From: Agathobacter rectalis ATCC 33656
Lineage (GTDB): Bacteria; Bacillota; Clostridia; Lachnospirales; Lachnospiraceae
Length of the DNA: 64,000 nucleotides
Direction of reading: 5' to 3'
Assembly: GCF_000020605.1 (NCBI RefSeq)
Contig: NC_012781.1
Span: 2,729,501-2,793,500 of the forward strand
Shown: positions 1 to 64,000 of the stretch, one piece after another
How the letters are laid out: each line of letters opens with the position of its first letter
How positions within the stretch are numbered: position 1 is the stretch's first letter
Position numbers and translations under genes: made by a program
Notes under the pieces: generated by a model
Database searches by the model: none
What the model saw: only the letters and a program-made list of their open reading frames with translations
What the model was told of the DNA's origin: nothing

Positions 1-1
1 G

Positions 2-1018
2 GTTAATAAGGTAGAGTTCGGAAATGTGTGCGATATCAGAAAATGTATCTCATGTAACATCGGATGCGCCGGACACAGAATCGGTCTCAACCAGCCAATC
101 CGCTGTACAGTAAACCCTGCCGTAAACAGCGGTGAGGATTACATGAAGACAAAGGTAAATAAGCCTTGCAACGTGGTTGTAATCGGTGGTGGTACTGCCG
201 GTCTTGAGGCAGCCTGCACAGCAGCAGAGGTTGGATGTACAACCTTCCTCATTGAGAAGAAGGCAGAGCTTGGCGGACTTGCATCAGTTATCTCCAAGAT
301 TCCTGACAAGAAGCGTCTTGCAGACTTCCCTAACTACATGATTCACCGTGCAAGCAAGCTTCACAACCTGTTTGTTTTCAAAAATACATCAGCAACAGTT
401 GATATGGTAAAGGCCTTAAACCCTGATATCATAGTAAACGCAACAGGCTCTGTACCTACTCTCCCACCTATCACAGGTCTTCACGATCTCGTTGACAAGG
501 ATGGCACAAATGTTGCAACAGTCCTTAAGATGATTGAGCGCATCAATGAGTATCCTGAGGATATGAAGGGACAGAAAATCGCCATCATCGGCGGTGGTGC
601 CGTAGGTCTTGACGTGATGGAATTCTTCACAGAAAGAGGCGCAGAGGTAACAATGGTTGAGATGCTTCCAATGATTGGAAACGGACTTGACCCTGTCACA
701 AAGTGTGACACAAACGCAAAAATGGCAAAATACGGTGTAAAACAGATGACCAACACTGCCCTGCAGGAGGTTAAGAATGACCGTTTCATCGTAAAGAATC
801 CAGAGGGTGAGATTGAGGAAATCCCATTTGATTACGGATTCATCTGCCTTGGTATGAGAGCCAACACACCTGTTCTTTCAGAGATTGATGAGGCCTTCAG
901 TAATACCAATGTTGAAATCGTAAATATCGGAGACAGCAAGCGTGCCCGCAGAATCATTGAGGGTACAGAGGAAGGTAGAAATATCTTAAACGTGCTTGCC
1001 CGTCACGATTATTTATAA
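2..1018 (+). CDS. Old-yellow-enzyme-type Fe-S/FAD oxidoreductase, C-terminal part (5' end outside window)
   Basis: The frame is open from base 2, so the gene enters from the left and 338 residues are visible. The first visible part has a cysteine cluster of the form CxxCNxGC followed about ten residues later by a fourth Cys in RCTVNP; this is the [4Fe-4S] ligand set of the 2,4-dienoyl-CoA reductase / 2-enoate reductase / BaiCD family. Two Rossmann fingerprints follow: VVIGGGTAGLEAA for FAD and IAIIGGGAVGLDVMEF for NAD(P)H. The missing N-terminal part would be the FMN TIM barrel. Such cytoplasmic enzymes reduce activated C=C bonds of enoates or steroid-like substrates; the substrate cannot be told here. 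It converges on aroE across a group II intron and a shared terminator. Confidence 0.88.
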   Translation, partial: VNKVEFGNVCDIRKCISCNIGCAGHRIGLNQPIRCTVNPAVNSGEDYMKTKVNKPCNVVVIGGGTAGLEAACTAAEVGCTTFLIEKKAELGGLASVISKIPDKKRLADFPNYMIHRASKLHNLFVFKNTSATVDMVKALNPDIIVNATGSVPTLPPITGLHDLVDKDGTNVATVLKMIERINEYPEDMKGQKIAIIGGGAVGLDVMEFFTERGAEVTMVEMLPMIGNGLDPVTKCDTNAKMAKYGVKQMTNTALQEVKNDRFIVKNPEGEIEEIPFDYGFICLGMRANTPVLSEIDEAFSNTNVEIVNIGDSKRARRIIEGTEEGRNILNVLARHDYL

Positions 1019-1049
1019 ATTCTCCTTTAAAATAATAAACCTATAAAAT

Positions 1050-1117
1050 CGAGTAGGAGGCGGTGACTAACCGCCGTCCTCTCACAGCACCGTACGTACC
1101 GTTCGGTATACGGCGCT
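1050..1117 (-). ncRNA. Group II intron domains V and VI
   Basis: Minus-strand bases 1117-1086 form a roughly 32-nt hairpin with the AGC catalytic triad paired against GCT and the tetraloop region CGAACGG, matching domain V. Bases about 1080-1050 give a GC-rich stem (GGCGGT/ACCGCC) with a candidate bulged branch-point A before the CTC, matching domain VI. The stem pairs are seen directly; the assignment is from family knowledge. Confidence 0.8.
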
Positions 1118-1118
1118 T

Positions 1119-2513
1119 TCAATAGTTGACGTGCACAGACTGATAGGCTGTGGCTAAATCGTAAAAGCCACTGTTTATCAGTCTTTCTTTATTCAGCGCC
1201 CAAATCACAGCTTTGTTATTGCTGATATACCAATACTTTCTGCGACTGTTTGCTATTGTTGCCGCATAGTGTTCTGGGATTCCCAGCTTGACTAGATTTT
1301 TATATTTCGTTCTAGGTTTCTTCCACTGTTTCCATATGCACATGCGTATTCTGTGATAGAGCCATCCGTTGATATCATCTATGTTGTTCTTCATGCTTGC
1401 AATTCCGTAGTAGTTAAGCCATCCTCTTGCATATACTTTGATTTTCTCAAGGCTTGGCTTGATTGACTGACATCGCTTACGGGAAGATAACTCCTTCAGT
1501 CTGGACTTAAACTTCTTCCATGACTTCGGATGAACTCGGACATATATGCCTTTTCCGTTCCTTCCCAATGCAAAGCCAAGGAATTTAAAATTTCGGATTG
1601 CAAACACGCTGACTGTACGGCTCTTTTCCCGGTTGACTGTAAGTTTCAGCCTCTCCTCAAGATATTTTGTACTGCTTTCCAAGAGTCTCTCTGATGCCCG
1701 CTTGCTCTTTGCAAGAAGCACGATGTCATCTGCATATCTTATGCATGGAACACCTCTTTTCAGGTATTCCTGGTCGAACTCATTGAGGTAGATGTTTGCC
1801 AGCAATGGTGATAGATTTCCACCTTGTGGTGAGCCTTCCTCTGTGTCAATGACCACTCCGTTTTCCATTACACCGCTTTTCAGATAGCGCTTTATCAACT
1901 GTACTACACGTTCATCTTTTACATTCTTTCGTAGAAGATTGATGAGAATTTCGTGATTAAGAGTATCGAAGTACTTTGACAAGTCAAGGACTACAGCGAA
2001 TGTATAGCCTTGTTCTGCATACTCCTTAACCTTAAGTATTGCATCTTTTGCACTTCTGTTCGGACGATAGCCATAGCTACCATCTGCAAACAGCGGTTCA
2101 TAGATTGGCACTAACTGTTGGGTTATTGCCTGTTGAAGTGTACGGTCTATCACTGTTGGTATGCCAAGCTTTCGCACACCACCATCTGGTTTGGGAATTT
2201 CAACTCGTCTTACTGGAGACGGAGTATACTTTCCACGATAAATGCGGTCAGTTATCTCTTGTTGATGTTCCTTTAGATATGGAAGAGCCTCTTCAATGGT
2301 CATGCCATCAATTCCCGGCGCTCCCTTGTTTGCCTTAACTCTCTTATACGCTCTGTTAAAGTTGTCTTTATACAGTATCGTTTCCAAAAGTCTCGGCTGT
2401 GCACTGTCTCTTTCTTTCCATATCCGATTGAATGACCTAGACGCTTTCACATACCCTTCATGTTCCGCATTATCTCTTTGCGAACAGCCATTGTTTTCAA
2501 TGTTTTCTGCCAT
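1119..2513 (-). CDS. ltrA: Group II intron reverse transcriptase/maturase
   Basis: The 464-residue protein carries the ordered reverse transcriptase blocks: GAPGIDGMT, IPKPDGGVRKLGIPT, DGSYGYRPNRS, LDLSKYFDTLNH, GSPQGGNLSPLLANIYLNE and the catalytic YADD. The maturase X domain follows (RGWLNYYG). No HNH endonuclease domain is seen; the chain ends soon after the X domain at SVHVNY. It splices its own intron RNA and copies it into DNA at new sites. An AGGAGG site lies about 11 bases before the ATG. The stop codon abuts intron domain V, the normal arrangement. All catalytic motifs look intact, so the element may still be mobile. Confidence 0.93.
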   Translation of the reverse strand: MAENIENNGCSQRDNAEHEGYVKASRSFNRIWKERDSAQPRLLETILYKDNFNRAYKRVKANKGAPGIDGMTIEEALPYLKEHQQEITDRIYRGKYTPSPVRRVEIPKPDGGVRKLGIPTVIDRTLQQAITQQLVPIYEPLFADGSYGYRPNRSAKDAILKVKEYAEQGYTFAVVLDLSKYFDTLNHEILINLLRKNVKDERVVQLIKRYLKSGVMENGVVIDTEEGSPQGGNLSPLLANIYLNEFDQEYLKRGVPCIRYADDIVLLAKSKRASERLLESSTKYLEERLKLTVNREKSRTVSVFAIRNFKFLGFALGRNGKGIYVRVHPKSWKKFKSRLKELSSRKRCQSIKPSLEKIKVYARGWLNYYGIASMKNNIDDINGWLYHRIRMCIWKQWKKPRTKYKNLVKLGIPEHYAATIANSRRKYWYISNNKAVIWALNKERLINSGFYDLATAYQSVHVNY

Positions 2514-2962
2514 AGACGGTCATTCCTCCTTTCTCGGTCATACTCAAGACTCCTACTGATTCGGTCCTTCACCTCTCGGCTACTATGACCTCTGCTGACT
2601 TCTATGCGTTCAGCATTGCTTTATGCAATGGTTACCTCTTTCAAGGCATACCGCACAGACCTCCCTAGGTACCACACGTTTCTTCCTCTCCATCCATCTG
2701 CCTCATTTATCATGCATGATTCCGTGTAGTTATTGGGCTTTAACATGGGTTGCTGTCTTACCCACATGCATGACCTCATATGAGATTTCTGTTCGTCAGA
2801 CCAGAGATTTGCCCGTGAGTTGGTATATTCCTCACATCCAGCTTCCTTCAGATTCCATCTCACGATGGACACCCTTGCCTTCGGCTATATCCTTCCCACT
2901 ACCTGGCGGATTCGGGACTTTAACCCGTTAGAAACGTGCGCCGCTAGGCGCACAACTCCTAA

Positions 2963-3000
2963 AAAACAACAGCTCGCGGGAAACCGCGAGCTGTTGTTTT
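2963..3000. terminator. Bidirectional rho-independent terminator shared by aroE and the oxidoreductase gene
   Basis: A perfect 17-bp inverted repeat (2963-2979 and 2984-3000) with a GAAA loop is flanked by A-run and T-run on both sides, so it works in either direction. It lies 56 bases beyond the aroE stop. Before intron entry it would have followed the oxidoreductase stop by about 40 bases. Confidence 0.9.
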
Positions 3001-3056
3001 ATCATATTCCTGTATAACAGGAAGCTATCTAATGATATTGTAATAAGAACTTAAAT

Positions 3057-3926
3057 CTAACTGAAGAACAGTTTCTTCACATCATCAACCGGCATATCCT
3101 GTCCTGTGTAAAGCTTGAATGCGGCGACGCCCTGCCATAAGAGCATTCCCTTTCCGCCTACGCATGTGCAGCCTGCCTCTTTTGCTTCGCGAAGAAGCTT
3201 TGTCTCCTCCGGATTGTAAACTGCATCTGCAACTACAAGCCCCGGTCTGAAAGCTGAAAGATCTTTTACCACGCTCTGATCATCCAGAGGCTTCATGCCA
3301 ACGATTGTTGCATTTGCAAAGATATCGCTTGACTGGATTTCCTCTGTCATCTTGGCTGTATCATCAATATCGTATACATTTACAACACATTCAGGAACTG
3401 CTTTTTTGATCTTCTCTGCAGTCTGTAGTGTACGCTCAAAGAAAGCATCATTTTTGTTGAAAATAGTAATCTCACGAGCTCCGTCCAATGCGCACTGCAC
3501 CTGGATAGCTGTAGCGGCTCCGCCGCCTCCGGCAACTGTGATTTTCTTTCCTTTGATGTCAATTCCGTGATCCTTTAAGTTGTGTACGAATCCCTCACCA
3601 TCTGTGATGTGTCCTGTAAGCTTGCCGTTGTCATTTACTATAGTGTTTATGGCTCCGATAATCTGGGCTGCCGGTGAAAGCTCGTCCATGTACTTTGCAG
3701 CCTCTACCTTATCAGGCATGGTCACATTACATCCACGCATGTTGAAGGTCTTCATTGCTGCAATAGCATCCTTAACCTTGTCTTCTTTTATATCAAATGC
3801 AACGTATGCATAGTCCAGACCGAGTTTTTCAAAACTGTAATTGTACATAGCCGGTGAACCCGAATGACCGACAGGTGATCCTATGAGTGCTAATAAGCCT
3901 GTGTGACCTGAAATACGCTTTTCCAT
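3057..3926 (-). CDS. aroE: Shikimate dehydrogenase
   Basis: At 289 residues this matches AroE length. It reduces 3-dehydroshikimate to shikimate with NADPH in aromatic amino acid synthesis. The substrate domain begins with SPVGHSGSPAMYN (usual SPxxHSxSPxxHN) and holds the catalytic lysine in CNVTMPDKV; GHITDGEGF replaces the more common GxNTDGxGF. A glycine-rich nucleotide loop AGGGGAATA follows, and GGKGMLLWQG near the C-terminus matches the family GxxMLxxQ motif. A clear AGGAGG site precedes the ATG. The gene is monocistronic, ending at the shared terminator. A quinate/shikimate paralogue (YdiB type) cannot be excluded. Confidence 0.93.
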   Translation of the reverse strand: MEKRISGHTGLLALIGSPVGHSGSPAMYNYSFEKLGLDYAYVAFDIKEDKVKDAIAAMKTFNMRGCNVTMPDKVEAAKYMDELSPAAQIIGAINTIVNDNGKLTGHITDGEGFVHNLKDHGIDIKGKKITVAGGGGAATAIQVQCALDGAREITIFNKNDAFFERTLQTAEKIKKAVPECVVNVYDIDDTAKMTEEIQSSDIFANATIVGMKPLDDQSVVKDLSAFRPGLVVADAVYNPEETKLLREAKEAGCTCVGGKGMLLWQGVAAFKLYTGQDMPVDDVKKLFFS

Positions 3927-4033
3927 TGTAAATCCTCCTAAGTGTTTCGTTTTGTATTATGATAACTCTTTTATAAGACATGCGCAAGCACTTTTTTCAT
4001 TTAAAGGTTTAAAGTGTTAAAGTTTATTTCTAA

Positions 4034-4062
4034 TTGTAATTTTTATAAAATTTTGATATGAT
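4034..4062 (+). promoter_or_regulatory. Sigma-A type promoter for the DUF4160/DUF2442 pair
   Basis: TTGTAA (4034-4039) and TATGAT (4057-4062) are 17 bp apart, followed by AAAGGGGG and the ATG at 4098. This placement supports the 4098 start over the in-frame codon at 4062, which lies inside the -10 box. Confidence 0.6.
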
Positions 4063-4097
4063 TGAATTATCAAAATGTATTTATAAAAGGGGGATTT

Positions 4098-4361
4098 ATG
4101 CCAGAATTAAGCAGATTTTATGGTATTATTATTAAAATGTATTTTAATGATACACAACAGCATCACAAGCCACATATTCATGCATTTTATGGTGACTACG
4201 AAGCAGTTGTGGCAGTTGACGGAGACCTTCTCGCAGGCTCAATTCCAGCAAAACAATTAAAAATAATAATCGGCTGGTTGGCAATTCATGAAGAGGAAGT
4301 ATACAAAGCCTGGAATAATGCCGTACGAGGAGAACACTTCGATAAGATTAATCCATTATAA
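4098..4361 (+). CDS. DUF4160 domain protein
   Basis: An 87-residue protein starting MPELSRFYGIIIKMYFND with HHKPHIHAFYGDYEA, the DUF4160 signature (family form is PPHFHAxYG). The ATG at 4098 is preceded by AAAGGGGG. The gene is followed 11 bases later by a DUF2442 gene, a pairing seen widely in bacteria and often suspected to be toxin-antitoxin-like. No biochemical function is established, and I infer only that the two act together. The His-rich PHIHAFYG stretch could bind metal or nucleic acid. Confidence 0.85.
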   Translation: MPELSRFYGIIIKMYFNDTQQHHKPHIHAFYGDYEAVVAVDGDLLAGSIPAKQLKIIIGWLAIHEEEVYKAWNNAVRGEHFDKINPL

Positions 4362-4372
4362 GGAGAATTACA

Positions 4373-4678
4373 ATGTTTGAAGTCAATGGTATAGCTTACG
4401 CAAGTGAAAAATCAAATAAGATTTCTATAACAGATGCAAAAGTTACAGATCATTTAATGATGATTGTGACATTTTCAGGCGGTGAAAAAAGAGTGTTTGA
4501 TGCATCCGTTTTAACAGGTAGTGCATTTAAACCACTTGAAGATGATGCTATATTTTCAAATTTTAAAATTATGCATGGCGTCATTACATGGATGAATGAT
4601 GAAATAGATTGTGCTCCAGAATATATCTATGAGCATAGCTTCGAATATGAGGATAATACTTCTCCTATTGCCATGTAA
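4373..4678 (+). CDS. DUF2442 domain protein
   Basis: A 101-residue protein with the DUF2442 layout: an N-terminal strand pair, VTFSGGEKRVFDASVL, then FSNFKIMHGVITWMNDEIDCAPEYIYEHS, where the family has W-x-x-D-I-D-xxPExLY. An AGGAG site precedes the ATG. It is co-transcribed with the upstream DUF4160 gene and ends before a bidirectional hairpin. Function is unknown; small paired partner proteins of this kind are sometimes annotated as helix-turn-helix-like antitoxins, which I cannot confirm. Confidence 0.85.
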   Translation: MFEVNGIAYASEKSNKISITDAKVTDHLMMIVTFSGGEKRVFDASVLTGSAFKPLEDDAIFSNFKIMHGVITWMNDEIDCAPEYIYEHSFEYEDNTSPIAM

Positions 4679-4702
4679 GCTTCGATATTTCACATGTCAT
4701 AT

Positions 4703-4736
4703 GAGGAAAATAGAGTATCGCTACTCTCTTTTCCTC
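4703..4736. terminator. Hairpin between convergent DUF2442 and NUDIX genes
   Basis: Arms 4703-4717 and 4722-4736 match at 14 of 15 positions around a TCGC loop, with A-rich and T-rich flanks on both strands. It overlaps the last codons of the NUDIX gene and probably terminates both convergent transcripts. Confidence 0.6.
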
Positions 4737-5182
4737 ATCTTTATATATTCTCTGAAAACCGGTCTGATTGGATCAGAAATATCCTCCGGAATATCATCCA
4801 CATCAAAAAACTTAAGCTCCTCGACTTCCTCCTCCTGGCGCTTTATAGTGCCGTGATATTTGCGGCATATGTATATGATCTCCACATTATAGACTTCATC
4901 GCCGTTCGGATAGATGTAGTGTGTTTCCTCGCCTGAATTGATATAAAACAGCTCCATCTCGTCTGCAACAAGCCCCATCTCCTCAAAGAGTTCTCTTTTT
5001 GCAGCCTCCTCGACAGTCTCTCCAAGCTCTATAGAACCGCCTGCATATCCCCACTGGTGATTGTCTGTGCGCTTTTCGAGAAGCACCTGTCCGTTTTCAT
5101 TTTCAACGATGATGCTCGCTCCCGCCTGCAGTAAAGGGGCATGTCCGACCACCTTTCTAAGATCCATTATATAATTGCTCAT
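4721..5182 (-). CDS. NUDIX hydrolase
   Basis: A 153-residue protein with a full NUDIX box, GGSIELGETVEEAAKRELFEE followed by MGL, matching Gx5Ex7REUxEExGU. NUDIX enzymes cleave nucleoside diphosphates linked to another group, with Mg2+ held by the box glutamates; the substrate (dNTP, sugar nucleotide, ADP-ribose) cannot be told. The start at 5182 was chosen because AAAGGA lies 8 bases upstream, while the longer frame from 5209 has no ribosome site. Monocistronic, convergent with DUF2442. Confidence 0.9.
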   Translation of the reverse strand: MSNYIMDLRKVVGHAPLLQAGASIIVENENGQVLLEKRTDNHQWGYAGGSIELGETVEEAAKRELFEEMGLVADEMELFYINSGEETHYIYPNGDEVYNVEIIYICRKYHGTIKRQEEEVEELKFFDVDDIPEDISDPIRPVFREYIKMRKRE

Positions 5183-5210
5183 GTTGTGTCCTTTCTTATT
5201 TTGCCACAAA

Positions 5211-5249
5211 AAATCCGCTGTACTATAATACCTATAGTATAGCGGATTT
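5211..5249. repeat. Palindromic repeat, AATCCGCTATA type, copy 1
   Basis: Arms 5211-5227 and 5233-5249 pair at 16 of 17 positions around ATACC. The same core (AATCCGCTATA...TATAGCGGATT) recurs at 16460-16495. It lies between the NUDIX and dnaJ-like genes and could serve as terminator for dnaJ or be a small dispersed repeat. Confidence 0.7.
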
Positions 5250-5286
5250 CAAATTTGTTTTCCATATATAAACTACATAAAATTCA

Positions 5287-6357
5287 TCAGCTCACAGCCC
5301 TGTATTCCTCAAGCGCTTCCTTAGCCCTTGGCGTAAGCCTGCGTGGAACCGAAATCTCAACAGTCACATACTGGTCTCCCTTTACTGAAGGATTCTTCAT
5401 GCTCGAAATACCCTTGCCCTTGAGACGTATCTTGCTGCCGCCCTGTGTACCTGCCTTGATGCTGCACTCCACATCTCCATAAAGAGTATGCACCCTCGCC
5501 TTACCACCGAGAGCCGCTGTCGTAAACGGAACACGGATTGTACTGTATACATTCTGTCCCTTACGCTCAAACTCCCTGCTCGGTGTCACATTTACGTTGA
5601 GAAGCACATCTCCGGCTGCACCACCGTTTCTGCCCGGATTTCCCTGTCCTTTAAGTCTGACTGTCTTGCCAGACTCGATTCCTGCCGGAATATGGATGGA
5701 CAGATTGGAAACCTTGCCTGTGGTCGGATCCTGTAACGAAATAGATTTCTCGCATCCGAAAACAGCCTCGTCAAATGAAATCGTAAGGTCAGCCATAACA
5801 TCAGAACCCTTGTGGCTCGATGAACGTCCCCGCGCTGAACCACCTGTGAAGTTGCTCCAATCTGCACTGTTTCCACCGAAGCCCCCTGCACCACCTGTGC
5901 TGTACGAGCCACGACTTCCGGAGCTGCCACCATGTGAAAACATATCTCCGAACATTGAGAAAATATCATCCATATCCCCGGAGCCGTTCTCAAAATGAAA
6001 TTCCTGATGTGTAAATGGTCCGCCATTTGAGCTGTATGAGCCACTGAAAGAGCCATTGCCGCCAAAGCCACCAAATCCACCGAAGCCGCCCTGCGCAGCC
6101 TGCCTTGCAGCCTCCTCGGAAAAGCCCTCCTGCAGACCAGCAAAGCCAAACTCATCATAAAGCTTACGTTTTTTCTCATCACTTAATACATTGTATGCCT
6201 CCGTGACATCCTTAAACATCTCCTCAGCGTGCGGATTGCCTGCATTTGTATCAGGATGATACTTCTTTGCCAGCTTACGATACGCCCTCTTTATTGCCTC
6301 TTTATCCGCACTCTTGTTCACTCCGAGAGTCTCATAATAATCTCTCTTTGCTGCCAT
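5287..6357 (-). CDS. DnaJ/CbpA-type co-chaperone without zinc finger
   Basis: A 356-residue J-protein. The J domain (about residues 5-70) has [21 protein letters not shown] and the HPD motif that stimulates DnaK. A Gly/Phe- and Ser-rich linker of about 100 residues follows (repeats of GGFGG), then two C-terminal substrate-binding beta domains ([17 protein letters not shown]). The four CxxCxGxG zinc repeats of classical DnaJ are absent, so it belongs to the CbpA group. ATG 6357 is preferred over GTG 6366, which lies inside the ribosome-site region. It follows hsp20 in the same direction, suggesting heat-shock co-regulation by HrcA unless the hairpin at 6433 stops transcription. Confidence 0.9.
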
Positions 6358-6432
6358 TATACTCACCTGCCTTTCTATTTACCTGTAACAATTTATCATC
6401 ATAATTAAACAATATACATTACACCATATAGT

Positions 6433-6462
6433 ATAAGCGGACTGCACAGGCAGCCCGCTTAT
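6433..6462. terminator. Hairpin between hsp20 and dnaJ-like gene
   Basis: Arms 6433-6445 and 6450-6462 pair at 12 of 13 positions around ACAG. There is no clear T-run on the minus strand, so read-through into the dnaJ-like gene is possible. The core AAGCGGACTG...CAGCCCGCTT recurs at 26782-26809. Confidence 0.5.
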
Positions 6463-6478
6463 CATTTGCAATATCTGA

Positions 6479-6952
6479 TTATCCCTCGATGGAGATACAT
6501 TTCTTTTCCTCAACCTGTGGTTTAGGCTGCTTCTTTGGAATATCCAGGCGAAGGATTCCATGCTTGAAGGATGCCTTTATGTCATCCTGCTCAATCTCGT
6601 CACCCACATAGAAGGTTCTCTGACAGCTTCCTGAGTAGCGCTCTCTGCAGATATACTTCTTGCCCTCTTCCTCTTTCTGATCTTTCTCTAAGCCTTTCTC
6701 TGCTGTAATGGTCAGATAACCATTCTCTAAAGAAGCCTTAATCTCATCCTTTTTGAATCCCGGAAGATCCATCTCAAGCTCATAGCCTTTATCGCTTTCC
6801 TTGATATCGGTGAGCATCATTCTCTTTCCGTTGTGTCCGTATAATTTCTTCTGTGCCTTCTGTACGTCCCTGTCATCAAACCAAGGATCATTGAACCATG
6901 GATCACTGAAAAATGTATCAAATAAGTTGTTGTTTGTAGTTGTTAATAACAT
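6479..6952 (-). CDS. Small heat shock protein (Hsp20/alpha-crystallin)
   Basis: A 157-residue sHsp. The N-terminal arm is Phe/Trp/Asp-rich (DPWFNDPWFDD). The alpha-crystallin domain runs from about residue 45 to 140 with ELEMDLPGFKKDEIKASLENGYLTI and FKHGILRLDIPKK, and the C-terminal tail carries the ISI (IxI) motif that mediates oligomer assembly. It holds unfolding proteins for DnaK/DnaJ. AAGGAGGT lies 7 bases before the ATG. Transcription is from a sigma-A promoter overlapped by a perfect CIRCE operator. Confidence 0.95.
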   Translation of the reverse strand: MLLTTTNNNLFDTFFSDPWFNDPWFDDRDVQKAQKKLYGHNGKRMMLTDIKESDKGYELEMDLPGFKKDEIKASLENGYLTITAEKGLEKDQKEEEGKKYICRERYSGSCQRTFYVGDEIEQDDIKASFKHGILRLDIPKKQPKPQVEEKKCISIEG

Positions 6953-7019
6953 AGGTCATACCTCCTTATATACCTGTAACTTTCCTTTTGGAAATTTGCT
7001 TTCTTTTGTTTACAAGTAT

Positions 7020-7048
7020 GTTATAGCACCATTATTAGCACTCGTCAA
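7020..7048 (-). promoter_or_regulatory. hsp20 promoter
   Basis: On the minus strand TTGACG (7048-7043) and TATAAC (7025-7020) are 17 bp apart. The -35 box begins inside the CIRCE spacer. Confidence 0.8.
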
Positions 7049-7061
7049 TAGCGAGTGCTAA
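7035..7061. promoter_or_regulatory. CIRCE operator (HrcA site)
   Basis: TTAGCACTC (7035-7043), nine bases, GAGTGCTAA (7053-7061): a perfect match to the CIRCE inverted repeat. It overlaps the -35 box of the hsp20 promoter, so HrcA binding should block polymerase at normal temperature. Confidence 0.97.
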
Positions 7062-7081
7062 TAAAAATTATAAATTTTTTA

Positions 7082-7714
7082 TTAACTGAAATTTCTTATG
7101 TTTCCCAGCTCCATTTCATATACTTCATCACAAAGCAGCTCGATATCTGCGGGATTGTGGCTTGCCAGAAGTATGAGCTTTCCCTGCTTTTTAAGCTCCA
7201 TCAAAAGCTCACGTATATCAGCCACACCGTGTTTATCGAGTCCGTTCATCGGCTCATCCAGTATCAGTATGTCCGGCTGCTCCATGATTGCCTGTGCAAT
7301 CCCAAGGCGCTGCCTCATTCCAAGACTGTACTTGCGCACCCAAAGTCTGCTGTCCGGATCAAGTCCTGTTATCTTAAGAGCCTTACGTATCTGATCATCC
7401 GTAACCTTTCTGCGTATTCCGGCAAGCAGCCGTAGATTTTGCAGCCCGCTGTAATATGGTATAAATCCCGGTGTTTCAATGATTATTCCTGCATTTGGCA
7501 AATAATCCACATCTTTTCCCACACGCCTACCGTCTGTTTTTATCTCTCCCTCTGTCGGATGCACAAATCCGCAGATGCATTTCATCAGCATTGTTTTGCC
7601 GCTTCCGTTGCTGCCAACAAGTCCATAGATTTTCCCCGGTTCAAGTGTCAGCGAAATATTATTTAAAATTGATTTGCCATCCAGTCTTAGTGATACATTT
7701 CTTATTTCTATCAT
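7082..7714 (-). CDS. ABC transporter ATPase, cassette 1
   Basis: A 210-residue nucleotide-binding subunit of the bacitracin/lantibiotic-export type. It has Walker A GLVGSNGSGKTML, signature YSLGMRQRLGIAQAI, Walker B ILILDEP followed by MNGLDKHG, and H-loop LLASHNPADIE. Start 7714 was chosen over 7816 because MIEIRNVSL is the normal family N-terminus and a GGGGGA site precedes it. It is the last gene of lipoprotein-permease-permease-ATPase cassette 1, 11 bases after the permease stop. It would power the two integral membrane partners. Its C-terminus resembles the orphan ATPase tail at 16520-16654. Confidence 0.92.
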   Translation of the reverse strand: MIEIRNVSLRLDGKSILNNISLTLEPGKIYGLVGSNGSGKTMLMKCICGFVHPTEGEIKTDGRRVGKDVDYLPNAGIIIETPGFIPYYSGLQNLRLLAGIRRKVTDDQIRKALKITGLDPDSRLWVRKYSLGMRQRLGIAQAIMEQPDILILDEPMNGLDKHGVADIRELLMELKKQGKLILLASHNPADIELLCDEVYEMELGNIRNFS

Positions 7715-7725
7715 GCTCGGTCCCC

Positions 7726-8580
7726 CTATTCCTTTACCTGATAATGTCCTGCCCTTGCAAAGCAAAGCACAAGAAGCAGCGCACTTATGGCTCCCAGATA
7801 AAGATATGATCCCCACATCGGAAAATTCATCCTGTCAAGATATTCATCATAGTGCAGCCACGGTATCGTATGCGCCATCGGAAGTATCCACATCTGCTTC
7901 ATTCTGACCTCACAGGTGACTGCTCCGAGTATGATTGCAAAGCCATTTACGAGTATCCCCACATATCTGTGATTGCTGACAGCCGAAAAAAGCAGCACAT
8001 ATGATATGAGCAGAAAATATAAAAGCAGCAGACAGAATGTGTGTATAAGTGCCTGTTCAAGTGTCATCTGCTGATACAGATTTCCAGGAAGAAGCTGCAC
8101 CACATAATCTCCCGTCCTATCCGGATAAACTGATGTAAAATGTGTGACCGCATCAGAAAATGAAAGACTCCATCTGCCTGTCCCTATCATAAGAACGCAC
8201 GATGACACCAAAAGGAATAAAAGCACAAAACAGGATGCCGCTGCCGCAAAAACTGCCTGTCCAAATATCCATGTCCTCTTTGTACAGCGCATCTGATAAA
8301 ACCTGTCAATTCCCGTCCTCTGTGGAAAATCAGCCATCAGCACAAGAAAAAGTATAGGTATTATAAGAAGGATAACTCCCGAATTTCCCAAAGCCACAAA
8401 AGCCTCAGGTATAGAAAGCATTTCTCCCATAAGCATTTTGCACTGTCGAAGCGGCCCGATCACCTGCACATTCACAAATACGAGCATGACAAACAGTATG
8501 ATTATCCTGCTGCTGCGCAGCCACTGCCTGAATTCAGCTTGCGCAATGTGCACTGCTGCCCGAAACGAAAATCTATCCAT
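7726..8580 (-). CDS. ABC transporter permease, cassette 1 (second)
   Basis: A 284-residue integral membrane protein with about six hydrophobic segments, starting MDRFSFRAAVHIAQAEFRQWLRSS. A conserved-looking loop RFYQMRCTKRTWIFGQA corresponds to LFTLSRLGRKKWFCGQI in the cassette 3 permease, showing paralogy. AGGAGG lies 7 bases before the ATG. It overlaps the preceding permease by 8 bp, indicating translational coupling. No Pfam-level name is certain (ABC-2 type). It should form the membrane channel with its neighbour; the cargo is unknown. Confidence 0.82.
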   Translation of the reverse strand: MDRFSFRAAVHIAQAEFRQWLRSSRIIILFVMLVFVNVQVIGPLRQCKMLMGEMLSIPEAFVALGNSGVILLIIPILFLVLMADFPQRTGIDRFYQMRCTKRTWIFGQAVFAAAASCFVLLFLLVSSCVLMIGTGRWSLSFSDAVTHFTSVYPDRTGDYVVQLLPGNLYQQMTLEQALIHTFCLLLLYFLLISYVLLFSAVSNHRYVGILVNGFAIILGAVTCEVRMKQMWILPMAHTIPWLHYDEYLDRMNFPMWGSYLYLGAISALLLVLCFARAGHYQVKE

Positions 8581-9391
8581 CGCAATGCCTCCTTTTCACC
8601 TGTGCATAATACAGCAGAACAAGTATCACATAACAAACTATAGTAAGTCCTACCGTCCATACCCAGCCGCTCTCACCCGACACATTCATCAGATTTGATG
8701 AGTTAAACCTCTCCACTGCCGGGTTTTCAAGTGTAAGTCTCTGCAGAATCTGCGTGTATATGTAATTAAGTAGAAACGGAAGGCACAGCAGCATATACCG
8801 ATCCCTAAAAAATATTGCTGCTCCTATTCCAAACATACTTGCCGCCATACCATATAAGAAAGAACCTATAAGCCGTTTTACCACATATATGAGCACCATA
8901 CTGCCTGTTCCGTACCAGTCTGCATACATCATCTGCTCATTCACGGAAAATGATATATATGCCGGAAATGCAATAAGCATCATAAGTCCGAAAACAATGT
9001 TCGCTGTGATGAAAAGAATTCCACCTGTAAGCACTCCTGCTGTCACCTTTGTGGCACAATACTTTGCATTTTGCGACCTTATGAGCAAAAAACCTGTCAT
9101 GCCGTTGTGCCGTTCCGCGGAAAGCACTGCGATATATCCAAATGACATTAAAAGCGGCAGTATAAGCGGAAGCCAACCGTTCATCCCTTTTATCCACATA
9201 AAAAGTGCGCTGTATTCTATCGGCTGCTCACTTTTATGTGCAATGCCGGTTATGGCAAGCCTAAATACCGATACGGCACTGCCTGACGGATCATAATCCG
9301 CATTTGCGCTAAAAGCAAGTACAACACATCCTATGACCGCAAGAAGCAGATACGGAAAATACAGATATTTTTTCATTTCCGCCCTTATCAT
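8573..9391 (-). CDS. ABC transporter permease, cassette 1 (first)
   Basis: A 272-residue polytopic membrane protein; a segment such as GWLPLILPLLMSFGYIAVLS is followed by AERHNGMTGFLLIRSQNAKY, the cytoplasmic loop also found in the cassette 2 and 3 counterparts (FYFDVKSGYAAQIISRGKKSDY). ATG 9391 was chosen because GGGGAGG lies about 9 bases upstream and it starts two bases past the lipoprotein stop; the longer frame to 9445 would overlap that gene deeply. Function as a transport partner is inferred from the operon. Confidence 0.82.
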   Translation of the reverse strand: MIRAEMKKYLYFPYLLLAVIGCVVLAFSANADYDPSGSAVSVFRLAITGIAHKSEQPIEYSALFMWIKGMNGWLPLILPLLMSFGYIAVLSAERHNGMTGFLLIRSQNAKYCATKVTAGVLTGGILFITANIVFGLMMLIAFPAYISFSVNEQMMYADWYGTGSMVLIYVVKRLIGSFLYGMAASMFGIGAAIFFRDRYMLLCLPFLLNYIYTQILQRLTLENPAVERFNSSNLMNVSGESGWVWTVGLTIVCYVILVLLYYAQVKRRHCDG

Positions 9392-9392
9392 A

Positions 9393-10682
9393 CTAAGCCG
9401 CCTCCCCATAGGTATAGTAATAGACCTCTCCTGTAAATGCATCAAGATACATCCTGATATTTTCGTCCTTAGTCCTGTTTATTCCGTCAAACTGCCATGC
9501 CGGAAGATATATTTTGCACTCAGAACCATCTCCAAAATTAAGCGGTACATATGTAAGACATACACTTTGTACATCAACATTTAAAAACTTTGCCATCTTC
9601 CCGCTTAAAATATCTGCGGCATCCTTTATTCCCAATATCCCATCCGACGAATACAAATTTTCCAGCGGTTCCGAATCGTTAACTCCCGCATAAGCACTGA
9701 CTCCATCAGAATCCACTACATATGCATGTTTGATATCCTCTTCAAAATTATACTCATTTCCATATATCTGATAATTTCCATAATCATGATATGCTATTGG
9801 AACACCATGGTACTGCCTTTGAACCATATAATCATATCCGTACACCTGTCCGAGCTTGAACACGCGAACCTCCGGAACTGACAATGTAATGCCATCTGTG
9901 GGTACAAACGGAGTACCGTTTTCAAAATATTCCCCTGTAAGCTCTGCCCCCTGTTCAATGGTCAATTCACCATTTATAAGCTGATAGCTTTCTTTTCCAA
10001 GCTCGTCTATTGTCCCCGATTTTACAACATCATCTGTGTATGTTCCAAGAGCGTCACTGCTCGCATGCGCATCCGTATTCAGATATGCTCCTATCTTTCC
10101 ATCACTCATTGAATATATGCCATTATCCGCTATCTGTATATGACACTCATTCGTATTTACAAGTGCTCCTACTCCTGATGCAAGATCCATATGATCCTTA
10201 AGAGCCGGATAACTGTATGGTGTTTCCTTTGTATCATCCATTCCAAGGTCACTGTTTATGATCCTTACCTCCGAATCCATATCAGTTGTATCGAGCTTAC
10301 CGATTGATTCAAGCCAGTCCTTTATTGTATCCCAGCTCTCCTGTGTAGTAATGCCGTGTACTCCCCCCTCCATGACATACAACTCATTCGTTTCCGGCAT
10401 ATCTTTAAAAGTACAATTTGTAAACGATAAATTCCTGTAATCCTTGTTTTTTACCGCATCGGTATCTGTGCTATACTGTTCACAGCCTAGCTTATAATTC
10501 TCCCTGTTATCGGCAAGCTTTTTCTCATACGCAGCTATATCAATCCCCTGCTGCGTGTATGATTTATCCGCTGTATTCTTCTGCTGCGTATCTGCCGTTT
10601 TGCTGTCTGCACATGCAGACATGGTAAAAAATGCTGCAATGCAAAGGGCTGGTATTAGTACTGTTTTGTGATGTTTGTTCAT
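9393..10682 (-). CDS. Large lipoprotein, cassette 1
   Basis: A 429-residue secreted lipoprotein: signal MNKHHKTVLIPALC, lipobox TMSAC, then a polar Thr/Lys/Gln-rich linker. The body has no motif I can name firmly. Its end, MYLDAFTGEVYYYTYG, resembles the cassette 3 lipoprotein end (YDAYTGEEYRIQ) and recalls PepSY-like domains. A SAYAGVN stretch is shared with the small secreted protein at 20030. GGGGGAA precedes the ATG. As first full gene of cassette 1 it is likely an outer-face sensor or capture partner of the ABC permeases; that role is inference. Confidence 0.78.
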   Translation of the reverse strand: MNKHHKTVLIPALCIAAFFTMSACADSKTADTQQKNTADKSYTQQGIDIAAYEKKLADNRENYKLGCEQYSTDTDAVKNKDYRNLSFTNCTFKDMPETNELYVMEGGVHGITTQESWDTIKDWLESIGKLDTTDMDSEVRIINSDLGMDDTKETPYSYPALKDHMDLASGVGALVNTNECHIQIADNGIYSMSDGKIGAYLNTDAHASSDALGTYTDDVVKSGTIDELGKESYQLINGELTIEQGAELTGEYFENGTPFVPTDGITLSVPEVRVFKLGQVYGYDYMVQRQYHGVPIAYHDYGNYQIYGNEYNFEEDIKHAYVVDSDGVSAYAGVNDSEPLENLYSSDGILGIKDAADILSGKMAKFLNVDVQSVCLTYVPLNFGDGSECKIYLPAWQFDGINRTKDENIRMYLDAFTGEVYYYTYGEAA

Positions 10683-10710
10683 ATATAATTCCCCCATTTT
10701 GTAACACAAT

Positions 10711-10737
10711 TAGCCGGTATGGGAAACATACCGGCTA
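10711..10737. promoter_or_regulatory. Leader hairpin before cassette 1 lipoprotein
   Basis: A perfect 11-bp inverted repeat (10711-10721, 10727-10737; loop GGAAA) lies 28 bases before the lipoprotein ATG and 17 bases after a 15-codon frame. On the minus strand no T-run follows, so it is not a plain terminator for that strand. It may stabilise or attenuate the cassette 1 mRNA. Confidence 0.55.
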
Positions 10738-10754
10738 ACATATTTTTATCTTTT

Positions 10755-10802
10755 TTATACTACTTTATAAATCGTACCTTTTGCATTGCATCTTTTCCCC
10801 AT
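10755..10802 (-). CDS. Possible 15-residue leader peptide of cassette 1
   Basis: ATG at 10802 is preceded by AAAGGAG at a spacing of 6, better than many real genes here. The frame reads MGKRCNAKGTIYKVV and stops. It sits between promoter A and the hairpin/lipoprotein, in the place the small secreted protein holds in cassette 3. It may be a leader peptide, a signal peptide precursor or a decayed gene start. Nothing in the residues assigns a function; it contains one Cys and is basic. Confidence 0.35.
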   Translation of the reverse strand: MGKRCNAKGTIYKVV

Positions 10803-10840
10803 AGACTTCTCCTTTACTATACTATGTTTTAAGTTACTTA

Positions 10841-10860
10841 ATAACAATAATTATTGTTAT
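10841..10860. promoter_or_regulatory. Palindrome near transcription start, cassette 1
   Basis: A perfect 20-bp palindrome centred on AACAATAATTATTGTT lies 22-41 bases downstream of the -10 box of promoter A. The identical 16-bp core is at 20507-20522, at nearly the same place behind promoter B. It is a candidate operator or RNA hairpin. Confidence 0.6.
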
Positions 10861-10881
10861 TAGAAATCGATTACAATTTCA

Positions 10882-10909
10882 ATTATATTCATTTTCCCAT
10901 TTTTTTCAA
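10882..10909 (-). promoter_or_regulatory. Promoter A (cassette 1)
   Basis: TTGAAA (10909-10904), a 16-bp spacer, TATAAT (10887-10882) on the minus strand. The box sequences, spacer length and distance to the upstream direct repeat match promoter B at 20546-20573. Confidence 0.78.
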
Positions 10910-10926
10910 TACAATTTACATGAGAT

Positions 10927-10957
10927 GACATTTTTTATTCACTTTTGGTACATTTTA
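10927..10957 (-). promoter_or_regulatory. Direct-repeat operator A, probable LytTR regulator site
   Basis: Read on the + strand, ACATTTTT (10928) and ACATTTTA (10950) start 22 bp apart, two helical turns, the spacing typical of LytTR-family binding sites. The repeat lies 19 bp from the -35 box. Copies at 20591-20620 and 21294-21323 share the intervening TTTTGGT. Confidence 0.6.
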
Positions 10958-10981
10958 TATAGATCAATTAAAAATTAAAAA

Positions 10982-11566
10982 TCAGTTACAACACAACCTT
11001 ATCTTCTGCGGATAATACTGCAGCACCATATACAGCTTCATCTTATCTACCCTGCTCCAGTCTTTCTTTGATACCTGCTGCTCATCCATTATATACGGTA
11101 TCACAAAAGATACATCCTCACCGGCATTAAGCTTTATCTCCAAAGCTTCCAAAGTAGGATTTAATGCAAAAAACAGTTCCATGTCATACTGATCACCATT
11201 GGTTCCCATTTCAAATGCAAGGCTTGTAAGATCAAGTGATGTTGTATCGTCCTTTACTTTGGTAACTGACAAGGTTATAAAACCCACACGCACACTGTCG
11301 AAAGGATATTCTGAACCATCATCCGTCTGATCATATGCATAATCAGGACATTTTTCTTTTAGGAGACTGCCATCGCCCCACTCCCATCCGGTCTGCTTTA
11401 TCTCATAATTTCCAAGCTTTATAGTGTCATTGTCTGTATATGTGATGACCTTTGGGGATGGATAGCAATGATTCAGATAAACAATCCTTGCCAAAACAGC
11501 AATCATCACAATTCCTATGAGCATTCCCGAAAAAAGCCTTACTTGTTTTGATTTTCTTTGCTTCAT
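10982..11566 (-). CDS. Membrane-anchored extracytoplasmic protein, cassette 2
   Basis: A 194-residue protein with a basic N-terminus and one membrane helix (about residues 12-32), then an extracytoplasmic domain with ITYTDNDTIKLGNYEIKQTGWEW and SLDLTSLAFEMGTN. The strand-rich look and spacing resemble DUF5028/DUF4352-type accessory proteins; this is tentative. AGGAG precedes the ATG and it follows the cassette 2 ATPase by 15 bases, so it closes that operon. It is a distant match in style to the 237-residue lipoprotein that opens cassette 2. Role unknown. Confidence 0.75.
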   Translation of the reverse strand: MKQRKSKQVRLFSGMLIGIVMIAVLARIVYLNHCYPSPKVITYTDNDTIKLGNYEIKQTGWEWGDGSLLKEKCPDYAYDQTDDGSEYPFDSVRVGFITLSVTKVKDDTTSLDLTSLAFEMGTNGDQYDMELFFALNPTLEALEIKLNAGEDVSFVIPYIMDEQQVSKKDWSRVDKMKLYMVLQYYPQKIRLCCN

Positions 11567-11581
11567 AATAAATTCTCCTCG

Positions 11582-12208
11582 TCACTTCAATTTAAACCTT
11601 CCGCTGTCCACCAGATAGATTACATCTGATAGATTTTCAAGCTCATCCTTATCGTGAGAGCTAAGCAGTATAAGACTTCCTTTATCACGCATATCCCTTA
11701 TGATTTCTGACAGTTTTTCCTGCCCCTCCTTGTCCAGGGCGTTAAAAGGTTCATCCAGCAAAAGAAGCTTTGGTTCCTCCATAATGGCACAGGCAATACC
11801 CAGTCTCTGCTTCATTCCAAGAGAATATTTTCTATACTTTCTCTTATCGTGTGGGTTCAGTCCAACCGTTTCAAGTGCCCTGCTTATATCAACTTCACCT
11901 TTATTTATTGATGCAAGCATTTTTAGATTGTCATAGCCTGTATAACTATCTATAAAGGCAGGATTCTCAATAAGCATTCCTATCCTTTCCGGAAAAGCCA
12001 TATTTTTTCCAAGCACCTTGCCGTCGATACTGATGGTACCGCTTGTAGGATACATAAGTCCGCTTACCGCTCTCATCAGCATTGTCTTGCCGGAGCCGTT
12101 TACGCCCTTAAATCCATATATATTACCACTTTCCAGTGTCATGCATACATCATCGAGTACCAGAGCATCCTTTATCTTTTTAGAAACATGTTCTATCTCT
12201 ATCTTCAT
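11582..12208 (-). CDS. ABC transporter ATPase, cassette 2
   Basis: A 208-residue nucleotide-binding subunit: Walker A GFKGVNGSGKTMLMR, signature YSLGMKQRLGIACAI, Walker B LLLLDEPFNALD, H-loop LLSSHDKDE. ATG 12208 was chosen; the GTG at 12220 lies within the GAGGT ribosome site. It begins 8 bases after the permease stop. Same family as the cassette 1 and 3 ATPases, closest to bacitracin/lantibiotic-type ATPases, which often give self-protection or export peptides. Confidence 0.92.
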   Translation of the reverse strand: MKIEIEHVSKKIKDALVLDDVCMTLESGNIYGFKGVNGSGKTMLMRAVSGLMYPTSGTISIDGKVLGKNMAFPERIGMLIENPAFIDSYTGYDNLKMLASINKGEVDISRALETVGLNPHDKRKYRKYSLGMKQRLGIACAIMEEPKLLLLDEPFNALDKEGQEKLSEIIRDMRDKGSLILLSSHDKDELENLSDVIYLVDSGRFKLK

Positions 12209-12216
12209 AAAATACC

Positions 12217-13029
12217 TCACAAAATATTCTTTCTGTTAAAATACACACTTCCGGACACAATAGAAACCACCATCACAATAATGCAGCTTATTATTCCGGC
12301 AGCCGCATCCATTCCGCCCGCACAGAGCCTGTTGTTTCTGATGATCATAAGATAATTGCCCATAAGAAACGGACTCACCCAGTAAACAGACACCACAAGA
12401 TAAACTATTGAAACAATATATCCAGCGATCGCACCGGCAAAAATACTGATAGTAAGCTGCACCACCGCAATTGTACAGGCGCATAACATTGGCAGTATCA
12501 GCCATACAATCACTTCATTTCCGGTCGAAAACCGCTGCATATCTATTCCCATTTCCATGAGCATATCATCAGGCTTTGTGCTCCACTTCCCGATTGCACA
12601 TGTCACAGCCGCAAGAACAAGTATCATTGCAGCATAATACATAATCACATTTATGAGCGTCCATATGTACTTACTCCATAACCACTTAAACCTGCTGCCA
12701 GACAATATCAGTGTCTTTTTGCCTGCACCATACAGATCTGACAATGGATAAAATCCTACCATAAAAAATAAAAACGCATAAAACAAAAACCACGACACCG
12801 GAATGGTAAATACGCTGTCATCTGTCTTTATGTATGGCGGCATACCCTGAAGTATATTTGTAAAGTATGCCAAAAATCCAAGCTCCGGTGAATTTACACT
12901 AAAATCACTGACGGTGATAAATGAAAAAAATACAAATATGAATACTCCGACTATCCATTTTATCTTGTTTTCCCTAAATCCTTTTCTGATATCATATAAG
13001 ATCAGATTTGCAAAAATTCTCCTATTCAT
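12217..13029 (-). CDS. ABC transporter permease, cassette 2 (second)
   Basis: A 270-residue membrane protein with about six hydrophobic segments. It carries the cytoplasmic loop YGAGKKTLILSGSRFKWLWSKY, equivalent to loops of the cassette 1 and 3 second permeases. ATG 13029 overlaps the stop of the upstream permease (ATGAATAG), so translation is coupled. It should pair with the upstream permease and the ATPase; cargo unknown. Confidence 0.82.
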   Translation of the reverse strand: MNRRIFANLILYDIRKGFRENKIKWIVGVFIFVFFSFITVSDFSVNSPELGFLAYFTNILQGMPPYIKTDDSVFTIPVSWFLFYAFLFFMVGFYPLSDLYGAGKKTLILSGSRFKWLWSKYIWTLINVIMYYAAMILVLAAVTCAIGKWSTKPDDMLMEMGIDMQRFSTGNEVIVWLILPMLCACTIAVVQLTISIFAGAIAGYIVSIVYLVVSVYWVSPFLMGNYLMIIRNNRLCAGGMDAAAGIISCIIVMVVSIVSGSVYFNRKNIL

Positions 13030-13834
13030 AAGCAACAAGCTCTTTCTTTACCGCATGTATGTAAAATATAATATTTACCACTATAAGGATAATAAACGCA
13101 CAGATCACAACCCGGATATCATTTCTAAACGGTGCACTTGGTCTAAGAAACATTACCGGTGATAAACTCACCCTGTTTACAAAATGAACCATGCAGAACA
13201 CAAATATGTATATGATAAACGGTGTCAGCAGGATCCAGAACCGGCTTCTTACAAAATTAACAGCCCACAACACCGCACAGTTTAAAAGTCCCCAGAAGCA
13301 GCCATCAATCAGCACAAAAATCAGATTGTATACAAGTGGATGTGTATAAAATACCCCTGACATGATATCCATTGCCGCTACCGGGAATGTGCCTGTTCCT
13401 ACCTGTGGTATTACCATCGGAAATACCATTGCAGTAAGCATAAAGTCAAACACCAGTGGTATCATTCCAATAAGCGCACCGCTTACAAATGCAGCTCCAT
13501 ATTTTGCTCTTATATAATCGCTCTTCTTTCCTCTTGATATGATCTGGGCAGCATACCCTGATTTAACATCAAAATAAAAGCTTCTGCCATACGGTATGGC
13601 ACACAAAGCAGGCATTATCAGATAAAGCAGCAACGGCTGCACACTTGCATTATCCGCACCTATCCATTTCTCATATGCAGACAATGGATACGTGTCGTAG
13701 TAAACATACATCCTCCATATCCACACATTTTCCATAAAATGCCATACACATATTGCAAACGCAACACACAATGTGGCAGCAAATAATCTATTTCTAAAAG
13801 CACGTTTTATTTCGAGTTTAAATATTCTATTCAT
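13022..13834 (-). CDS. ABC transporter permease, cassette 2 (first)
   Basis: A 270-residue polytopic membrane protein starting MNRIFKLEIKRAFRNRLF, with PYGRSFYFDVKSGYAAQIIS then RGKKSDYIRAKY, a loop found in the paralogues (QDLQSGYIKFIIAKTKKKDYIKAEL in pieces in cassette 3). GGAG lies 8 bases before the ATG, 2 bases after the lipoprotein stop. ABC-2-like permease by context. Confidence 0.82.
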   Translation of the reverse strand: MNRIFKLEIKRAFRNRLFAATLCVAFAICVWHFMENVWIWRMYVYYDTYPLSAYEKWIGADNASVQPLLLYLIMPALCAIPYGRSFYFDVKSGYAAQIISRGKKSDYIRAKYGAAFVSGALIGMIPLVFDFMLTAMVFPMVIPQVGTGTFPVAAMDIMSGVFYTHPLVYNLIFVLIDGCFWGLLNCAVLWAVNFVRSRFWILLTPFIIYIFVFCMVHFVNRVSLSPVMFLRPSAPFRNDIRVVICAFIILIVVNIIFYIHAVKKELVAYE

Positions 13835-13836
13835 AA

Positions 13837-14550
13837 CTACAGCTCCAGTTTAAAATATTTTTGTACCTTATCATTGGTTTTTGAATCTATACCCTCTATA
13901 CAATAATAAATATACTTAGAGTCTTCTGACATCCATTCATCCTGAATAATATATCCAAGCTCTGATGTAATACACTCGCCTTTGCCTAAAACATAATGAT
14001 ATACATCACTTTCATCTCCTCCAAGCCAATAGTTGTCTATATATACACAATCTGAGTTTTCCTGTATTCTCTCCATATCATCCTTGATGGCATACAGAAC
14101 ACCCACATTTCTATTACCTTCAATCTGCTTATCATCTCCATCCTTATAAGTGATTGTCAACGTTATAAAAAGATAACTATAGCCATTGCTCAGGTTATAA
14201 TTTTCATCTATATTTCCTTCACAGCTATCTTTCAAAAAATCTGCAACAGTATCCTTATTTCTGTTTCCAAACTCCGTTGTATGCTCGTACTTTTCAATTT
14301 TATAAGTAATTCCATTTATCTCAATTGTATCATCAACTGACACGATATCGTCTTTGTTAACATACTCCGCATCCTGCACATACGTAGCCGGAGCCTGGTC
14401 TACTACACCGGTGTCACCTTCTGTCTTTGAAGCCTCATCCTTTACAATACCGGATTTTCCCTCTAGCTTGGCATTTGATTGTGAGCAGGCTGAAAGCCCC
14501 GCTGCCATCATAATCACTGCCATTATTGCTGTAATTTTCTTTTTCTTCAT
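13837..14550 (-). CDS. Lipoprotein, first gene of cassette 2
   Basis: A 237-residue lipoprotein with signal MKKKKITAIMAVIMMAAG and lipobox LSAC. The mature part has INGITYKIEKYEHTTEFGNRN and SYLFITLTITYKDGDD, a beta-sandwich style like DUF5028/DUF4352 accessory proteins (tentative). It differs from the larger lipoproteins of cassettes 1 and 3. AAGGAG precedes the ATG. It heads the operon lipoprotein-permease-permease-ATPase-anchored protein. Role inferred as extracellular sensor or accessory. Confidence 0.8.
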   Translation of the reverse strand: MKKKKITAIMAVIMMAAGLSACSQSNAKLEGKSGIVKDEASKTEGDTGVVDQAPATYVQDAEYVNKDDIVSVDDTIEINGITYKIEKYEHTTEFGNRNKDTVADFLKDSCEGNIDENYNLSNGYSYLFITLTITYKDGDDKQIEGNRNVGVLYAIKDDMERIQENSDCVYIDNYWLGGDESDVYHYVLGKGECITSELGYIIQDEWMSEDSKYIYYCIEGIDSKTNDKVQKYFKLEL

Positions 14551-14631
14551 AGTTTCTTCTCCTTGATTGATTGCTGATGTTTAATTGTTATGATAATTAT
14601 AAACCTGTGATGTGTCATAGTTGTAAAATAA

Positions 14632-14670
14632 AAAAATCCATTGCAATTTTAATTATTGCAATGGATTTTT
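14632..14670. terminator. Bidirectional hairpin terminator
   Basis: Arms 14632-14647 and 14655-14670 are a perfect 16-bp inverted repeat with A/T flanks, lying 54 bases beyond the stop of the AAA/nuclease gene at 14724. A decayed similar sequence follows the membrane protein gene at about 20641-20680. Confidence 0.8.
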
Positions 14671-14723
14671 GTCACGACTTTACTATCAACCTATTTATCA
14701 GAATATCTTTTTATTAAGTCTAT

Positions 14724-16442
14724 TTACTTATCCGATACCACCTTACAGCGCTTCTTATGAAATGCAATTCCGTATTTTATGATATTGCATCTGCCCTCTT
14801 CACGAAGTACAGCATCATATCTGCGTGTATTTATCTGATTCATTGCATCTTCACAAGATTTATCCAATCCTTGAAAAGACGTTGCATATTTGACCTCTAT
14901 GATAATTCCCGAATCAGGATCCTCCGGTTTTATGATAATGTCACTGAATCCATCCCCTGATTCCCTGTTCGATTTGATCAGCCAGTTCGGATTGCTTCCT
15001 CTCAAAAGGCCAAGCAAAAGACCATGGTAGAAATTTTCTTTCTGTCTATCGCGAGCCTTAGTGTCCAGAATACTTATCATACGATCCATGATTATATTGA
15101 GCTGTCTCTGAATCTTTTCAGTGTCAGCCTCAAGAATAGCCTTTGACAGCACTCTGATCTCATCATTGTCCTTTGCTACAACTTCCTTGAACCATTCCTG
15201 TATCTGCAGAATAAAAACTTCTCTGACCTCTTTGTTTGGGATAACAAGTTTAAGTGCATAATTCTCACTATCCGGCAATTTCACTTCACCTACTTTTGTC
15301 AGGTATCCTGTAGTAAAAAGTACACTCCATATATTATCTATATTTTTGTCTATTTCATTGTACGTAAGTTCAAGATGAACCACTTTTTCAATAGACTCTC
15401 CGGCAATTAAGCGCTCAACCTCATCCTTGGTTGTCGAATCAGCTATATTTATAAGGCGTCTTACAAGGCTGTTTCCGCTACTGTTTATCCAGTAAGTCTG
15501 TGGTCTGGCAGTTGGATTGGCAACAAGATTGTCCACATAATTTATAACATCCCAAGGACAGTATACATCCACATTACCAAAATGATAACCATCATACCAC
15601 TCCTTTGCCTCTTCAAAATGTGATGCCAGTCCATAGTCTGCAAGAAGATTTTTCACCTCATCATCCGAAAATCCAAACTGCTCGTCAAATCTGGCATCAA
15701 GAATCGATAAAACTTTAAAATTATTTATTCCGGTAAAAATGCTTTCTTTCGAGATACGAAGACACCCTGTAAGAATTGCAAATTGTAAATAATCATTTGT
15801 TTTTAAAACTTTTCCCAAAATACCTCTGATAAGCTCGACCATTTCATCGTAGTAACCGTGCTGGAATGCTTTATCCAGCGGTACATCATATTCGTCTATT
15901 ATAAAAATAGTATTCTTGCCATAGTGTTTAGTCAAAAGCTGAGATAACACTTTTAATGATGAAATAACCACACCATCACTCATATGATATTTTCCATCTT
16001 TAATCTGTATAATTCCCTGATACTGCTCTTTTTCATTTTTACTGAGCTTATCACTATTCATTAGGAACGAAAATCCATTTGCTATTTCACCTATTATCTG
16101 GACAAGTGCATCATATGCCCTGTCAAACGTTAACCCGTTAACATCTTTAAATGATATAAACACAACCGGATATTTCCCCATGTATTCATTGCATAAAGCT
16201 GTATTTTGTGAAATATACAAGCCATCAAATATAGATTTATCCGTACCTATTTCAAAAAAACTCTTAAACATACTCATATTAAGAGTCTTACCGAAACGAC
16301 GCGGACGGGTAAAAAGATTTACTTCTCCCCAATTTTGCAGGAGCTGCTCTATAAGCCTCGTTTTATCTATATAATAAAAGCCCGATTTTCGTATTTTTTC
16401 AAAATTATCTATTCCAACCGGTAATTTTAATGTTCTATCCAT
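14724..16442 (-). CDS. AAA-ATPase-like / PD-(D/E)XK nuclease-like protein (DUF1703 type)
   Basis: A 572-residue protein of the AAA-ATPase_like plus PDDEXK_9 family common in gut anaerobes. The N-terminus has LPVGIDNFEKIRKSGFYYIDKT; the P-loop region is FTRPRRFGKTLNMS, a degenerate Walker A; Walker B-like TIFIIDEYDVPLDKA follows. The C-terminal nuclease fold shows DGFSDIIIKPEDPDSGIIIEVKYA, the D...ExK catalytic pattern. ATG 16442 is preceded by GGAGG; ATG 16454 overlaps that site. It sits alone between cassettes 2 and 3. Function is not established; roles in DNA transactions or defence are only suggested. Confidence 0.9.
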   Translation of the reverse strand: MDRTLKLPVGIDNFEKIRKSGFYYIDKTRLIEQLLQNWGEVNLFTRPRRFGKTLNMSMFKSFFEIGTDKSIFDGLYISQNTALCNEYMGKYPVVFISFKDVNGLTFDRAYDALVQIIGEIANGFSFLMNSDKLSKNEKEQYQGIIQIKDGKYHMSDGVVISSLKVLSQLLTKHYGKNTIFIIDEYDVPLDKAFQHGYYDEMVELIRGILGKVLKTNDYLQFAILTGCLRISKESIFTGINNFKVLSILDARFDEQFGFSDDEVKNLLADYGLASHFEEAKEWYDGYHFGNVDVYCPWDVINYVDNLVANPTARPQTYWINSSGNSLVRRLINIADSTTKDEVERLIAGESIEKVVHLELTYNEIDKNIDNIWSVLFTTGYLTKVGEVKLPDSENYALKLVIPNKEVREVFILQIQEWFKEVVAKDNDEIRVLSKAILEADTEKIQRQLNIIMDRMISILDTKARDRQKENFYHGLLLGLLRGSNPNWLIKSNRESGDGFSDIIIKPEDPDSGIIIEVKYATSFQGLDKSCEDAMNQINTRRYDAVLREEGRCNIIKYGIAFHKKRCKVVSDK

Positions 16443-16459
16443 CAAAGCCTCCATAAAAA

Positions 16460-16495
16460 AATCCGCTATAACTGTTAATCATAGTATAGCGGATT
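16460..16495. repeat. Palindromic repeat, AATCCGCTATA type, copy 2
   Basis: Arms 16460-16470 and 16485-16495 form an 11-bp perfect inverted repeat; the outer core is shared with 5211-5249. It lies in the short gap upstream of the AAA/nuclease gene and downstream of the ATPase fragment. Confidence 0.65.
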
Positions 16496-16519
16496 ATTTT
16501 ATAAAATACAATAATTGTG

Positions 16520-16654
16520 TTATTGGGATAATTTACTTCTTTGGCTAACAATTGTCTCTGCATCTAATTCATAGACGCAATCACATAATAAATCTATATC
16601 TAATGGATTATGACTTGCAAGAAGAATAAGTTTTCCTTCTAGTATTTTATTCAT
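16520..16654 (-). pseudogene. Orphan C-terminal fragment of an ABC ATPase
   Basis: In frame from ATG 16654 (overlapping the TGA of the cassette 3 ATPase) the minus strand reads MNKILEGKLILLASHNPLDI then DLLCDCVYELDAETIV, which is the H-loop and tail of an ABC ATPase. It matches the cassette 1 ATPase tail (GKLILLASHNPADIELLCDE) better than the intact neighbour (GKTIIMASHSSEDIDILCDE). No Walker or signature motifs remain. It is best read as the remnant of a further paralogous cassette lost by recombination. Confidence 0.85.
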
Positions 16655-17292
16655 TCTCTCACTATCTTTCCAGCCTCCATCTCATATACCTCATCGCATA
16701 AAATATCTATATCCTCAGAAGAATGAGATGCCATAATAATGGTTTTACCTTCATCTTTCATCTGTAATAATAAACTGCGCATTTCAGTAACACCTTTTTT
16801 GTCCAACCCATTAAAAGGTTCATCTAAAACTAAAATATCAGGATTTTCCATTATTGCCTGCGCAATCCCAAGTCGTTGTCTCATTCCAAGTGAATACTTT
16901 CCGACAGCTTTTTTGTCCTCTGGATTTAACCCTACTCGTCTTATAGCATTCTTTATATCATCATTTGTGATTTTTTTATTTAAATCAGCAAGAAATTTCA
17001 AATTCCAATATGCCGAATAGTCTTTTAGGAATCCAGGTGTTTCAATTATCAATCCTACATTTTTAGGCATGTCCACATCTTTGCCAATTACTTTATCTAA
17101 AACTGTTATTTCTCCCGAATCTAATAATATGAATCCACATATGCTTTTAAATAAGACTGTTTTTCCACTGCCATTTCTACCTATTATTCCATATATTCTT
17201 CCTTTATATATTTCAAGTGAAACATCATTCAGTACAACCTGCTCACCAAATTTTTTATAAGCATTTTTTATAGATATTACCAATTCATTCAT
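16651..17292 (-). CDS. ABC transporter ATPase, cassette 3
   Basis: A 213-residue nucleotide-binding subunit: Walker A GIIGRNGSGKTVLFK, signature YSLGMRQRLGIAQAI, Walker B ILVLDEPFNGLDKKG, H-loop IIMASHSSED. ATG 17292 shares its A with the TGA of the upstream permease (TGATG), so the two are coupled; GGAG lies about 8 bases upstream. Last intact gene of cassette 3, followed immediately by the fragment of another ATPase. Confidence 0.92.
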   Translation of the reverse strand: MNELVISIKNAYKKFGEQVVLNDVSLEIYKGRIYGIIGRNGSGKTVLFKSICGFILLDSGEITVLDKVIGKDVDMPKNVGLIIETPGFLKDYSAYWNLKFLADLNKKITNDDIKNAIRRVGLNPEDKKAVGKYSLGMRQRLGIAQAIMENPDILVLDEPFNGLDKKGVTEMRSLLLQMKDEGKTIIMASHSSEDIDILCDEVYEMEAGKIVRE

Positions 17293-18110
17293 CAAATCAT
17301 CTCCAATACATTCAATGTACACTTTTTACCTTTTTTCAAAATATATGTAATTAATATAATAATTACAAGTATTTCAACCGTAACAATATATATAATTGAT
17401 ATCGGATTACTTTTCCTCATAAATATGAATATATTTGTCCAATGAATTACAGACATATACTGAAACTTATAAAGCCAGAACACGTCTATAAGATTCGAAA
17501 ATACAATCATCGCTGCCGCTATAGAAGCCCCAAATATTCTATTATTTCCCAAATTTGCAGCAAAAATTATTAGCCCAACAATAAAACCGGCTGATACATT
17601 TAATAAAAATGTTATTAAACATGCTATTATTGGTGAAAAATATATAACCGCTTCTTCATGCAATACAACACCTGCAAGTGCAGGATTATGAGATAGATTA
17701 ATCCAAATATCTCCCCATTTTGCCGAGGGCGCAACCCATGGAATAAATACAATAATGCTTACAAAAAACATCCATGCAAAATATATGACATTTGCTAACA
17801 AAATATATAATATTTGACCACAAAACCATTTTTTTCTGCCTAATCTGGAAAGTGTAAATAATTGGTGTTCATCAATAAATGGTGCATTACATAACAAAAG
17901 GATTATCCCAAAATAAAATAACATTCGTGTTATTGAATCATCCATTTGAAATGTAAAAAAAAATGGTGTAACTGAGAGTCCTTTTAACGCTGCATAGTTT
18001 TTTATACTATCACTTCTTATGTACGTAAAAACTGCTACAGCCAAAAACGCAATATATACCCTGTAATTATTGCGCCATTTTCTAATATTACACCACATAC
18101 TTCTAAACAT
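17292..18110 (-). CDS. ABC transporter permease, cassette 3 (second)
   Basis: A 272-residue membrane protein with about six hydrophobic segments, starting MFRSMWCNIRKWRNNYRVYI. The loop LFTLSRLGRKKWFCGQI parallels the cassette 1 second permease. It overlaps the first permease by 8 bp. Hydrophobic, Ile-rich and AT-rich in codon use, like the rest of cassette 3. ABC-2-like by context. Confidence 0.82.
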   Translation of the reverse strand: MFRSMWCNIRKWRNNYRVYIAFLAVAVFTYIRSDSIKNYAALKGLSVTPFFFTFQMDDSITRMLFYFGIILLLCNAPFIDEHQLFTLSRLGRKKWFCGQILYILLANVIYFAWMFFVSIIVFIPWVAPSAKWGDIWINLSHNPALAGVVLHEEAVIYFSPIIACLITFLLNVSAGFIVGLIIFAANLGNNRIFGASIAAAMIVFSNLIDVFWLYKFQYMSVIHWTNIFIFMRKSNPISIIYIVTVEILVIIILITYILKKGKKCTLNVLEMI

Positions 18111-18858
18111 TTTGTATTCTCCTTTTCATCTTCCAATAACACAATTTATACATAATAAAAACAATGCAACCAGAATAGCATATCGCGTAAAGCCAATGAT
18201 ATAACATATTATCAAATATATGTGTAAATGCGAAATACACACAGGATGGTAATAAATATATATTACTACACCATTTATTCAACAGAGTCATAACCATATA
18301 CAAAATCAAAATCGGAGCTGCCGTCCCGACAAATATATTAGGAATAAAAATTGTAACTGTAACCGCAAGACAGGATAAAGTTCCACATAACAATGAAAAG
18401 ATTAATCCTGTCCAAACATTTTCTGTAAAATATGCCCAATCTCCAATAATACCATTTCGTGGCATATAACCAAGTATAATAAGTGAAAATATAATTAACA
18501 CTCCAAAAACTATAATTGATAGCAAAGCACTAATACTTCCCCAAATAAATGCCGAAATCAACTCTGCTTTTATATAGTCTTTTTTTTTCGTCTTTGCAAT
18601 TATGAATTTTATATATCCGCTTTGCAAATCCTGGCACAGGTTTAGTCCTCCGCCAAATACACTTAAAATATAATACAAAATAATAAAGCCTGATGAGATG
18701 CTAACAGCTACTATATCATTAAATGATGCGCTCTCTTTCTGTTGTATGATTGCTCCCAGCCCATTTATATATAAAGCTGCAATCATTCCAATAATGCATA
18801 AATATGATTTTTTGCTGTGAAAACTTCTAGACATGCACATTTTCAAATCTATTATCAT
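18103..18858 (-). CDS. ABC transporter permease, cassette 3 (first)
   Basis: A 251-residue membrane protein (MIIDLKMCMSRSFHSKKSYL...), with the loop LCQDLQSGYIKFIIAKTKKK that corresponds to FYFDVKSGYAAQIIS in cassette 2. It begins 4 bp inside the lipoprotein stop (overlap 18855-18858), so translation is coupled. Role as membrane partner of the ATPase is inferred from order. Confidence 0.82.
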   Translation of the reverse strand: MIIDLKMCMSRSFHSKKSYLCIIGMIAALYINGLGAIIQQKESASFNDIVAVSISSGFIILYYILSVFGGGLNLCQDLQSGYIKFIIAKTKKKDYIKAELISAFIWGSISALLSIIVFGVLIIFSLIILGYMPRNGIIGDWAYFTENVWTGLIFSLLCGTLSCLAVTVTIFIPNIFVGTAAPILILYMVMTLLNKWCSNIYLLPSCVYFAFTHIFDNMLYHWLYAICYSGCIVFIMYKLCYWKMKRRIQNV

Positions 18859-20000
18859 TGTATTCTATATTCCTCCCCTGTATATGCGTCATATACATCA
18901 TAAAGAGCCATTTTTTGCGTATAACTGTTTTCTCCTGTCACCAATTGGTTTTGATAGTAGTAAACCACCCAAACAGGCTTAATATCATAAGTTTCATTTT
19001 TATCTGCAAACAACATATATTCTAATGATATTTCGCTTACCTCAATATCCCCGGATGTTACGTATTTTTTTAGTTTATCAACCTCTTTTGAAAGTATAGA
19101 CGATGGATGTAATATCTCACCAGTCTCAGTTGTCTCGACCCAATCATACAATGGTGGAATATCTAAAAACGAAATTCCCTTTTCATCCATAGCTATTACC
19201 AAATGATTTTCTTGATTTGCATAACCCGTTAACGCTTCATTTTCAGGGCATCTGCTATATGGAATACCATACACGTCCGGAAACATAAAAAATACATATG
19301 TATCATTTTGTTTATCTGTATCATCCTCTGGAAATATTAATGTATTTTTGTCATCAAGAACGTATAATTCATTTTTTTCACAAACATTAATTTCAAGTTC
19401 TTTCGCTGTTTTAACCGCTAATTCTTCCGCCTCTTCGGCAGACATAAACATTAGTTGTTTGTCAGTTCTAAACTTATCTTTATCATTAAACGGTGAGTAA
19501 TATGTGCCAAATTTAGACGCACTAACAGCAAGCTTTCCGTCATGCGTCTCGGCTAAAGCTGAATCATTTCTGATTGCTATGCTATCCTGAGTATAATTGT
19601 TATCCCATAAATAAATCTCATTACCATTCTCCGATCTGTGGCTTTGTACACATACATCCTTATTTAGATTAATCGCTTTTGCTAATTTTTCCATCAGATC
19701 ATAGCATTTATCCTTATTTTCCGAAAAATTAATAGCCTTAACTTTTCCACTTTTAACGTAATAACTTGTTGCATCCCAGATATTAATTTCTGAATCAATG
19801 TTCAGCTTATCATTTACAACGCATTTTATATTTTGTGGAAGTTTTCCTATCTGTTCTTCGTCCAAAGAATTTAGCACATTTTCATAATCATTTAAGTCTG
19901 TGGTATTAGCTTGTGTACCATCATCTATTACGTTTTCAGTTGGTGCACAACTAACAAGTGAAAAACATAGTATAAGTATTATATAGCAGATTTTCTTCAT
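18855..20000 (-). CDS. Large lipoprotein, cassette 3
   Basis: A 381-residue lipoprotein: signal MKKICYIILILCFSL, lipobox LVSC. The body contains LMFMSAEEAEELAVKTAKEL, a PepSY-like helix style, and ends YDVYDAYTGEEYRIQ, similar to the cassette 1 lipoprotein end (YLDAFTGEVYYY). I infer the two are paralogues that capture or sense a ligand outside the cell. It starts 29 bases after the small secreted protein stop and probably shares promoter B. Confidence 0.78.
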   Translation of the reverse strand: MKKICYIILILCFSLVSCAPTENVIDDGTQANTTDLNDYENVLNSLDEEQIGKLPQNIKCVVNDKLNIDSEINIWDATSYYVKSGKVKAINFSENKDKCYDLMEKLAKAINLNKDVCVQSHRSENGNEIYLWDNNYTQDSIAIRNDSALAETHDGKLAVSASKFGTYYSPFNDKDKFRTDKQLMFMSAEEAEELAVKTAKELEINVCEKNELYVLDDKNTLIFPEDDTDKQNDTYVFFMFPDVYGIPYSRCPENEALTGYANQENHLVIAMDEKGISFLDIPPLYDWVETTETGEILHPSSILSKEVDKLKKYVTSGDIEVSEISLEYMLFADKNETYDIKPVWVVYYYQNQLVTGENSYTQKMALYDVYDAYTGEEYRIQ

Positions 20001-20029
20001 TAAATCACCCCATTGAATGTTAATACATT

Positions 20030-20409
20030 TTACGGATTCCAGTAACCTGAGACTGTAACGGTCACGCCACCATTAGAAGATGGATTATATCCATATAGCT
20101 TAATCCTATCATCCTTATATACAGTAGATGTATATATAACCTGTGTACCCCCAATTCCTCTCACTGAATTATAATTAGAAACAAAGCCTTTTCCCTGCTT
20201 ATAGGCTTTAAATTTTATTGTTGCCGAAGGATAAGATAAAGATGTTACATTTACCCCAGCATATGCACTATCTCCATTTTTTCGTACATAACTAGTGTTT
20301 TTTACATTTTCCGTCATAAGCGAAAAATTGTAAGATTGAGCCATAACAACTGTAACAGAAAACATAGTACCTATTGCTAGTGTTGAAAAAAAGTTTTTAA
20401 TTTTCTCAT
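20030..20409 (-). pseudogene. Small secreted beta-rich protein, reading frame broken at a seven-T run
   Basis: AAGGAG lies 7 bases before ATG 20409, which opens MRKLKTFFQH and stops. In the -1 frame the sequence continues as FSTLAIGTMFSVTVVMA then QSYNFSL..., a normal signal peptide with cleavage after VMA and a mature chain of about 100 residues without cysteine, rich in beta-type segments and ending GVTVTVSGYWNP. The frames meet at ACTTTTTTTC (T run at about 20386-20392). No ATG/GTG/TTG with a ribosome site serves the long frame alone. Possibilities are a disrupted gene, phase variation, slippage, or a sequencing error. It leads the cassette 3 operon behind promoter B; a secreted signal or toxin role is only a guess. 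Confidence 0.7.
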
Positions 20410-20506
20410 TGATTTTCTCCTTTTGATATTAATTACTCAAAATTCCCATATCTAAATAGATTTTTTGTAATTAGAAATTTAAGTGTTTCAAGTTTACAAG
20501 TTACAT

Positions 20507-20522
20507 AACAATAATTATTGTT
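20507..20522. promoter_or_regulatory. Palindrome near transcription start, cassette 3
   Basis: AACAATAATTATTGTT, a perfect 16-bp palindrome identical to the core at 10843-10858 and similarly placed behind the -10 box. Confidence 0.6.
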
Positions 20523-20545
20523 GCTTGAAGTCAATGACAATTTCT

Positions 20546-20573
20546 ATTATCATCATTTTCGTTATTTTTTCAA
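20546..20573 (-). promoter_or_regulatory. Promoter B (small secreted protein and cassette 3)
   Basis: TTGAAA (20573-20568), 16 bp, GATAAT (20551-20546) on the minus strand; same boxes and spacing as promoter A. Confidence 0.78.
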
Positions 20574-20590
20574 TACTATTTACACGAAGC

Positions 20591-20620
20591 AACATTTTTA
20601 TGTCCTTTTTGGTCGATTTC
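20591..20620 (-). promoter_or_regulatory. Direct-repeat operator B, probable LytTR regulator site
   Basis: ACATTTTT at 20592 and CGATTTC at 20614 are 22 bp apart, with TTTTTGGT between; the distance to the -35 box is 19 bp, the same as in operator A. Confidence 0.6.
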
Positions 20621-20673
20621 ACTGCCCAAAATAACCTCTTTACAATTTTAATTATTGCAACAGATTTTTGTCG

Positions 20674-21195
20674 TTATTTTACCCCCCACTGACAAACGAA
20701 TGAAAATACTACTGTTCCTATAAAACAAACCAACCATATACTTCTTAGTACTTTGTTTTCTTTATAATTCTCCGAACATGGAACCAGCCATTGATCTTGC
20801 CGATATTTCAAAATATGTTCCTCCAAAGGTTTGTATTCTTTTACTATTATGCTCCACATCAACGCAGTAATATTGACTACCACTGAACTATAATAAACAA
20901 TCGGTGAGTTTGTCTTATCATAAAAGAAGTAATATGCCATTTTCCACATAAATATAAACCATACACAAGATGCAATAATTGTAAATGTACTATCCATTTT
21001 CCACTTCAAACCAAACAGTACCAAAGGTAAAAAAGCTAAGATTACAGCTATCGGTAATCCTGCCGCCTTTCCATGTCTGACACCTGATTCCAAATGCCAT
21101 ATTCCCGATAAAAGAACTACAAACGGAATAAGTATCGTTAAATAAATATTCCAAATTAATATTATATTTCTACTTCCACAATGTCTCATTTTCAT
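20674..21195 (-). CDS. Small integral membrane protein, unknown
   Basis: A 173-residue protein with about five hydrophobic segments (IWNIYLTILIPFVVLLSGIW, LPIAVILAFLPLVLFGL, FTIIASCVWFIFMW and others) and a polar stretch near residues 120-150. I do not recognise a family. It lies upstream of the small secreted protein and is divergent from the LytTR regulator, with direct-repeat operator C in between. AAGGAT precedes the ATG. Its position suggests an immunity, processing or sensing role for the secreted protein; this is inference only. Confidence 0.7.
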   Translation of the reverse strand: MKMRHCGSRNIILIWNIYLTILIPFVVLLSGIWHLESGVRHGKAAGLPIAVILAFLPLVLFGLKWKMDSTFTIIASCVWFIFMWKMAYYFFYDKTNSPIVYYSSVVVNITALMWSIIVKEYKPLEEHILKYRQDQWLVPCSENYKENKVLRSIWLVCFIGTVVFSFVCQWGVK

Positions 21196-21293
21196 AATAA
21201 TATCCTTATCTTTCAGCCACTTTTATCTGCCATACTTTTCTTGTAATAAGAATACATCCTAATATATTGCAAATCCACGATTTGGAATAGAAC

Positions 21294-21323
21294 AACATTT
21301 TTCGGGCACTTTTGGTCAATTTA
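21294..21323. promoter_or_regulatory. Direct-repeat operator C, probable LytTR regulator site
   Basis: ACATTTTT at 21295 and CAATTTA at 21317 are 22 bp apart with ACTTTTGGT between, the same layout as operators A and B. It lies in the divergent region between the membrane protein gene and the regulator gene, so it may serve autoregulation. Confidence 0.6.
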
Positions 21324-21367
21324 TGATATCCAAAACCACCCGTTTTTTGTCTTTTCACGTCTTTTTC

Positions 21368-21396
21368 TTGCCTTACTCTGCGTACTTCTCTATAAT
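21368..21396 (+). promoter_or_regulatory. Promoter of the LytTR regulator/kinase operon
   Basis: TTGCCT (21368-21373), 17 bp, TATAAT (21391-21396), then TAGGAG and ATG 21428. Confidence 0.6.
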
Positions 21397-21427
21397 AATT
21401 TTAATTAGATTTTATAGGAGATCTTCA

Positions 21428-22135
21428 ATGAAAATACTTATTTGTGACGATGATTCATCTATCACGCAGTCACTATCCCTGATAATCAAAACATATTTCA
21501 ACAAAAAGAAAGTAAATAATCTCGATATTGTAACCTTTAATGATGGGGACAGCCTTCTTTCTGATAAATCCCAAAAAGATATCATCTTTTTGGATATAGA
21601 AATGCCCGGTTTTGACGGCATCTATGTGGGAAATGAACTAAAAAAGCAGAATGACTCCGTTATTATTTTTATAGTGACATCTTACCTCGAATATCTGGAT
21701 GCCGCCATGAGATTCCATGTATTCAGATACTTATCTAAGCCAATAGATAAACAACGGTTATTCCAAAATTTAGATGATGCACTTGAGCTATACTATTCTA
21801 TCAATCAAAAAATCGCAGTTGAAACAAAATATGGTGTTACGTCTGTTTTGACTTGCGATATCGTATATGTGGAGGCAAAGGGGAGAAAGGTTATAGTACA
21901 TACTGCCACGGCTGATTTGGACTCCACTCAGACACTTCAATTTTGGATAGAGCATCTGCCGCAGGCTACCTTTTTTCAGTCACACCGTAGCTATATCGTA
22001 AATATGGCTATGGTAACAAGCTTTGATCACGAGCTGATATACCTTTGTGATGGTCAGTTCACCGCATATTTAACAAGAAGAAAATTCACCGAATTTAAGA
22101 GAGCATATTTGATGTTTATGGAAAGTAAGAGGTAA
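21428..22135 (+). CDS. LytTR-family response regulator
   Basis: A 235-residue regulator. The receiver domain (about 1-120) has the acidic pocket LICDDDSS, the phosphoacceptor region IIFLDIEMPGFDG and the conserved Lys in YLSKPID. The C-terminal LytTR DNA-binding domain has VYVEAKGRKVIVHT and FFQSHRSYIVNMAMV, the typical HRSYIVN element. Start 21428 has TAGGAG 7 bases upstream; the longer frame to 21323 lacks a site. It is followed 5 bases later by its kinase. AgrA/ComE-like proteins bind direct repeats with about 21-22 bp spacing, as found in three places in this island. Confidence 0.94.
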   Translation: MKILICDDDSSITQSLSLIIKTYFNKKKVNNLDIVTFNDGDSLLSDKSQKDIIFLDIEMPGFDGIYVGNELKKQNDSVIIFIVTSYLEYLDAAMRFHVFRYLSKPIDKQRLFQNLDDALELYYSINQKIAVETKYGVTSVLTCDIVYVEAKGRKVIVHTATADLDSTQTLQFWIEHLPQATFFQSHRSYIVNMAMVTSFDHELIYLCDGQFTAYLTRRKFTEFKRAYLMFMESKR

Positions 22136-22140
22136 TACTT

Positions 22141-23445
22141 ATGAGTGCTGCTGTTTGTTATTTTTTAGTATATTTTGCTGAGGCGTTAATACTGTTGCAA
22201 TATTCATCTAATGTTTTTGAATACAAAATTTCTTCGATAAAACGATATATATTACTTACAGTACTATTTATCCCAATATATTTTATTTCATTCGCTCATA
22301 TCGGTTTATTAAATACTGCTTTATTTTTTGTTGCTACTTATGTTTTTTTAAAAATTTCAACCATGGAAAATAGTGCAACTCTCTTTTTCCATTCTGCCGT
22401 TATGATTGTAATTATGACTTTGTGTGAGCTTGCTTCTATGGGAGTTTTCTCAAAGTTTTCATATCATTTTTATTCTAACATGAATGATACCGTTTTGCTT
22501 TATTCAGTTAGTTTTTTAAGCAAATTACTTTACTTTGTAATCATATATTTCATATCACATAAGCTATCCAGCACCAGATCCAATATACGATTTTCCATCT
22601 ATGAAATCACTACATTGGCTATAATACCTGTTATTTCCGTATTTGTAATCTACACAATGATATATTTTCTTATGAATTATGAAATAAAATCTCCACTCAA
22701 CTATCTGCTCATCCTTAGCAGCTTTTTCATGCTGCTTATAAACATACTCATCTTTGGTCTGTTTGAACATATTAAGCAAAAAAATTCCGAAATAGCAGAG
22801 CTCACACTTCAGAACCAGCGTGATGCCGACTCTGTAGAATACTACAAAGCCCTCGTGTCACAGGATGAGAAACAAAAAGTTCTCATTCATGACATCAAAA
22901 AGCATCTCAATGCCATAGCCTCGCTGAACGAACAGCACGATTCTGAAAAAATCGCAGCATACCTTACCCACGTACTCGGTTCTTCTGAGTTAAAGCACTC
23001 CGTGCGGGTATGCGATAATGACCTTTTAAACGCACTGCTCTGCCGTTACCAGAAAATATGTCTTACGAAAAAGATTGCGCTGCATATTGATATAAGAAGT
23101 AAGTGTATTGATTTCGTGACATATGATGATCTCAGTGTACTTTTCGGTAATCTCATGGATAATGCTGTAGAATCAGCCGAAAAAACAGTTAATCCTTTTA
23201 TAGAACTCAATGTTTTTCATAAAGAGAACAATAACATGACCATTATCACGCTCATTGATTCCTGCCGCGTAAATCCTATTGATAAAAATGGCAACCTTTT
23301 ACCAACTAAAAAACCGAATCCACAGTTTCATGGATTCGGTATGCGTAGTATAGAAAATATTGTTAAGAAGTATAATGGTGAAATGACTTTTTACTTTGAT
23401 GATCCTACCAAGACATTCCATACGATTATTATGCTTCGGCACTGA
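22141..23445 (+). CDS. AgrC-like GHKL sensor histidine kinase
   Basis: A 434-residue kinase. About six membrane helices fill residues 1-210, the polytopic peptide-sensor style of AgrC/ComD. The phosphoacceptor region is LIHDIKKHLNAI; the ATPase part has FGNLMDNAVESAEK (N box) and HGFGMRSIENIVKKYNG (G box). It would phosphorylate the adjacent LytTR regulator. No AgrB/AgrD-like pair is visible in the window, so the ligand is unknown; the secreted protein at 20030 or the leader frame at 10755 are candidates worth testing. Confidence 0.93.
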   Translation: MSAAVCYFLVYFAEALILLQYSSNVFEYKISSIKRYILLTVLFIPIYFISFAHIGLLNTALFFVATYVFLKISTMENSATLFFHSAVMIVIMTLCELASMGVFSKFSYHFYSNMNDTVLLYSVSFLSKLLYFVIIYFISHKLSSTRSNIRFSIYEITTLAIIPVISVFVIYTMIYFLMNYEIKSPLNYLLILSSFFMLLINILIFGLFEHIKQKNSEIAELTLQNQRDADSVEYYKALVSQDEKQKVLIHDIKKHLNAIASLNEQHDSEKIAAYLTHVLGSSELKHSVRVCDNDLLNALLCRYQKICLTKKIALHIDIRSKCIDFVTYDDLSVLFGNLMDNAVESAEKTVNPFIELNVFHKENNNMTIITLIDSCRVNPIDKNGNLLPTKKPNPQFHGFGMRSIENIVKKYNGEMTFYFDDPTKTFHTIIMLRH

Positions 23446-23457
23446 AAGCTGTTTCTT

Positions 23458-24177
23458 TTAACGATTTTTTATCATCTGGAGCAAATATTCACAGACATCA
23501 AAGCTCTTTGCTTCTTGTTCTGTTTCCCGCTTCTTTAATGAATCATATATTTGCTCCAATAAATAATCAGCATTCACTTTTTTGTTTACAAAGCTATTTT
23601 CATCAGTAGAAGCCATTCCATAACCGGCATCTGCTTTCATTGTTTTATAGGCAGAATAATTATTTATCGAATCAGGCGCAGTTCTTCCTTTATAACCCTC
23701 ATATGACATAAACGCGAACATTTCCAGATCCGATGCATTCGATGTATCAACATCATTTACATGCACATGATATACTTTTCTGTTATCACCATGTCCATAT
23801 GCCACTTGAACAACAGGATCATCCTCCTTTGATGTTTTCACATATGAAGCTAAAACTATCTGGCTTTCTGTATCAGACAGTCCAAAACTTGTCATTCCGA
23901 TATTTTTCAGCTTATCATTTGGAATTTCCTTATCCGGTGCCACCTGTTCAACTTCATTTTTATTATTTACCAATTTATTGTAAAGAGAACTGTTATTTTC
24001 CGACAACATATTCATGTATATTTCAGTAAGTTCACTCTGCCTCTCCCCACATTTATTTATGGAGTTTTGCTCACTATTTCCTATTTCGAACTCTATATCC
24101 ATTTTATCGCCTGTTGACTTCTTATTATAATTTGAAGTATATGCCATTGAAATATTTGTTCCCACACCGTTTAACAT
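23458..24177 (-). CDS. Hypothetical protein, 239 residues
   Basis: AGGAGG precedes the ATG. The chain is polar, with an Asn/Glu/Lys-rich N-terminal half (NSEQNSINKCGERQSELTEI) and a C-terminal half containing AYGHGDNRKVYHVHVNDVD and MFAFMSYEGYKGR. No signal peptide or membrane helix. I do not recognise a family. It converges on the kinase gene and stands before the toxin-antitoxin pair in the same strand, with no clear operon partner. Confidence 0.7.
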   Translation of the reverse strand: MLNGVGTNISMAYTSNYNKKSTGDKMDIEFEIGNSEQNSINKCGERQSELTEIYMNMLSENNSSLYNKLVNNKNEVEQVAPDKEIPNDKLKNIGMTSFGLSDTESQIVLASYVKTSKEDDPVVQVAYGHGDNRKVYHVHVNDVDTSNASDLEMFAFMSYEGYKGRTAPDSINNYSAYKTMKADAGYGMASTDENSFVNKKVNADYLLEQIYDSLKKRETEQEAKSFDVCEYLLQMIKNR

Positions 24178-24237
24178 ATATTCCTCCTATCTGTTTTACC
24201 AATAATATTACACTTTTAATTATTTGATTCATTGCAA

Positions 24238-24645
24238 TTAAATTCTTGCCAAAAGTTCCGCAGGTGTAAGTGCCATAACCTTACTTTGCGTGAAGTCTTT
24301 GATGTTGCGCGTAATAATATAGTCTGCATGAACATATTCAGCAGTTGCACTTTGTATGGCATCTTCAAAATCTTTCCACTTCATATTTACAGCCATCTCA
24401 AGCACAACTGAACTAAAATCAGCAAACTCAAAAATAAGTTTTAACTTGCGGAATACATCTTCTATCTGCTCTGGAGTCATTTGTTTTCTCATGATATACA
24501 TCATATTTGCATAAGTTAATGTAGATATATATCCCTTTGCCTGTTCAGTTTCACAAAGTTTCCAAATTATAGATGATTCCTTCACAAAATCTGAGCGACT
24601 TAGTAAAACATCAAGTATAATGTTAGTATCAATCAACAAAACCAT
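24238..24645 (-). CDS. PIN-domain toxin (VapC-like ribonuclease)
   Basis: A 135-residue PIN protein: LLIDTNIILDVLL carries the first acidic residue, KDFEDAIQSATA the central acidic pair, and DYIITRNIKDF the last. PIN toxins cleave RNA with Mg2+ and are held inactive by the antitoxin. Its ATG overlaps the antitoxin gene by 17 bp. Family-level match is good; the RNA target is unknown. Confidence 0.92.
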   Translation of the reverse strand: MVLLIDTNIILDVLLSRSDFVKESSIIWKLCETEQAKGYISTLTYANMMYIMRKQMTPEQIEDVFRKLKLIFEFADFSSVVLEMAVNMKWKDFEDAIQSATAEYVHADYIITRNIKDFTQSKVMALTPAELLARI

Positions 24646-24871
24646 ATTTTTCCCTCATACTTTCGGTTTTTATCTCATCTAAATTACCATTATCCTGAAG
24701 TATTCCTGTTAGAGAATCCGTCAAATATGATACTGCGGCATCCTTAGGAATAAATCTTCCCACTTCATGACCATTCTTTGTAACAATGATTTCATGTCCT
24801 GACATAACAAGATTCAAATATCTCCCAAAATTGTTCTGCATTTCTGTTGCAGTTGCTGTTGCTGTATTCAT
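24629..24871 (-). CDS. Phd/YefM-type antitoxin
   Basis: An 80-residue protein with the Phd fold pattern TATEMQNNFGRYLNLV, then EIIVTKNGHEVGRFIPK. The C-terminal tail (DEIKTESMREKYGFVD) would wrap the PIN toxin. AGGAGG precedes the ATG. The promoter is framed by a perfect inverted repeat, as expected for autorepression. Confidence 0.92.
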   Translation of the reverse strand: MNTATATATEMQNNFGRYLNLVMSGHEIIVTKNGHEVGRFIPKDAAVSYLTDSLTGILQDNGNLDEIKTESMREKYGFVD

Positions 24872-24898
24872 ATGCCTTCCTCCTATCCATTTCTTTTT

Positions 24899-24938
24899 TA
24901 GCTAATTATATTATAACGTTAATTAGCTATTTTTTCAA
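24899..24938 (-). promoter_or_regulatory. Antitoxin promoter with operator palindrome
   Basis: TTGAAA (24938-24933), 17 bp, TATAAT (24915-24910). TAGCTAATTA (24899-24908) and its complement (24920-24929) flank the -10 box, a likely Phd-type operator. Confidence 0.7.
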
Positions 24939-24950
24939 GATATATCCCCG

Positions 24951-25030
24951 TTGTAACATTATTCTTGATGTTTTCTATGTATTTGTAACATTATTCTTGA
25001 TGTTTTTTGCTGTGTTTGTAACATAATTCC
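24951..25030. repeat. Short direct repeats upstream of the toxin-antitoxin operon
   Basis: TTGTAACATTATTCTTGATG plus TTTT occurs at 24951-24974 and 24983-25006, and a partial third copy (TTGTAACATAATTC) starts at 25016; the starts are 32-33 bp apart. The region between the divergent antitoxin and AAA/nuclease genes (24872-25186) holds otherwise only the antitoxin promoter and a 33-bp dispersed repeat at 25035-25067. Confidence 0.75.
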
Positions 25031-25034
25031 GTAC

Positions 25035-25067
25035 ATTTTTCCAACGATGAATTTTTATTTTCAAAAA
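25035..25067. repeat. 33-bp dispersed repeat, copy 1
   Basis: The 33 bases are identical to 39758-39790. The core is CCAACGATGAATTTTTATTT. In one frame both copies read FSNDEFLFSK, so they might be relics of coding sequence. Confidence 0.8.
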
Positions 25068-25186
25068 TCCAAAAATATTACAAAAACACTGTCCGTAGAC
25101 AGTGCACATAATCTCATGTTGCCCACTTCCATCACTCTTCCAAATCTGTTATACTGATTATATAAAAATGAATTGGAGATGGGACA

Positions 25187-26767
25187 ATGGGTATTTATTT
25201 TAATCCGGGAAATGGCAGCTTTACAAAAGACAAAAACAGTCAGCTATATATTGACAAAACCGGTCTGATTGAATATTTGAATAGAGTTATCTGTACAAAT
25301 GCCAACTGCATAAGTGTCAGCCATGCCAGAAGGTTCGGTAAATCCCATGCTGCTGGAATGATCGATGCATACTACAGCAGAGGCTGCGATTCATCAGAGC
25401 TTTTTGCAGATTCTGAAATTGCAGCCAAGGACAGCTATTCAGCACATTTGAATAAATACAATGTCATACACATTGATGTATCATCATTTTGGGATGCTTA
25501 CAAAGATAATGTGATAGAAAAAATTCAGGAATATATTTATGACGAGCTTAAACAGGTATATGGCGATCAGATAGATTATACCAAGATGATCAGTGCTGTA
25601 CTCATGTCCGTCTACAACATTTCCGATATTCCATTTGTTATAATAATTGATGAATGGGATTGTGTAATCCGAAATGGTGGAAATAAAACACTGGTTCACA
25701 GCTATCTTCAGTTTCTTCATTTGTTATTTAAGAGCGAAGAGTCAAAAACCTTTTTAGCTTTGGCATATATCACCGGTATTCTGCCAATCAAAAAAATTAA
25801 AGATGAATCAGCTCTGAACAACTTCCGTGAGTTTACAATGTTGAAATCGAAACAATTGACCAGATATTTTGGTTTTACAGAGGATGAAGTTAAAAAGCTG
25901 TGCATCACATATGATATGGATTTTGAATCAATAAAAGCATGGTATAACGGATATCTGATAGACGGGCTTCATATGTATAACCCTAATTCCGTTGTTCAGG
26001 CTATGCTAGATCATGACTATGATTTTTACTGGAAAAATACATCCTCGTTTGAATCAATCAACACATTTATCACCATGAACTACGCCGGTTTAAAGGATGA
26101 TGTGCTCGCCATGCTTTCCGGCGATAAAATCAGAGTTAATGTAAATACCTTCCAAAATGACCTTACTACAGTTGCTTCAAAGGATGATGCACTTACAGCT
26201 TTAATTCATTTAGGTTATCTGGCTTATGATGCCAATAGGAAAATGGCATATATACCTAATTATGAAGTTGCTGCTGCATATGATCTTGCATTACAGACCG
26301 GTTCATGGAGTGAAGTAGCCAACTCCATTTCAAAATGTGATGAATTATTAGATGCTACCCTAAATGAAGATGCTGATAAAGTCGCTGAATTGGTAGAAAT
26401 TGCACATGAAACATATACATCCGTTCTTAAATACAACGACGAAAATTCTTTAAGCTGTGCTCTCACAATGGCATATTTTACTGCAAATGCATATTACAAT
26501 ATTGTCAGAGAATTTCCAGCCGGCAAAGGTTTTGCTGATCTTGTTTTTATTCCAAGAGCGAATGCCTGTGGCAGACCTGCAATAGTAATTGAACTTAAGT
26601 ACAATGCTTCCGCTGATTCTGCCATATCACAGATTAAAAACCGCAGATATCACGGAGCCTTATCAGGATACAGCAATCAGATCTTACTTGTCGGAATTAA
26701 CTACAGCAACACATCTGATAATAAAAAGCATACATGTATAATTGAAAGTATTAATAACCTCGATTAA
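25187..26767 (+). CDS. AAA-ATPase-like / PD-(D/E)XK nuclease-like protein, second copy
   Basis: A 526-residue relative of the protein at 14724: LYIDKTGLIEYLNRV, degenerate P-loop SHARRFGKSHAAGM, Walker B-like FVIIIDEWDCVIR, and C-terminal GKGFADLVFIPRANACGRP then AIVIELKYNASADSA, the D...ExK nuclease pattern. GGAG precedes the ATG. It is a single gene on the plus strand between the toxin-antitoxin pair and the sugar island. Function unknown; these proteins are often multi-copy in gut Clostridia and Bacteroidetes. Confidence 0.9.
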   Translation: MGIYFNPGNGSFTKDKNSQLYIDKTGLIEYLNRVICTNANCISVSHARRFGKSHAAGMIDAYYSRGCDSSELFADSEIAAKDSYSAHLNKYNVIHIDVSSFWDAYKDNVIEKIQEYIYDELKQVYGDQIDYTKMISAVLMSVYNISDIPFVIIIDEWDCVIRNGGNKTLVHSYLQFLHLLFKSEESKTFLALAYITGILPIKKIKDESALNNFREFTMLKSKQLTRYFGFTEDEVKKLCITYDMDFESIKAWYNGYLIDGLHMYNPNSVVQAMLDHDYDFYWKNTSSFESINTFITMNYAGLKDDVLAMLSGDKIRVNVNTFQNDLTTVASKDDALTALIHLGYLAYDANRKMAYIPNYEVAAAYDLALQTGSWSEVANSISKCDELLDATLNEDADKVAELVEIAHETYTSVLKYNDENSLSCALTMAYFTANAYYNIVREFPAGKGFADLVFIPRANACGRPAIVIELKYNASADSAISQIKNRRYHGALSGYSNQILLVGINYSNTSDNKKHTCIIESINNLD

Positions 26768-26781
26768 CATAAAGAATAACA

Positions 26782-26809
26782 CAAGCGGACTGACGAAGCA
26801 GCCCGCTTG
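26782..26809. terminator. Hairpin between convergent AAA/nuclease and beta-glucosidase genes
   Basis: Arms 26782-26792 and 26799-26809 pair at 10 of 11 positions. The same core, AAGCGGACTG...CAGCCCGCTT, is in the hairpin at 6433-6462. Confidence 0.55.
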
Positions 26810-26857
26810 CTTTAGTGTAATAATTATCCTTCAATAGAAATCTATTTCTACTTATGC

Positions 26858-29011
26858 CTAAATATATATCTCACTACTTCCGCATTCATGGTCACTACTG
26901 TTTCCTACACTGATTCGAAGTTGCATTCCGCTACTAACGATTTCCATATTTTTATCAAAGTAAGAAAACTCTTCTGAATCAATAGAGAAATCCACACTCT
27001 TAGCTTCTCCCGGATCCAGAAAAACCTTCTGAAAACGGACAAGTTCCTTCTTCGGTCGTACCACAGATGTTTGTAATGTTTCATAATAGCACTGAACAAC
27101 CTCTGCCCCTGTAACTTTACCTGTGTTACTTACATTACAATGGACATGCACTCTTTTGTCCTGTCCTATCTTGACTTCAACATCCGAAATATCAAATTCT
27201 GTATAGGACAATCCAAAACCAAAAGGATATAATGGTGAATTAGGAATATCCATATATCTGCTTGTGAAACGGTTCTCTAGATTATCCTCTGTAAGCACAT
27301 GTCCGGTTTTTATATCCCAGTAACTTATCGGCACCTGTCCAACGCACCATGGAATACTTACAGCCAGCTTTCCGGAAGGATTGATCATGCCATATACAAG
27401 ATCTACTATTCCCTCTGCCCCCATGGTTCCGGGTCTCCATGCCATGATGACGGCTTTGGATTTTTCTGAGATTCTTCGCAGATCCAGTGGTCTTCCTGAG
27501 ATTATCACTGTCACGATATTATCCGTGCGTTTTACTATTTTTTCAAAAAGCCTCTGCTGCTCTTCCGGTAAAGTCAGAAATGCTCTGCTGGCAGCCTCTC
27601 CGGACTGAGATTCATGTTCTCCAAGTACACATACAACCGTATCTTCCCGGTTTATCGTTTCCAGCCACTGCTCATCTATTTCTTCATCCGAATCAACCGG
27701 TTTCACTTGCCAGATCCTGCATTCTTCCTCAGAAAGCATTCTGCATCCAGGAATACATACCCCATTAATCTTCTTATCTTGAAGAATATCTTCGATTGTC
27801 TCAACAGGCTCATGCCCACCAAAGATTGCCCAACGGCTCAGGAATTCCTTTGATGTCACATAAGGTCCTGCCCAGATAACTTTCTGTTTCTGGCTCAAAG
27901 GCAGAATTTTTTCATTTTTCAAAAGGACGTAGCTTTCGCTGGCCATCTGATATGCCTTTGTCCGGTTATACTGAGTGAGGTTTCCACTCTTTCCAATTCC
28001 TGCAAAAGGATTTTCAAAAAGCCCCAGCTGATTCTTCATCATCAAAACCCTGAATGCACTTTCATCGATAAAAGACTCCGGAATCTGCCCGTTTTTCACC
28101 AGTTCTTCTAAACGAAACATATAAGCAGGACTCATCATATCTATGTCCACTCCCGCTTCTATCGCCTGAGACGCCGCTTCATCCATATTGGCTGCCACAC
28201 CCTGTTCCTTCAGCTGCCCAATAGAGCCCCAATCTGAGATCACTGTACCATCAAAGCCTTCTTTATCCCGCAATAGATCTCTGAGAAGTTCTTTATTTCC
28301 GCTGATTGGTTTTCGGTCTATTGCATTAAATGCGGTCATAACCATAGCAGGCTTTGCCTTCAACGCCATGCGGAAAGGTTTTACATACTGTTCCAGAAAT
28401 GTCCGTTGAGATATTTCAACATCGTTGTATTCCCTGCCTGCATTGACCGCCCCGTAACCTGCAAAATGTTTCAGACATGCTGCGATTCCTTCATCGTTTT
28501 TCTGCTGATAGCCATCTACCATGGCCTCCCCCATGACTCCATTCACATATGGGTCTTCGCCAAAAGACTCCATTATCCTGCCCCACCGGGGATCCCTTGA
28601 AACATCAATCATAGGAGAAAATGTTGCCTTAAGTCCTTCGGATGAGGCCTCTGAGGCAGCTATTGACGCTGCCTCAGACACCAGTTCCGGATTAAATGAA
28701 CAAGCCTGTCCCAGTGGAATTGGAAAAATTGTCCTACATCCATGGATCACATCTGCCATAAAGAGTAGTGGGATATGATGAGGATGCTGTTCCATATATT
28801 TACTCTGAATATCACATATTTTTTCTTTACCAATCACTCCCAGCACGGAACCTGAATACTGAATGATCCATTCCGGCGGTAATTGTTCGTCAACAACACC
28901 TGTAAGCACTGCCTCTTTGTCAAAATATACACCGGTAAGCTGTACCATCTGTCCTATTTTTTCCTGCAAAGACATTTCTGACAGCAATTGCTGTAATTTA
29001 TTTATTTCCAT
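26858..29011 (-). CDS. Glycoside hydrolase family 3 beta-glucosidase-like enzyme
   Basis: A 717-residue GH3 enzyme without signal peptide, so cytoplasmic. The TIM-barrel domain has CLKHFAGYGAVNAGREYNDV and the nucleophile Asp in GTVISDWGS. The second domain carries GEHESQSGEAASR with the likely acid/base Glu, and a C-terminal fibronectin-like domain ends the chain (NTGKVTGAEVVQCYYE). GH3 enzymes release beta-linked glucose, xylose or related units from short glycosides. AGGAG precedes the ATG. It is the last gene of the sugar operon and would cleave the imported glycoside. Confidence 0.93.
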   Translation of the reverse strand: MEINKLQQLLSEMSLQEKIGQMVQLTGVYFDKEAVLTGVVDEQLPPEWIIQYSGSVLGVIGKEKICDIQSKYMEQHPHHIPLLFMADVIHGCRTIFPIPLGQACSFNPELVSEAASIAASEASSEGLKATFSPMIDVSRDPRWGRIMESFGEDPYVNGVMGEAMVDGYQQKNDEGIAACLKHFAGYGAVNAGREYNDVEISQRTFLEQYVKPFRMALKAKPAMVMTAFNAIDRKPISGNKELLRDLLRDKEGFDGTVISDWGSIGQLKEQGVAANMDEAASQAIEAGVDIDMMSPAYMFRLEELVKNGQIPESFIDESAFRVLMMKNQLGLFENPFAGIGKSGNLTQYNRTKAYQMASESYVLLKNEKILPLSQKQKVIWAGPYVTSKEFLSRWAIFGGHEPVETIEDILQDKKINGVCIPGCRMLSEEECRIWQVKPVDSDEEIDEQWLETINREDTVVCVLGEHESQSGEAASRAFLTLPEEQQRLFEKIVKRTDNIVTVIISGRPLDLRRISEKSKAVIMAWRPGTMGAEGIVDLVYGMINPSGKLAVSIPWCVGQVPISYWDIKTGHVLTEDNLENRFTSRYMDIPNSPLYPFGFGLSYTEFDISDVEVKIGQDKRVHVHCNVSNTGKVTGAEVVQCYYETLQTSVVRPKKELVRFQKVFLDPGEAKSVDFSIDSEEFSYFDKNMEIVSSGMQLRISVGNSSDHECGSSEIYI

Positions 29012-29061
29012 GATTACTCCTTATGTTTGAACTGTTGTAACTGTATAGGTCAAATCGCCTT

Positions 29062-30138
29062 TTAATCAAAATAAATTGTCTTACCACTTTTTGCAGACTC
29101 ATAGATTGCTTCCAGTACACGGGTAACAACTGCAGCCTGTGCAGGTTTTACTATCTGCTCAGCTCCGTCAGCAACGATATGGTAGAACAGTTCCTGTTCA
29201 TAATCCCCTGCTGGTTTTTCTTCTCCTGAGAAGAATGCTACTCCTTCACCGGATAATGCTGGCTTCTCTACTACCTGTTTATTGTGATGGATGTAGTTGA
29301 TTCGCAGGCCATCTTTCATATCTGCTCCGGCTTTTGTTCCGCACAGACTTGTCTTGGCCTCATCAACCTCCAGTGTGTTCAGTGCCCAGGCAGCTTCGAG
29401 TTCAATCACTGCACCGTTTTTCATACGGATGAATCCGAAAGCGGAATCTTCTACGCAAAACTCCTCAGGATCCCAGTTGCCAAAAGCATTTCCCTGGTTG
29501 GTCTGATCAGCCAGTTTGCGGAATGTTTGTCCTGTTACAGACTCTACTTCATAATTGTCCATCATCCATAATGTCAGATCCAATGCATGGGTTCCGATAT
29601 CGATCAGTGGACCGCCTCCCTGTTCTTCCTCATTTAAGAATACACCCCAGGTAGGAACTGCTCTTCTTCTGAGTGCGTGAGCTTTCGCAAAATAGATTTC
29701 TCCCAGTTCATCCGCCTTGCACATTTCTTTCAGGTACAGGGAATCTGAACGATAACGGTTCTGATATCCGATGTTCAGGACTCTACCTGTTTTCTCTGCA
29801 GTCTCCACCATTTTCTGTGCCTCAGCATAATTCTTTGCCATTGGCTTTTCACACATAACATCTTTTCCTGCTTCCATGGCTGCGATAGAGATTTCTGCAT
29901 GGGAGCGGTTCGGTGTAGTTACATATACAACATCCAGGTCCTCTTTGATAAGCACCTTATAGTCTTCGAATACTTTTGCATCTTCTGTGCCATATTCTTC
30001 CTTTGCTTTCTCTGCACGTTCCCTGACGATGTCACAGAAAGCTACAATCTCATAAAGACCACTTTTTTTCATAGCTGGAAGGTGTTTTCCGTTGGCGATT
30101 CCTCCGCATCCTACGATTCCTGCTTTTAATTTTCTCAT
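29062..30138 (-). CDS. Gfo/Idh/MocA-family sugar oxidoreductase (first)
   Basis: A 358-residue NAD(P)-dependent dehydrogenase. The N-terminal Rossmann domain has AGIVGCGGIANGKHL; the family Lys lies in DVMCEKPMAKN, and the second-domain acid/His pair in LIDIGTHALDLTLW. Enzymes of this group oxidise a sugar hydroxyl, often C3 of glucosides. AAAGGAG precedes the ATG; 16 bases separate it from the TIM-barrel gene upstream. With its partner at 32088 it suggests an oxidation/reduction pair in the pathway. Confidence 0.92.
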   Translation of the reverse strand: MRKLKAGIVGCGGIANGKHLPAMKKSGLYEIVAFCDIVRERAEKAKEEYGTEDAKVFEDYKVLIKEDLDVVYVTTPNRSHAEISIAAMEAGKDVMCEKPMAKNYAEAQKMVETAEKTGRVLNIGYQNRYRSDSLYLKEMCKADELGEIYFAKAHALRRRAVPTWGVFLNEEEQGGGPLIDIGTHALDLTLWMMDNYEVESVTGQTFRKLADQTNQGNAFGNWDPEEFCVEDSAFGFIRMKNGAVIELEAAWALNTLEVDEAKTSLCGTKAGADMKDGLRINYIHHNKQVVEKPALSGEGVAFFSGEEKPAGDYEQELFYHIVADGAEQIVKPAQAAVVTRVLEAIYESAKSGKTIYFD

Positions 30139-30154
30139 GGTATTATCTCCTTTA

Positions 30155-31075
30155 CTAAATCACGTACTGTTCCAGATATCTCTTGCTGATGATCAAGGAA
30201 TTCTCAACCTTCTCCTTGAAATCCTCAAAAGCCTTATCCTCGATCTCGATACAGGTATAGCCATCATATCCGATGTCTGTAAGCGCTGACACATATTTTC
30301 CCCAGTCCACATCTCCAAGTCCAGGGATTTTCGGTGACATATATTCCAGAGGATATGCCATGATGCCGCAGGATTCCAGCTTGTCTTTATATATCTTTAT
30401 ATCCTTGTAATGGACATGGAAGATCTTATCCTTGAATTCGTAAAGCGGGCGGATATAATCGATCATCTGCCAGATAAAGTGGGATGGATCATAGTTGATG
30501 CCCAGATGGTCACTGTCCAGGATCCGGAATACTTCTCTCCAGATTGGCGGTGTTGTCATCAGGTTCTGTCCTCCCGGCCACTGTTCCTTGCCAAAAAGCA
30601 TCGGACAGTTCTCGATGGCGATCTTCACGTCACATTCCTCTGCCAGTTTTATGATAGGTGGCCATATCTCTTTTACCAGTTCCAGATTTTCCTGTATATT
30701 TTTGGTCTGGTCCCTTCCGATAAATGTCGTGACCATGCCCACACCTAATTTTTTACTTGCAAGAATCACCTGTTTCAGGTGTTCCACAGCGGTTGCGCTT
30801 TTCTCTTTATCTGCCACCATCACGTTTGGATAATAGGCCAGTGCCGATATCTCCACTCCTGATTTTTTAGCATATTCTACAATATGCTCTGCATATGCGT
30901 CATCCTGGTTAACCCGTTCTGCATCAATATGGCTTACCCCTGCATATCTTCTTTCTGCTTTTTCCTGTGGCCAGCATGCCACTTCCACACATTCAAATCC
31001 CTGTCCGGATGCAAAGTCCATCATTTCTTCATAGGTCCAGCTGTCAAGGATGGATGTGATAAACCCAAGTTTCAT
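30155..31075 (-). CDS. Sugar phosphate isomerase/epimerase-type TIM-barrel protein (first)
   Basis: A 306-residue xylose-isomerase-like TIM barrel. Metal-site residues fit AIENCPM (Glu), GINYDPSHFIW (Asp/His), IFHVHYKDIK (His) and CIEIEDKAF (Glu). Such proteins act as isomerases, epimerases, dehydratases or 3-keto-glycoside lyases (DgpC-like). AGGAGGG precedes the ATG. The substrate is unknown; neighbouring Gfo/Idh/MocA enzymes point to a keto-sugar. Confidence 0.88.
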   Translation of the reverse strand: MKLGFITSILDSWTYEEMMDFASGQGFECVEVACWPQEKAERRYAGVSHIDAERVNQDDAYAEHIVEYAKKSGVEISALAYYPNVMVADKEKSATAVEHLKQVILASKKLGVGMVTTFIGRDQTKNIQENLELVKEIWPPIIKLAEECDVKIAIENCPMLFGKEQWPGGQNLMTTPPIWREVFRILDSDHLGINYDPSHFIWQMIDYIRPLYEFKDKIFHVHYKDIKIYKDKLESCGIMAYPLEYMSPKIPGLGDVDWGKYVSALTDIGYDGYTCIEIEDKAFEDFKEKVENSLIISKRYLEQYVI

Positions 31076-31116
31076 AGAAATACCCTCCTGTTTCTTCTGT
31101 CTCTGTTATATCTTTG

Positions 31117-31995
31117 TTATTTCTCCCATGGAGTTGGTGTGAACTCTCCGCCTCTGCACCATTTCAGATAGTTCAGTGCGTGAAGCTGTCCTGTCATCTC
31201 CAGTTCTCCCCGGTATACCGGATCGTGATATCCTTCGATACAGATATCGTCCTCATATCCGTTGCTTCTTAAGATAGAAATGATATCTCTCCAGTTTGTG
31301 TCACCAAATCCCGGCATACGATGCCATACAAAAGGAACTGCTCCGGAGATACCGCCGTGCCTTACTGCATCCCAGTCAATGGTCGCATCTTTTCCATGTA
31401 CATGGACTATCTTTTTGCACCATTTTCTCAGCTCTGTCACAGGATCGATCAACTGTACCATCTGGTGGGTCGGCTCCCATTCAAGTCCGAAGTTATCATT
31501 CTTTACTTCCTCAAACATGACTTCCCAGGCTTTCGGGTTGAAACCGATGTTGCAGGTGGCATGTTCCCAGGTTCCATCCATAAGACAGTTTTCGATACCC
31601 AGCTTTACGCCCTTTTCTTCTGCAAGTTCTGCCAGTTCACGGAACACTTTTCCGAACTCTTCGTATGCGGATTCTACCGGTTTTCCTTCCCAGGCTCCTG
31701 CAAAGGTGCTTACATGGGTAGCTCCGAATTTTTCAGCAGTGCAAATTACCTTTTCCAATGTCTTTCTGTGCTCTGGATACTGGATTGGATTACAGTAGTA
31801 TCCGAGTGTAGTGATCTTTGAATCTGTACCGGCAAGAATCTGTTCTGTGCTCAGGGCCAGTTTATCAAGATCTGTTCCTTCCAGTGACATATGGAAATTG
31901 AGGGAAAATGTTTCGAAACCTTTTCCAACAAATCCTTTCAACCATTCTTCTGCTACGGGGCCTGGTACGCAGGTTCCGATTTTGATCTGTTTCAT
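31117..31995 (-). CDS. Sugar phosphate isomerase/epimerase-type TIM-barrel protein (second)
   Basis: A 292-residue relative of the previous protein: MKQIKIGTCVPGPVAEEW, LGIENCLMDG, FGLEWEPTHQM, KIVHVHGKDA, CIEGYHDPV supply the expected metal ligands. ATG 31995 was chosen because AGGAGG lies 8 bases upstream; the frame to 32076 has no site. Two such enzymes flanked by two oxidoreductases suggest successive steps, or two epimeric substrates. Confidence 0.88.
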   Translation of the reverse strand: MKQIKIGTCVPGPVAEEWLKGFVGKGFETFSLNFHMSLEGTDLDKLALSTEQILAGTDSKITTLGYYCNPIQYPEHRKTLEKVICTAEKFGATHVSTFAGAWEGKPVESAYEEFGKVFRELAELAEEKGVKLGIENCLMDGTWEHATCNIGFNPKAWEVMFEEVKNDNFGLEWEPTHQMVQLIDPVTELRKWCKKIVHVHGKDATIDWDAVRHGGISGAVPFVWHRMPGFGDTNWRDIISILRSNGYEDDICIEGYHDPVYRGELEMTGQLHALNYLKWCRGGEFTPTPWEK

Positions 31996-32087
31996 ACTTA
32001 TTTCCTCCTGTTCTGTTACATGCACTCTCAAAGAACATGTACAACTGTCTTTTATTTTTATGTTATAACTACTCAATGCCTTTCCTG

Positions 32088-33152
32088 TTACACCTGGTCC
32101 TGAAATTCGATTACCTGTTTTGTCTCTGCCGCCTGGAAGATTGCCTCCATCAACTTCATGACACGCATCACCTGGAACAGCTTGATCTCCGGCTCTGCTC
32201 CATCTCGGATTACTGCAACCACATTTCTGTGGAAATCAGCGATATCTCCGGACACCTTTGGTAAATCCTCTTTTACAATAGTATCTTCCCGTCTCGGTGC
32301 CATGGTCTTTGTCAGGCCAGCTGCTGTCTTAACCGGTATTACCGTCTCTTCTGTCTTACCGGTCTTACGTATAATCTCACCGGTTAACTGCCAGTCCCTG
32401 ATTACTGCGGTACCGTCTTTACCCAGTACATACCATCTTGGCAGTGATATATAATTGTTGGTGCCGACTTCCACCAGGACTTCTGTTCCGCCTTCAAAGG
32501 TCAGAATAGCAGTGAACCCATCGTCCACTTCCTGGTTTGTGATATTGGTAAGTGACGCGTATACCGTCTCGATCTTTCTATCTCCGTACATATATAAAAT
32601 CTGATCCAGCAGGTGTACACCCCAGTCCAGGACCATTCCGCCCCCATGTACCTTTTCTTTTCTCCAGTCCCCAGGGATTCCTCTTGAACCATGGACACGG
32701 CTCTCGATCCGGAAAACATGCCCCAGTTTCTGCTCCTCTACCAGTTTTTTGATGATCAGGAAATCATCATCCCAACGTCTATTCTGGTGCACGGTGAAAA
32801 GTTTTCCTGTCTCTTTGGCTACCTTTTCCATTTCCAGCAGGTCAGCGGAAGATAATGTCACCGGTTTTTCCGATATCACGTTTTTTCCTGCATGCATTGC
32901 ACGGATAGCGATAGGCTTGTGGCAGTCATTTGGAGTGGCAATCAGAACCACATCGATGTCCGAATCTGCCAGCATGGCTTCTTCTGTTTCATATACAGAA
33001 AACCCCTTCGCTTTCGCTTCTTCTCTCTTTTCTTCCTTGATGTCATAGATACCACCAATTACAGCTTCTGGAACATTTGAAAGAATCTCGGTATGCCATC
33101 TGCCCATACCGCCATATCCGATTAGTCCGTAAACTACTTTGTTTTCTCTCAT
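32088..33152 (-). CDS. Gfo/Idh/MocA-family sugar oxidoreductase (second)
   Basis: A 354-residue dehydrogenase: GLIGYGGMGRWHTEIL nucleotide loop, NVISEKPVTLS with the family Lys, VLDWGVHLLDQILY with the acid/His pair. ATGGAGG precedes the ATG. It is separated from the solute-binding gene by a strong hairpin at 33173-33203. Likely oxidises or reduces the sugar moiety handled by the operon. Confidence 0.92.
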   Translation of the reverse strand: MRENKVVYGLIGYGGMGRWHTEILSNVPEAVIGGIYDIKEEKREEAKAKGFSVYETEEAMLADSDIDVVLIATPNDCHKPIAIRAMHAGKNVISEKPVTLSSADLLEMEKVAKETGKLFTVHQNRRWDDDFLIIKKLVEEQKLGHVFRIESRVHGSRGIPGDWRKEKVHGGGMVLDWGVHLLDQILYMYGDRKIETVYASLTNITNQEVDDGFTAILTFEGGTEVLVEVGTNNYISLPRWYVLGKDGTAVIRDWQLTGEIIRKTGKTEETVIPVKTAAGLTKTMAPRREDTIVKEDLPKVSGDIADFHRNVVAVIRDGAEPEIKLFQVMRVMKLMEAIFQAAETKQVIEFQDQV

Positions 33153-33172
33153 TTTATACCTCCATCGTAAAA

Positions 33173-33203
33173 ACAGCGGCTGAAGAACACCATCAGCCGC
33201 TGT
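33173..33203 (-). terminator. Intra-operon hairpin after the solute-binding protein gene
   Basis: Arms 33173-33183 and 33193-33203 form a perfect 11-bp GC-rich inverted repeat with loop AGAACACCA and a short T-run on the minus strand. Hairpins at this place usually raise solute-binding protein mRNA relative to downstream genes. Confidence 0.75.
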
Positions 33204-33208
33204 CTTTT

Positions 33209-34915
33209 TTACTTACTTAATTCATCGTTGATTTCTTTGAGAATCTGGTCGCCACCCTGATTCTTCCAGTTTTCAACGAAAGTATCGAATTCGCTGATAT
33301 CTGCTTTTCCCATAATGATCTTTGAGAATGTTTCTTCTTCCATTTTTTTAAGGTTTGCCCATTTGGCCTCCATGGTTTTTGTCTGACCGTTATATGCATT
33401 GTAAACCGGTACATATTTATCATTTACTAACGGAGATCCACCAACCAAAAGTGACACAAGTCTTGGAAGATTAGTTTTGGCAATGTCACTGTCCAGATTC
33501 CATTTGTCCAGGCTGAAATCATCATAAGGTTCTTTTTTCAGTTCCTTAACTGCTTCCATATCATTCTTTAACAGTTTATGTTTTGAGAAATCAACATCAT
33601 CCATTGTAATCTCACCTGCAAGATATTTTTCCAGAGTCTCAGTGGATACTTCAATCTCATCTGCATTATCGTAGCCATTATACAAAGGATAAAAATCCGC
33701 AGTACCCATTTCTGTGGAGGTAATACCATCTACTACCCACTGCTGCTCATTTTTGATCAGATAGTTAACAATCTTAAATGCAGCCTCCGGGTTCTTGCAG
33801 CTTTTGCTTGCTACTACATATTTACTTGTAGGATTTGGCATATGAGCGTAGTAATTCCCGTCCTCAGACAGTGGTGTAAAATATGCTCTCCAATCCGCTT
33901 CGCCTGCAAGTGTAGTATCTGACACCGTATAACCAGACCACCATGGTCCAAAGAAGATACCAACTTTTCCGGACAAAAGAGGTTCCTTGCTGTCGCTTCT
34001 TACAAGCATTTCCGGATCGATCAGCTTATTTGTATACAGTTTTGAGATTTTTTCAAGTGCCTCTCTGGTTTCCGGCTGAATAGAACCATATTCTACAGTT
34101 CCATCCTCATCCTGCAGCCAGTACTGTGGATAAGACTGGAAGCTGCTAAACAATGGATCCAGTCCAAACTGGTTTGCTCCAATTGCATTCATGTGATCTG
34201 AATTGCTCGGTCCAAGAATTCCAATGGTATCAGCTTCTCCGTTACCATCCGGATCCTGGGTTACGAATGCCTCTGCTACTGCTGCCATTTCATCCCAGGT
34301 TCTTGGAACCTCCAGTCCAAGATTATCCAGCCAGTCCTGACGGATCCACATTTCGTTCACTTCTCCTCCCATCATACTTGGAGCCGGGATTGCCATTATC
34401 TCTCCCTTATCATTTGAGATACATTTTTTCAGCTCTTCTCCACCTGATTCCACATATGCTTTCAGTGCATCAGAAGCATAGTCATCAAAATACTGATCAA
34501 GCGGCTGGATCATATCATATTTCAGAAGTGCCCTGTACTGTGTTGCATTTACGTTCATCAATTCCGGAATTGTGTTACTTCCGATACACAAATTCATTTT
34601 TTCATCATAGTCTGTAGATGATGCGACCCAGTCGTATGCAACCTCAATATTAAGGTCTTCTTTCAAAAGTCGTGTATAGGAATTGTCATCATAGCTCATT
34701 CCGTCAGGAATCTTGGCATTTGAATTCATTGAACCGCCCAGATGAACCGTTACGGTTTCCGGATATTTTGACAGCGGGAGATCTTCTTTTGCTGTTCCTT
34801 CTGCCTCCCCTACTGCCTTTTTCTGTGTGTTCTCTTCTGATTTTCCGCATCCTGCCAGTGATGTCACACCTAATGCCATCGCACATGCAAATGCAATCCA
34901 CTGTTTTTTCTTCAT
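33209..34915 (-). CDS. Sugar ABC transporter solute-binding lipoprotein (LipO/LplA type)
   Basis: A 568-residue lipoprotein with signal MKKKQWIAFACAMALGVTS and lipobox LAGC. The length and motifs (NEMWIRQDWLDNLGLEVPRT, YGSIQPETREAL) fit the long type-2 oligosaccharide/uronate-binding lipoproteins that pair with LplB/YtcP permeases. AAAGGAGG precedes the ATG. It captures a glycoside outside the cell and hands it to the two permeases encoded upstream. No ATPase is in the operon; a shared MsmX-type ATPase encoded elsewhere is expected. Confidence 0.92.
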   Translation of the reverse strand: MKKKQWIAFACAMALGVTSLAGCGKSEENTQKKAVGEAEGTAKEDLPLSKYPETVTVHLGGSMNSNAKIPDGMSYDDNSYTRLLKEDLNIEVAYDWVASSTDYDEKMNLCIGSNTIPELMNVNATQYRALLKYDMIQPLDQYFDDYASDALKAYVESGGEELKKCISNDKGEIMAIPAPSMMGGEVNEMWIRQDWLDNLGLEVPRTWDEMAAVAEAFVTQDPDGNGEADTIGILGPSNSDHMNAIGANQFGLDPLFSSFQSYPQYWLQDEDGTVEYGSIQPETREALEKISKLYTNKLIDPEMLVRSDSKEPLLSGKVGIFFGPWWSGYTVSDTTLAGEADWRAYFTPLSEDGNYYAHMPNPTSKYVVASKSCKNPEAAFKIVNYLIKNEQQWVVDGITSTEMGTADFYPLYNGYDNADEIEVSTETLEKYLAGEITMDDVDFSKHKLLKNDMEAVKELKKEPYDDFSLDKWNLDSDIAKTNLPRLVSLLVGGSPLVNDKYVPVYNAYNGQTKTMEAKWANLKKMEEETFSKIIMGKADISEFDTFVENWKNQGGDQILKEINDELSK

Positions 34916-34929
34916 ATTTTCTTCCTCCT

Positions 34930-35814
34930 TTATCCTTTTACTGATCCCAGTGTAATACCTTCTACAAAAAATCTTTGCAGGAATGGGTAAACAATCAGTA
35001 TCGGTATCATAGCTATAAATATTTTCGCAGAATCTAATGAAAGATTGTTTAATTTCATCGCCTGCGCAATCTGATCCACATTCATTGTAGAATAATCCAG
35101 GGTTACTACCATCTGCTGGATGTAGGTCTGCAGTGGATAACTGCTCTGTCTTGTACTTAAAACCATTCCCTGGAAGAATTCATTCCAGTACATAACCATG
35201 GTGAACAGTGCAACTGTTGCGACCATAGGTTTTGCCAATGGTATGTAGATAGATATCAGAGTTCTCCAAGGTCCGCCGCCATCGACAAAACACGCCTCTT
35301 CCAGTTCTGTTGGAAGATTTTTAAAGAAATTCACTGCAAGTATCACATTAAATACCTGAAGGCCTGTTCCCAGTACCAGTCCAAAAATGTTATCCATCAG
35401 ATGATAATTTTTCATGGTGATATACCACGGAACCGTTCCTCCGTTAAATAACATGCAGAACACGAATATCCACATAAAGATATCTCTTTTCGGGAACTGT
35501 TTTTTTGTTCTGGATAATGGATATGCTGCCATAAGGATACATACCATACTGATTCCGGTTCCCAGCAAAACTCTCTTAATAGATACCAAAAACGAACCGA
35601 AAAATGCGGTCTCTCCCATGATTTTTTTATAGGAGAGCAGGTTGAAGCCAACCGGCCAAAGTGCAACTTTTCCCGCATTGACTGCTTCCCTGCTGCTCAA
35701 TGACACGCAGAGAACGTACCATACCGGCACAATACAGATTAAAGTAATCGCAATGAGAATCACAATATTTAAAATATCAAAAATCTTTGATCTCAGGCTT
35801 TTATTCTCAATCAT
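34930..35814 (-). CDS. Sugar ABC transporter permease (YtcP/LplC type)
   Basis: A 294-residue inner membrane permease with six hydrophobic segments. The EAA loop is EEACFVDGGGPWRTLISIYIPLAKP and the chain ends RFFVEGITLGSVKG, the hallmark of CarB/YtcP CUT1 permeases. AGGAGGTG precedes the ATG; 13 bases separate it from the partner permease. Couples to the shared ATPase through the EAA loop. Confidence 0.93.
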   Translation of the reverse strand: MIENKSLRSKIFDILNIVILIAITLICIVPVWYVLCVSLSSREAVNAGKVALWPVGFNLLSYKKIMGETAFFGSFLVSIKRVLLGTGISMVCILMAAYPLSRTKKQFPKRDIFMWIFVFCMLFNGGTVPWYITMKNYHLMDNIFGLVLGTGLQVFNVILAVNFFKNLPTELEEACFVDGGGPWRTLISIYIPLAKPMVATVALFTMVMYWNEFFQGMVLSTRQSSYPLQTYIQQMVVTLDYSTMNVDQIAQAMKLNNLSLDSAKIFIAMIPILIVYPFLQRFFVEGITLGSVKG

Positions 35815-35827
35815 AGTTTGTCACCTC

Positions 35828-36718
35828 CTAAAACAGTTTATAACCGGTAAATTTATCTGCCAGCCAGTAGCCAACCGTAATCAATACAAGACTGATTACA
35901 GATTTGAATAAACCAACGGCCGTTGCCAGAGAATACTGGAGATTTTGCAAACCGGCTCTGTATACCCAAGTGTCAATAATATCACCTGTTGAGTAAACCA
36001 ATGGGTTATACAGGTTGTAAACCTGGTCAAATCCTGCATTCAGGATGTTTCCAAGCGACAGGATAGCAAGAAGTGCTACTGTTGTCTTGATGCCCGGTAA
36101 AGTCACATGCCAGATTCTTTTGAATCGTCCGCAACCGTCTACTGCTGCAGCTTCATACAATGATCCATCCACTCCCAGGATTGCTGCAAGATAAACGACT
36201 GTATTGTAGCCGAATCCTTTCCAGATATCCGTACCAATCACCAGAGGCTGGAATATCTTTGCTTCTCCAAAAAAGTTGACCGCTTCGCCTCCAAAAAATT
36301 CTATGATTTGGTTCACCGGTCCCGTATAACCGAAAATATTCAGCACAATCTTCGCAAGAATAACCCATGACAGAAAATACGGTAAATATACGATTGTCTG
36401 GATTGGACGCTTCAGTTTCTTCAGTGCCAGTTCATTTAACAACAAAGCAAACACCAGTGGAATAATAATATTTCCAATGATCTTGCCAACGGCAATAACA
36501 ACTGTGTTCCGTAGAACCTGTTTAATGTCACTCATCTGAAACATGTACTCAAAATTAGCCAGACCAACAAACTTTGAGTGGAGAATGCCCTGTCCCGGAT
36601 TGTAATCCTGAAAAGCCATAACAATTCCAAACATTGGAACAATGCTGAAAAAGAACAGCCACAGCAATGCGGGGATTAGCATGATGTAATAGTGTTTCAC
36701 AAATCTTTTTATGTACAT
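35828..36718 (-). CDS. Sugar ABC transporter permease (LplB type)
   Basis: A 296-residue permease, first gene of the sugar operon. It starts KRFVKHYYIMLIPALLWLFFFSIVPM, has the family QDYNPGQGI stretch and the EAA loop YEAAAVDGCGRFKRIWHVTLPG. Six hydrophobic segments. GGGAGG precedes the ATG. Expression is likely activated by the YesN-like regulator encoded just upstream. Confidence 0.93.
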   Translation of the reverse strand: MYIKRFVKHYYIMLIPALLWLFFFSIVPMFGIVMAFQDYNPGQGILHSKFVGLANFEYMFQMSDIKQVLRNTVVIAVGKIIGNIIIPLVFALLLNELALKKLKRPIQTIVYLPYFLSWVILAKIVLNIFGYTGPVNQIIEFFGGEAVNFFGEAKIFQPLVIGTDIWKGFGYNTVVYLAAILGVDGSLYEAAAVDGCGRFKRIWHVTLPGIKTTVALLAILSLGNILNAGFDQVYNLYNPLVYSTGDIIDTWVYRAGLQNLQYSLATAVGLFKSVISLVLITVGYWLADKFTGYKLF

Positions 36719-36813
36719 GAGTAAACCTCCCTTCTTTTATAGATAGTTTATCCTGTAACCATATTTTTCACTAGACGATATTGTTCCTGATTTCACAGCT
36801 TTTTTTTTAATTC

Positions 36814-36848
36814 AAAAAAAATGTCCGAATTAAATCGAACATTTTTTT
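36814..36848. terminator. Hairpin at the end of the YesN-like regulator gene
   Basis: Arms about 36814-36827 and 36836-36848 pair around AATTAAAT, with A and T runs on both sides; it overlaps the last codons of the regulator gene. It separates regulator transcription from the sugar operon. Confidence 0.7.
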
Positions 36849-37840
36849 ATTCTTCCTACATATTCTGTTGGCATGCATCCGTATTCCTTCGAAAATACCT
36901 TTGTAAAATAATAAAAATTGTCATAGCCCAGATTCGAGGCAATCTGTGTTATATTTTCTGTTCCTTTTGCCATCTTTTGGGCAGCTGCATACATTTTTCT
37001 GCTGATCACATAATTATGAAAGGTATCACCGGTCATCTCCTTAAATCTCGTACTGAAATAACTTCTGCTCATTCCGATCTGTGCTGCTGCCTCTTCCGAC
37101 TTCAGATTTTCTTCTATATGTTCATCTGTATACAGGATCACTCTTGCAAACATATAGATATCCTTTGTTTTATCTGTCTGCAGACATGTCTGATACAGGT
37201 TTTCTTTCCATTGTTTCACCCATTCCAGCATGGAATCCACGGAAGATAAGGATGGAAATTCCAGTTCTTCTCCTGTGAGTTTCTGGAGGCTGTGGAAGCT
37301 TTTTATGAAAACCCTTTCAGCAGTCCGTAACTCCACTCCCCTGGTTAACTCATACAGTCTGTTGAACTCGCTGTCATTGAAGATCCATCTGGTGTTCATC
37401 CACGCTTTTTCCAACCTTTTTATGAGTTCGGAATCCTCATTCCTGGTTTCTTTTTGGGAATGATTTTCCTTATATTTTCTTTCCACAAGTTCCAGTATCC
37501 GGTCACACTCATCCCCTTCAAAACTTATCTTGGATATATAGTCCAAAGCTCCCAGTCTCAGAGCACTCTGCGCATAACGGAAATCTTCATACATGGAAAA
37601 GACTACAAATTTCACCTCCGGATATTCCTTTTTACACATTTTCATCAATTCAATTCCATCGATCTCCGGCATGTCTATATCCGTGAATACAATATCCACT
37701 TCATTATCCTTCAGAAATTCCAGCGCTTTACGACCGTTCTGAACATCCCCCACAACTTCAAATCCGTATTTCTTCCAATCCATTATGGAGATCAAACCTT
37801 TTCTTGCCAGTTTATCATCGTCAACAACTAATACTTTCAT
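36830..37840 (-). CDS. YesN-type response regulator, AraC DNA-binding domain
   Basis: A 336-residue regulator. The receiver domain has VLVVDDDKLARKGL, phosphoacceptor region VDIVFTDIDMPEIDG and switch Ser in FVVFSMYEDFRYA. The C-terminal AraC domain shows two helix-turn-helices (AAAQIGMSRSYFSTRFKEMTG and ITQIASNLGYDNFYYFTKVF, each 20 or fewer residues in its core). It overlaps the kinase by 4 bp (ATGA). It probably activates the sugar operon downstream. Its kinase is interrupted, so signal input may be lost. Confidence 0.93.
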   Translation of the reverse strand: MKVLVVDDDKLARKGLISIMDWKKYGFEVVGDVQNGRKALEFLKDNEVDIVFTDIDMPEIDGIELMKMCKKEYPEVKFVVFSMYEDFRYAQSALRLGALDYISKISFEGDECDRILELVERKYKENHSQKETRNEDSELIKRLEKAWMNTRWIFNDSEFNRLYELTRGVELRTAERVFIKSFHSLQKLTGEELEFPSLSSVDSMLEWVKQWKENLYQTCLQTDKTKDIYMFARVILYTDEHIEENLKSEEAAAQIGMSRSYFSTRFKEMTGDTFHNYVISRKMYAAAQKMAKGTENITQIASNLGYDNFYYFTKVFSKEYGCMPTEYVGRIKKCSI

Positions 37841-39630
37841 TTCTCCTTACCTTCTTTTTCTGTCTCAACTCCTGTAATTTTTATTTTGTTCCGAAGTTCT
37901 TCCTGAATCGGAATCAAAATTGTAATTTTGGTTCCATATCCTTTTTTGCAATTTACAAACAGAGTCGTTTCTCCTTCATAAAAAGAGTCCAACATTGCTT
38001 TTACATATCGCAGACCGATTCCTCTGTTTCCATGTTGCATTTTTTTTACATCGTAGTCAAATGGTTCATTGATCTGATAAATTTCCTCCTGGGTCAGACC
38101 ATTACCGCTGTCTAATATGGTGATGCCCGCCAGTCCCCTGATATTATCCTCAAAGACCTGAATTGTGATCTTTTCATCATTTCCAAGTCCATATCGTATG
38201 GCATTTTCTACCAGTGGCTGCAGCAGCATCCTTACCGTCGGCTGTTCCAGATAACGCCCCTCTTCCACATTCATCTCAATCACAAAATCGTAACGCATCT
38301 GTTCCAATGCTATATAATCTTTCACAATATCGATTTCTGTTCGAAGTGTCGTCTGCATTCCCTCTTTTCCCAGATTGTAGGACAACAGTCTTTTTAATCG
38401 CTGCACAAATTCCATAATATTATTCTGTTTGCTCATTCTGGCCATCCACTGAACAGAATTTAGTGTATTGAGCAGAAAATGAGGATTGATCTGATACAGA
38501 AGCTTCTCATATTCCGTCCGCTGAATATTTTTTTCTTTTTCCACAACATCATCAATCAGATTTCTGATTTGTTCCTTCATCTGCTCCACTTCGTGCATCA
38601 AGTCATCAAATTCCTTGATCTCATATTCCTGCCTTTCTCCATGTAATGCCCCATTTCCTACCTGGATAATCTGTTTTTGTAACTGATTAAGTGGTTTGCA
38701 TATCAACCTGTACAGGTAAATAACAGAACAGGAAAAAATACCGAATGCTGACAGAATGATAACCACCAGCTTCAATCTCCACATATTCATTTCTTTCTGA
38801 TAGATATTTTCCGGCAGTGCAATGGCATTGGCATATCCAATGGTACTGCGATACACCATGATTTTATATCCTTCCTGATTTGTTACAGCATATCCTTCTT
38901 TTTTCGGTAATTCCGACAAAATCTTTTGGCCCCGGACAATCACCGGATTATTGCTGTACTGCACAATGCCATTTTCATCCATCTCCATATAGGTATATGG
39001 TCATTTTTCTTTATTAAGCTGATCTGAAACACTCATATCAGGCTCAATTTCTGCATAAATATCCAGCATCTTTTGGTTACCAAAAGAAACTCTTCGCATC
39101 ACGGATACTACCGGTGTCTCCTTAATTCCCAGATAGGAATCATGCATGGCCTGAATGGTATTATCGGCACCTACTACCACTTTAGAGATTGTCTGATATG
39201 TCGGGTCCAGCACCCTGACGTTAAAATTTCCGATCAATTCTTTTTGCTCTTTCGGATCGTAATAAGTGATGCCAAGAAGCTTTGTATTCACATATCCAAG
39301 CTTTATCAGTTCTTCTCTGAGAAATTTCTGCTCCAAATATCGATCATAGTTATCATTTGAACTCAAATATCTTTCTGTCGCACTTCCAATAAGTCCATCG
39401 GGACTCATCTGATTGACAATACCGATCATGTCATAGTAATCACTGTCCATCTCTCGTGTAATCTGCTCCAGATATATCTGCATACTCTCCTTGATACCGT
39501 CATTCTGTATCATTCGGATCGTCATATACGACACGATTACTACTGCAAGAATACTTGACATTGCACTGAGCAGAAGAATACTCAGCATCTTCTTTTTAAG
39601 CGTTTGTTTCCCTCTGTTTTTCCTTCTCAT
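37837..39630 (-). pseudogene. YesM-type sensor histidine kinase interrupted by an in-frame TGA
   Basis: Two frames, 39630-39001 and 38988-37837, lie in the same reading frame and are separated by a single TGA at 39003-39001; together they give a normal-length kinase of about 597 codons. The first part has an N-terminal membrane helix and extracellular sensor domain. The second has the rest of the sensor domain (YMEMDENGIVQYSNNP), the second membrane helix, HAMP, the histidine box QINPHFLLNTLNSVQWMAR, N box LVENAIRYGLG and G box HGNRGIGLRYVKAML. A nonsense mutation, recoding or a sequence error are possible. ATG 38988 might restart a fragment lacking the first membrane helix. Confidence 0.88.
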
Positions 39631-39757
39631 ACCAGTTTCCCTACTCCTGTTTTACCTCTTTCCACGCCACTGTAAAGTTATACTGAACAGTTAACAATTT
39701 TATCTTATTTTAATAATAGATAAATTTTTTCTGAAAGTCAACCAATGATAAAATATG

Positions 39758-39790
39758 ATTTTTCCAACGATGAATTTTTATTTTCAAAAA
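39758..39790. repeat. 33-bp dispersed repeat, copy 2
   Basis: Identical to 25035-25067. It lies in the 200-bp gap between the YesM-like gene and the cytidylate-kinase-like gene, next to the terminator at 39787-39822. Confidence 0.8.
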
Positions 39791-39822
39791 GCCGAATCCA
39801 CACTCCCACGGATTCGGCTTTT
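39787..39822 (-). terminator. Terminator of the lrgAB operon
   Basis: Arms 39787-39799 and 39810-39822 are a perfect 13-bp inverted repeat with a T-run on the minus strand, 12 bases beyond the stop of the cytidylate-kinase-like gene. Confidence 0.85.
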
Positions 39823-39834
39823 GTATATGCACTT

Positions 39835-40422
39835 CTATTTTCTATTTTGTATGAAGCTGTCAATCATCGCAATCACACCATCTACACCGAGCTTTGCCAC
39901 ATTCAGGCACAGGTCATAGTTTTCTGCCTGCCCCCACTCCTGTCCGGTATAGTATTTGTGATAGGTCTTTCTGTTGTCATTTGTCTCACGCACAACAGTC
40001 TTTGCCTTTCTCGCTGAGACTCCATGTGTATCAGCCACAGTATCAACGCAGAAAGCATCATTCGCTGTCAGGAAAACTGAGACAACATCATCTCTTCCCT
40101 GAAAGGCAAAGTTTGCACATCGTCCCTGAATCACATATCCCTCACAGCCGTCCTCAAGCGGCAGCCTGTCTATAAATGTAAGAGCCCTCGCCGGAGTATC
40201 ATGCAGCACATTATCCTCCTCCGTCTCCATCACAATAGAGTAAAGCAGGGAATTAACCGGTCTCTCACTGTAAAACTCCTCATACTCATCGTAGCAGCCT
40301 GCCTCTTTGGCACCGGCCGCAATAGCCTCTCTGTCCATGAAATGTAAATGATATTTCTCAGCGACTGCTCTACCGATAGTATCTGCATCGCAACCGCACT
40401 TTCTAGCAATTGTAATTATCAT
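39835..40422 (-). CDS. Cytidylate kinase-like family protein
   Basis: A 195-residue protein starting MIITIARKCGCDADTIGRAVAEKY, the Cytidylate_kin2-like N-terminus in which ARxxGSGG of CMP kinases is changed to ARKCGCDA. GYVIQGRCANFAF and VRETNDNRKTYHKYYTG (the lid-like region) follow. AAGGAG precedes ATG 40422; the longer frame to 40542 would overlap lrgB. It lies behind lrgAB on the same strand and shares the terminator. The altered P-loop makes true CMP kinase activity uncertain. Confidence 0.85.
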   Translation of the reverse strand: MIITIARKCGCDADTIGRAVAEKYHLHFMDREAIAAGAKEAGCYDEYEEFYSERPVNSLLYSIVMETEEDNVLHDTPARALTFIDRLPLEDGCEGYVIQGRCANFAFQGRDDVVSVFLTANDAFCVDTVADTHGVSARKAKTVVRETNDNRKTYHKYYTGQEWGQAENYDLCLNVAKLGVDGVIAMIDSFIQNRK

Positions 40423-40477
40423 ATAAATATAGCTCCTTTCTGTAAAAAAGCCAACGCGCATGAAGCGCTCAGACAAA

Positions 40478-41170
40478 TCAATAAAAGTTTGCAAACACCG
40501 ATGCAAACACCACCGTAAGTATTCCTGCCACCGCGATAGCAAGAGAGCTCATGGCGCCCTCTATCTCGCCAATCTCGATAGCCTTCGCTGTTCCGATGGC
40601 ATGTGATGACGCACCAAGCGCCAGTCCCTTCGATATAGGCTCAGTGATTCTGAATATTTTGCAAACAAACTCTCCGAGTATATTTCCAAGCACACCTGTC
40701 ACGACGATAACTGCGACAGTGATGGTCACATATCCTCCGAGCTCCTCTGATACACCCATACCGATAGCTGTCGTGATGGACTTTGGAAGCAGTGTGACAT
40801 AGTCCTCGTGTGAAAGCCCCATAAGCACTGACAGCACAAGCACTGTCACAAGGCTTGTTATGACTCCTGCCGTGAGTCCGAGCGCGACTGCTGCTATATT
40901 TTTCTTGAGCAGTGTCCACTGCTCATAGAGCGGTATCGCAAGGCATACCGTGGCCGGTGTCAGAAACCAGCTAAGGTACGATGCCCCCTTATTGTATGTG
41001 TCATAATCCACATCTGCCACAACAAGCACTATGATGGTCAGTACTATTGAAATGAGAAGCGGATTGAGTATTGCAAGCTTAAACTTTTTCTTTAAAAGCA
41101 TACCTAGCAGATATGCAACCAGACTTACTGTGACACCGGCAAAAAGCGATGTCTGAAACAAATTATCCAT
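40478..41170 (-). CDS. lrgB: LrgB/CidB family membrane protein
   Basis: A 230-residue polytopic membrane protein with the LrgB signature LLPKSITTAIGMGVSEELGG and GLALGASSHAIGTAKAIEIG. In other Firmicutes LrgAB acts as a holin/antiholin-like pair and as a pyruvate importer. It starts 17 bases after lrgA. No LytS/LytR pair is adjacent. Confidence 0.93.
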   Translation of the reverse strand: MDNLFQTSLFAGVTVSLVAYLLGMLLKKKFKLAILNPLLISIVLTIIVLVVADVDYDTYNKGASYLSWFLTPATVCLAIPLYEQWTLLKKNIAAVALGLTAGVITSLVTVLVLSVLMGLSHEDYVTLLPKSITTAIGMGVSEELGGYVTITVAVIVVTGVLGNILGEFVCKIFRITEPISKGLALGASSHAIGTAKAIEIGEIEGAMSSLAIAVAGILTVVFASVFANFY

Positions 41171-41187
41171 TATGATTATCCTCTATC

Positions 41188-41565
41188 TTATTTATTTTCT
41201 CCAGCATCAGCCCTCTTGCGCTTCTGCATACGGATTACGAGCTGTGAAACATGTCCTGTAGCAATCATTACAGTAAGAAGTGCCACAACCGTGATTACAA
41301 TCACCGGTACGAGCACCGGCTTAAGATTGCCCCAGGATGACATAAGTCCCACTCCCGCAGGGATAAACATGACAGGCATTATCTCTATCATGAATTTGCC
41401 TGCACTCCTTACAGAGTTAAGCGGTATCAGGCCTGTCAGCAGACCTATGAAAAGTATAACCATGCCATATATGCTCGCCGGAACAGGCAATGGCAGTAAA
41501 TATTTGAGTATCTCACCTACAAACGAAATCGCAAGTATGATGAGAAATTGCTTTAATAATTTCAT
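41188..41565 (-). CDS. lrgA: LrgA/CidA family membrane protein
   Basis: A 125-residue protein with four hydrophobic segments and the family core LPLPVPASIYGMVILFIGL and MPVMFIPAGVGLM. It works with LrgB, encoded next, in murein-hydrolase control or pyruvate uptake. First gene of the operon lrgA-lrgB-cytidylate-kinase-like. Confidence 0.92.
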   Translation of the reverse strand: MKLLKQFLIILAISFVGEILKYLLPLPVPASIYGMVILFIGLLTGLIPLNSVRSAGKFMIEIMPVMFIPAGVGLMSSWGNLKPVLVPVIVITVVALLTVMIATGHVSQLVIRMQKRKRADAGENK

Positions 41566-41613
41566 TTTATATTGTATCTCCGTTATATATATTTCGTGAC
41601 TATTTGTAACCGT

Positions 41614-42285
41614 TTATCTGTGTTCCCTGACCATCATTGTACATACAATGGCAAGCAGCACGCTTGAAGCCCATATAGCGCGTATTCCTATGTGCAGTGA
41701 GCACACTCCGCCTATACCTGCTCCTATTGCAAATATCAGAATAATTCCATAGTAGTGCGCGGTCTTTTTCAGTGCCCCGATATTTCTGTCACGCAGATAT
41801 ATTGACAGACTCTCTGTGCCGCTTCTTAAGTTGCCGATGCACATGGTGCTGGCATAGCCGTAGCCGTTTACCTTTCTGAAGGACTGCACCTGCATAGAAC
41901 AGCTGAATGATACAAGCATGGTCGCTATCATATCGTACCTGTGTGGTATGAAGCCGACCACAAACAGTATGATTATCTCTATCGCCACTACTATCTGACG
42001 CCAGTGGATGCGCTTTGCCTTCTTATATCTATGCCCGATTCTCTCTGCCACAAGCACACCGAGTGCAAATGAAAGGATTGGGAAAAGATACGATAGTCCC
42101 TTCATCCATTCACCCATCATCAGATGCTGGCTCATCAGCACTACGTTTCCTGTCTGCGCATTCGAGAACACCTCATTTCTCACATTGTAGGTGTAGGCAT
42201 CCTGAAAGCCTCCGGAAAGTGCCAGAATCGCACTCAGCAAAAAGGTCTCTGATGTCTGAATCCTTATTTTTTCTTTTTCAGTCAT
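41614..42285 (-). CDS. DUF1275 (YoaK-type) membrane protein
   Basis: A 223-residue membrane protein with six hydrophobic segments and the DUF1275 marks LSGGFQDAYTYNVRNEVFSNAQTGN (in short, GGxxDAxxY...NAQTGNVV) and NGYGYASTMCIGNLRSGTE. Function is unknown. ATG 42285 has GAGG about 8 bases upstream; the frame to 42420 is not supported. Monocistronic. Confidence 0.9.
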   Translation of the reverse strand: MTEKEKIRIQTSETFLLSAILALSGGFQDAYTYNVRNEVFSNAQTGNVVLMSQHLMMGEWMKGLSYLFPILSFALGVLVAERIGHRYKKAKRIHWRQIVVAIEIIILFVVGFIPHRYDMIATMLVSFSCSMQVQSFRKVNGYGYASTMCIGNLRSGTESLSIYLRDRNIGALKKTAHYYGIILIFAIGAGIGGVCSLHIGIRAIWASSVLLAIVCTMMVREHR

Positions 42286-42492
42286 TTTTTCGCCTCTTTT
42301 TCTCATATTCGCTGTTAGCTGCCACACCCTCGTGTGCCCCACAGCAATTACATATTTACAGCAATCCACACGGTTTATTATTATAGAAAAAAAGGGCGGA
42401 TATTTCAATACCCGCCCCAAATATACAGTGTATTAAATTTTGCACAATACCTAAAATATATATTGGATATACATAATAGATATACATGATAG

Positions 42493-44769
42493 CTATACCA
42501 GATACTTTTCTTCAAACTCAGATACCGGTACCGGTTTTGAGAAATAATATCCCTGGAACTCATGACATCCCATCATTGTAAGCATATCCAGCTGCTTTTT
42601 CGTCTCCACACCCTCTGTGATGACGTCCATGCCTATCTTGCCTGCAAGCGTGATGATACTCTCTAATATATCCTGTCCCTTGACCTCGTTCTCAGATTTG
42701 CGAAGGAAGCCCATATCGATTTTCAGCACATCGGCACTGATGTCCTTTAGCATGTTGAGTGATGAGTAACCGCTTCCGAAATCATCAATCTCCACCCTGA
42801 AGCCTACGTCCTGAAGCTTGTGGATAATATTCATATTCTTCTCAAAATCGGTCATCAGCGTTGTCTCTGTAATCTCCAGATGCAGATTGGACGCTGCTAT
42901 GCCATATTTATTAATCAGCCCTGTAAAGGTCTCATATATATCTATGATGTAAAAGTCCTTTGTAGATATATTTACAGATATATGATAGCTTCCATAGCCT
43001 TTTTCCTTCCACTCTGCAAGCTTTTGTGCCGCCTTCTCCCATATATAGAGGTCAAGCTTGTAAATGAGACCTGCGTTCTCTAAAATATCAATAAAAGCAT
43101 ACGGTGTCAGGATGCCTCTTGATGGATGAACCCAGCGCACCAGCGCTTCTGCGCCCTTTGCAGCACCATCACGTTTCACCTGTGGCTGTAAGTACATGAC
43201 AAACTCATCATTTTGCAATGCCGGCTCAAATTCACCGAGCAGACGTCTCTGCTCTATTGATATCTCAAGCAGATGCTCATCATAGTATGCCACACAGCAG
43301 TCGTAATTATTCTTTATGGTGTCTGCCGCTATATTAGCCTTGTCTACCATAATGCTGACAGCCTCATCCCTGTCTCTTATCTCATACACACCCATGTATG
43401 TATGCAGATGGAAAGAATTGCCCGAAAACTCACGCTGCAGCTCTTTTATTGAATCTGCCACTCTTTTTTCATCAAACTCTTCTCTTGGCAGACACAGCGC
43501 AAAGCGGTCATTCATAAGCCTTGCACAAATAGTTCTCTCTGATGGATTTGATGACATGAGCTTCGCCTGCTTTAAGAGCACCTGATTGCCCTTCTCCATT
43601 CCAAATATCTCATTGATGAATTTGAAATCCTTTATATTGCTGCAAATCAGGTAGAAGGTTGTGTCATGATACTTGTTCACCATATCGTGCACATCCTCAT
43701 AGAACTGGTCACGGTTCAAAAGTCCGGTCAGACTGTCATGCGATGCCTTGTACTTTTCCTGCTCCCACGACTCATACATCTGTGTACGGTCATTGTATAC
43801 AAAATAATCACATATAACGCGATTGCTCTCATCATATATGCGCTTGTAGGCAATCTCAAAGTAGTGCTTTTCACCGTTTATTTCAATATCTGTTGTCTGG
43901 AAGGTCATACTGTCCCTTCTGTCATCTCCCAGCTTTTCAATCCACTGACTATATTTACTTTCATAAACAGACATATTGCCGCCATGCCTGTAAATAGCCT
44001 CCATCAGGTCATTGTAATATATGCACCTGCCCTTTCTGTCATAGCAGATGATACCATTGTTCATATCGCGGACCACAAGAGAGAGCATATTTTCTATAAG
44101 CTCATTCGGCACATATCTGTATGTCAGGTAATATATGATAATAGCTATAGCACCATATATAATCATGGTGAGGTCATATATGGAGTCCGAACCTATAGTA
44201 GCAATGTCAAACGAAAAGCCGATAAAGATAACTACCGCTATAGCCCCATATGCCTCCCTGTACATGCGCGATGATTTGATAATCATATACAGATATGTAA
44301 AAATAATCAGAATCACAAACGCATATGTGAATATAAAATGCAGCCTGTACCATAGGCTGTCATTATTGAATACCACCTTAATATTCTCAGCTTTTATGGA
44401 TTCTATATCAAAAATCTTATTAGTCCAGGTGTTCTCTATAAGCATATATGTGTCCAGCACCGCAAATATCATGGAAGCAGCCTGCACTCCCTTGAAGGTC
44501 TTTACAGCACCTGTATAATACTGTGTATAAAACATAAGAGCGATGAGCATCCAGTCAAACAGAGCCATAGTAAGCCCTTTCGCAAGTACTGTAACAGTGT
44601 GCCCCGGCACAAATGTAAAAACAAAAAAGACTATAGCGCAGGCAAATGTCAACGTCTCATATATACACACACTTTTACCGAGTCTGTCATGTTTTTTAAA
44701 GGAACCGATTGCGCAATGTGCAATCAGTATTGCTTCCAGCAATACTCCCAGTCCATATACTATCCTCAT
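42493..44769 (-). CDS. Membrane cyclic-di-GMP phosphodiesterase (7TM-PAS-degenerate GGDEF-EAL)
   Basis: A 758-residue protein. Seven hydrophobic segments fill residues 1-220, a PAS-like domain follows, then a GGDEF domain whose active-site motif is changed to RLMNDRFAL, so no cyclase activity is expected. The EAL domain is intact: EALVRWVHP, LEITETTLM, DDFGSGYSSL, LKIDMGFL, ITEGVETKKQ, QGYYFSKP. It should hydrolyse cyclic-di-GMP, with the dead GGDEF perhaps sensing GTP. Stands alone upstream of nothing in particular, divergent from no gene; follows the ATP synthase operon terminator. Confidence 0.93.
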   Translation of the reverse strand: MRIVYGLGVLLEAILIAHCAIGSFKKHDRLGKSVCIYETLTFACAIVFFVFTFVPGHTVTVLAKGLTMALFDWMLIALMFYTQYYTGAVKTFKGVQAASMIFAVLDTYMLIENTWTNKIFDIESIKAENIKVVFNNDSLWYRLHFIFTYAFVILIIFTYLYMIIKSSRMYREAYGAIAVVIFIGFSFDIATIGSDSIYDLTMIIYGAIAIIIYYLTYRYVPNELIENMLSLVVRDMNNGIICYDRKGRCIYYNDLMEAIYRHGGNMSVYESKYSQWIEKLGDDRRDSMTFQTTDIEINGEKHYFEIAYKRIYDESNRVICDYFVYNDRTQMYESWEQEKYKASHDSLTGLLNRDQFYEDVHDMVNKYHDTTFYLICSNIKDFKFINEIFGMEKGNQVLLKQAKLMSSNPSERTICARLMNDRFALCLPREEFDEKRVADSIKELQREFSGNSFHLHTYMGVYEIRDRDEAVSIMVDKANIAADTIKNNYDCCVAYYDEHLLEISIEQRRLLGEFEPALQNDEFVMYLQPQVKRDGAAKGAEALVRWVHPSRGILTPYAFIDILENAGLIYKLDLYIWEKAAQKLAEWKEKGYGSYHISVNISTKDFYIIDIYETFTGLINKYGIAASNLHLEITETTLMTDFEKNMNIIHKLQDVGFRVEIDDFGSGYSSLNMLKDISADVLKIDMGFLRKSENEVKGQDILESIITLAGKIGMDVITEGVETKKQLDMLTMMGCHEFQGYYFSKPVPVSEFEEKYLV

Positions 44770-44843
44770 ATTCCCACCTGTCTTCTATTACCATATTACT
44801 AACCTATATATAGCCATTGTAACTCATTTCATGTGTAATGTAA

Positions 44844-44876
44844 ACAAAAAAGAGGTTGTCACAACCTCTTTTTTGT
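44844..44876 (-). terminator. Terminator of the ATP synthase operon
   Basis: A perfect inverted repeat (AGAGGTTGT / ACAACCTCT extended by A and T runs) lies 17 bases beyond the atpC stop; it can act on both strands. Confidence 0.88.
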
Positions 44877-44892
44877 AATTTATTAACATTTA

Positions 44893-45306
44893 TTATTTTC
44901 CTGAAGTTGCTTTCAGTCGTGTCATGGCACGGGCCAGCGAAGCTCTTGAGTGATAGTACTCCTGGATACTCTGCTTCTGTCGAAGCTGCTCCTCGGCTCT
45001 CTCCTTTGCCTCTCTTGCCCTTGCTATATCGATTTCCTCCGGATGCTCGGCTGTCTCGACAAGCAGTGTCACACGGTTGTTGACTATCTCTACGAAGCCC
45101 ATTCCCACTACCGCGTACTCCCAGTTGTCACTGCCCTCCGGCTGGAATCTCATCTCACCCTCATCGACGGCTATGACCATATCCTCGTGGTGGGCGAGGA
45201 TTTCCTTCTGGCCATCGAACTCAGGGACTATTATGGAACGACATCTTCCTGAGTAAAACACTCTGTTAGCAGCTATTACCTTTAGATAAAATGTATTTGT
45301 TGCCAT
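44893..45306 (-). CDS. atpC: ATP synthase epsilon subunit
   Basis: A 137-residue subunit: YLKVIAANRVFYSGRCRSII and the beta-sandwich HEDMVIAVDEGEMRF, followed by the two-helix C-terminal domain (AREAKERAEEQLRQK). It forms part of the central stalk and restrains ATP hydrolysis. Last gene of the atp operon, 23 bases after atpD. Confidence 0.95.
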   Translation of the reverse strand: MATNTFYLKVIAANRVFYSGRCRSIIVPEFDGQKEILAHHEDMVIAVDEGEMRFQPEGSDNWEYAVVGMGFVEIVNNRVTLLVETAEHPEEIDIARAREAKERAEEQLRQKQSIQEYYHSRASLARAMTRLKATSGK

Positions 45307-45329
45307 ACGATTTGTCCTTCCTTATGCTT

Positions 45330-47620
<2,291 letters not shown>

Positions 47621-47631
47621 AATACTACCTG

Positions 47632-49131
47632 TTACCCTTTATACTCTTTTACTGCATCCATGATTTTATTTACGAGCTCTTCATCAATGGCTCTGTTCTC
47701 TTCGATTTTCTGTCCGATTTCCGGATAAGAAAGATCCATGTATGAGAGGATATCGCCCTGATATTTCTTGACCTCTTTTGTCTCAATTGTGTCAAACACA
47801 CCATTGTTTGCCATTATAAGTGTCATTACCTGCTCATGCAGTGACAGCGGATGACAAAGCGGCTGTTTTAAAAGCTCCATAAGTGCTTTTCCATGTGCAA
47901 GCTGTGCTTTTGTGGCATCGTCAAGGTCTGATGCAAACTGTGTGAAGACCTCCATCTCCCTGTACTGTGCCAGGTCGATACGGATGCTTCCTGATGCCTT
48001 CTTCATGGCCTTTGTCTGGGCAGCTCCACCAACTCGGGATACTGAAAGACCTACGTTTACGGCCGGTCTCATACCTGCGTTGAAGAGGTTGCTCTCTAGG
48101 AATATCTGTCCATCTGTGATAGATATTACGTTGGTAGGGATATATGCTGATACGTCTCCTGCCTGTGTCTCGATGATTGGGAGTGCTGTGATTGAACCTC
48201 CGCCAAGCTCATCGCTCAGACGGCTTGATCTCTCGAGCAGTCTTGAGTGGAGATAGAATACGTCTCCAGGATATGCCTCACGTCCCGGTGATCTCTCGAG
48301 CAGCAGTGAAAGTGCTCTGTATGCTACCGCATGCTTTGAAAGGTCATCATATACGATAAGTACATCCTTGCCCTGATGCATGAAATGCTCTGCCATGGCT
48401 GTTCCTGCGTATGGTGCGATATACTGCAGTGATGCAGGATCGCTGGCTGTTGATGAAAGCACGATTGAGTAATCCATTGCGCCGTGTTTTGTCAGAGTTG
48501 ACACAATTTTTGCTACTGTTGATGCTTTCTGGCCAATTGCTACATATATACAGATAACATCCTTGCCCTTCTGGTTGATGATGGTATCTGTGGCAATTGA
48601 TGTCTTTCCTGTCTGACGGTCACCGATGATAAGCTCTCGCTGTCCACGTCCGATTGGGAACATTGAATCGATTGAGAGGATTCCTGTCTCAAGTGGAGTA
48701 TCTACTGACTTTCTGTCCACGATACCCGGTGCCTCATTCTCGATTGGTCTGTAATCTTCCTCTTTGATATCGCCCTTTCCATCAATAGGCTCACCTAAAG
48801 CATTGATGATTCGGCCGATAAAGCCTTCGCCTACAGGGATTCCGGCTTTTTTCTTTGTTCTTACTACTTTGGTTCCTTCATGAATTCCGTGGTCTCTTCC
48901 GAAAAGGATTACTCCGATTTCATTCTGACGGATATCCTGAACCATTCCTTTTACTCCATTATCGAATACTACGATCTCACCGTACATGGCATGGTCGATG
49001 CCGTATATTGTGGCGATTCCGTCGCCGACGTAGATTACCTCGCCGGTCTCACGGCTCTCGGTATCGAAGTCGAAATTCTCTATCTCGCTCTGGATAATGG
49101 AGATTATGTCTGTTGCACTGATTGCGCCCAC
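47632..49131 (-). CDS. atpA: ATP synthase alpha subunit
   Basis: A 499-residue F1 subunit: P-loop [15 protein letters not shown], arginine-finger region [35 protein letters not shown] 49131 was chosen as start because AGGAGG lies 8 bases upstream and the product then begins [16 protein letters not shown] as in related proteins; the frame to 49140 would start inside the ribosome site. Five bases separate it from the atpH stop. Confidence 0.96.
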
Positions 49132-49136
49132 AGGGG

Positions 49137-49655
49137 TCACCTCCTGGTCAATTTTCTTTCAAGCTCACGAAGCTTTCCTTCGTAGCTTCTGTCATACTCT
49201 GTATTAAGAGTCTTAATCACATATCCACCTAAAAGTGTTTCGTCCACTTTCTGTGTAAGGGATATTTCATATTCCGGATATTTGCTTTGTAGCAGCGCCT
49301 TGGCGTCATTTGCTTCCTCGTCGGTTGCGGCCTCTGCACTGATAAGCTCAGCTCTTATGATATGGTTTTTCTCATCCCAGTATCTGTAATATGCCTCAAA
49401 GATTTCATTCATTTCAGCGGCATATCCAAGCTTTACCATTTCCTTTATGAAGCTTGTGATAAGCTTTGGCTCACTCTCAAATCCGTATACCTTTTCTATG
49501 ATGTCATACTTTTTGGTCAGCGGTATAAGTGGATTTGCGAGCGTCTGTGCAAGCTTTTCTGTCACAAAGTATACTCTCTGTGCTTCCTCCACATCACGAC
49601 GCTCTACAGCCAGCCTGTACAAAACTATTGCATTATTTACTGCTGCCTGTGTCAT
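49137..49655 (-). CDS. atpH: ATP synthase delta subunit
   Basis: A 172-residue OSCP-type subunit that links the b stalk to F1. It ends with [32 protein letters not shown], the conserved family tail. ATG 49655 has AGGTGA about 6 bases upstream. It overlaps atpF by 23 bp, indicating coupling. Confidence 0.94.
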
Positions 49656-50085
49656 TAGCTTCACCTGTCTTTACAATCTTTCTCGCTGCTAAGATGGCAA
49701 GTTTTGCAATTTCAGCCTCAGCGGCCTTTGTTGCCTTATCCTGCTCGCTAGCAATGTCCGCTTTTGCTTTTTCAAGCATACTGTCTGCTTCCTGTCTGGT
49801 TCTCTCAAGAGCCTTCTCCTGCTCTGCCTCGGCTCTTGCCCTGGCATCGAGGATTATCTGGTCTGCCTGAGTCTTTGCACTCTCGAGCTTCTTTTTATAG
49901 TCGCTCTTTAAGCTTTCTGCATCGTCCTGACTCTTCTTTGCTTCCGAGAACTGCTTCTGAATCATTTCGTCTCTCTGATTGATCACACCCATCACGCGGT
50001 CAAAGAGGAATTTCTTAAATATCCAGTACAGGAAAAGCAGATTGACTACTGTCCATATTATGTTCCATGGATCAATTTTTAACAT
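49633..50085 (-). CDS. atpF: ATP synthase b subunit
   Basis: A 150-residue protein with one N-terminal membrane helix (NIIWTVVNLLFLYWIFKKFLF) and a long Ala/Glu/Lys-rich coiled coil, forming the peripheral stalk. GAAGG precedes the ATG. Between atpE and atpH in the standard order. Confidence 0.95.
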   Translation of the reverse strand: MLKIDPWNIIWTVVNLLFLYWIFKKFLFDRVMGVINQRDEMIQKQFSEAKKSQDDAESLKSDYKKKLESAKTQADQIILDARARAEAEQEKALERTRQEADSMLEKAKADIASEQDKATKAAEAEIAKLAILAARKIVKTGEANDTGSSK

Positions 50086-50140
50086 TGCTCTACCTTCCTT
50101 TCTGTTTCACCTGGTTGTAACTGTCAGTTACGCTGCCTGA

Positions 50141-50371
50141 TTATTTAAGGAAGAGGATGATAAGTAATGCGATAACGAAACCGTAAATAGCTGTTGCCTC
50201 TGCAAGGGCACATCCTAAAAGAAGTGATTTAGAGATTTTGCTCTCAGCCTCCGGCTGTCTTGCGATTGCGTCTACTGCGCTGCTTGTTGCCTTACCGATT
50301 CCAAGTCCGGCTCCGATTCCTGTTAATACTGCGATTCCAGCTCCGATTGCTACTAATAATGTTGATGACAT
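50141..50371 (-). CDS. atpE: ATP synthase c subunit
   Basis: A 76-residue hairpin of two helices with polar loop ARQPEAE and the ion-binding Glu in LAEATAIYGFV. At the positions that define sodium binding in Ilyobacter-type rings (Gln in helix 1, Ser after the Glu) this chain has Ile and Ala, so proton coupling is more likely; that is inference from alignment by eye. GGAG precedes the ATG. Confidence 0.96.
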   Translation of the reverse strand: MSSTLLVAIGAGIAVLTGIGAGLGIGKATSSAVDAIARQPEAESKISKSLLLGCALAEATAIYGFVIALLIILFLK

Positions 50372-50508
50372 AATGTGTTCTCCTTTTCTTGCTTATATGC
50401 TTTCTTTTGGTTAGCAATTATTTTGTTTCTTTTGTAAGCGAGGTTACATTTTCCATGCTTACGATGTGAAATTAAATGATGTGGTGTTTCATGCCTCATC
50501 AGGTCTTC

Positions 50509-51195
50509 TTACTCGGTTGCCTCCTTGATGAAAAGTCCTGTCAGGAATACAAATACATATGCCTGTATAAGTCCATCAAAGATATCAAAATAACAACTGA
50601 ATACTGCCGGGACGATTGCCGGTACGACCATCTTTAAAAGCTCCATGATTACGAATGAACCAAGGACGTTTCCAAATAATCGCATACACAGCGATAATGG
50701 TTTGATAAAGATCTCAAGGATATTGATAGGTAGTATTACCGGCATTGGCTCTGCAAAGCTTTTAAGCCACCTTTTGGTGCCCTTTGCCCTGATTCCTGCC
50801 ACCTCGATAAGAACTATGCTCATTACAGCGAGTGCTGCGGTGACGTTCATATCCTTTGTCGGCGGTTTGAAGCCAAGTAATCCTATCAGGTTTGCTATTC
50901 CTATATAGATGATTACTGTTGCCAGATATGGTATGTAATCCTTTCCTTTTTCTCCGAGTGTCTCACTGAAGAAATCATTAAGGAATTTGACTCCTGCCTC
51001 TACGGCTACCTGTCTGCGTCCGGGATTTTCAACTGAAAGATTTCTGCCGAGAAAAAAGCACAGTAAAAATACCGCTGCCATTATTATCCATGTGACTACT
51101 ACCGACTCGTATATGGGTATGCCTCCGAATATCGGTATCTTGAATACCACGTCACAATTGAGTTCCTCTAACAGTCCATCTACCAGAGCATCCAT
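50509..51195 (-). CDS. atpB: ATP synthase a subunit
   Basis: A 228-residue membrane subunit with the essential Arg in SLCMRLFGNVLGSFVIMELL and five to six helices. It forms the ion half-channels against the c ring. AGGAGG lies 8 bases before the ATG. First gene of the operon; no atpI is seen upstream. Confidence 0.95.
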   Translation of the reverse strand: MDALVDGLLEELNCDVVFKIPIFGGIPIYESVVVTWIIMAAVFLLCFFLGRNLSVENPGRRQVAVEAGVKFLNDFFSETLGEKGKDYIPYLATVIIYIGIANLIGLLGFKPPTKDMNVTAALAVMSIVLIEVAGIRAKGTKRWLKSFAEPMPVILPINILEIFIKPLSLCMRLFGNVLGSFVIMELLKMVVPAIVPAVFSCYFDIFDGLIQAYVFVFLTGLFIKEATE

Positions 51196-51601
51196 CTGCG
51201 TTACCTCCTTTCTTTTTTGCTATATGAAATTTGATACGCAAATTGTTTCTTAATAACTCAAGATGTGTTTTGTCTGACCTTTGATGTTTGTTTGATCTTG
51301 ATTTAATAAGAAGCAACTATCGTTGTACTTGATTTTAGTCACATCGTTTTATAAAGTCAACGTTTCGTTTTTATATTGTTTGGCTGGCAAAGTTTCACAT
51401 TTTTTAGTTAGCTTTTTATACATTTTCAACAATTTATGTTTTTATTTTTGTGCAGTTTTTCTATTGCGTTTTGGGGACGTTTAGATTTATTTTATTTTTA
51501 TTTGCGTTTTATTAAAAATTTCCAAATAATTTGGGAAGAATTTCCCTTTTTTTCACAGTTTTTCACAATTCATTTGACTTGCGGGGTTGTGGCTATGGGA
51601 C
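51196..51601. other. AT-rich region upstream of atpB
   Basis: About 400 bases rich in T runs (many TTTTT tracts on the plus strand) with no gene. The atp promoter should be here; TTGCCA/TATAA-like boxes are too common in this composition to choose one. The composition changes abruptly to GC-rich at about 51581. Confidence 0.6.
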
Positions 51602-51852
51602 GGAACCCGGGCGGCAGGCACACACAGGCTCGGGTGGGCTACGCTACGCTGCCAAGATTCTGTACGAAATTATGCTTGCAGGGTTTCTTTGCTTGACGAA
51701 ACCGGCTTTTATGCGCCGTCCATGGCGCATAACGCCTTGCCCAGCCGTCCTTGGCTGGGCATTTCTGTGCTTCGTGGGCATAATTTCTACAGTATCTAGG
51801 CAGCTTCGCTATTCGCCCTCCCGAGCCTGTGTGTGCCTGCCGCCCGGGTTCC
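51602..51852. repeat. Large GC-rich palindromic element
   Basis: A perfect 33-bp inverted repeat (51602-51634 and 51820-51852) continues inward with about 80 percent match to about 51675 and 51778, giving arms of about 74 bases. The central 100 bases hold three small hairpins: 51682-51703 (GGTTTC/GAAACC), 51711-51730 (ATGCGCC/GGCGCAT) and 51739-51760 (GCCCAGCC/GGCTGGGC). No transposase is present. A fold-back (MITE-like) element or a structured RNA are both possible. Confidence 0.85.
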
Positions 51853-51888
51853 TCACGCTATGGCTCTATTTACCTTTTTGTCGCTTTG

Positions 51889-52026
51889 CCCACGGCTATT
51901 GCCGCGGGCTCGCTCTGTGCATGTTTGTTATTCTTTTACGCTTCCCCTCGGCTGCTGCCGCGGGCTCGCTCTGTGCGTGTTTGTTATTCTTTTACGCTTT
52001 CCCCTCGGCTGTTGCCGCGGGATCGC
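51889..52026. repeat. 56-57 bp tandem repeat, about 2.4 copies
   Basis: GGCTATTGCCGCGGG at 51894, GGCTGCTGCCGCGGG at 51950 and GGCTGTTGCCGCGGG at 52007 start successive copies; each is followed by CTCGCTCTGTGC and TTTGTTATTCTTTTACGC in the complete ones. It lies between the palindromic element and the ZIP transporter stop codon. Confidence 0.85.
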
Positions 52027-52063
52027 TTGGATTTTCTTGCTCTTTGCGAGGGTTTGCTCTGGC

Positions 52064-52843
52064 CTAGCCCAGCATCACATCGAGCGTCATCATGAGGCAA
52101 AAGCCCACCATAAATGCTATGGTGGCGCGGTTTGAGTGACCTCCTTCTGACATTTCCGGCACGAGTTCTTCTATGACTACATATATCATGGCTCCGGCGG
52201 CGAAGCTTAGCAGGTACGGCATCACCGGCTCTATTATTCCGATGGCAAGTATCGTAAGTATTCCCGCTATCGGCTCGACTATTCCCGACAGTACTCCGTA
52301 TACAAAGGCTCTTAGCTTTGAGCTTCCTGTGCTATGTAATGGCATGGATATGATTGCGCCCTCCGGGAAATTCTGTATAGCTATTCCGATTGCCAGTGAA
52401 AGAGCTGCTGCCCTCGTGATGGTGGTGTTTCCTGATATCCAGCTTGCGTAGAGCACTCCGACTGCCATGCCCTCCGGTATATTATGTAATGTAACTGCAA
52501 GCACCATCATTGTCTGTCTGCTTAAATTGCTCTTTGGACCCTCAACTGAATTATCGAGATGCATATGTGGTGTGATTGTATCCAGTATCAATAGGAAAAA
52601 CATTCCAAGCATAAAGCCTGCTACTGCCGGGACGAACTGCATTTTTCCAAGGCTCTGTGACTGCTCAAGTGCCGGAATCAGAAGACTCCAGACTGATGCC
52701 GCAATCATTACGCCTGCTGCAAAGCCACTGAGCATTTTTGTGGTCTTTACGGAAAGCTCATTTTTCATAAAAAGTACACATGCCGCACCGAGCGACGTGC
52801 CTATAAATGGTATTAATAAACCTAATATGGTTGATGTAATCAT
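52064..52843 (-). CDS. ZIP-family metal transporter
   Basis: A 259-residue membrane protein with eight hydrophobic segments. Helix IV holds LHNIPEGMAVGV and helix V IAIQNFPEGAIISMPL, the HNxPEG / QNxPEG metal-binding signature of GufA/ZupT-type ZIPs. A His/Asp-containing loop (ITPHMHLDNSVEG) precedes helix IV. It would import Zn2+ or other divalent metals. AGGAGG precedes the ATG. A long palindrome lies 44 bases upstream. Confidence 0.93.
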   Translation of the reverse strand: MITSTILGLLIPFIGTSLGAACVLFMKNELSVKTTKMLSGFAAGVMIAASVWSLLIPALEQSQSLGKMQFVPAVAGFMLGMFFLLILDTITPHMHLDNSVEGPKSNLSRQTMMVLAVTLHNIPEGMAVGVLYASWISGNTTITRAAALSLAIGIAIQNFPEGAIISMPLHSTGSSKLRAFVYGVLSGIVEPIAGILTILAIGIIEPVMPYLLSFAAGAMIYVVIEELVPEMSEGGHSNRATIAFMVGFCLMMTLDVMLG

Positions 52844-52886
52844 GGTTGCCTCCTATTCTGCTGTTCTGCGGTTTTTCTATTTTACA

Positions 52887-53005
52887 CAAACTTCCCATAT
52901 ATAAAACTATATTTACCGGAGAGTATACAGTTGTTCCGAAGAAAAAAATATGAGGAATACACTGTATGCTAGGCCGGTATCACAAAATAAAATATGGGAA
53001 GTTTG
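52887..53005. promoter_or_regulatory. Long imperfect palindrome upstream of the ZIP gene
   Basis: Outer arms 52887-52900 and 52992-53005 are a perfect 14-bp inverted repeat (CAAACTTCCCATAT); inner arms around ACCGG (52915) and CCGGT (52974), with TATACAG/CTGTAT, also pair. The 119-bp unit could be an mRNA leader fold, an operator, or a small fold-back element. Confidence 0.65.
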
Positions 53006-53331
53006 AATATTTTATTATTCAACATATTATTTCTTATATCGTTTCGTATATCCTTTTGCAGTAACTGAATATTCAAAACCACTTAATGTAAAACAGCTGC
53101 AAGTAATTAGTCTTCTCTAACTCGATTACAGTTTAATACACCTATATAATTTCGTCAACCGGCTTCTGTGAGCCTTACTCGTTACTGTTCACACCTAACA
53201 GTGTGACCGGCAACGATTACAAGCTGCTCCATAGCTTAGATACAGTCGAGTTATACTTCTTTGCACAGCAATGCCCTGACAAAACGTCAGGGCCGGGTAT
53301 CACATGCCACAGATGGCATATAAAATGGCTT
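53006..53331. other. Non-coding gap between ZIP and ferritin-like genes
   Basis: No supported gene. A perfect 8-bp hairpin (GCCCTGAC, 53273-53280; GTCAGGGC, 53286-53293) lies about 40 bases past the ferritin-like stop and may end that transcript. Otherwise nothing recognised. Confidence 0.5.
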
Positions 53332-54588
53332 CTAATACCGATTCCTGCAAAGAGGCTGTCTTCCCACACATATATTATCCTTTGTACGGTCACGAAGCTC
53401 CGGCACCGGATTTGGCGCCACCTCAAAGCGATAATCCTCCCCGTTTTTGCGGATATAATCCTCAATAAAGGTATGGCTCATTACATTTCTTACCGGGTCA
53501 TTGACCATGCGCTGATATCTGATAAATGTTTCAGGAGCATTGTTTCTTACATCCACATACCTTTCACGACATGCTGTGTCGTTTACCGTACTGCCAAGCA
53601 CACACCTGACATACTCAATATTGCTCTCCAGCACAAGAGGAGCCGGGAACTCAGCGTCAGGGATAACCTCCTGCCAATCCTTTTTCTCGTACTGTCTTAG
53701 CAGCTCAAGTGCAATATGCAGATGCTTAAGCTCCTGTTCAAACATAAACTGCCATATGCCACGTATTCTTGTATCCGTCTCCGTTTCATAACAGCTCCAA
53801 TACAGCCAGCACTCGACATACTGATGCACAAGGAGATTTTCAAGGCGGCTCATGCATGGCTTCAACAGGCTGCCATACTGTGTGACATGCTGTTCCTCGA
53901 CCATTCCGATTTCCTGATATAGCCTGCGTCCCATCTCATCCGGTCAAAGTGCCGCTGTGTTCATATAGTAGTTCATAGTCTGCTGTTCTGCTGCTGTGAT
54001 TACGTTTGCAGCCAGCACATCCATTGTCGCAGGGCATTTATCCGTCATCGGATATCGTATTGAATCATATGGATGCCTGTGGTGTGAAATAGTCGGTCTG
54101 CCCGGTGTGATTTCCGTATAGCCTCCGACAAGCTTCTCTGCGTGCTCACCTGTTGTAAAATCAAGATAATCTGCATAGCGGTACAAATGATCAAAGTCCT
54201 CAAGTAACGCAAAATCGAGCGCCGACTTAATATTTTTGTCATTTACTCGTTTTGCAAGATGCGCAGTCAGATCAACCGCAAGCTGCTCGTAGCCTATGGT
54301 GTGCTCCAATGCCGACTCATCTGCTGGCTTTAGATGTGTTAGTATTTTCTGCTGCTGTTGCTCACTTTTCCTGATGTATGCAAGCTTTCGTCTAAGCTCA
54401 TCATCACCTACGCTTCTTGAAAACTGATGTGAAAACCACACGTTTTCAAATTCTGTACCATTCATCAATATGATTCTCGTCCTTGTATACGGATTTACCT
54501 CATTTTTGTTATATGGTTTTACCCAGAATTTCTCCCAGTCAACAAATAAATCGCCGGTTCTCTCCGGCCTCATTTTAAATGGATTCAT
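53332..54588 (-). pseudogene. Ferritin-like-fold protein gene split by an in-frame TGA
   Basis: Two frames (54588-53944 and 53934-53332) are in the same phase and divided by one TGA at 53946-53944; joined they give about 418 residues. The first half has DESALEHTIGYEQLAVDLTAHL and DFALLEDFDHLYRYADYL; the second has YQEIGMVEEQHVTQYGSLL and FEQELKHLHIALELL. The repeated E...ExxH helices are typical of ferritin-like di-iron proteins. The exact family is unknown to me. Residues around the stop read NTAAL-stop-PDEMGRRLY, so one base change from a sense codon explains it. Confidence 0.8.
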
Positions 54589-54596
54589 AATACAAA

Positions 54597-54636
54597 CATA
54601 CCTCCTTCATGCTATTGTATGCACGAAGGAGGTATG
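54597..54636. promoter_or_regulatory. Hairpin enclosing the ribosome site of the ferritin-like gene
   Basis: A perfect 12-bp inverted repeat (54597-54608 and 54625-54636, CATACCTCCTTC / GAAGGAGGTATG) places AAGGAGG of the minus-strand mRNA wholly in a stem. This could block translation until the stem is opened. Confidence 0.65.
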
Positions 54637-54706
54637 CTGTGCGAATGAATCACATTCTAATAATTTGTCAAATATATATGTGTATTTAGAGTTTTCCGAA
54701 TCAGCC

Positions 54707-55960
54707 TCATAAGAGCCTTTCCTGCTCTATTGTTTTATCCGATTCAAGAATTGCTTCTTTTAATTCAGCAAGCAATCCTGCATCCTTTTTTTGCAGTTTT
54801 TCCCTAGTTGAAGCCTTAAGTGGTATTCCAGCGTCTTTTTTTAATGCTTCCTCAAAATCCGCTACCCCCATTCTATAAGGCATTAGTTTTTCAAAAATTC
54901 TATCCTTAATAAACAAGAATATGCTTATCCCGCCAAAATCCATATCTCCCCAATGGAGGAACTCACATTCCTTAGATACAATAAGGCTTAATTTCTTTAG
55001 AAAATACACTTCCTTAGGAGTAAAATAACCATGACAAAAAACATACAAGGTATTCTCATCATATTGCATACTTTCATAGTTAGCCTTATTTTCTATGGTC
55101 ATAATTCTTTTGCATCCTGCAAGCGAAACCGGACTTGCATGCTCAAGTGTCTGCGTATTAATAATGGTTCCATAAATCTGCTTTGACGTATCAATAACAC
55201 ATGTATCATCAATTCTATATGACAATGGTCCCTTCCATTCCATTGTCTGTGCATATGACATAATGCCATGCATCTTCAAAATTTCAAGCCCCGACTTCTT
55301 TTTATCCTCTTTGGCATCATCTTCCTCTCCCTCTGTATCATAATCCTCCATATCCTTCTCATAATATGGAGAATATTTAGTCAGAATTGATACCATCTTT
55401 TGTCGATAGCATTTTTCAAATTTCTTTGAATCTTTAAAAACATTTGCACTAAAAACACGCTCCCACACAGGTTCCTTTATTCTTGTTATAGCATTGATAC
55501 ACTTAAAACGCATATCCTCCTCAGCCTCTGTGACACTCTTTCCGGCTTCCAGACGCCCCAAAATATCATCATAATATCTGCATATCCAATCGCAGTCACC
55601 AACCTCTGATTTCCACTGCTTTACAGACTCTATCAATCTTAGCTGTTTTGCTCTTGAATCCTCAACACCCTCAATCCGACACAGCTCCGGTATGCTGCTG
55701 ACATCACAATCAATTTTTTTAATATCGCTGTTGACCTGAATCCAACTAATTCTTATCTTCCCATCGTGGCCTGCTTGTGTATTATTCTCTATGAACCTTG
55801 CCTGATCGATTAGTTTCCGGCGTCCACCAACAAATTCCATCATTTCTGTTATTTTGTTAAAATGTTTTTCTCCGGTTAGTTTTCCTGACCGGTATCCTTC
55901 GGTGTCTGTTTTTTTTATAATATAGCCTGCAAGCGTGTGCTTAATTGGAGTTTTTCCCAT
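54707..55960 (-). CDS. JetD-like (Wadjet subunit D, DUF2220) TOPRIM protein, orphan
   Basis: A 417-residue protein. The C-terminal third has IMTIENKANYESM, FCHGYFTPKEVYFLKKL and EFLHWGDMDFGGISIFLFI, matching the DUF2220/JetD TOPRIM pattern with catalytic Glu and the DxD pair. The N-terminal two thirds are helical with an acidic linker (DYDTEGEEDDAKEDKKK). In Wadjet (JetABCD) the D subunit cuts plasmid DNA loaded by the SMC-like JetC complex. No JetA, JetB or JetC gene is near, and the flanking genes are metabolic. AATT-rich leader, weak ribosome site. It may be a stand-alone nuclease or a remnant. Confidence 0.75.
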   Translation of the reverse strand: MGKTPIKHTLAGYIIKKTDTEGYRSGKLTGEKHFNKITEMMEFVGGRRKLIDQARFIENNTQAGHDGKIRISWIQVNSDIKKIDCDVSSIPELCRIEGVEDSRAKQLRLIESVKQWKSEVGDCDWICRYYDDILGRLEAGKSVTEAEEDMRFKCINAITRIKEPVWERVFSANVFKDSKKFEKCYRQKMVSILTKYSPYYEKDMEDYDTEGEEDDAKEDKKKSGLEILKMHGIMSYAQTMEWKGPLSYRIDDTCVIDTSKQIYGTIINTQTLEHASPVSLAGCKRIMTIENKANYESMQYDENTLYVFCHGYFTPKEVYFLKKLSLIVSKECEFLHWGDMDFGGISIFLFIKDRIFEKLMPYRMGVADFEEALKKDAGIPLKASTREKLQKKDAGLLAELKEAILESDKTIEQERLL

Positions 55961-55996
55961 AGCATAATACCCCTGTAAAACAATTAATACGTCCTA

Positions 55997-56380
55997 TCAC
56001 TTTTCCTCAAACAGCTCGATTTCCTCGCCAAGTGGTCCTTTGCAGAATGCTATGCGCGCCGGAAATACCGGTGTTGATGCGATTTCTATATCCTTCGGCT
56101 CAATAAATACCTCGTATCCTGCTGCTTTTACAGCCTCTACACACGCATCCACATCATCTGTTGCGAATGCGAAATGACGAATCACACCTTTGCCCGGTGC
56201 ATCATCTCCATCGTTAAAAATCTCAACAATTCCGTTTCCGGTATCAAGCATGATTCCTGCCTGCCATTCCCTTGCGACCGGGATTCCCAGAATGTTTTTG
56301 TAGAAATCTATTGTCTTTTCATATTCCTCTGTGCTGCTGCACTTCATTGATACGTGATGTATACCTTTTATTAAGCTCAT
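55997..56380 (-). CDS. VOC (glyoxalase/dioxygenase superfamily) protein
   Basis: A 127-residue VOC protein: IHHVSMKCSS (metal His), GNGIVEIF (metal Glu), VIRHFAFATDD and CKGPLGEEIELFE. Glyoxalase I, fosfomycin-resistance and epimerase proteins share this fold; no feature decides the substrate. GGGAG precedes the ATG. A 73-bp tandem array lies just upstream. Confidence 0.9.
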   Translation of the reverse strand: MSLIKGIHHVSMKCSSTEEYEKTIDFYKNILGIPVAREWQAGIMLDTGNGIVEIFNDGDDAPGKGVIRHFAFATDDVDACVEAVKAAGYEVFIEPKDIEIASTPVFPARIAFCKGPLGEEIELFEEK

Positions 56381-56406
56381 TGTTTTTCTCCCTTTATCAA
56401 TTATTT

Positions 56407-56640
56407 GGAGCTGTTTTGTGATTTATAGTGATTTCAGCTACTTTTTCCCGCTATTTTTCCGGCTTTTGGGCTGAATTTTAGGAGCTGTTTTGGAGATTTC
56501 TGCGGTTTCAGCTACTTTTCTCGCTATTTTTCCGGCTTTTGGGCTGAATTTTAGGAGCTGTTTTGGAGATTTCTGCAGTTTCAGCTACTTTTCTCGCAAT
56601 TTTTCCGGCCTTTGGGCTGAATTTTGGATGCTGTTTTAAA
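56407..56640. repeat. 73-bp tandem repeat, three copies plus a partial
   Basis: Copies start at GGAGCTGTTTT 56407, 56481 and 56554, and GGATGCTGTTTT 56626. Each contains TTTCAGCTACTTTT and CCGGCTTTTGGGCTGAATTT. Copies 2 and 3 are nearly identical; copy 1 and the partial copy have diverged. Not a CRISPR: there are no spacers. Confidence 0.9.
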
Positions 56641-56948
56641 AGTTTTAGGAATTACAGCTCCCCAGTGCCTGCCTACTATGCTATCAACCTATGGCTATTG
56701 TACATTATGTCAATTTAGTCCTACTTAGTAAAATGATGTGAGAGTCAAAAGGTATCCAATTCAGGATCCCTTAAATCATATTATATCTATAAAATTTTCT
56801 ATTGTCCATATATACAGACGATTATGATTGCGGCCACGCAGCTATGAAGGCACTGAACAATTACGAAATTTATTTGCAAATTCGTACGCTTCATTATACT
56901 ATATACTCATAGTATCAGAAAATAAGTACAATCTACAGGAGGATTATC
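56641..56948. other. Leader region of pyrC
   Basis: About 300 bases with no supported gene. CAGGAGG precedes the pyrC ATG. I looked for a PyrR-type attenuator and saw no convincing terminator/antiterminator pair. Confidence 0.5.
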
Positions 56949-58232
56949 ATGATAATAAAAAACGGCATTATAGCAGACCCTGCTTCAGGTCTCTACGAAC
57001 ATATGGATATACTTGTAAAAGATGGGAAAATAGTAAAAATATCACCTGACATCTCATGTGCGTCAGACGCTGCTGCAACTGAAAAAGAAGAAATAATAGA
57101 TGCATCCGGAATGATTGTCGGACCGGGACTTATCGACACACATGTGCATTTCCGTGATCCGGGCTTCACATACAAGGAGGATATCCACACCGGTTCCCTG
57201 GCTGCCGCAAAGGGTGGCTTCACAACTGTTGTATGCATGGCAAACACAAAGCCTACAGTGGACAATGTGGATACTCTAAAGGACAACCTCACACGTGGAA
57301 AGCAGGAAAAAATCCGTATGTATCAGGCCGCTGCAATATCGCACTCCCTCAAAGGACAGGATGAGGTTGACATGGCAGCTTTAAAGGAAGCCGGAGCATG
57401 TGGCTTTACCGATGACGGCATCCCGCTTACAAATGCCGCTTTCTGCTACAGAGCCATGCAAAATGCTGCAAAGCTGGATATGCCGATAAGTCTCCATGAG
57501 GAGGACCCTGCATTTATCAAAAACAACGGCATCAACCATGGAAAAATATCTGACGCTCTCGGTATCTACGGCTCACCATCCATCGCTGAGGAAGCCCTTG
57601 TCGCAAGAGACTGTCTGCTTGCGCTGCGCAGTGGTGCTGATGTTGTAATACAGCACATCAGCTCCGGTGTATCTGTTGATATAGTCCGCACCTACAAAAA
57701 GCTTGGTGCAAGGCTCCATGCCGAGGCCACTCCACATCACTTCACGCTGACTGAGGATGCTGTCTTAGAGCACGGCACCCTTGCCAAGATGAATCCGCCT
57801 CTGCGCACTGAAGCAGACCGTCAAAAGATTATAGAGGGACTTATCGATGGCACAATAGACCTTATCGCAACAGATCATGCGCCTCACAGCACTGAGGAAA
57901 AATCAAAGCCTGTAACCGAAGCTCCAAGCGGTATCATCGGTCTTGAGACATCTCTTGCTCTTGGTATCACAAGCCTTGTCAAACCGGGCCATCTGAGCAT
58001 GCTTGAGCTTTTGGAAAAGATGACTATCAATCCTGCCAGGCTGTACCACATGCCTTACGGTACTATCTCAGAGGGTGCTGCTGCAGATTTTGTCATCTTT
58101 GATCCTGACGAAAAATGGGTACCATGCGAATATGCATCAAAATCATCAAACACACCTTTCACCGGCATGGAACTGACCGGAAAGGTTAAATACACCGTAT
58201 GCGGTGGAAATGTGATTTATTCGGATAAATAA
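56949..58232 (+). CDS. pyrC: Dihydroorotase
   Basis: A 427-residue amidohydrolase that cyclises carbamoyl-aspartate to dihydroorotate in pyrimidine synthesis. Metal ligands: DTHVHFRDPG (His-x-His), VIQHISSG, HAEATPHHFTLTED, and ATDHAPHSTEEK with the catalytic Asp. Length and motifs fit type I dihydroorotase. AGGAGG precedes the ATG. It stands alone, ending at a bidirectional terminator. Confidence 0.95.
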   Translation: MIIKNGIIADPASGLYEHMDILVKDGKIVKISPDISCASDAAATEKEEIIDASGMIVGPGLIDTHVHFRDPGFTYKEDIHTGSLAAAKGGFTTVVCMANTKPTVDNVDTLKDNLTRGKQEKIRMYQAAAISHSLKGQDEVDMAALKEAGACGFTDDGIPLTNAAFCYRAMQNAAKLDMPISLHEEDPAFIKNNGINHGKISDALGIYGSPSIAEEALVARDCLLALRSGADVVIQHISSGVSVDIVRTYKKLGARLHAEATPHHFTLTEDAVLEHGTLAKMNPPLRTEADRQKIIEGLIDGTIDLIATDHAPHSTEEKSKPVTEAPSGIIGLETSLALGITSLVKPGHLSMLELLEKMTINPARLYHMPYGTISEGAAADFVIFDPDEKWVPCEYASKSSNTPFTGMELTGKVKYTVCGGNVIYSDK

Positions 58233-58253
58233 ATTGTGTATGCACTATTAAAA

Positions 58254-58289
58254 AAGCAGATTGTGAACTCATATGTCCACAATCTGCTT
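58254..58289. terminator. Bidirectional terminator between pyrC and the diguanylate cyclase gene
   Basis: Arms 58254-58265 and 58278-58289 form a perfect 12-bp inverted repeat with A and T tracts on the two sides. Confidence 0.85.
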
Positions 58290-58293
58290 ATTT

Positions 58294-60072
58294 CTACTTC
58301 TCCACCAGCTCCAGGCAGTCTCCATAGTGCCTCTGCAGTGACTTTAAGTCCATAATCATCACATAAAATACTCTGCCATTATGCACTGAATCCACTATCC
58401 TGCCGTGATTGAGCACTGAAATATATGTGCCGTCTGCTTTTCGCATATGAAAGAAAATATAATCATTTGAGTGTCCTCCGTTAATCTGCGACCATATGCT
58501 TTTTTGACAGCTTTCCTGTTCATCCGGGCGTATCAGATTGCAGAAGCTCTTACCTGTATATGCAAGCAGCTCATCCATGTTTTTACAGCCTGTAAGCCGA
58601 AGCAGCTCGCTGTTTGCAAGCAGAATCTCATCATTTTCTTTATCTGCCCTGTAAACAATGAAAGCACCCGGCATATTGTCAATAATATCTTTCACGGCAA
58701 ATCCAAGCTTCGCACGGCTCTTTATACGCTCCCCCTCACGGTATGCCATGCAGCCGTTCTTCCCACGCATTTTCACCTCATAAAGTGCCATATCCGCACA
58801 CCGCATGAGCTGTGAACGGTCATCAGCCAAAACAGGATACTCCGCAAAGCCCAGTGAAATGGTAAATGTATGTTCTTCACCTTTACAATAAAATTTCTTG
58901 GTTTCTCCTGTAAACTTCTTAAGAAAAGGCTTAACCTCCTCTACCGTGCAATCCGGCATAAAAATGCTAAACTCATCGCCTCCGTTTCTGCCTAGTATAA
59001 CATCCTTTGAAAAATATTGCTTCATGCTCTCTGCAAGCTTCTGCAGTGCACCATCACCTGCCGCATGTCCATACACATCGTTGACCAGCTTGAAATCGTC
59101 AATATCAAGCATTGCCACAACACAATGCTTTTGCGGATTCTGTCTCATATATTGCTCAACCTGCTCATCAAAACCGTGCCTGTTGTAGATACCGGTCAGT
59201 GCATCGGTCACAGCCAGTCTCTTGAAATTCTTCCTGTTCTCATTGATTGAAATCAACGCTGCTGTAAGCCCTGCCAAAAGCAGGACAATAACTCCACCTC
59301 CGATGAACAGATATAGCAGATATCTGTTATTGTAAAACCCACTCTTGGGTAAAATCTCAAGCCTCCACTTGTATCCATACACGTTAAAGTCATATATCAC
59401 CGGATTGTTCAACTCTTCCTTTGAACCGTAAACCCACTCATACGTATCATCCCACGGCGAAGCAAACTTCTGCAGACTGTACTTATATCCAAAACTGGAA
59501 AGAGCCTCTACAGATTCAGAAAAAATTTCCGGAACTTTCAGTATAACAATTGTGAAGCCCCAAAAGCTCTTCTGACCATTTTCATTCTCCAAATAAACCG
59601 GATTGCGCACTGCTATACCATATCCGCCCTGCTTCAGCTCCAATGGTCCCTGCATAATTACAGTGTCATTATCCCTCGCATAGCGCGAAATCTCTCCCCT
59701 GTCACTATCATTTATCAGATCAATCTTACTGGATTCATTACTCTCCTCCGGATATATTTCAGTCACAACTCCATTCGGTGCTATCTGTATACTCTGAATC
59801 GAATCGTCCATCATATTTGCTGCAATATCATAAAACCTATTTATATTTCCATCACCACTTATGACAACCTGCTTTAAGCTATCGGTAACTCCTATTCCCT
59901 CCATAAGCTCGCCATATATACGCTCCGTATATGTCATCGCATTGAGCTTTGCATTTGTCCTGTTCTGCTGTTCCTGACTCTTGCCGACTACATATATAGC
60001 GCCGATTAACGCACACATGCCCAATATAAATACCACTGCCGGAATAATGAATCTCTTTTTTAGCTTTTTCAT
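58294..60072 (-). CDS. Diguanylate cyclase with extracellular sensor and C-terminal PAS domain
   Basis: A 592-residue protein. Membrane helix at residues about 8-28, an extracellular CHASE-like domain to about 255, a second helix (LYLFIGGGVIVLLLAGLTAAL), then a GGDEF domain with intact active site GRNGGDEFSIFM, and a PAS domain after it (FIVYRADKENDEILLANSEL). It makes cyclic-di-GMP in response to an outside signal. A PAS domain after, not before, GGDEF is less usual. ATG 60072 is preferred over 60081; ribosome site weak. Confidence 0.92.
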   Translation of the reverse strand: MKKLKKRFIIPAVVFILGMCALIGAIYVVGKSQEQQNRTNAKLNAMTYTERIYGELMEGIGVTDSLKQVVISGDGNINRFYDIAANMMDDSIQSIQIAPNGVVTEIYPEESNESSKIDLINDSDRGEISRYARDNDTVIMQGPLELKQGGYGIAVRNPVYLENENGQKSFWGFTIVILKVPEIFSESVEALSSFGYKYSLQKFASPWDDTYEWVYGSKEELNNPVIYDFNVYGYKWRLEILPKSGFYNNRYLLYLFIGGGVIVLLLAGLTAALISINENRKNFKRLAVTDALTGIYNRHGFDEQVEQYMRQNPQKHCVVAMLDIDDFKLVNDVYGHAAGDGALQKLAESMKQYFSKDVILGRNGGDEFSIFMPDCTVEEVKPFLKKFTGETKKFYCKGEEHTFTISLGFAEYPVLADDRSQLMRCADMALYEVKMRGKNGCMAYREGERIKSRAKLGFAVKDIIDNMPGAFIVYRADKENDEILLANSELLRLTGCKNMDELLAYTGKSFCNLIRPDEQESCQKSIWSQINGGHSNDYIFFHMRKADGTYISVLNHGRIVDSVHNGRVFYVMIMDLKSLQRHYGDCLELVEK

Positions 60073-60179
60073 TTGTATCACTTTCTAAAATCAATGTCTA
60101 TCTGTTCTATATGATTTTAATATTATAGCTTTACGATAAGAAAATGTCTATAAATTTACTTAGTTCATATCAATATTTT

Positions 60180-61661
60180 TCAGTTGCTCACCCGCTCGAG
60201 GAGGCAAATACTTTCTACATGCGTCGTATGAGAAAACTGATCAAATGCCTGCCACTTCATGAGTTCATACTTCTCTTCACAGAGTATCTTCAAATCCCTT
60301 GCCAATGTTGCCGAATCGCAGCTCACATATACAATCCTCTCCGGTGACATCGCAAGCATTGTGTCCAGGCACTTCTCATCACAGCCCTTTCTTGGCGGGT
60401 CAACGACTATCACATCCGGGCGAAGCATATCTGTATGTCCGGTGGATGCTGTATCATCAGTGATATTCTCTTTTTTCTTTGCATTCTCATAAAACTGTGG
60501 CAGCACATCCTCAGCCTTTCCTACGAAAAACTGTGCATTTGTGATGCCATTGAGCTTCGCATTGTTTTTGGCATCCTCGATTGCCTGAGGCACTATTTCC
60601 ACTCCGTACACCTGCTTTGCCTTCTGTGACAAAAAGAGCGATATGGTACCGATACCACAGTAGAGATCCCAGACATTTTCATTTCCTGTGAGCCCTGCAA
60701 ATGCAAGTGCCGTGCTGTAAAGCTTTTCTGTCTGCTTCGGGTTTACCTGATAGAACGACTGTGGCGAAATCTGATATGTGATGCCTGTCCCCTGTGGTGT
60801 GAAATCAGGGTAAGAAAGCAGATGGATGGTGTCCTCAATATATGGTCTGCCCCATATGCAGACTGTCTTTTTGCCGAGGATGACATTTGTGTTTTCCTTG
60901 TTGATATTGTAAGAAATCGAAGTCATTCCATCGATTTTTGAGAGTCTTTCGCACAGTATATCTGCTGCATTCCCGGCTCGGCGTTTTGCTTCAAGACTGT
61001 CCCCATTTATCACAAGACACACCATAATCTGCTTTGATGTAAATCCATATCTGATAAGCACATGGCGCACGAGCCCTTTGTGTGTGTTCTCGTCATACGG
61101 CGTGATGCCACACTCATTCATCCATTCCTTTATGATATCCAGTATCTCTTTGTTTTGCGGCACCCCAAGCCTGCAGTCCTCAACTGGGATGATATTGTGG
61201 CTTCGCGATGCATAAAAGCCTGTCACTATATTGCCATCCCTGTCATATCCCACCGGAAACTGTGCCTTGTTGCGGTAGCGATATGGATTGTCTGTGCCAA
61301 CAGGCGGCTGCATTTTACTGTCCAGCTTTGCCTCGGAAAATCCACCTATACGCATGAGATTGTTGCGCACCTTATTATTTTTAAATTCAAGCTGCTTTTC
61401 ATAAGAGAGCGCCTGTATCTGGCAGCCGCCACACCTCTTGTGCAGCTCACATTGCGGCTCAACGCGAAAAGTGGAAGGGGTCTTAATCTCTTCCACTCTT
61501 GCGTAGCCATAGTTTTTCTTTAATTTTGTTGCGCGGGCTGTTATGACGTCACCAATCAGTGCATCCTTTACGAAAAAGGTCATGCCATCATAATGTCCGA
61601 TACCCTCGCCATCTGTTCCCATATCTGTTATTTCAAGTTCAAATATGTCATTTTTTTTCAT
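60180..61661 (-). CDS. rlmD: 23S rRNA uracil-5-methyltransferase family (RlmD/TrmA type)
   Basis: A 493-residue SAM-dependent RNA methyltransferase. An N-terminal TRAM domain is followed by the Fe-S ligands CELHKRCGGC, then SAM motifs (WDLYCGIGTISLFLS), DVIVVDPPRKGCDEKCLD and the nucleophile Cys in IVYVSCDSATLARDL. Family members methylate U747 or U1939 of 23S rRNA, or U54 of tRNA; which one cannot be decided here. An acidic-Lys-rich insert before the DPPRKG motif (KKKENITDDTAS) is unusual. Confidence 0.92.
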   Translation of the reverse strand: MKKNDIFELEITDMGTDGEGIGHYDGMTFFVKDALIGDVITARATKLKKNYGYARVEEIKTPSTFRVEPQCELHKRCGGCQIQALSYEKQLEFKNNKVRNNLMRIGGFSEAKLDSKMQPPVGTDNPYRYRNKAQFPVGYDRDGNIVTGFYASRSHNIIPVEDCRLGVPQNKEILDIIKEWMNECGITPYDENTHKGLVRHVLIRYGFTSKQIMVCLVINGDSLEAKRRAGNAADILCERLSKIDGMTSISYNINKENTNVILGKKTVCIWGRPYIEDTIHLLSYPDFTPQGTGITYQISPQSFYQVNPKQTEKLYSTALAFAGLTGNENVWDLYCGIGTISLFLSQKAKQVYGVEIVPQAIEDAKNNAKLNGITNAQFFVGKAEDVLPQFYENAKKKENITDDTASTGHTDMLRPDVIVVDPPRKGCDEKCLDTMLAMSPERIVYVSCDSATLARDLKILCEEKYELMKWQAFDQFSHTTHVESICLLERVSN

Positions 61662-61773
61662 GCTTTTCTCTTCTTTATTTTATATATATAATTACTCTTT
61701 ATAATGTTTGTATCCGGCGCAAGCTTTCACACCAAAAATCACACCATAGCTATATTTAATATCGTCCGCCTTT

Positions 61774-62718
61774 TTACACACTTGTTCTGCGGAAATTTGT
61801 CTCCATAAATCTGTTGTAGCCCTGCCACTTTGTATCGTTTTCAGGCACATTTACAAGCAGCTCCCTGAAGGTCTCCATCTTGGCATCTATGTTGTCTGCA
61901 AAGCTAAGTGCAAGTGCCTCGACAAGTGCCGGCTTTTTCGGAGAGCCAAACTCAAGCTCGCCGTGGTGGGCAAGTATACAGTGCTTCAGCTCGTTTGCGA
62001 GCACTACCGGGAAGCCGTCGATGCTCTTAATCGCATCGCCTACCCACTCTGCACCGATCATGATATGTCCGAGGAGCTGACCAGCGTCTGTATAGTCATT
62101 TTCCGGGAAAGTAGAAAGCTCCTTTAATTTTCCGATATCATGGAAAATAGCTGCTGTAAGAAGCAGGTCACGGTTTAAAACCGGATACATTTTTGCAAAA
62201 TAATCACAGTTCTTCGTCACACCGAGTGTATGCTCCAAAAGACCTCCTACAAAGCCGTGGTGCACGCTCTTTGCTGCTGAATGGAACTTGAAACGGCGCT
62301 CAAACTCCTTATTGTCAAAAAAGCTATGTAAGAGCTGTGACAGGTACTGATTCTTTACAGAACCGATAAAGCCCATGAGTTCCTTATACATGACCTCGAC
62401 ATCCTTATCGCTGACCGGCAGATAATCCGCAGGGTCATATTCTCCCTCGTTTACCTTTCTCGCACGCTTTATGGAACACTGCAAATTGCCCTGAAAGCTT
62501 GTGATATCACCGGTTATGGCTATGTAATCCATTGCATCAAATTCCTCAATGCCTACTGAGCCCACATCCCATATCTTGGCATCCAGCGTACCTGTCTTAT
62601 CCTGCAGGATAACATTGTCATAAGGCTTTCCGCTTTTGGTCATGGCTGTCTGCTTGCTCTTGCATAAAAAAATCTCATTGATTCTCTCTCCCTCGCGGAG
62701 AGTTGAAATATACTTCAT
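61774..62718 (-). CDS. yhaM: YhaM-type 3'-5' exoribonuclease (OB fold + HD domain)
   Basis: A 314-residue protein: an N-terminal OB fold (DNVILQDKTGTLDAKIWDVG) and an HD phosphohydrolase domain with HHGFVGGLLEHTLGV and AAIFHDIGKLKEL. YhaM trims RNA 3' ends in Firmicutes. AGGAGG precedes the ATG. It follows the HtrA-like gene by 18 bases and may be co-transcribed with it. Confidence 0.93.
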   Translation of the reverse strand: MKYISTLREGERINEIFLCKSKQTAMTKSGKPYDNVILQDKTGTLDAKIWDVGSVGIEEFDAMDYIAITGDITSFQGNLQCSIKRARKVNEGEYDPADYLPVSDKDVEVMYKELMGFIGSVKNQYLSQLLHSFFDNKEFERRFKFHSAAKSVHHGFVGGLLEHTLGVTKNCDYFAKMYPVLNRDLLLTAAIFHDIGKLKELSTFPENDYTDAGQLLGHIMIGAEWVGDAIKSIDGFPVVLANELKHCILAHHGELEFGSPKKPALVEALALSFADNIDAKMETFRELLVNVPENDTKWQGYNRFMETNFRRTSV

Positions 62719-62736
62719 ATATCCTCCTAATTTCGG

Positions 62737-63999
62737 CTAATTCATCACTCCGATTTTCACCTGACAGGTAATCTCCGTGTAGCCGTTGCTTCCTTTTCTC
62801 TTTACTTTCAGATTGCAGGTATCCTCAGGCTTTTGCTTCATAAGCTGTGTGTTGTACGCGGACACATTCGACACCTCTGTATTGTTTACCGCAACTATCA
62901 CATCTCCGCTTTGAAGCCCAGAAACAAATGCCGGTGAATCCATGGTAACCTGCTTTATATAAACACCCTTTGGGATGTTATATCTGTTTGCTATTTTTTC
63001 TGTAACTGTAGTACAGGTGATGCCTATGTACGGCACATCCGCGCCGCTCTCGATCTTTTCAATGACAGGTGACAGGTCGCTTATGCTGACAGCCGTGAGC
63101 GTATTGTTTTCCTCCGCCGGATTGAAATCCTGCAGCGAAAGCCCTATGACCTGACCATCTGTATTAATCAGTATACCGCTCTGTAACTTGTTGCTTGCGA
63201 TATCTGTGGTGAGCACCGAGTAATTGTTGTCCTGCGCCGACAGCTCGTTGGTTGTTGACGTTACAAGACCTGTGAGAATGGCATAGTTTGCCTCAAGTGC
63301 AATGACAGATGCTCCTCTTGAAACAATATTTGAATTACCAAGCTCCGCAACCGCTATAGCCCTTATTGTGGCGTCGTCCAGAAGCGACTTATCCACGGAA
63401 ATGATTGCTATACCTGTATTGCTGTCATACTTGACCAGCGCAGCATCAGCCATCATGTCGTTTACAAAGGTTACACTAAGCTTATCCGCCTTATCCACTA
63501 CATTTTTCTCTGTCAGAATGATTAGCTGCTTTCCATTGTCCCTCAGTATCACTCCCACTCCCTGACCCTCGGTCTCATAGGAATTATTGAAAATATCAGT
63601 GGCATCTGTCACACCCGTGACTCCTACTACAAATTTCGTGGCCGAAGTGCCCACTCTGTAGAGCTGGTTCTGCACTGCCTGATAATCTGCGAGTGTAGGC
63701 TGATAGGTCTGCGAAGACGACTCCGAAGAAGTGCCGGACTCTGTGCTTTGTGTACCATTTTCACTATATGCATCACTGCTGTCATCTATGCCCGGCTGCT
63801 GTGTGGCTGTCTGCACATCATTATTATTTTTTCCATCTGAAGCTTTTTTTGATTGTCTGTTGATAACCGGCAGAAATATAGCAAAAACAATGCTTGCAGC
63901 CACTGCAAATGCCACTCCGCAGAGTGCTGCTGTGCCAGCTTTTTTTGCAAGTCTTTTTTTATTCAGCGGTTTATCCTTTATCTTTTCTCTGATAAATTG
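62737..63999 (-). CDS. HtrA-like membrane protein with PDZ domain and eroded catalytic triad (5' end outside window)
   Basis: The frame is open to the right edge, so the start lies beyond it; 420 residues are visible. A membrane helix (VAFAVAASIVFAIFLPVI), a Ser/Thr/Gln-rich linker, a trypsin-like domain and a C-terminal PDZ domain (YIGITCTTVTEKIANRY, SPAFVSGLQSGDVIVAVNNTEV) follow in HtrA order. At the catalytic His place (usual TNAHVV) it has TEKNVV; at the Asp place (usual DLAVLK) TGIAIIS; at the GNSGG loop NKLQSGI. It is probably not a protease but a scaffold or sensor. Confidence 0.85.
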   Translation of the reverse strand, partial: QFIREKIKDKPLNKKRLAKKAGTAALCGVAFAVAASIVFAIFLPVINRQSKKASDGKNNNDVQTATQQPGIDDSSDAYSENGTQSTESGTSSESSSQTYQPTLADYQAVQNQLYRVGTSATKFVVGVTGVTDATDIFNNSYETEGQGVGVILRDNGKQLIILTEKNVVDKADKLSVTFVNDMMADAALVKYDSNTGIAIISVDKSLLDDATIRAIAVAELGNSNIVSRGASVIALEANYAILTGLVTSTTNELSAQDNNYSVLTTDIASNKLQSGILINTDGQVIGLSLQDFNPAEENNTLTAVSISDLSPVIEKIESGADVPYIGITCTTVTEKIANRYNIPKGVYIKQVTMDSPAFVSGLQSGDVIVAVNNTEVSNVSAYNTQLMKQKPEDTCNLKVKRKGSNGYTEITCQVKIGVMN

Positions 64000-64000
64000 C

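Follow-up and report, generated by a model that had tools for sequence, protein, structure and literature searches.

A polymorphic agr-type locus of Agathobacter rectalis that may control a secreted antagonistic protein and LanI/LanFEG-like self-protection

The ATPases of LanFEG/CprABC-type transporters carry an E-loop, in which Glu replaces the Gln of the Q-loop, and in the lactococcin 972 system a Sec-secreted small beta protein adjoins an ABC transporter. LanI lipoproteins and LanFEG transporters are described as conferring self-immunity to bacteriocins, and unlinked LanFEG sets as conferring resistance (PMC4239024, PMC5786555). A LanFEG relative, CprABC, is described from a non-producer, where it is accompanied by a two-component system and a lipoprotein encoded nearby (PMC5786555). 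LytTR systems of Streptococcus mutans regulate bacteriocins; their 9-bp half-sites are direct repeats, reported to lie 4-11 bp before the -35 box in S. mutans and often 10 bp before it in other species (PMC6193735).

We analyzed a window of 64,000 nucleotides from A. rectalis ATCC 33656 (NC_012781.1, positions 2,729,501 to 2,793,500). The species is among the commonest human gut bacteria. Positions 7082-23445 of the window hold three lipoprotein/permease/permease/ATPase cassettes, a small beta-rich protein, a 173-aa membrane protein, for which no family match was obtained, and a LytTR/GHKL pair (Table 1), all of them present where the original prediction had placed them. An AAA/PDDEXK gene (14724-16454), absent from that account, sits between cassettes 2 and 3, and the 194-aa protein at the end of cassette 2 has a relative encoded at the same place in locus L175 (28% over 107 aa, E 9e-11). 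The cassettes had also been called paralogous. This held for the ATPases, which are mutually 45-54% identical, and weakly for the first permeases (E 3e-9 to 1e-4), but the second permeases showed no detectable mutual similarity (E 0.09 or worse). Lipoproteins 1 and 3 were only remotely similar (E 0.003), and lipoprotein 2 showed no detectable similarity (E 0.62 to lipoprotein 1). A rough hydropathy count gave five or six hydrophobic segments for each permease.

Table 1. Features of the locus, in positions of the window. Lipoboxes were read from the translations.
Feature	Position	Strand	Remarks
Cassette 1 ATPase	7082..7816	-	E-loop; TIGR03740 best match 2.9e-51, below cut-off
Cassette 1 permease B	7726..8580	-	
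Cassette 1 permease A	8573..9445	-	
Cassette 1 lipoprotein	9393..10709	-	True start about 10682; lipobox MSAC
Cassette 1 operator and promoter	10841..10955	-	
194-aa one-TM protein, end of cassette 2	10982..11566	-	
Cassette 2 ATPase	11582..12220	-	E-loop; TIGR03740 best match 5.2e-53, below cut-off
Cassette 2 permease B	12217..13038	-	
Cassette 2 permease A	13022..13834	-	
Cassette 2 lipoprotein	13837..14550	-	Lipobox LSAC; weak DUF5027 similarity (PF16430, 0.0018, below cut-off)
44-aa remnant, C-terminus of another cassette ATPase	16520..16654	-	70% identity over 30 aa to the end of ATPase 1
Cassette 3 ATPase	16651..17322	-	True start about 17292; E-loop; TIGR03740 best match 5.4e-53, below cut-off
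Cassette 3 permease B	17292..18110	-	
Cassette 3 permease A	18103..18858	-	
Cassette 3 lipoprotein EUBREC_2869	18855..20000	-	Lipobox LVSC; crystal structure 5COZ
Small secreted beta-rich protein (open frame)	20030..20428	-	C-terminal GYWNP; apparent frameshift
Small secreted protein/cassette 3 operator and promoter	20505..20619	-	77% identity over 115 nt to cassette 1 promoter
173-aa membrane protein	20674..21195	-	Four segments; operator core 21293-21322 upstream
Third operator copy, upstream of 173-aa gene	21293..21322	-	-35 at expected place weak
LytTR response regulator (AgrA-type)	21428..22135	+	ORF listed from 21323; true start about 21428
Polytopic GHKL sensor kinase (AgrC-type)	22141..23445	+	PF14501 5.7e-20; six hydrophobic segments
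Edge of divergent island against relative G014	23291..23391		Identity 56-79% before, 97-100% after (100-column windows)

The best NCBIfam match of all three cassette ATPases was TIGR03740, at scores of 174.3, 180.0 and 179.9 bits against a curated cut-off of 309.75, which none of them reached. Of 102 module-type ATPases, 101, among them the three window ATPases, have Glu at the place of the Q-loop Gln and one has Asp, versus 18 Gln, 2 Glu and 12 other residues or gaps in 32 other ABC ATPases. A profile made from module ATPases separated the two classes, and the split is not fully independent of the E-loop feature. Both the best match and the E-loop agree with the predicted kinship of the ATPases to lantibiotic ABC systems, and point to the lantibiotic-protection kind. 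In every cassette a single operon encodes an ATPase together with two ABC-2-like permeases, distinct from each other and each of about six helices. No lantibiotic precursor or synthetase was matched among the 20 window proteins scanned (7082-26767), as had been predicted for the synthetase.

The open frame of the small secreted protein has its first in-frame start codon only at 20365, which leaves no room for a complete signal peptide. An ATG with a ribosome-binding site (20409-20407) opens a different frame from that of the body, and the two frames meet at a homopolymer T run. Because the likely start codon and the body thus lie in different frames, the gene looks frameshifted in this strain; an in-frame start and a signal peptide are clear in its relatives. 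AlphaFold gave a weak, all-beta fold model for the window protein, with a mean pLDDT of 63.5 (38-49 for the other four models). The small protein matched no known bacteriocin family; 13 small proteins, compared at E up to 5, matched 11 families between them, and the Pfam profile of lactococcin 972 was not one of these. Among 78 modules, 23 encode a small secreted protein 5' of the lipoprotein, compared with 11 of 350 background genes (Fisher 3e-11). Eleven of these 23 proteins end in the C-terminal motif G-x-W/F-x-P, a count from a survey that did not use the motif; the small-protein alignment A4 was partly chosen by eye for it. The other 55 of the 78 modules had no small secreted neighbour by the rule applied, and the transporter must therefore have a use without the small protein.

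The original prediction had regarded the set as unmatched as a whole. This did not stand: the combination of small protein, lipoprotein, two permeases and ATPase is a module met repeatedly in Bacillota, and close relatives have AgrB beside the module. In 66 of 89 modules there was no LytTR/GHKL pair within 9 genes, and in 25 of 89 a GHKL kinase was found within that distance; cassettes therefore occur without the regulator, and the regulator link is enriched but not obligatory. Several modules, judged by eye, sit behind apparent OmpR/HisKA pairs. A scan of genome contigs with lipoprotein 1 gave no match. From the corresponding scan with the ATPase alignment the best 80 of 575 were kept; these 80 are biased to cassette-3-type ATPases, and in 5 of them no module-type ATPase was labelled. 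The family search A1, with at most 4 candidates scored per genome, gave at least 36 of 397.

The regulator matched the Pfam families LytTR (1.9e-17) and Response_reg (6.4e-16), with the phospho-acceptor Asp in IIFLDI, and the kinase has the H-box IHDIKKHL with His at residue 250. A sibling locus on the same chromosome, L060, carries an AgrD-like peptide, AgrB, small protein, lipoprotein, permeases and ATPase, divergent from a LytTR/GHKL pair; its small protein is encoded at about 2314586-2315041 of the genome. The window regulator is 58.7% identical to that of the sibling and 75% to that of locus L173; for the kinase the values are 39% and 70%. AgrB was found beside the LytTR/GHKL pair in 9 of the 12 loci with the closest kinases. 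PF04647 found five AgrB in the genome, all of them outside the window, and no AgrD-like ORF was seen by eye in the intergenic stretches examined, in keeping with the lack of an AgrB/AgrD pair noted at the outset. Considering the sibling and these 9 loci, we regard the window pair as an AgrC/AgrA-like set without AgrBD.

DNA identity to the relative G014 drops from 97-100% to 56-79% inside the kinase gene. Such divergence of the locus next to a 97-100% identical flank appears allele-like from the alignment. In a search for a mobile element, the locus had no megablast match to plasmids and the lipoprotein no tblastn match, and a scan of viral contigs for relatives of the small protein was negative. 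A complete small protein-lipoprotein-permease-permease-ATPase module is present in one 'phage' record (4483 nt, unverified, from human faeces). The record was rejected as a mobile carrier and taken for a stray bacterial contig, because its five gene lengths and protein starts equal those of locus L018.

The reading that we favour, at a little under even chances, is that of a polymorphic agr-type locus in control of both an antagonistic secreted protein and LanI/LanFEG-like self-protection. Resistance instead of self-immunity is an unlikely alternative: a Cpr-like set of kinase, lipoproteins and transporters would sense antimicrobial peptides made by the host or by competitors and remove them, with the small protein as an accessory, for example a decoy. 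CprABC provides the precedent, being a LanFEG relative in a non-producer with the same kinds of partners (PMC5786555), and the modules lacking a small protein, those behind apparent OmpR/HisKA pairs and the apparent frameshift in this strain would all fit. Against this, the kinase relatives beside AgrB suggest self-made peptide signals, and the operator described below lies directly before small secreted genes in several loci, which pure resistance would not need.

It is well supported that cassettes 1 and 3 have one operator in common. In the promoters of cassette 1 and of the small-protein/cassette-3 operon it sits just before the -35 box, from which 10 bp separate it, and consists of two 9-bp half-sites with a distance of 12 bp between them. 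The three window cores were the only exact ones in the 3.45-Mb genome, by a pattern derived from these three sites themselves. With at most 1 mismatch, the composite of operator and promoter was found in the 3.45 Mb only ahead of cassette 1 and of two small-protein genes, that of cassette 3 and that of the sibling; two further sites appeared at the 3-mismatch limit, and the reversed control gave 0. No operator was found before cassette 2.

Looser forms of the operator lie ahead of corresponding genes in five other genomes. They precede small secreted genes in L060, L173, L180 and L184, the equivalent gene in L176, two lipoproteins in L078, and LytTR in L060, L173 and L174; the looser pattern gave no promoter site in L175, L177, L179, L181, L182 and L183. 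This pattern, drawn up after the window and sibling sites were known, had 23 matches in 14 loci, about half of them elsewhere than at promoters and with one L078 site counted twice, once per strand. Single-base shuffles, which understate A/T runs, gave 0.05-0.5 matches per locus, or about 3.5 over 14 loci.

In 14 sites the half-sites matched as inverted repeats at 3-8 of 9 positions and as direct repeats at 0-3 of 9. A reading of the operator as LytTR-type direct repeats was rejected for this reason, and only spacing, place and recurrence therefore speak for LytTR as binder, a role that we infer from them. Thus, of the proposed tie of cassettes 1 and 3 to the regulator through operators, the sharing of the operator and its recurrence near related LytTR/GHKL pairs were confirmed, and the binding by LytTR stays a deduction. 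It is rather improbable that within the same locus a small HTH protein reads the operator, in the window in trans by way of the HTH protein of the sibling locus. Inverted half-sites are typical of many dimeric HTH proteins, and a small HTH gene, a candidate binder, is present in 8 of 14 related loci, the same-chromosome sibling included. However, the window, L078, L174, L178 and L184 have operator forms although their fetched stretch showed no such HTH gene, and L175, L179, L181 and L183 have the gene but yielded no operator form; a place just before the -35 also suggests an activator.

The cassette 3 lipoprotein is identical to PDB entry 5COZ (EUBREC_2869, Eubacterium rectale ATCC 33656). Its fold resembles YycI, YycH and YpeB over most of the protein; these are listed among its structural matches, and NisI/SpaI are not among the matches listed. 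A fold akin to kinase regulators and protease propeptides fits sensing as well as immunity. In literature listings and abstract openings we found no paper on EUBREC_2869 or DUF6034, nor on this gene combination. A signalling device, in which the lipoprotein sets kinase activity as YycH/YycI do on WalK, the small protein is the signal and the transporter clears or presents it, seems improbable to us: the YycH/YycI match is one of fold only (rmsd 5.4-6.0 A), the kinases are of different types (GHKL and WalK), and few modules, as counted above, have a GHKL kinase nearby. PepSY proteins can serve as propeptide chaperones, and the lipoprotein could accordingly be a dedicated folding factor for a beta-sandwich surface or matrix protein, beside a lipid or peptide transporter, but LanFEG-type E-loop ATPases and multiplied cassettes fit immunity better than such an envelope or adhesion function, which we hold to be very unlikely.

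Under the favoured reading of control by an agr-type pair over antagonist and self-protection, phosphorylated LytTR protein would bind the operator and activate the promoters of cassette 1 and of the small protein and cassette 3. The small Sec-type beta protein would, with moderate support, be an antagonistic secreted protein, in keeping with a putative antimicrobial role. Outside the membrane, the anchored PepSY-fold lipoprotein may bind the small protein or its relatives made by other strains; the E-loop ABC transporter may clear it from the membrane, as LanI/LanFEG do for lantibiotics. Cassettes 1 and 2, which have no small protein, would be immunity genes against other variants. As AgrBD is absent, the kinase would answer to an outside cue, perhaps a peptide of another strain or of the sibling locus. 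Given its apparently frameshifted small-protein gene, this strain may be an immune non-producer.

More tentatively still, we propose an undescribed competition system widespread in Bacillota, in which diverse Sec-secreted small beta-sandwich proteins are each served by a PepSY-fold lipoprotein and an E-loop ABC transporter of their own. In gut Lachnospiraceae it would often be under agr-type signalling and be swapped as polymorphic alleles, and strains like this one would keep sensing and immunity without signal and weapon. If right, our picture of the locus would assign function and partners to the solved but unexplained structure 5COZ and predict, with an exact operator, which genes an agr-type locus of gut Lachnospiraceae controls. 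It would also add unmodified antagonistic proteins of a new class, together with the immunity genes that match them.

Among known systems, lactococcin 972 is alike in having a Sec-secreted small beta protein beside an ABC transporter, but our small proteins have no profile match and the transporter is of a different type. YycH/YycI and YpeB share the lipoprotein fold, at 8-13% identity in the aligned parts and in unrelated genetic contexts. The agr system (AgrBDCA) shares an AgrC-like GHKL kinase with HDxxxH box, an AgrA-like LytTR regulator and an operator before the -35, and AgrB and AgrD-like peptides are present in the sibling and related loci; it differs in that the window has no AgrB/AgrD, the operator is an inverted repeat and the apparent targets are a small secreted protein and lipoprotein/ABC cassettes. 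The S. mutans LytTR systems, as described, likewise have two 9-bp half-sites 12 bp apart at a similar distance to the -35, and a regulator with links to bacteriocin genes and, in some species, to genes of ABC transporters, but their repeats are direct and they have a membrane inhibitor where a GHKL kinase is found here (PMC6193735). From LanI and LanFEG the locus differs in its unmodified-looking Sec-type beta protein as neighbour, with no lantibiotic synthetase or precursor found among the proteins scanned, in the YycI/YpeB-like fold of its lipoprotein and in ATPases under the family cut-off. With LanI/LanFEG and CprABC, as far as these are described, it shares a lipoprotein with one ATPase and two different permeases of about six helices, an E-loop ATPase of the TIGR03740 neighbourhood, and two-component control.

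The gene set of the original prediction, three lipoprotein, permease, permease, ATPase cassettes with a small secreted protein, a small membrane protein and a LytTR regulator with a GHKL kinase, was borne out by the ORF list and the translations.

Features of the window, in window coordinates
Feature	Coordinates	Strand
Group II intron RNA domains around ORF 1119-2513	1048-2869	-
Cassette 1: lipoprotein, two permeases, ATPase	7082-10709	-
Cassette 2: lipoprotein, two permeases, ATPase, 194-aa membrane protein	10982-14550	-
AAA-ATPase_like/PDDEXK_9 gene between cassettes 3 and 2	14724-16454	-
44-aa remnant of a fourth cassette-type ATPase C-terminus	16520-16654	-
Cassette 3: lipoprotein, two permeases, ATPase	16651-20000	-
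Small protein, first gene of cassette-3 operon	20030-20428	-
173-aa membrane protein	right of cassettes	
LytTR regulator and GHKL kinase	right of cassettes	+
PIN-like/antitoxin-like pair (by eye)	24238-24871	-
AAA-ATPase_like/PDDEXK_9 gene	25187-26767	+
TwoAYGGAY RNA motif (Rfam RF01731, 150 bits)	51641-51811	-

The three cassette ATPases are clear paralogues (45-54% identity), and the permeases and lipoproteins are far less alike. A Pfam scan of 20 window proteins gave scores above cut-off for none but the ATPases, the two AAA genes and the proteins with LytTR/receiver or GHKL domains. Over residues 25-381 the cassette-3 lipoprotein has the same sequence as PDB chain 5coz_A, whose record title names EUBREC_2869 of Eubacterium rectale ATCC 33656. 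The ATPase remnant, which lies directly past the cassette-3 ATPase stop, points to duplication and loss. The array is split by one of the two AAA/PDDEXK genes, which are about 27% identical to each other. Near the left end of the window, the intron ORF looks by eye like a reverse transcriptase/maturase.

The small-protein frame appears broken. Its likely ATG (20409-20407) has a ribosome-binding site upstream, and reading from it stops soon past a T run; the body is read in a different frame, where the earliest start codon, at 20365, would cut the signal peptide short. Relatives have intact forms. The cause may be a sequencing error, natural on/off switching or decay.

A shared operator was found in the window. 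A 115-nt promoter repeat lies upstream of cassette 1 and of the small protein (the two copies are 77% identical), and a 28-nt operator pattern, derived from the window sites themselves, occurred three times in the window and never in 100 shuffles. In the genome (3,449,685 bases, one contig), the 22-nt core matched exactly only at these three sites. Two mismatches gave 7 further sites, which makes 10, and the reversed control likewise gave 10 matches in total, not divided by mismatch number; two of the 7 lie in a sibling locus on the same chromosome (L060), upstream of its small protein and its LytTR gene. In gene direction the layout is ACCAAAA-n-n, 12 bp, a 9-mer T...T, 10 bp and TTGAAA, and the TTGAAA part holds for cassette 1, the small protein and the sibling small protein. 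The composite of operator and -35, at up to three mismatches, occurred at five genome places (cassette 1 and small protein, 0 mismatches; sibling small protein, 1; two others, 3) and never in the reversed control. The third window operator, upstream of the 173-aa gene, has a weak -35.

A looser pattern was searched in 14 loci with close relatives of the window kinase or regulator. It lies 67-142 nt upstream of a small secreted gene in four (L060, L173, L180, L184), upstream of a gene at the small-protein place, peptidoglycan-binding-like by eye, in L176, upstream of two lipoproteins in L078, upstream of LytTR in L060, L173 and L174, and at the contig end, past AgrB, in L178. No promoter match was found in L175, L177, L179, L181, L182 or L183. 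The total was 23 matches, about half at other places; shuffles predict about 3.5 for all 14 loci.

We favour the LytTR protein as the one that binds the operator, and it would thereby activate the promoters. Passages of a report on S. mutans LytTR systems describe two 9-bp half-sites, 12 bp apart, as direct repeats close upstream of the -35 (PMC6193735). The window operators resemble those described there in half-site spacing and place before the -35, but differ in orientation: over 14 sites the halves match at 0-3 of 9 positions directly and at 3-8 of 9 inverted, and the inverted ACCAAA...TTTGGT form is clearest in relatives. The reader could instead be a small HTH protein, whose gene is present in 8 of the 14 related loci, including the sibling; however, no such gene was seen in the window, L078, L174, L178 or L184, though operator forms occur there.

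Kinship to agr loci is supported by computation. The sibling locus carries an AgrD-like peptide, AgrB, small protein, lipoprotein, permeases and ATPase, with a divergent LytTR/GHKL pair 59% and 39% identical to that of the window. Of 12 loci that hold the closest kinases in other genomes, 9 have AgrB adjoining the pair or one gene away, and two of the three without it have contig ends nearby. Frames for AgrD-like peptides could be picked out by eye in L060, L071, L175, L176, L178 and L180. None of the genome's five AgrB genes is inside the window, and no AgrD-like frame was seen by eye in those of its intergenic stretches that were read. From sequence, the window would be an agr locus without its signal genes. 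Another cluster of the genome, L061 (823000-842999), has an AgrB gene next to its LytTR/GHKL pair, together with ABC genes, several lipoproteins and a remote lipoprotein relative.

The locus appears to vary between strains. Compared with the window, genome G014 (L173) has a kinase 70% and a regulator 73% identical, whereas its toxin-antitoxin-like pair and 239-aa gene, to the right of the kinase, reach 97-99%. DNA identity rises from 56-79% to 97-100% near 23,300-23,400, in the kinase 3' end. Inside the island G014 has other genes, namely an HTH gene, AgrB, a small protein and, where its contig ends, a cassette-2-type lipoprotein; the G014 promoter nevertheless matches both window promoters at 83-85%. 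Allele exchange would leave such a pattern. The PIN-like/antitoxin-like pair belongs to the conserved flank of this divergent island; further right, window position 25067 is followed in the alignment by about 39758, leaving about 14.7 kb absent or elsewhere in G014.

Among the best 80 of 575 ATPase-alignment matches, the cassette gene order is seen again in Bacillota records, among them Lachnospiraceae, Oscillospiraceae, Clostridium, Bacillus and Paenibacillus. With the lipoprotein profile A1, matches at E 1e-6 came from at least 36 of 397 family genomes. A LytTR/GHKL pair lies within 9 genes of 16/67 and 7/22 modules in two sets; given that the genome of the window has 13 LytTR domains and an assumed ~3,300 genes, about 7% is expected. 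One complete small protein-lipoprotein-ABC module is in a 4483-nt record filed as bacteriophage (MT839208.1, L185), probably a stray bacterial contig.

A small secreted protein stands directly 5' of the lipoprotein in 12/54 and 11/24 modules (two sets) versus 11/350 other genes, and 11 of 23 such proteins end in G-x-W/F-x-P. The small protein may well be a secreted antagonist with LanI/LanFEG-like protection, and antagonist and protection genes may likewise have multiplied and been swapped among strains. The main rivals to this antagonist-protection reading are that the cassettes give resistance to outside peptides, or that they have a YycHI-like signalling role. In ten relatives the gene immediately upstream of the lipoprotein, in the same orientation, encodes a GHKL kinase (L017, L064, L079, L080, L106, L113, L115, L133, L138, L144), which suggests a kinase-lipoprotein partnership there.

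We did not class the locus as agr because AgrBD is absent, as LanFEG because the ATPases are below the TIGR03740 cut-off and no lantibiotic genes were found among the 20 proteins scanned, or as lactococcin 972 because there was no match. By analogy, it probably works like an agr-controlled bacteriocin locus.
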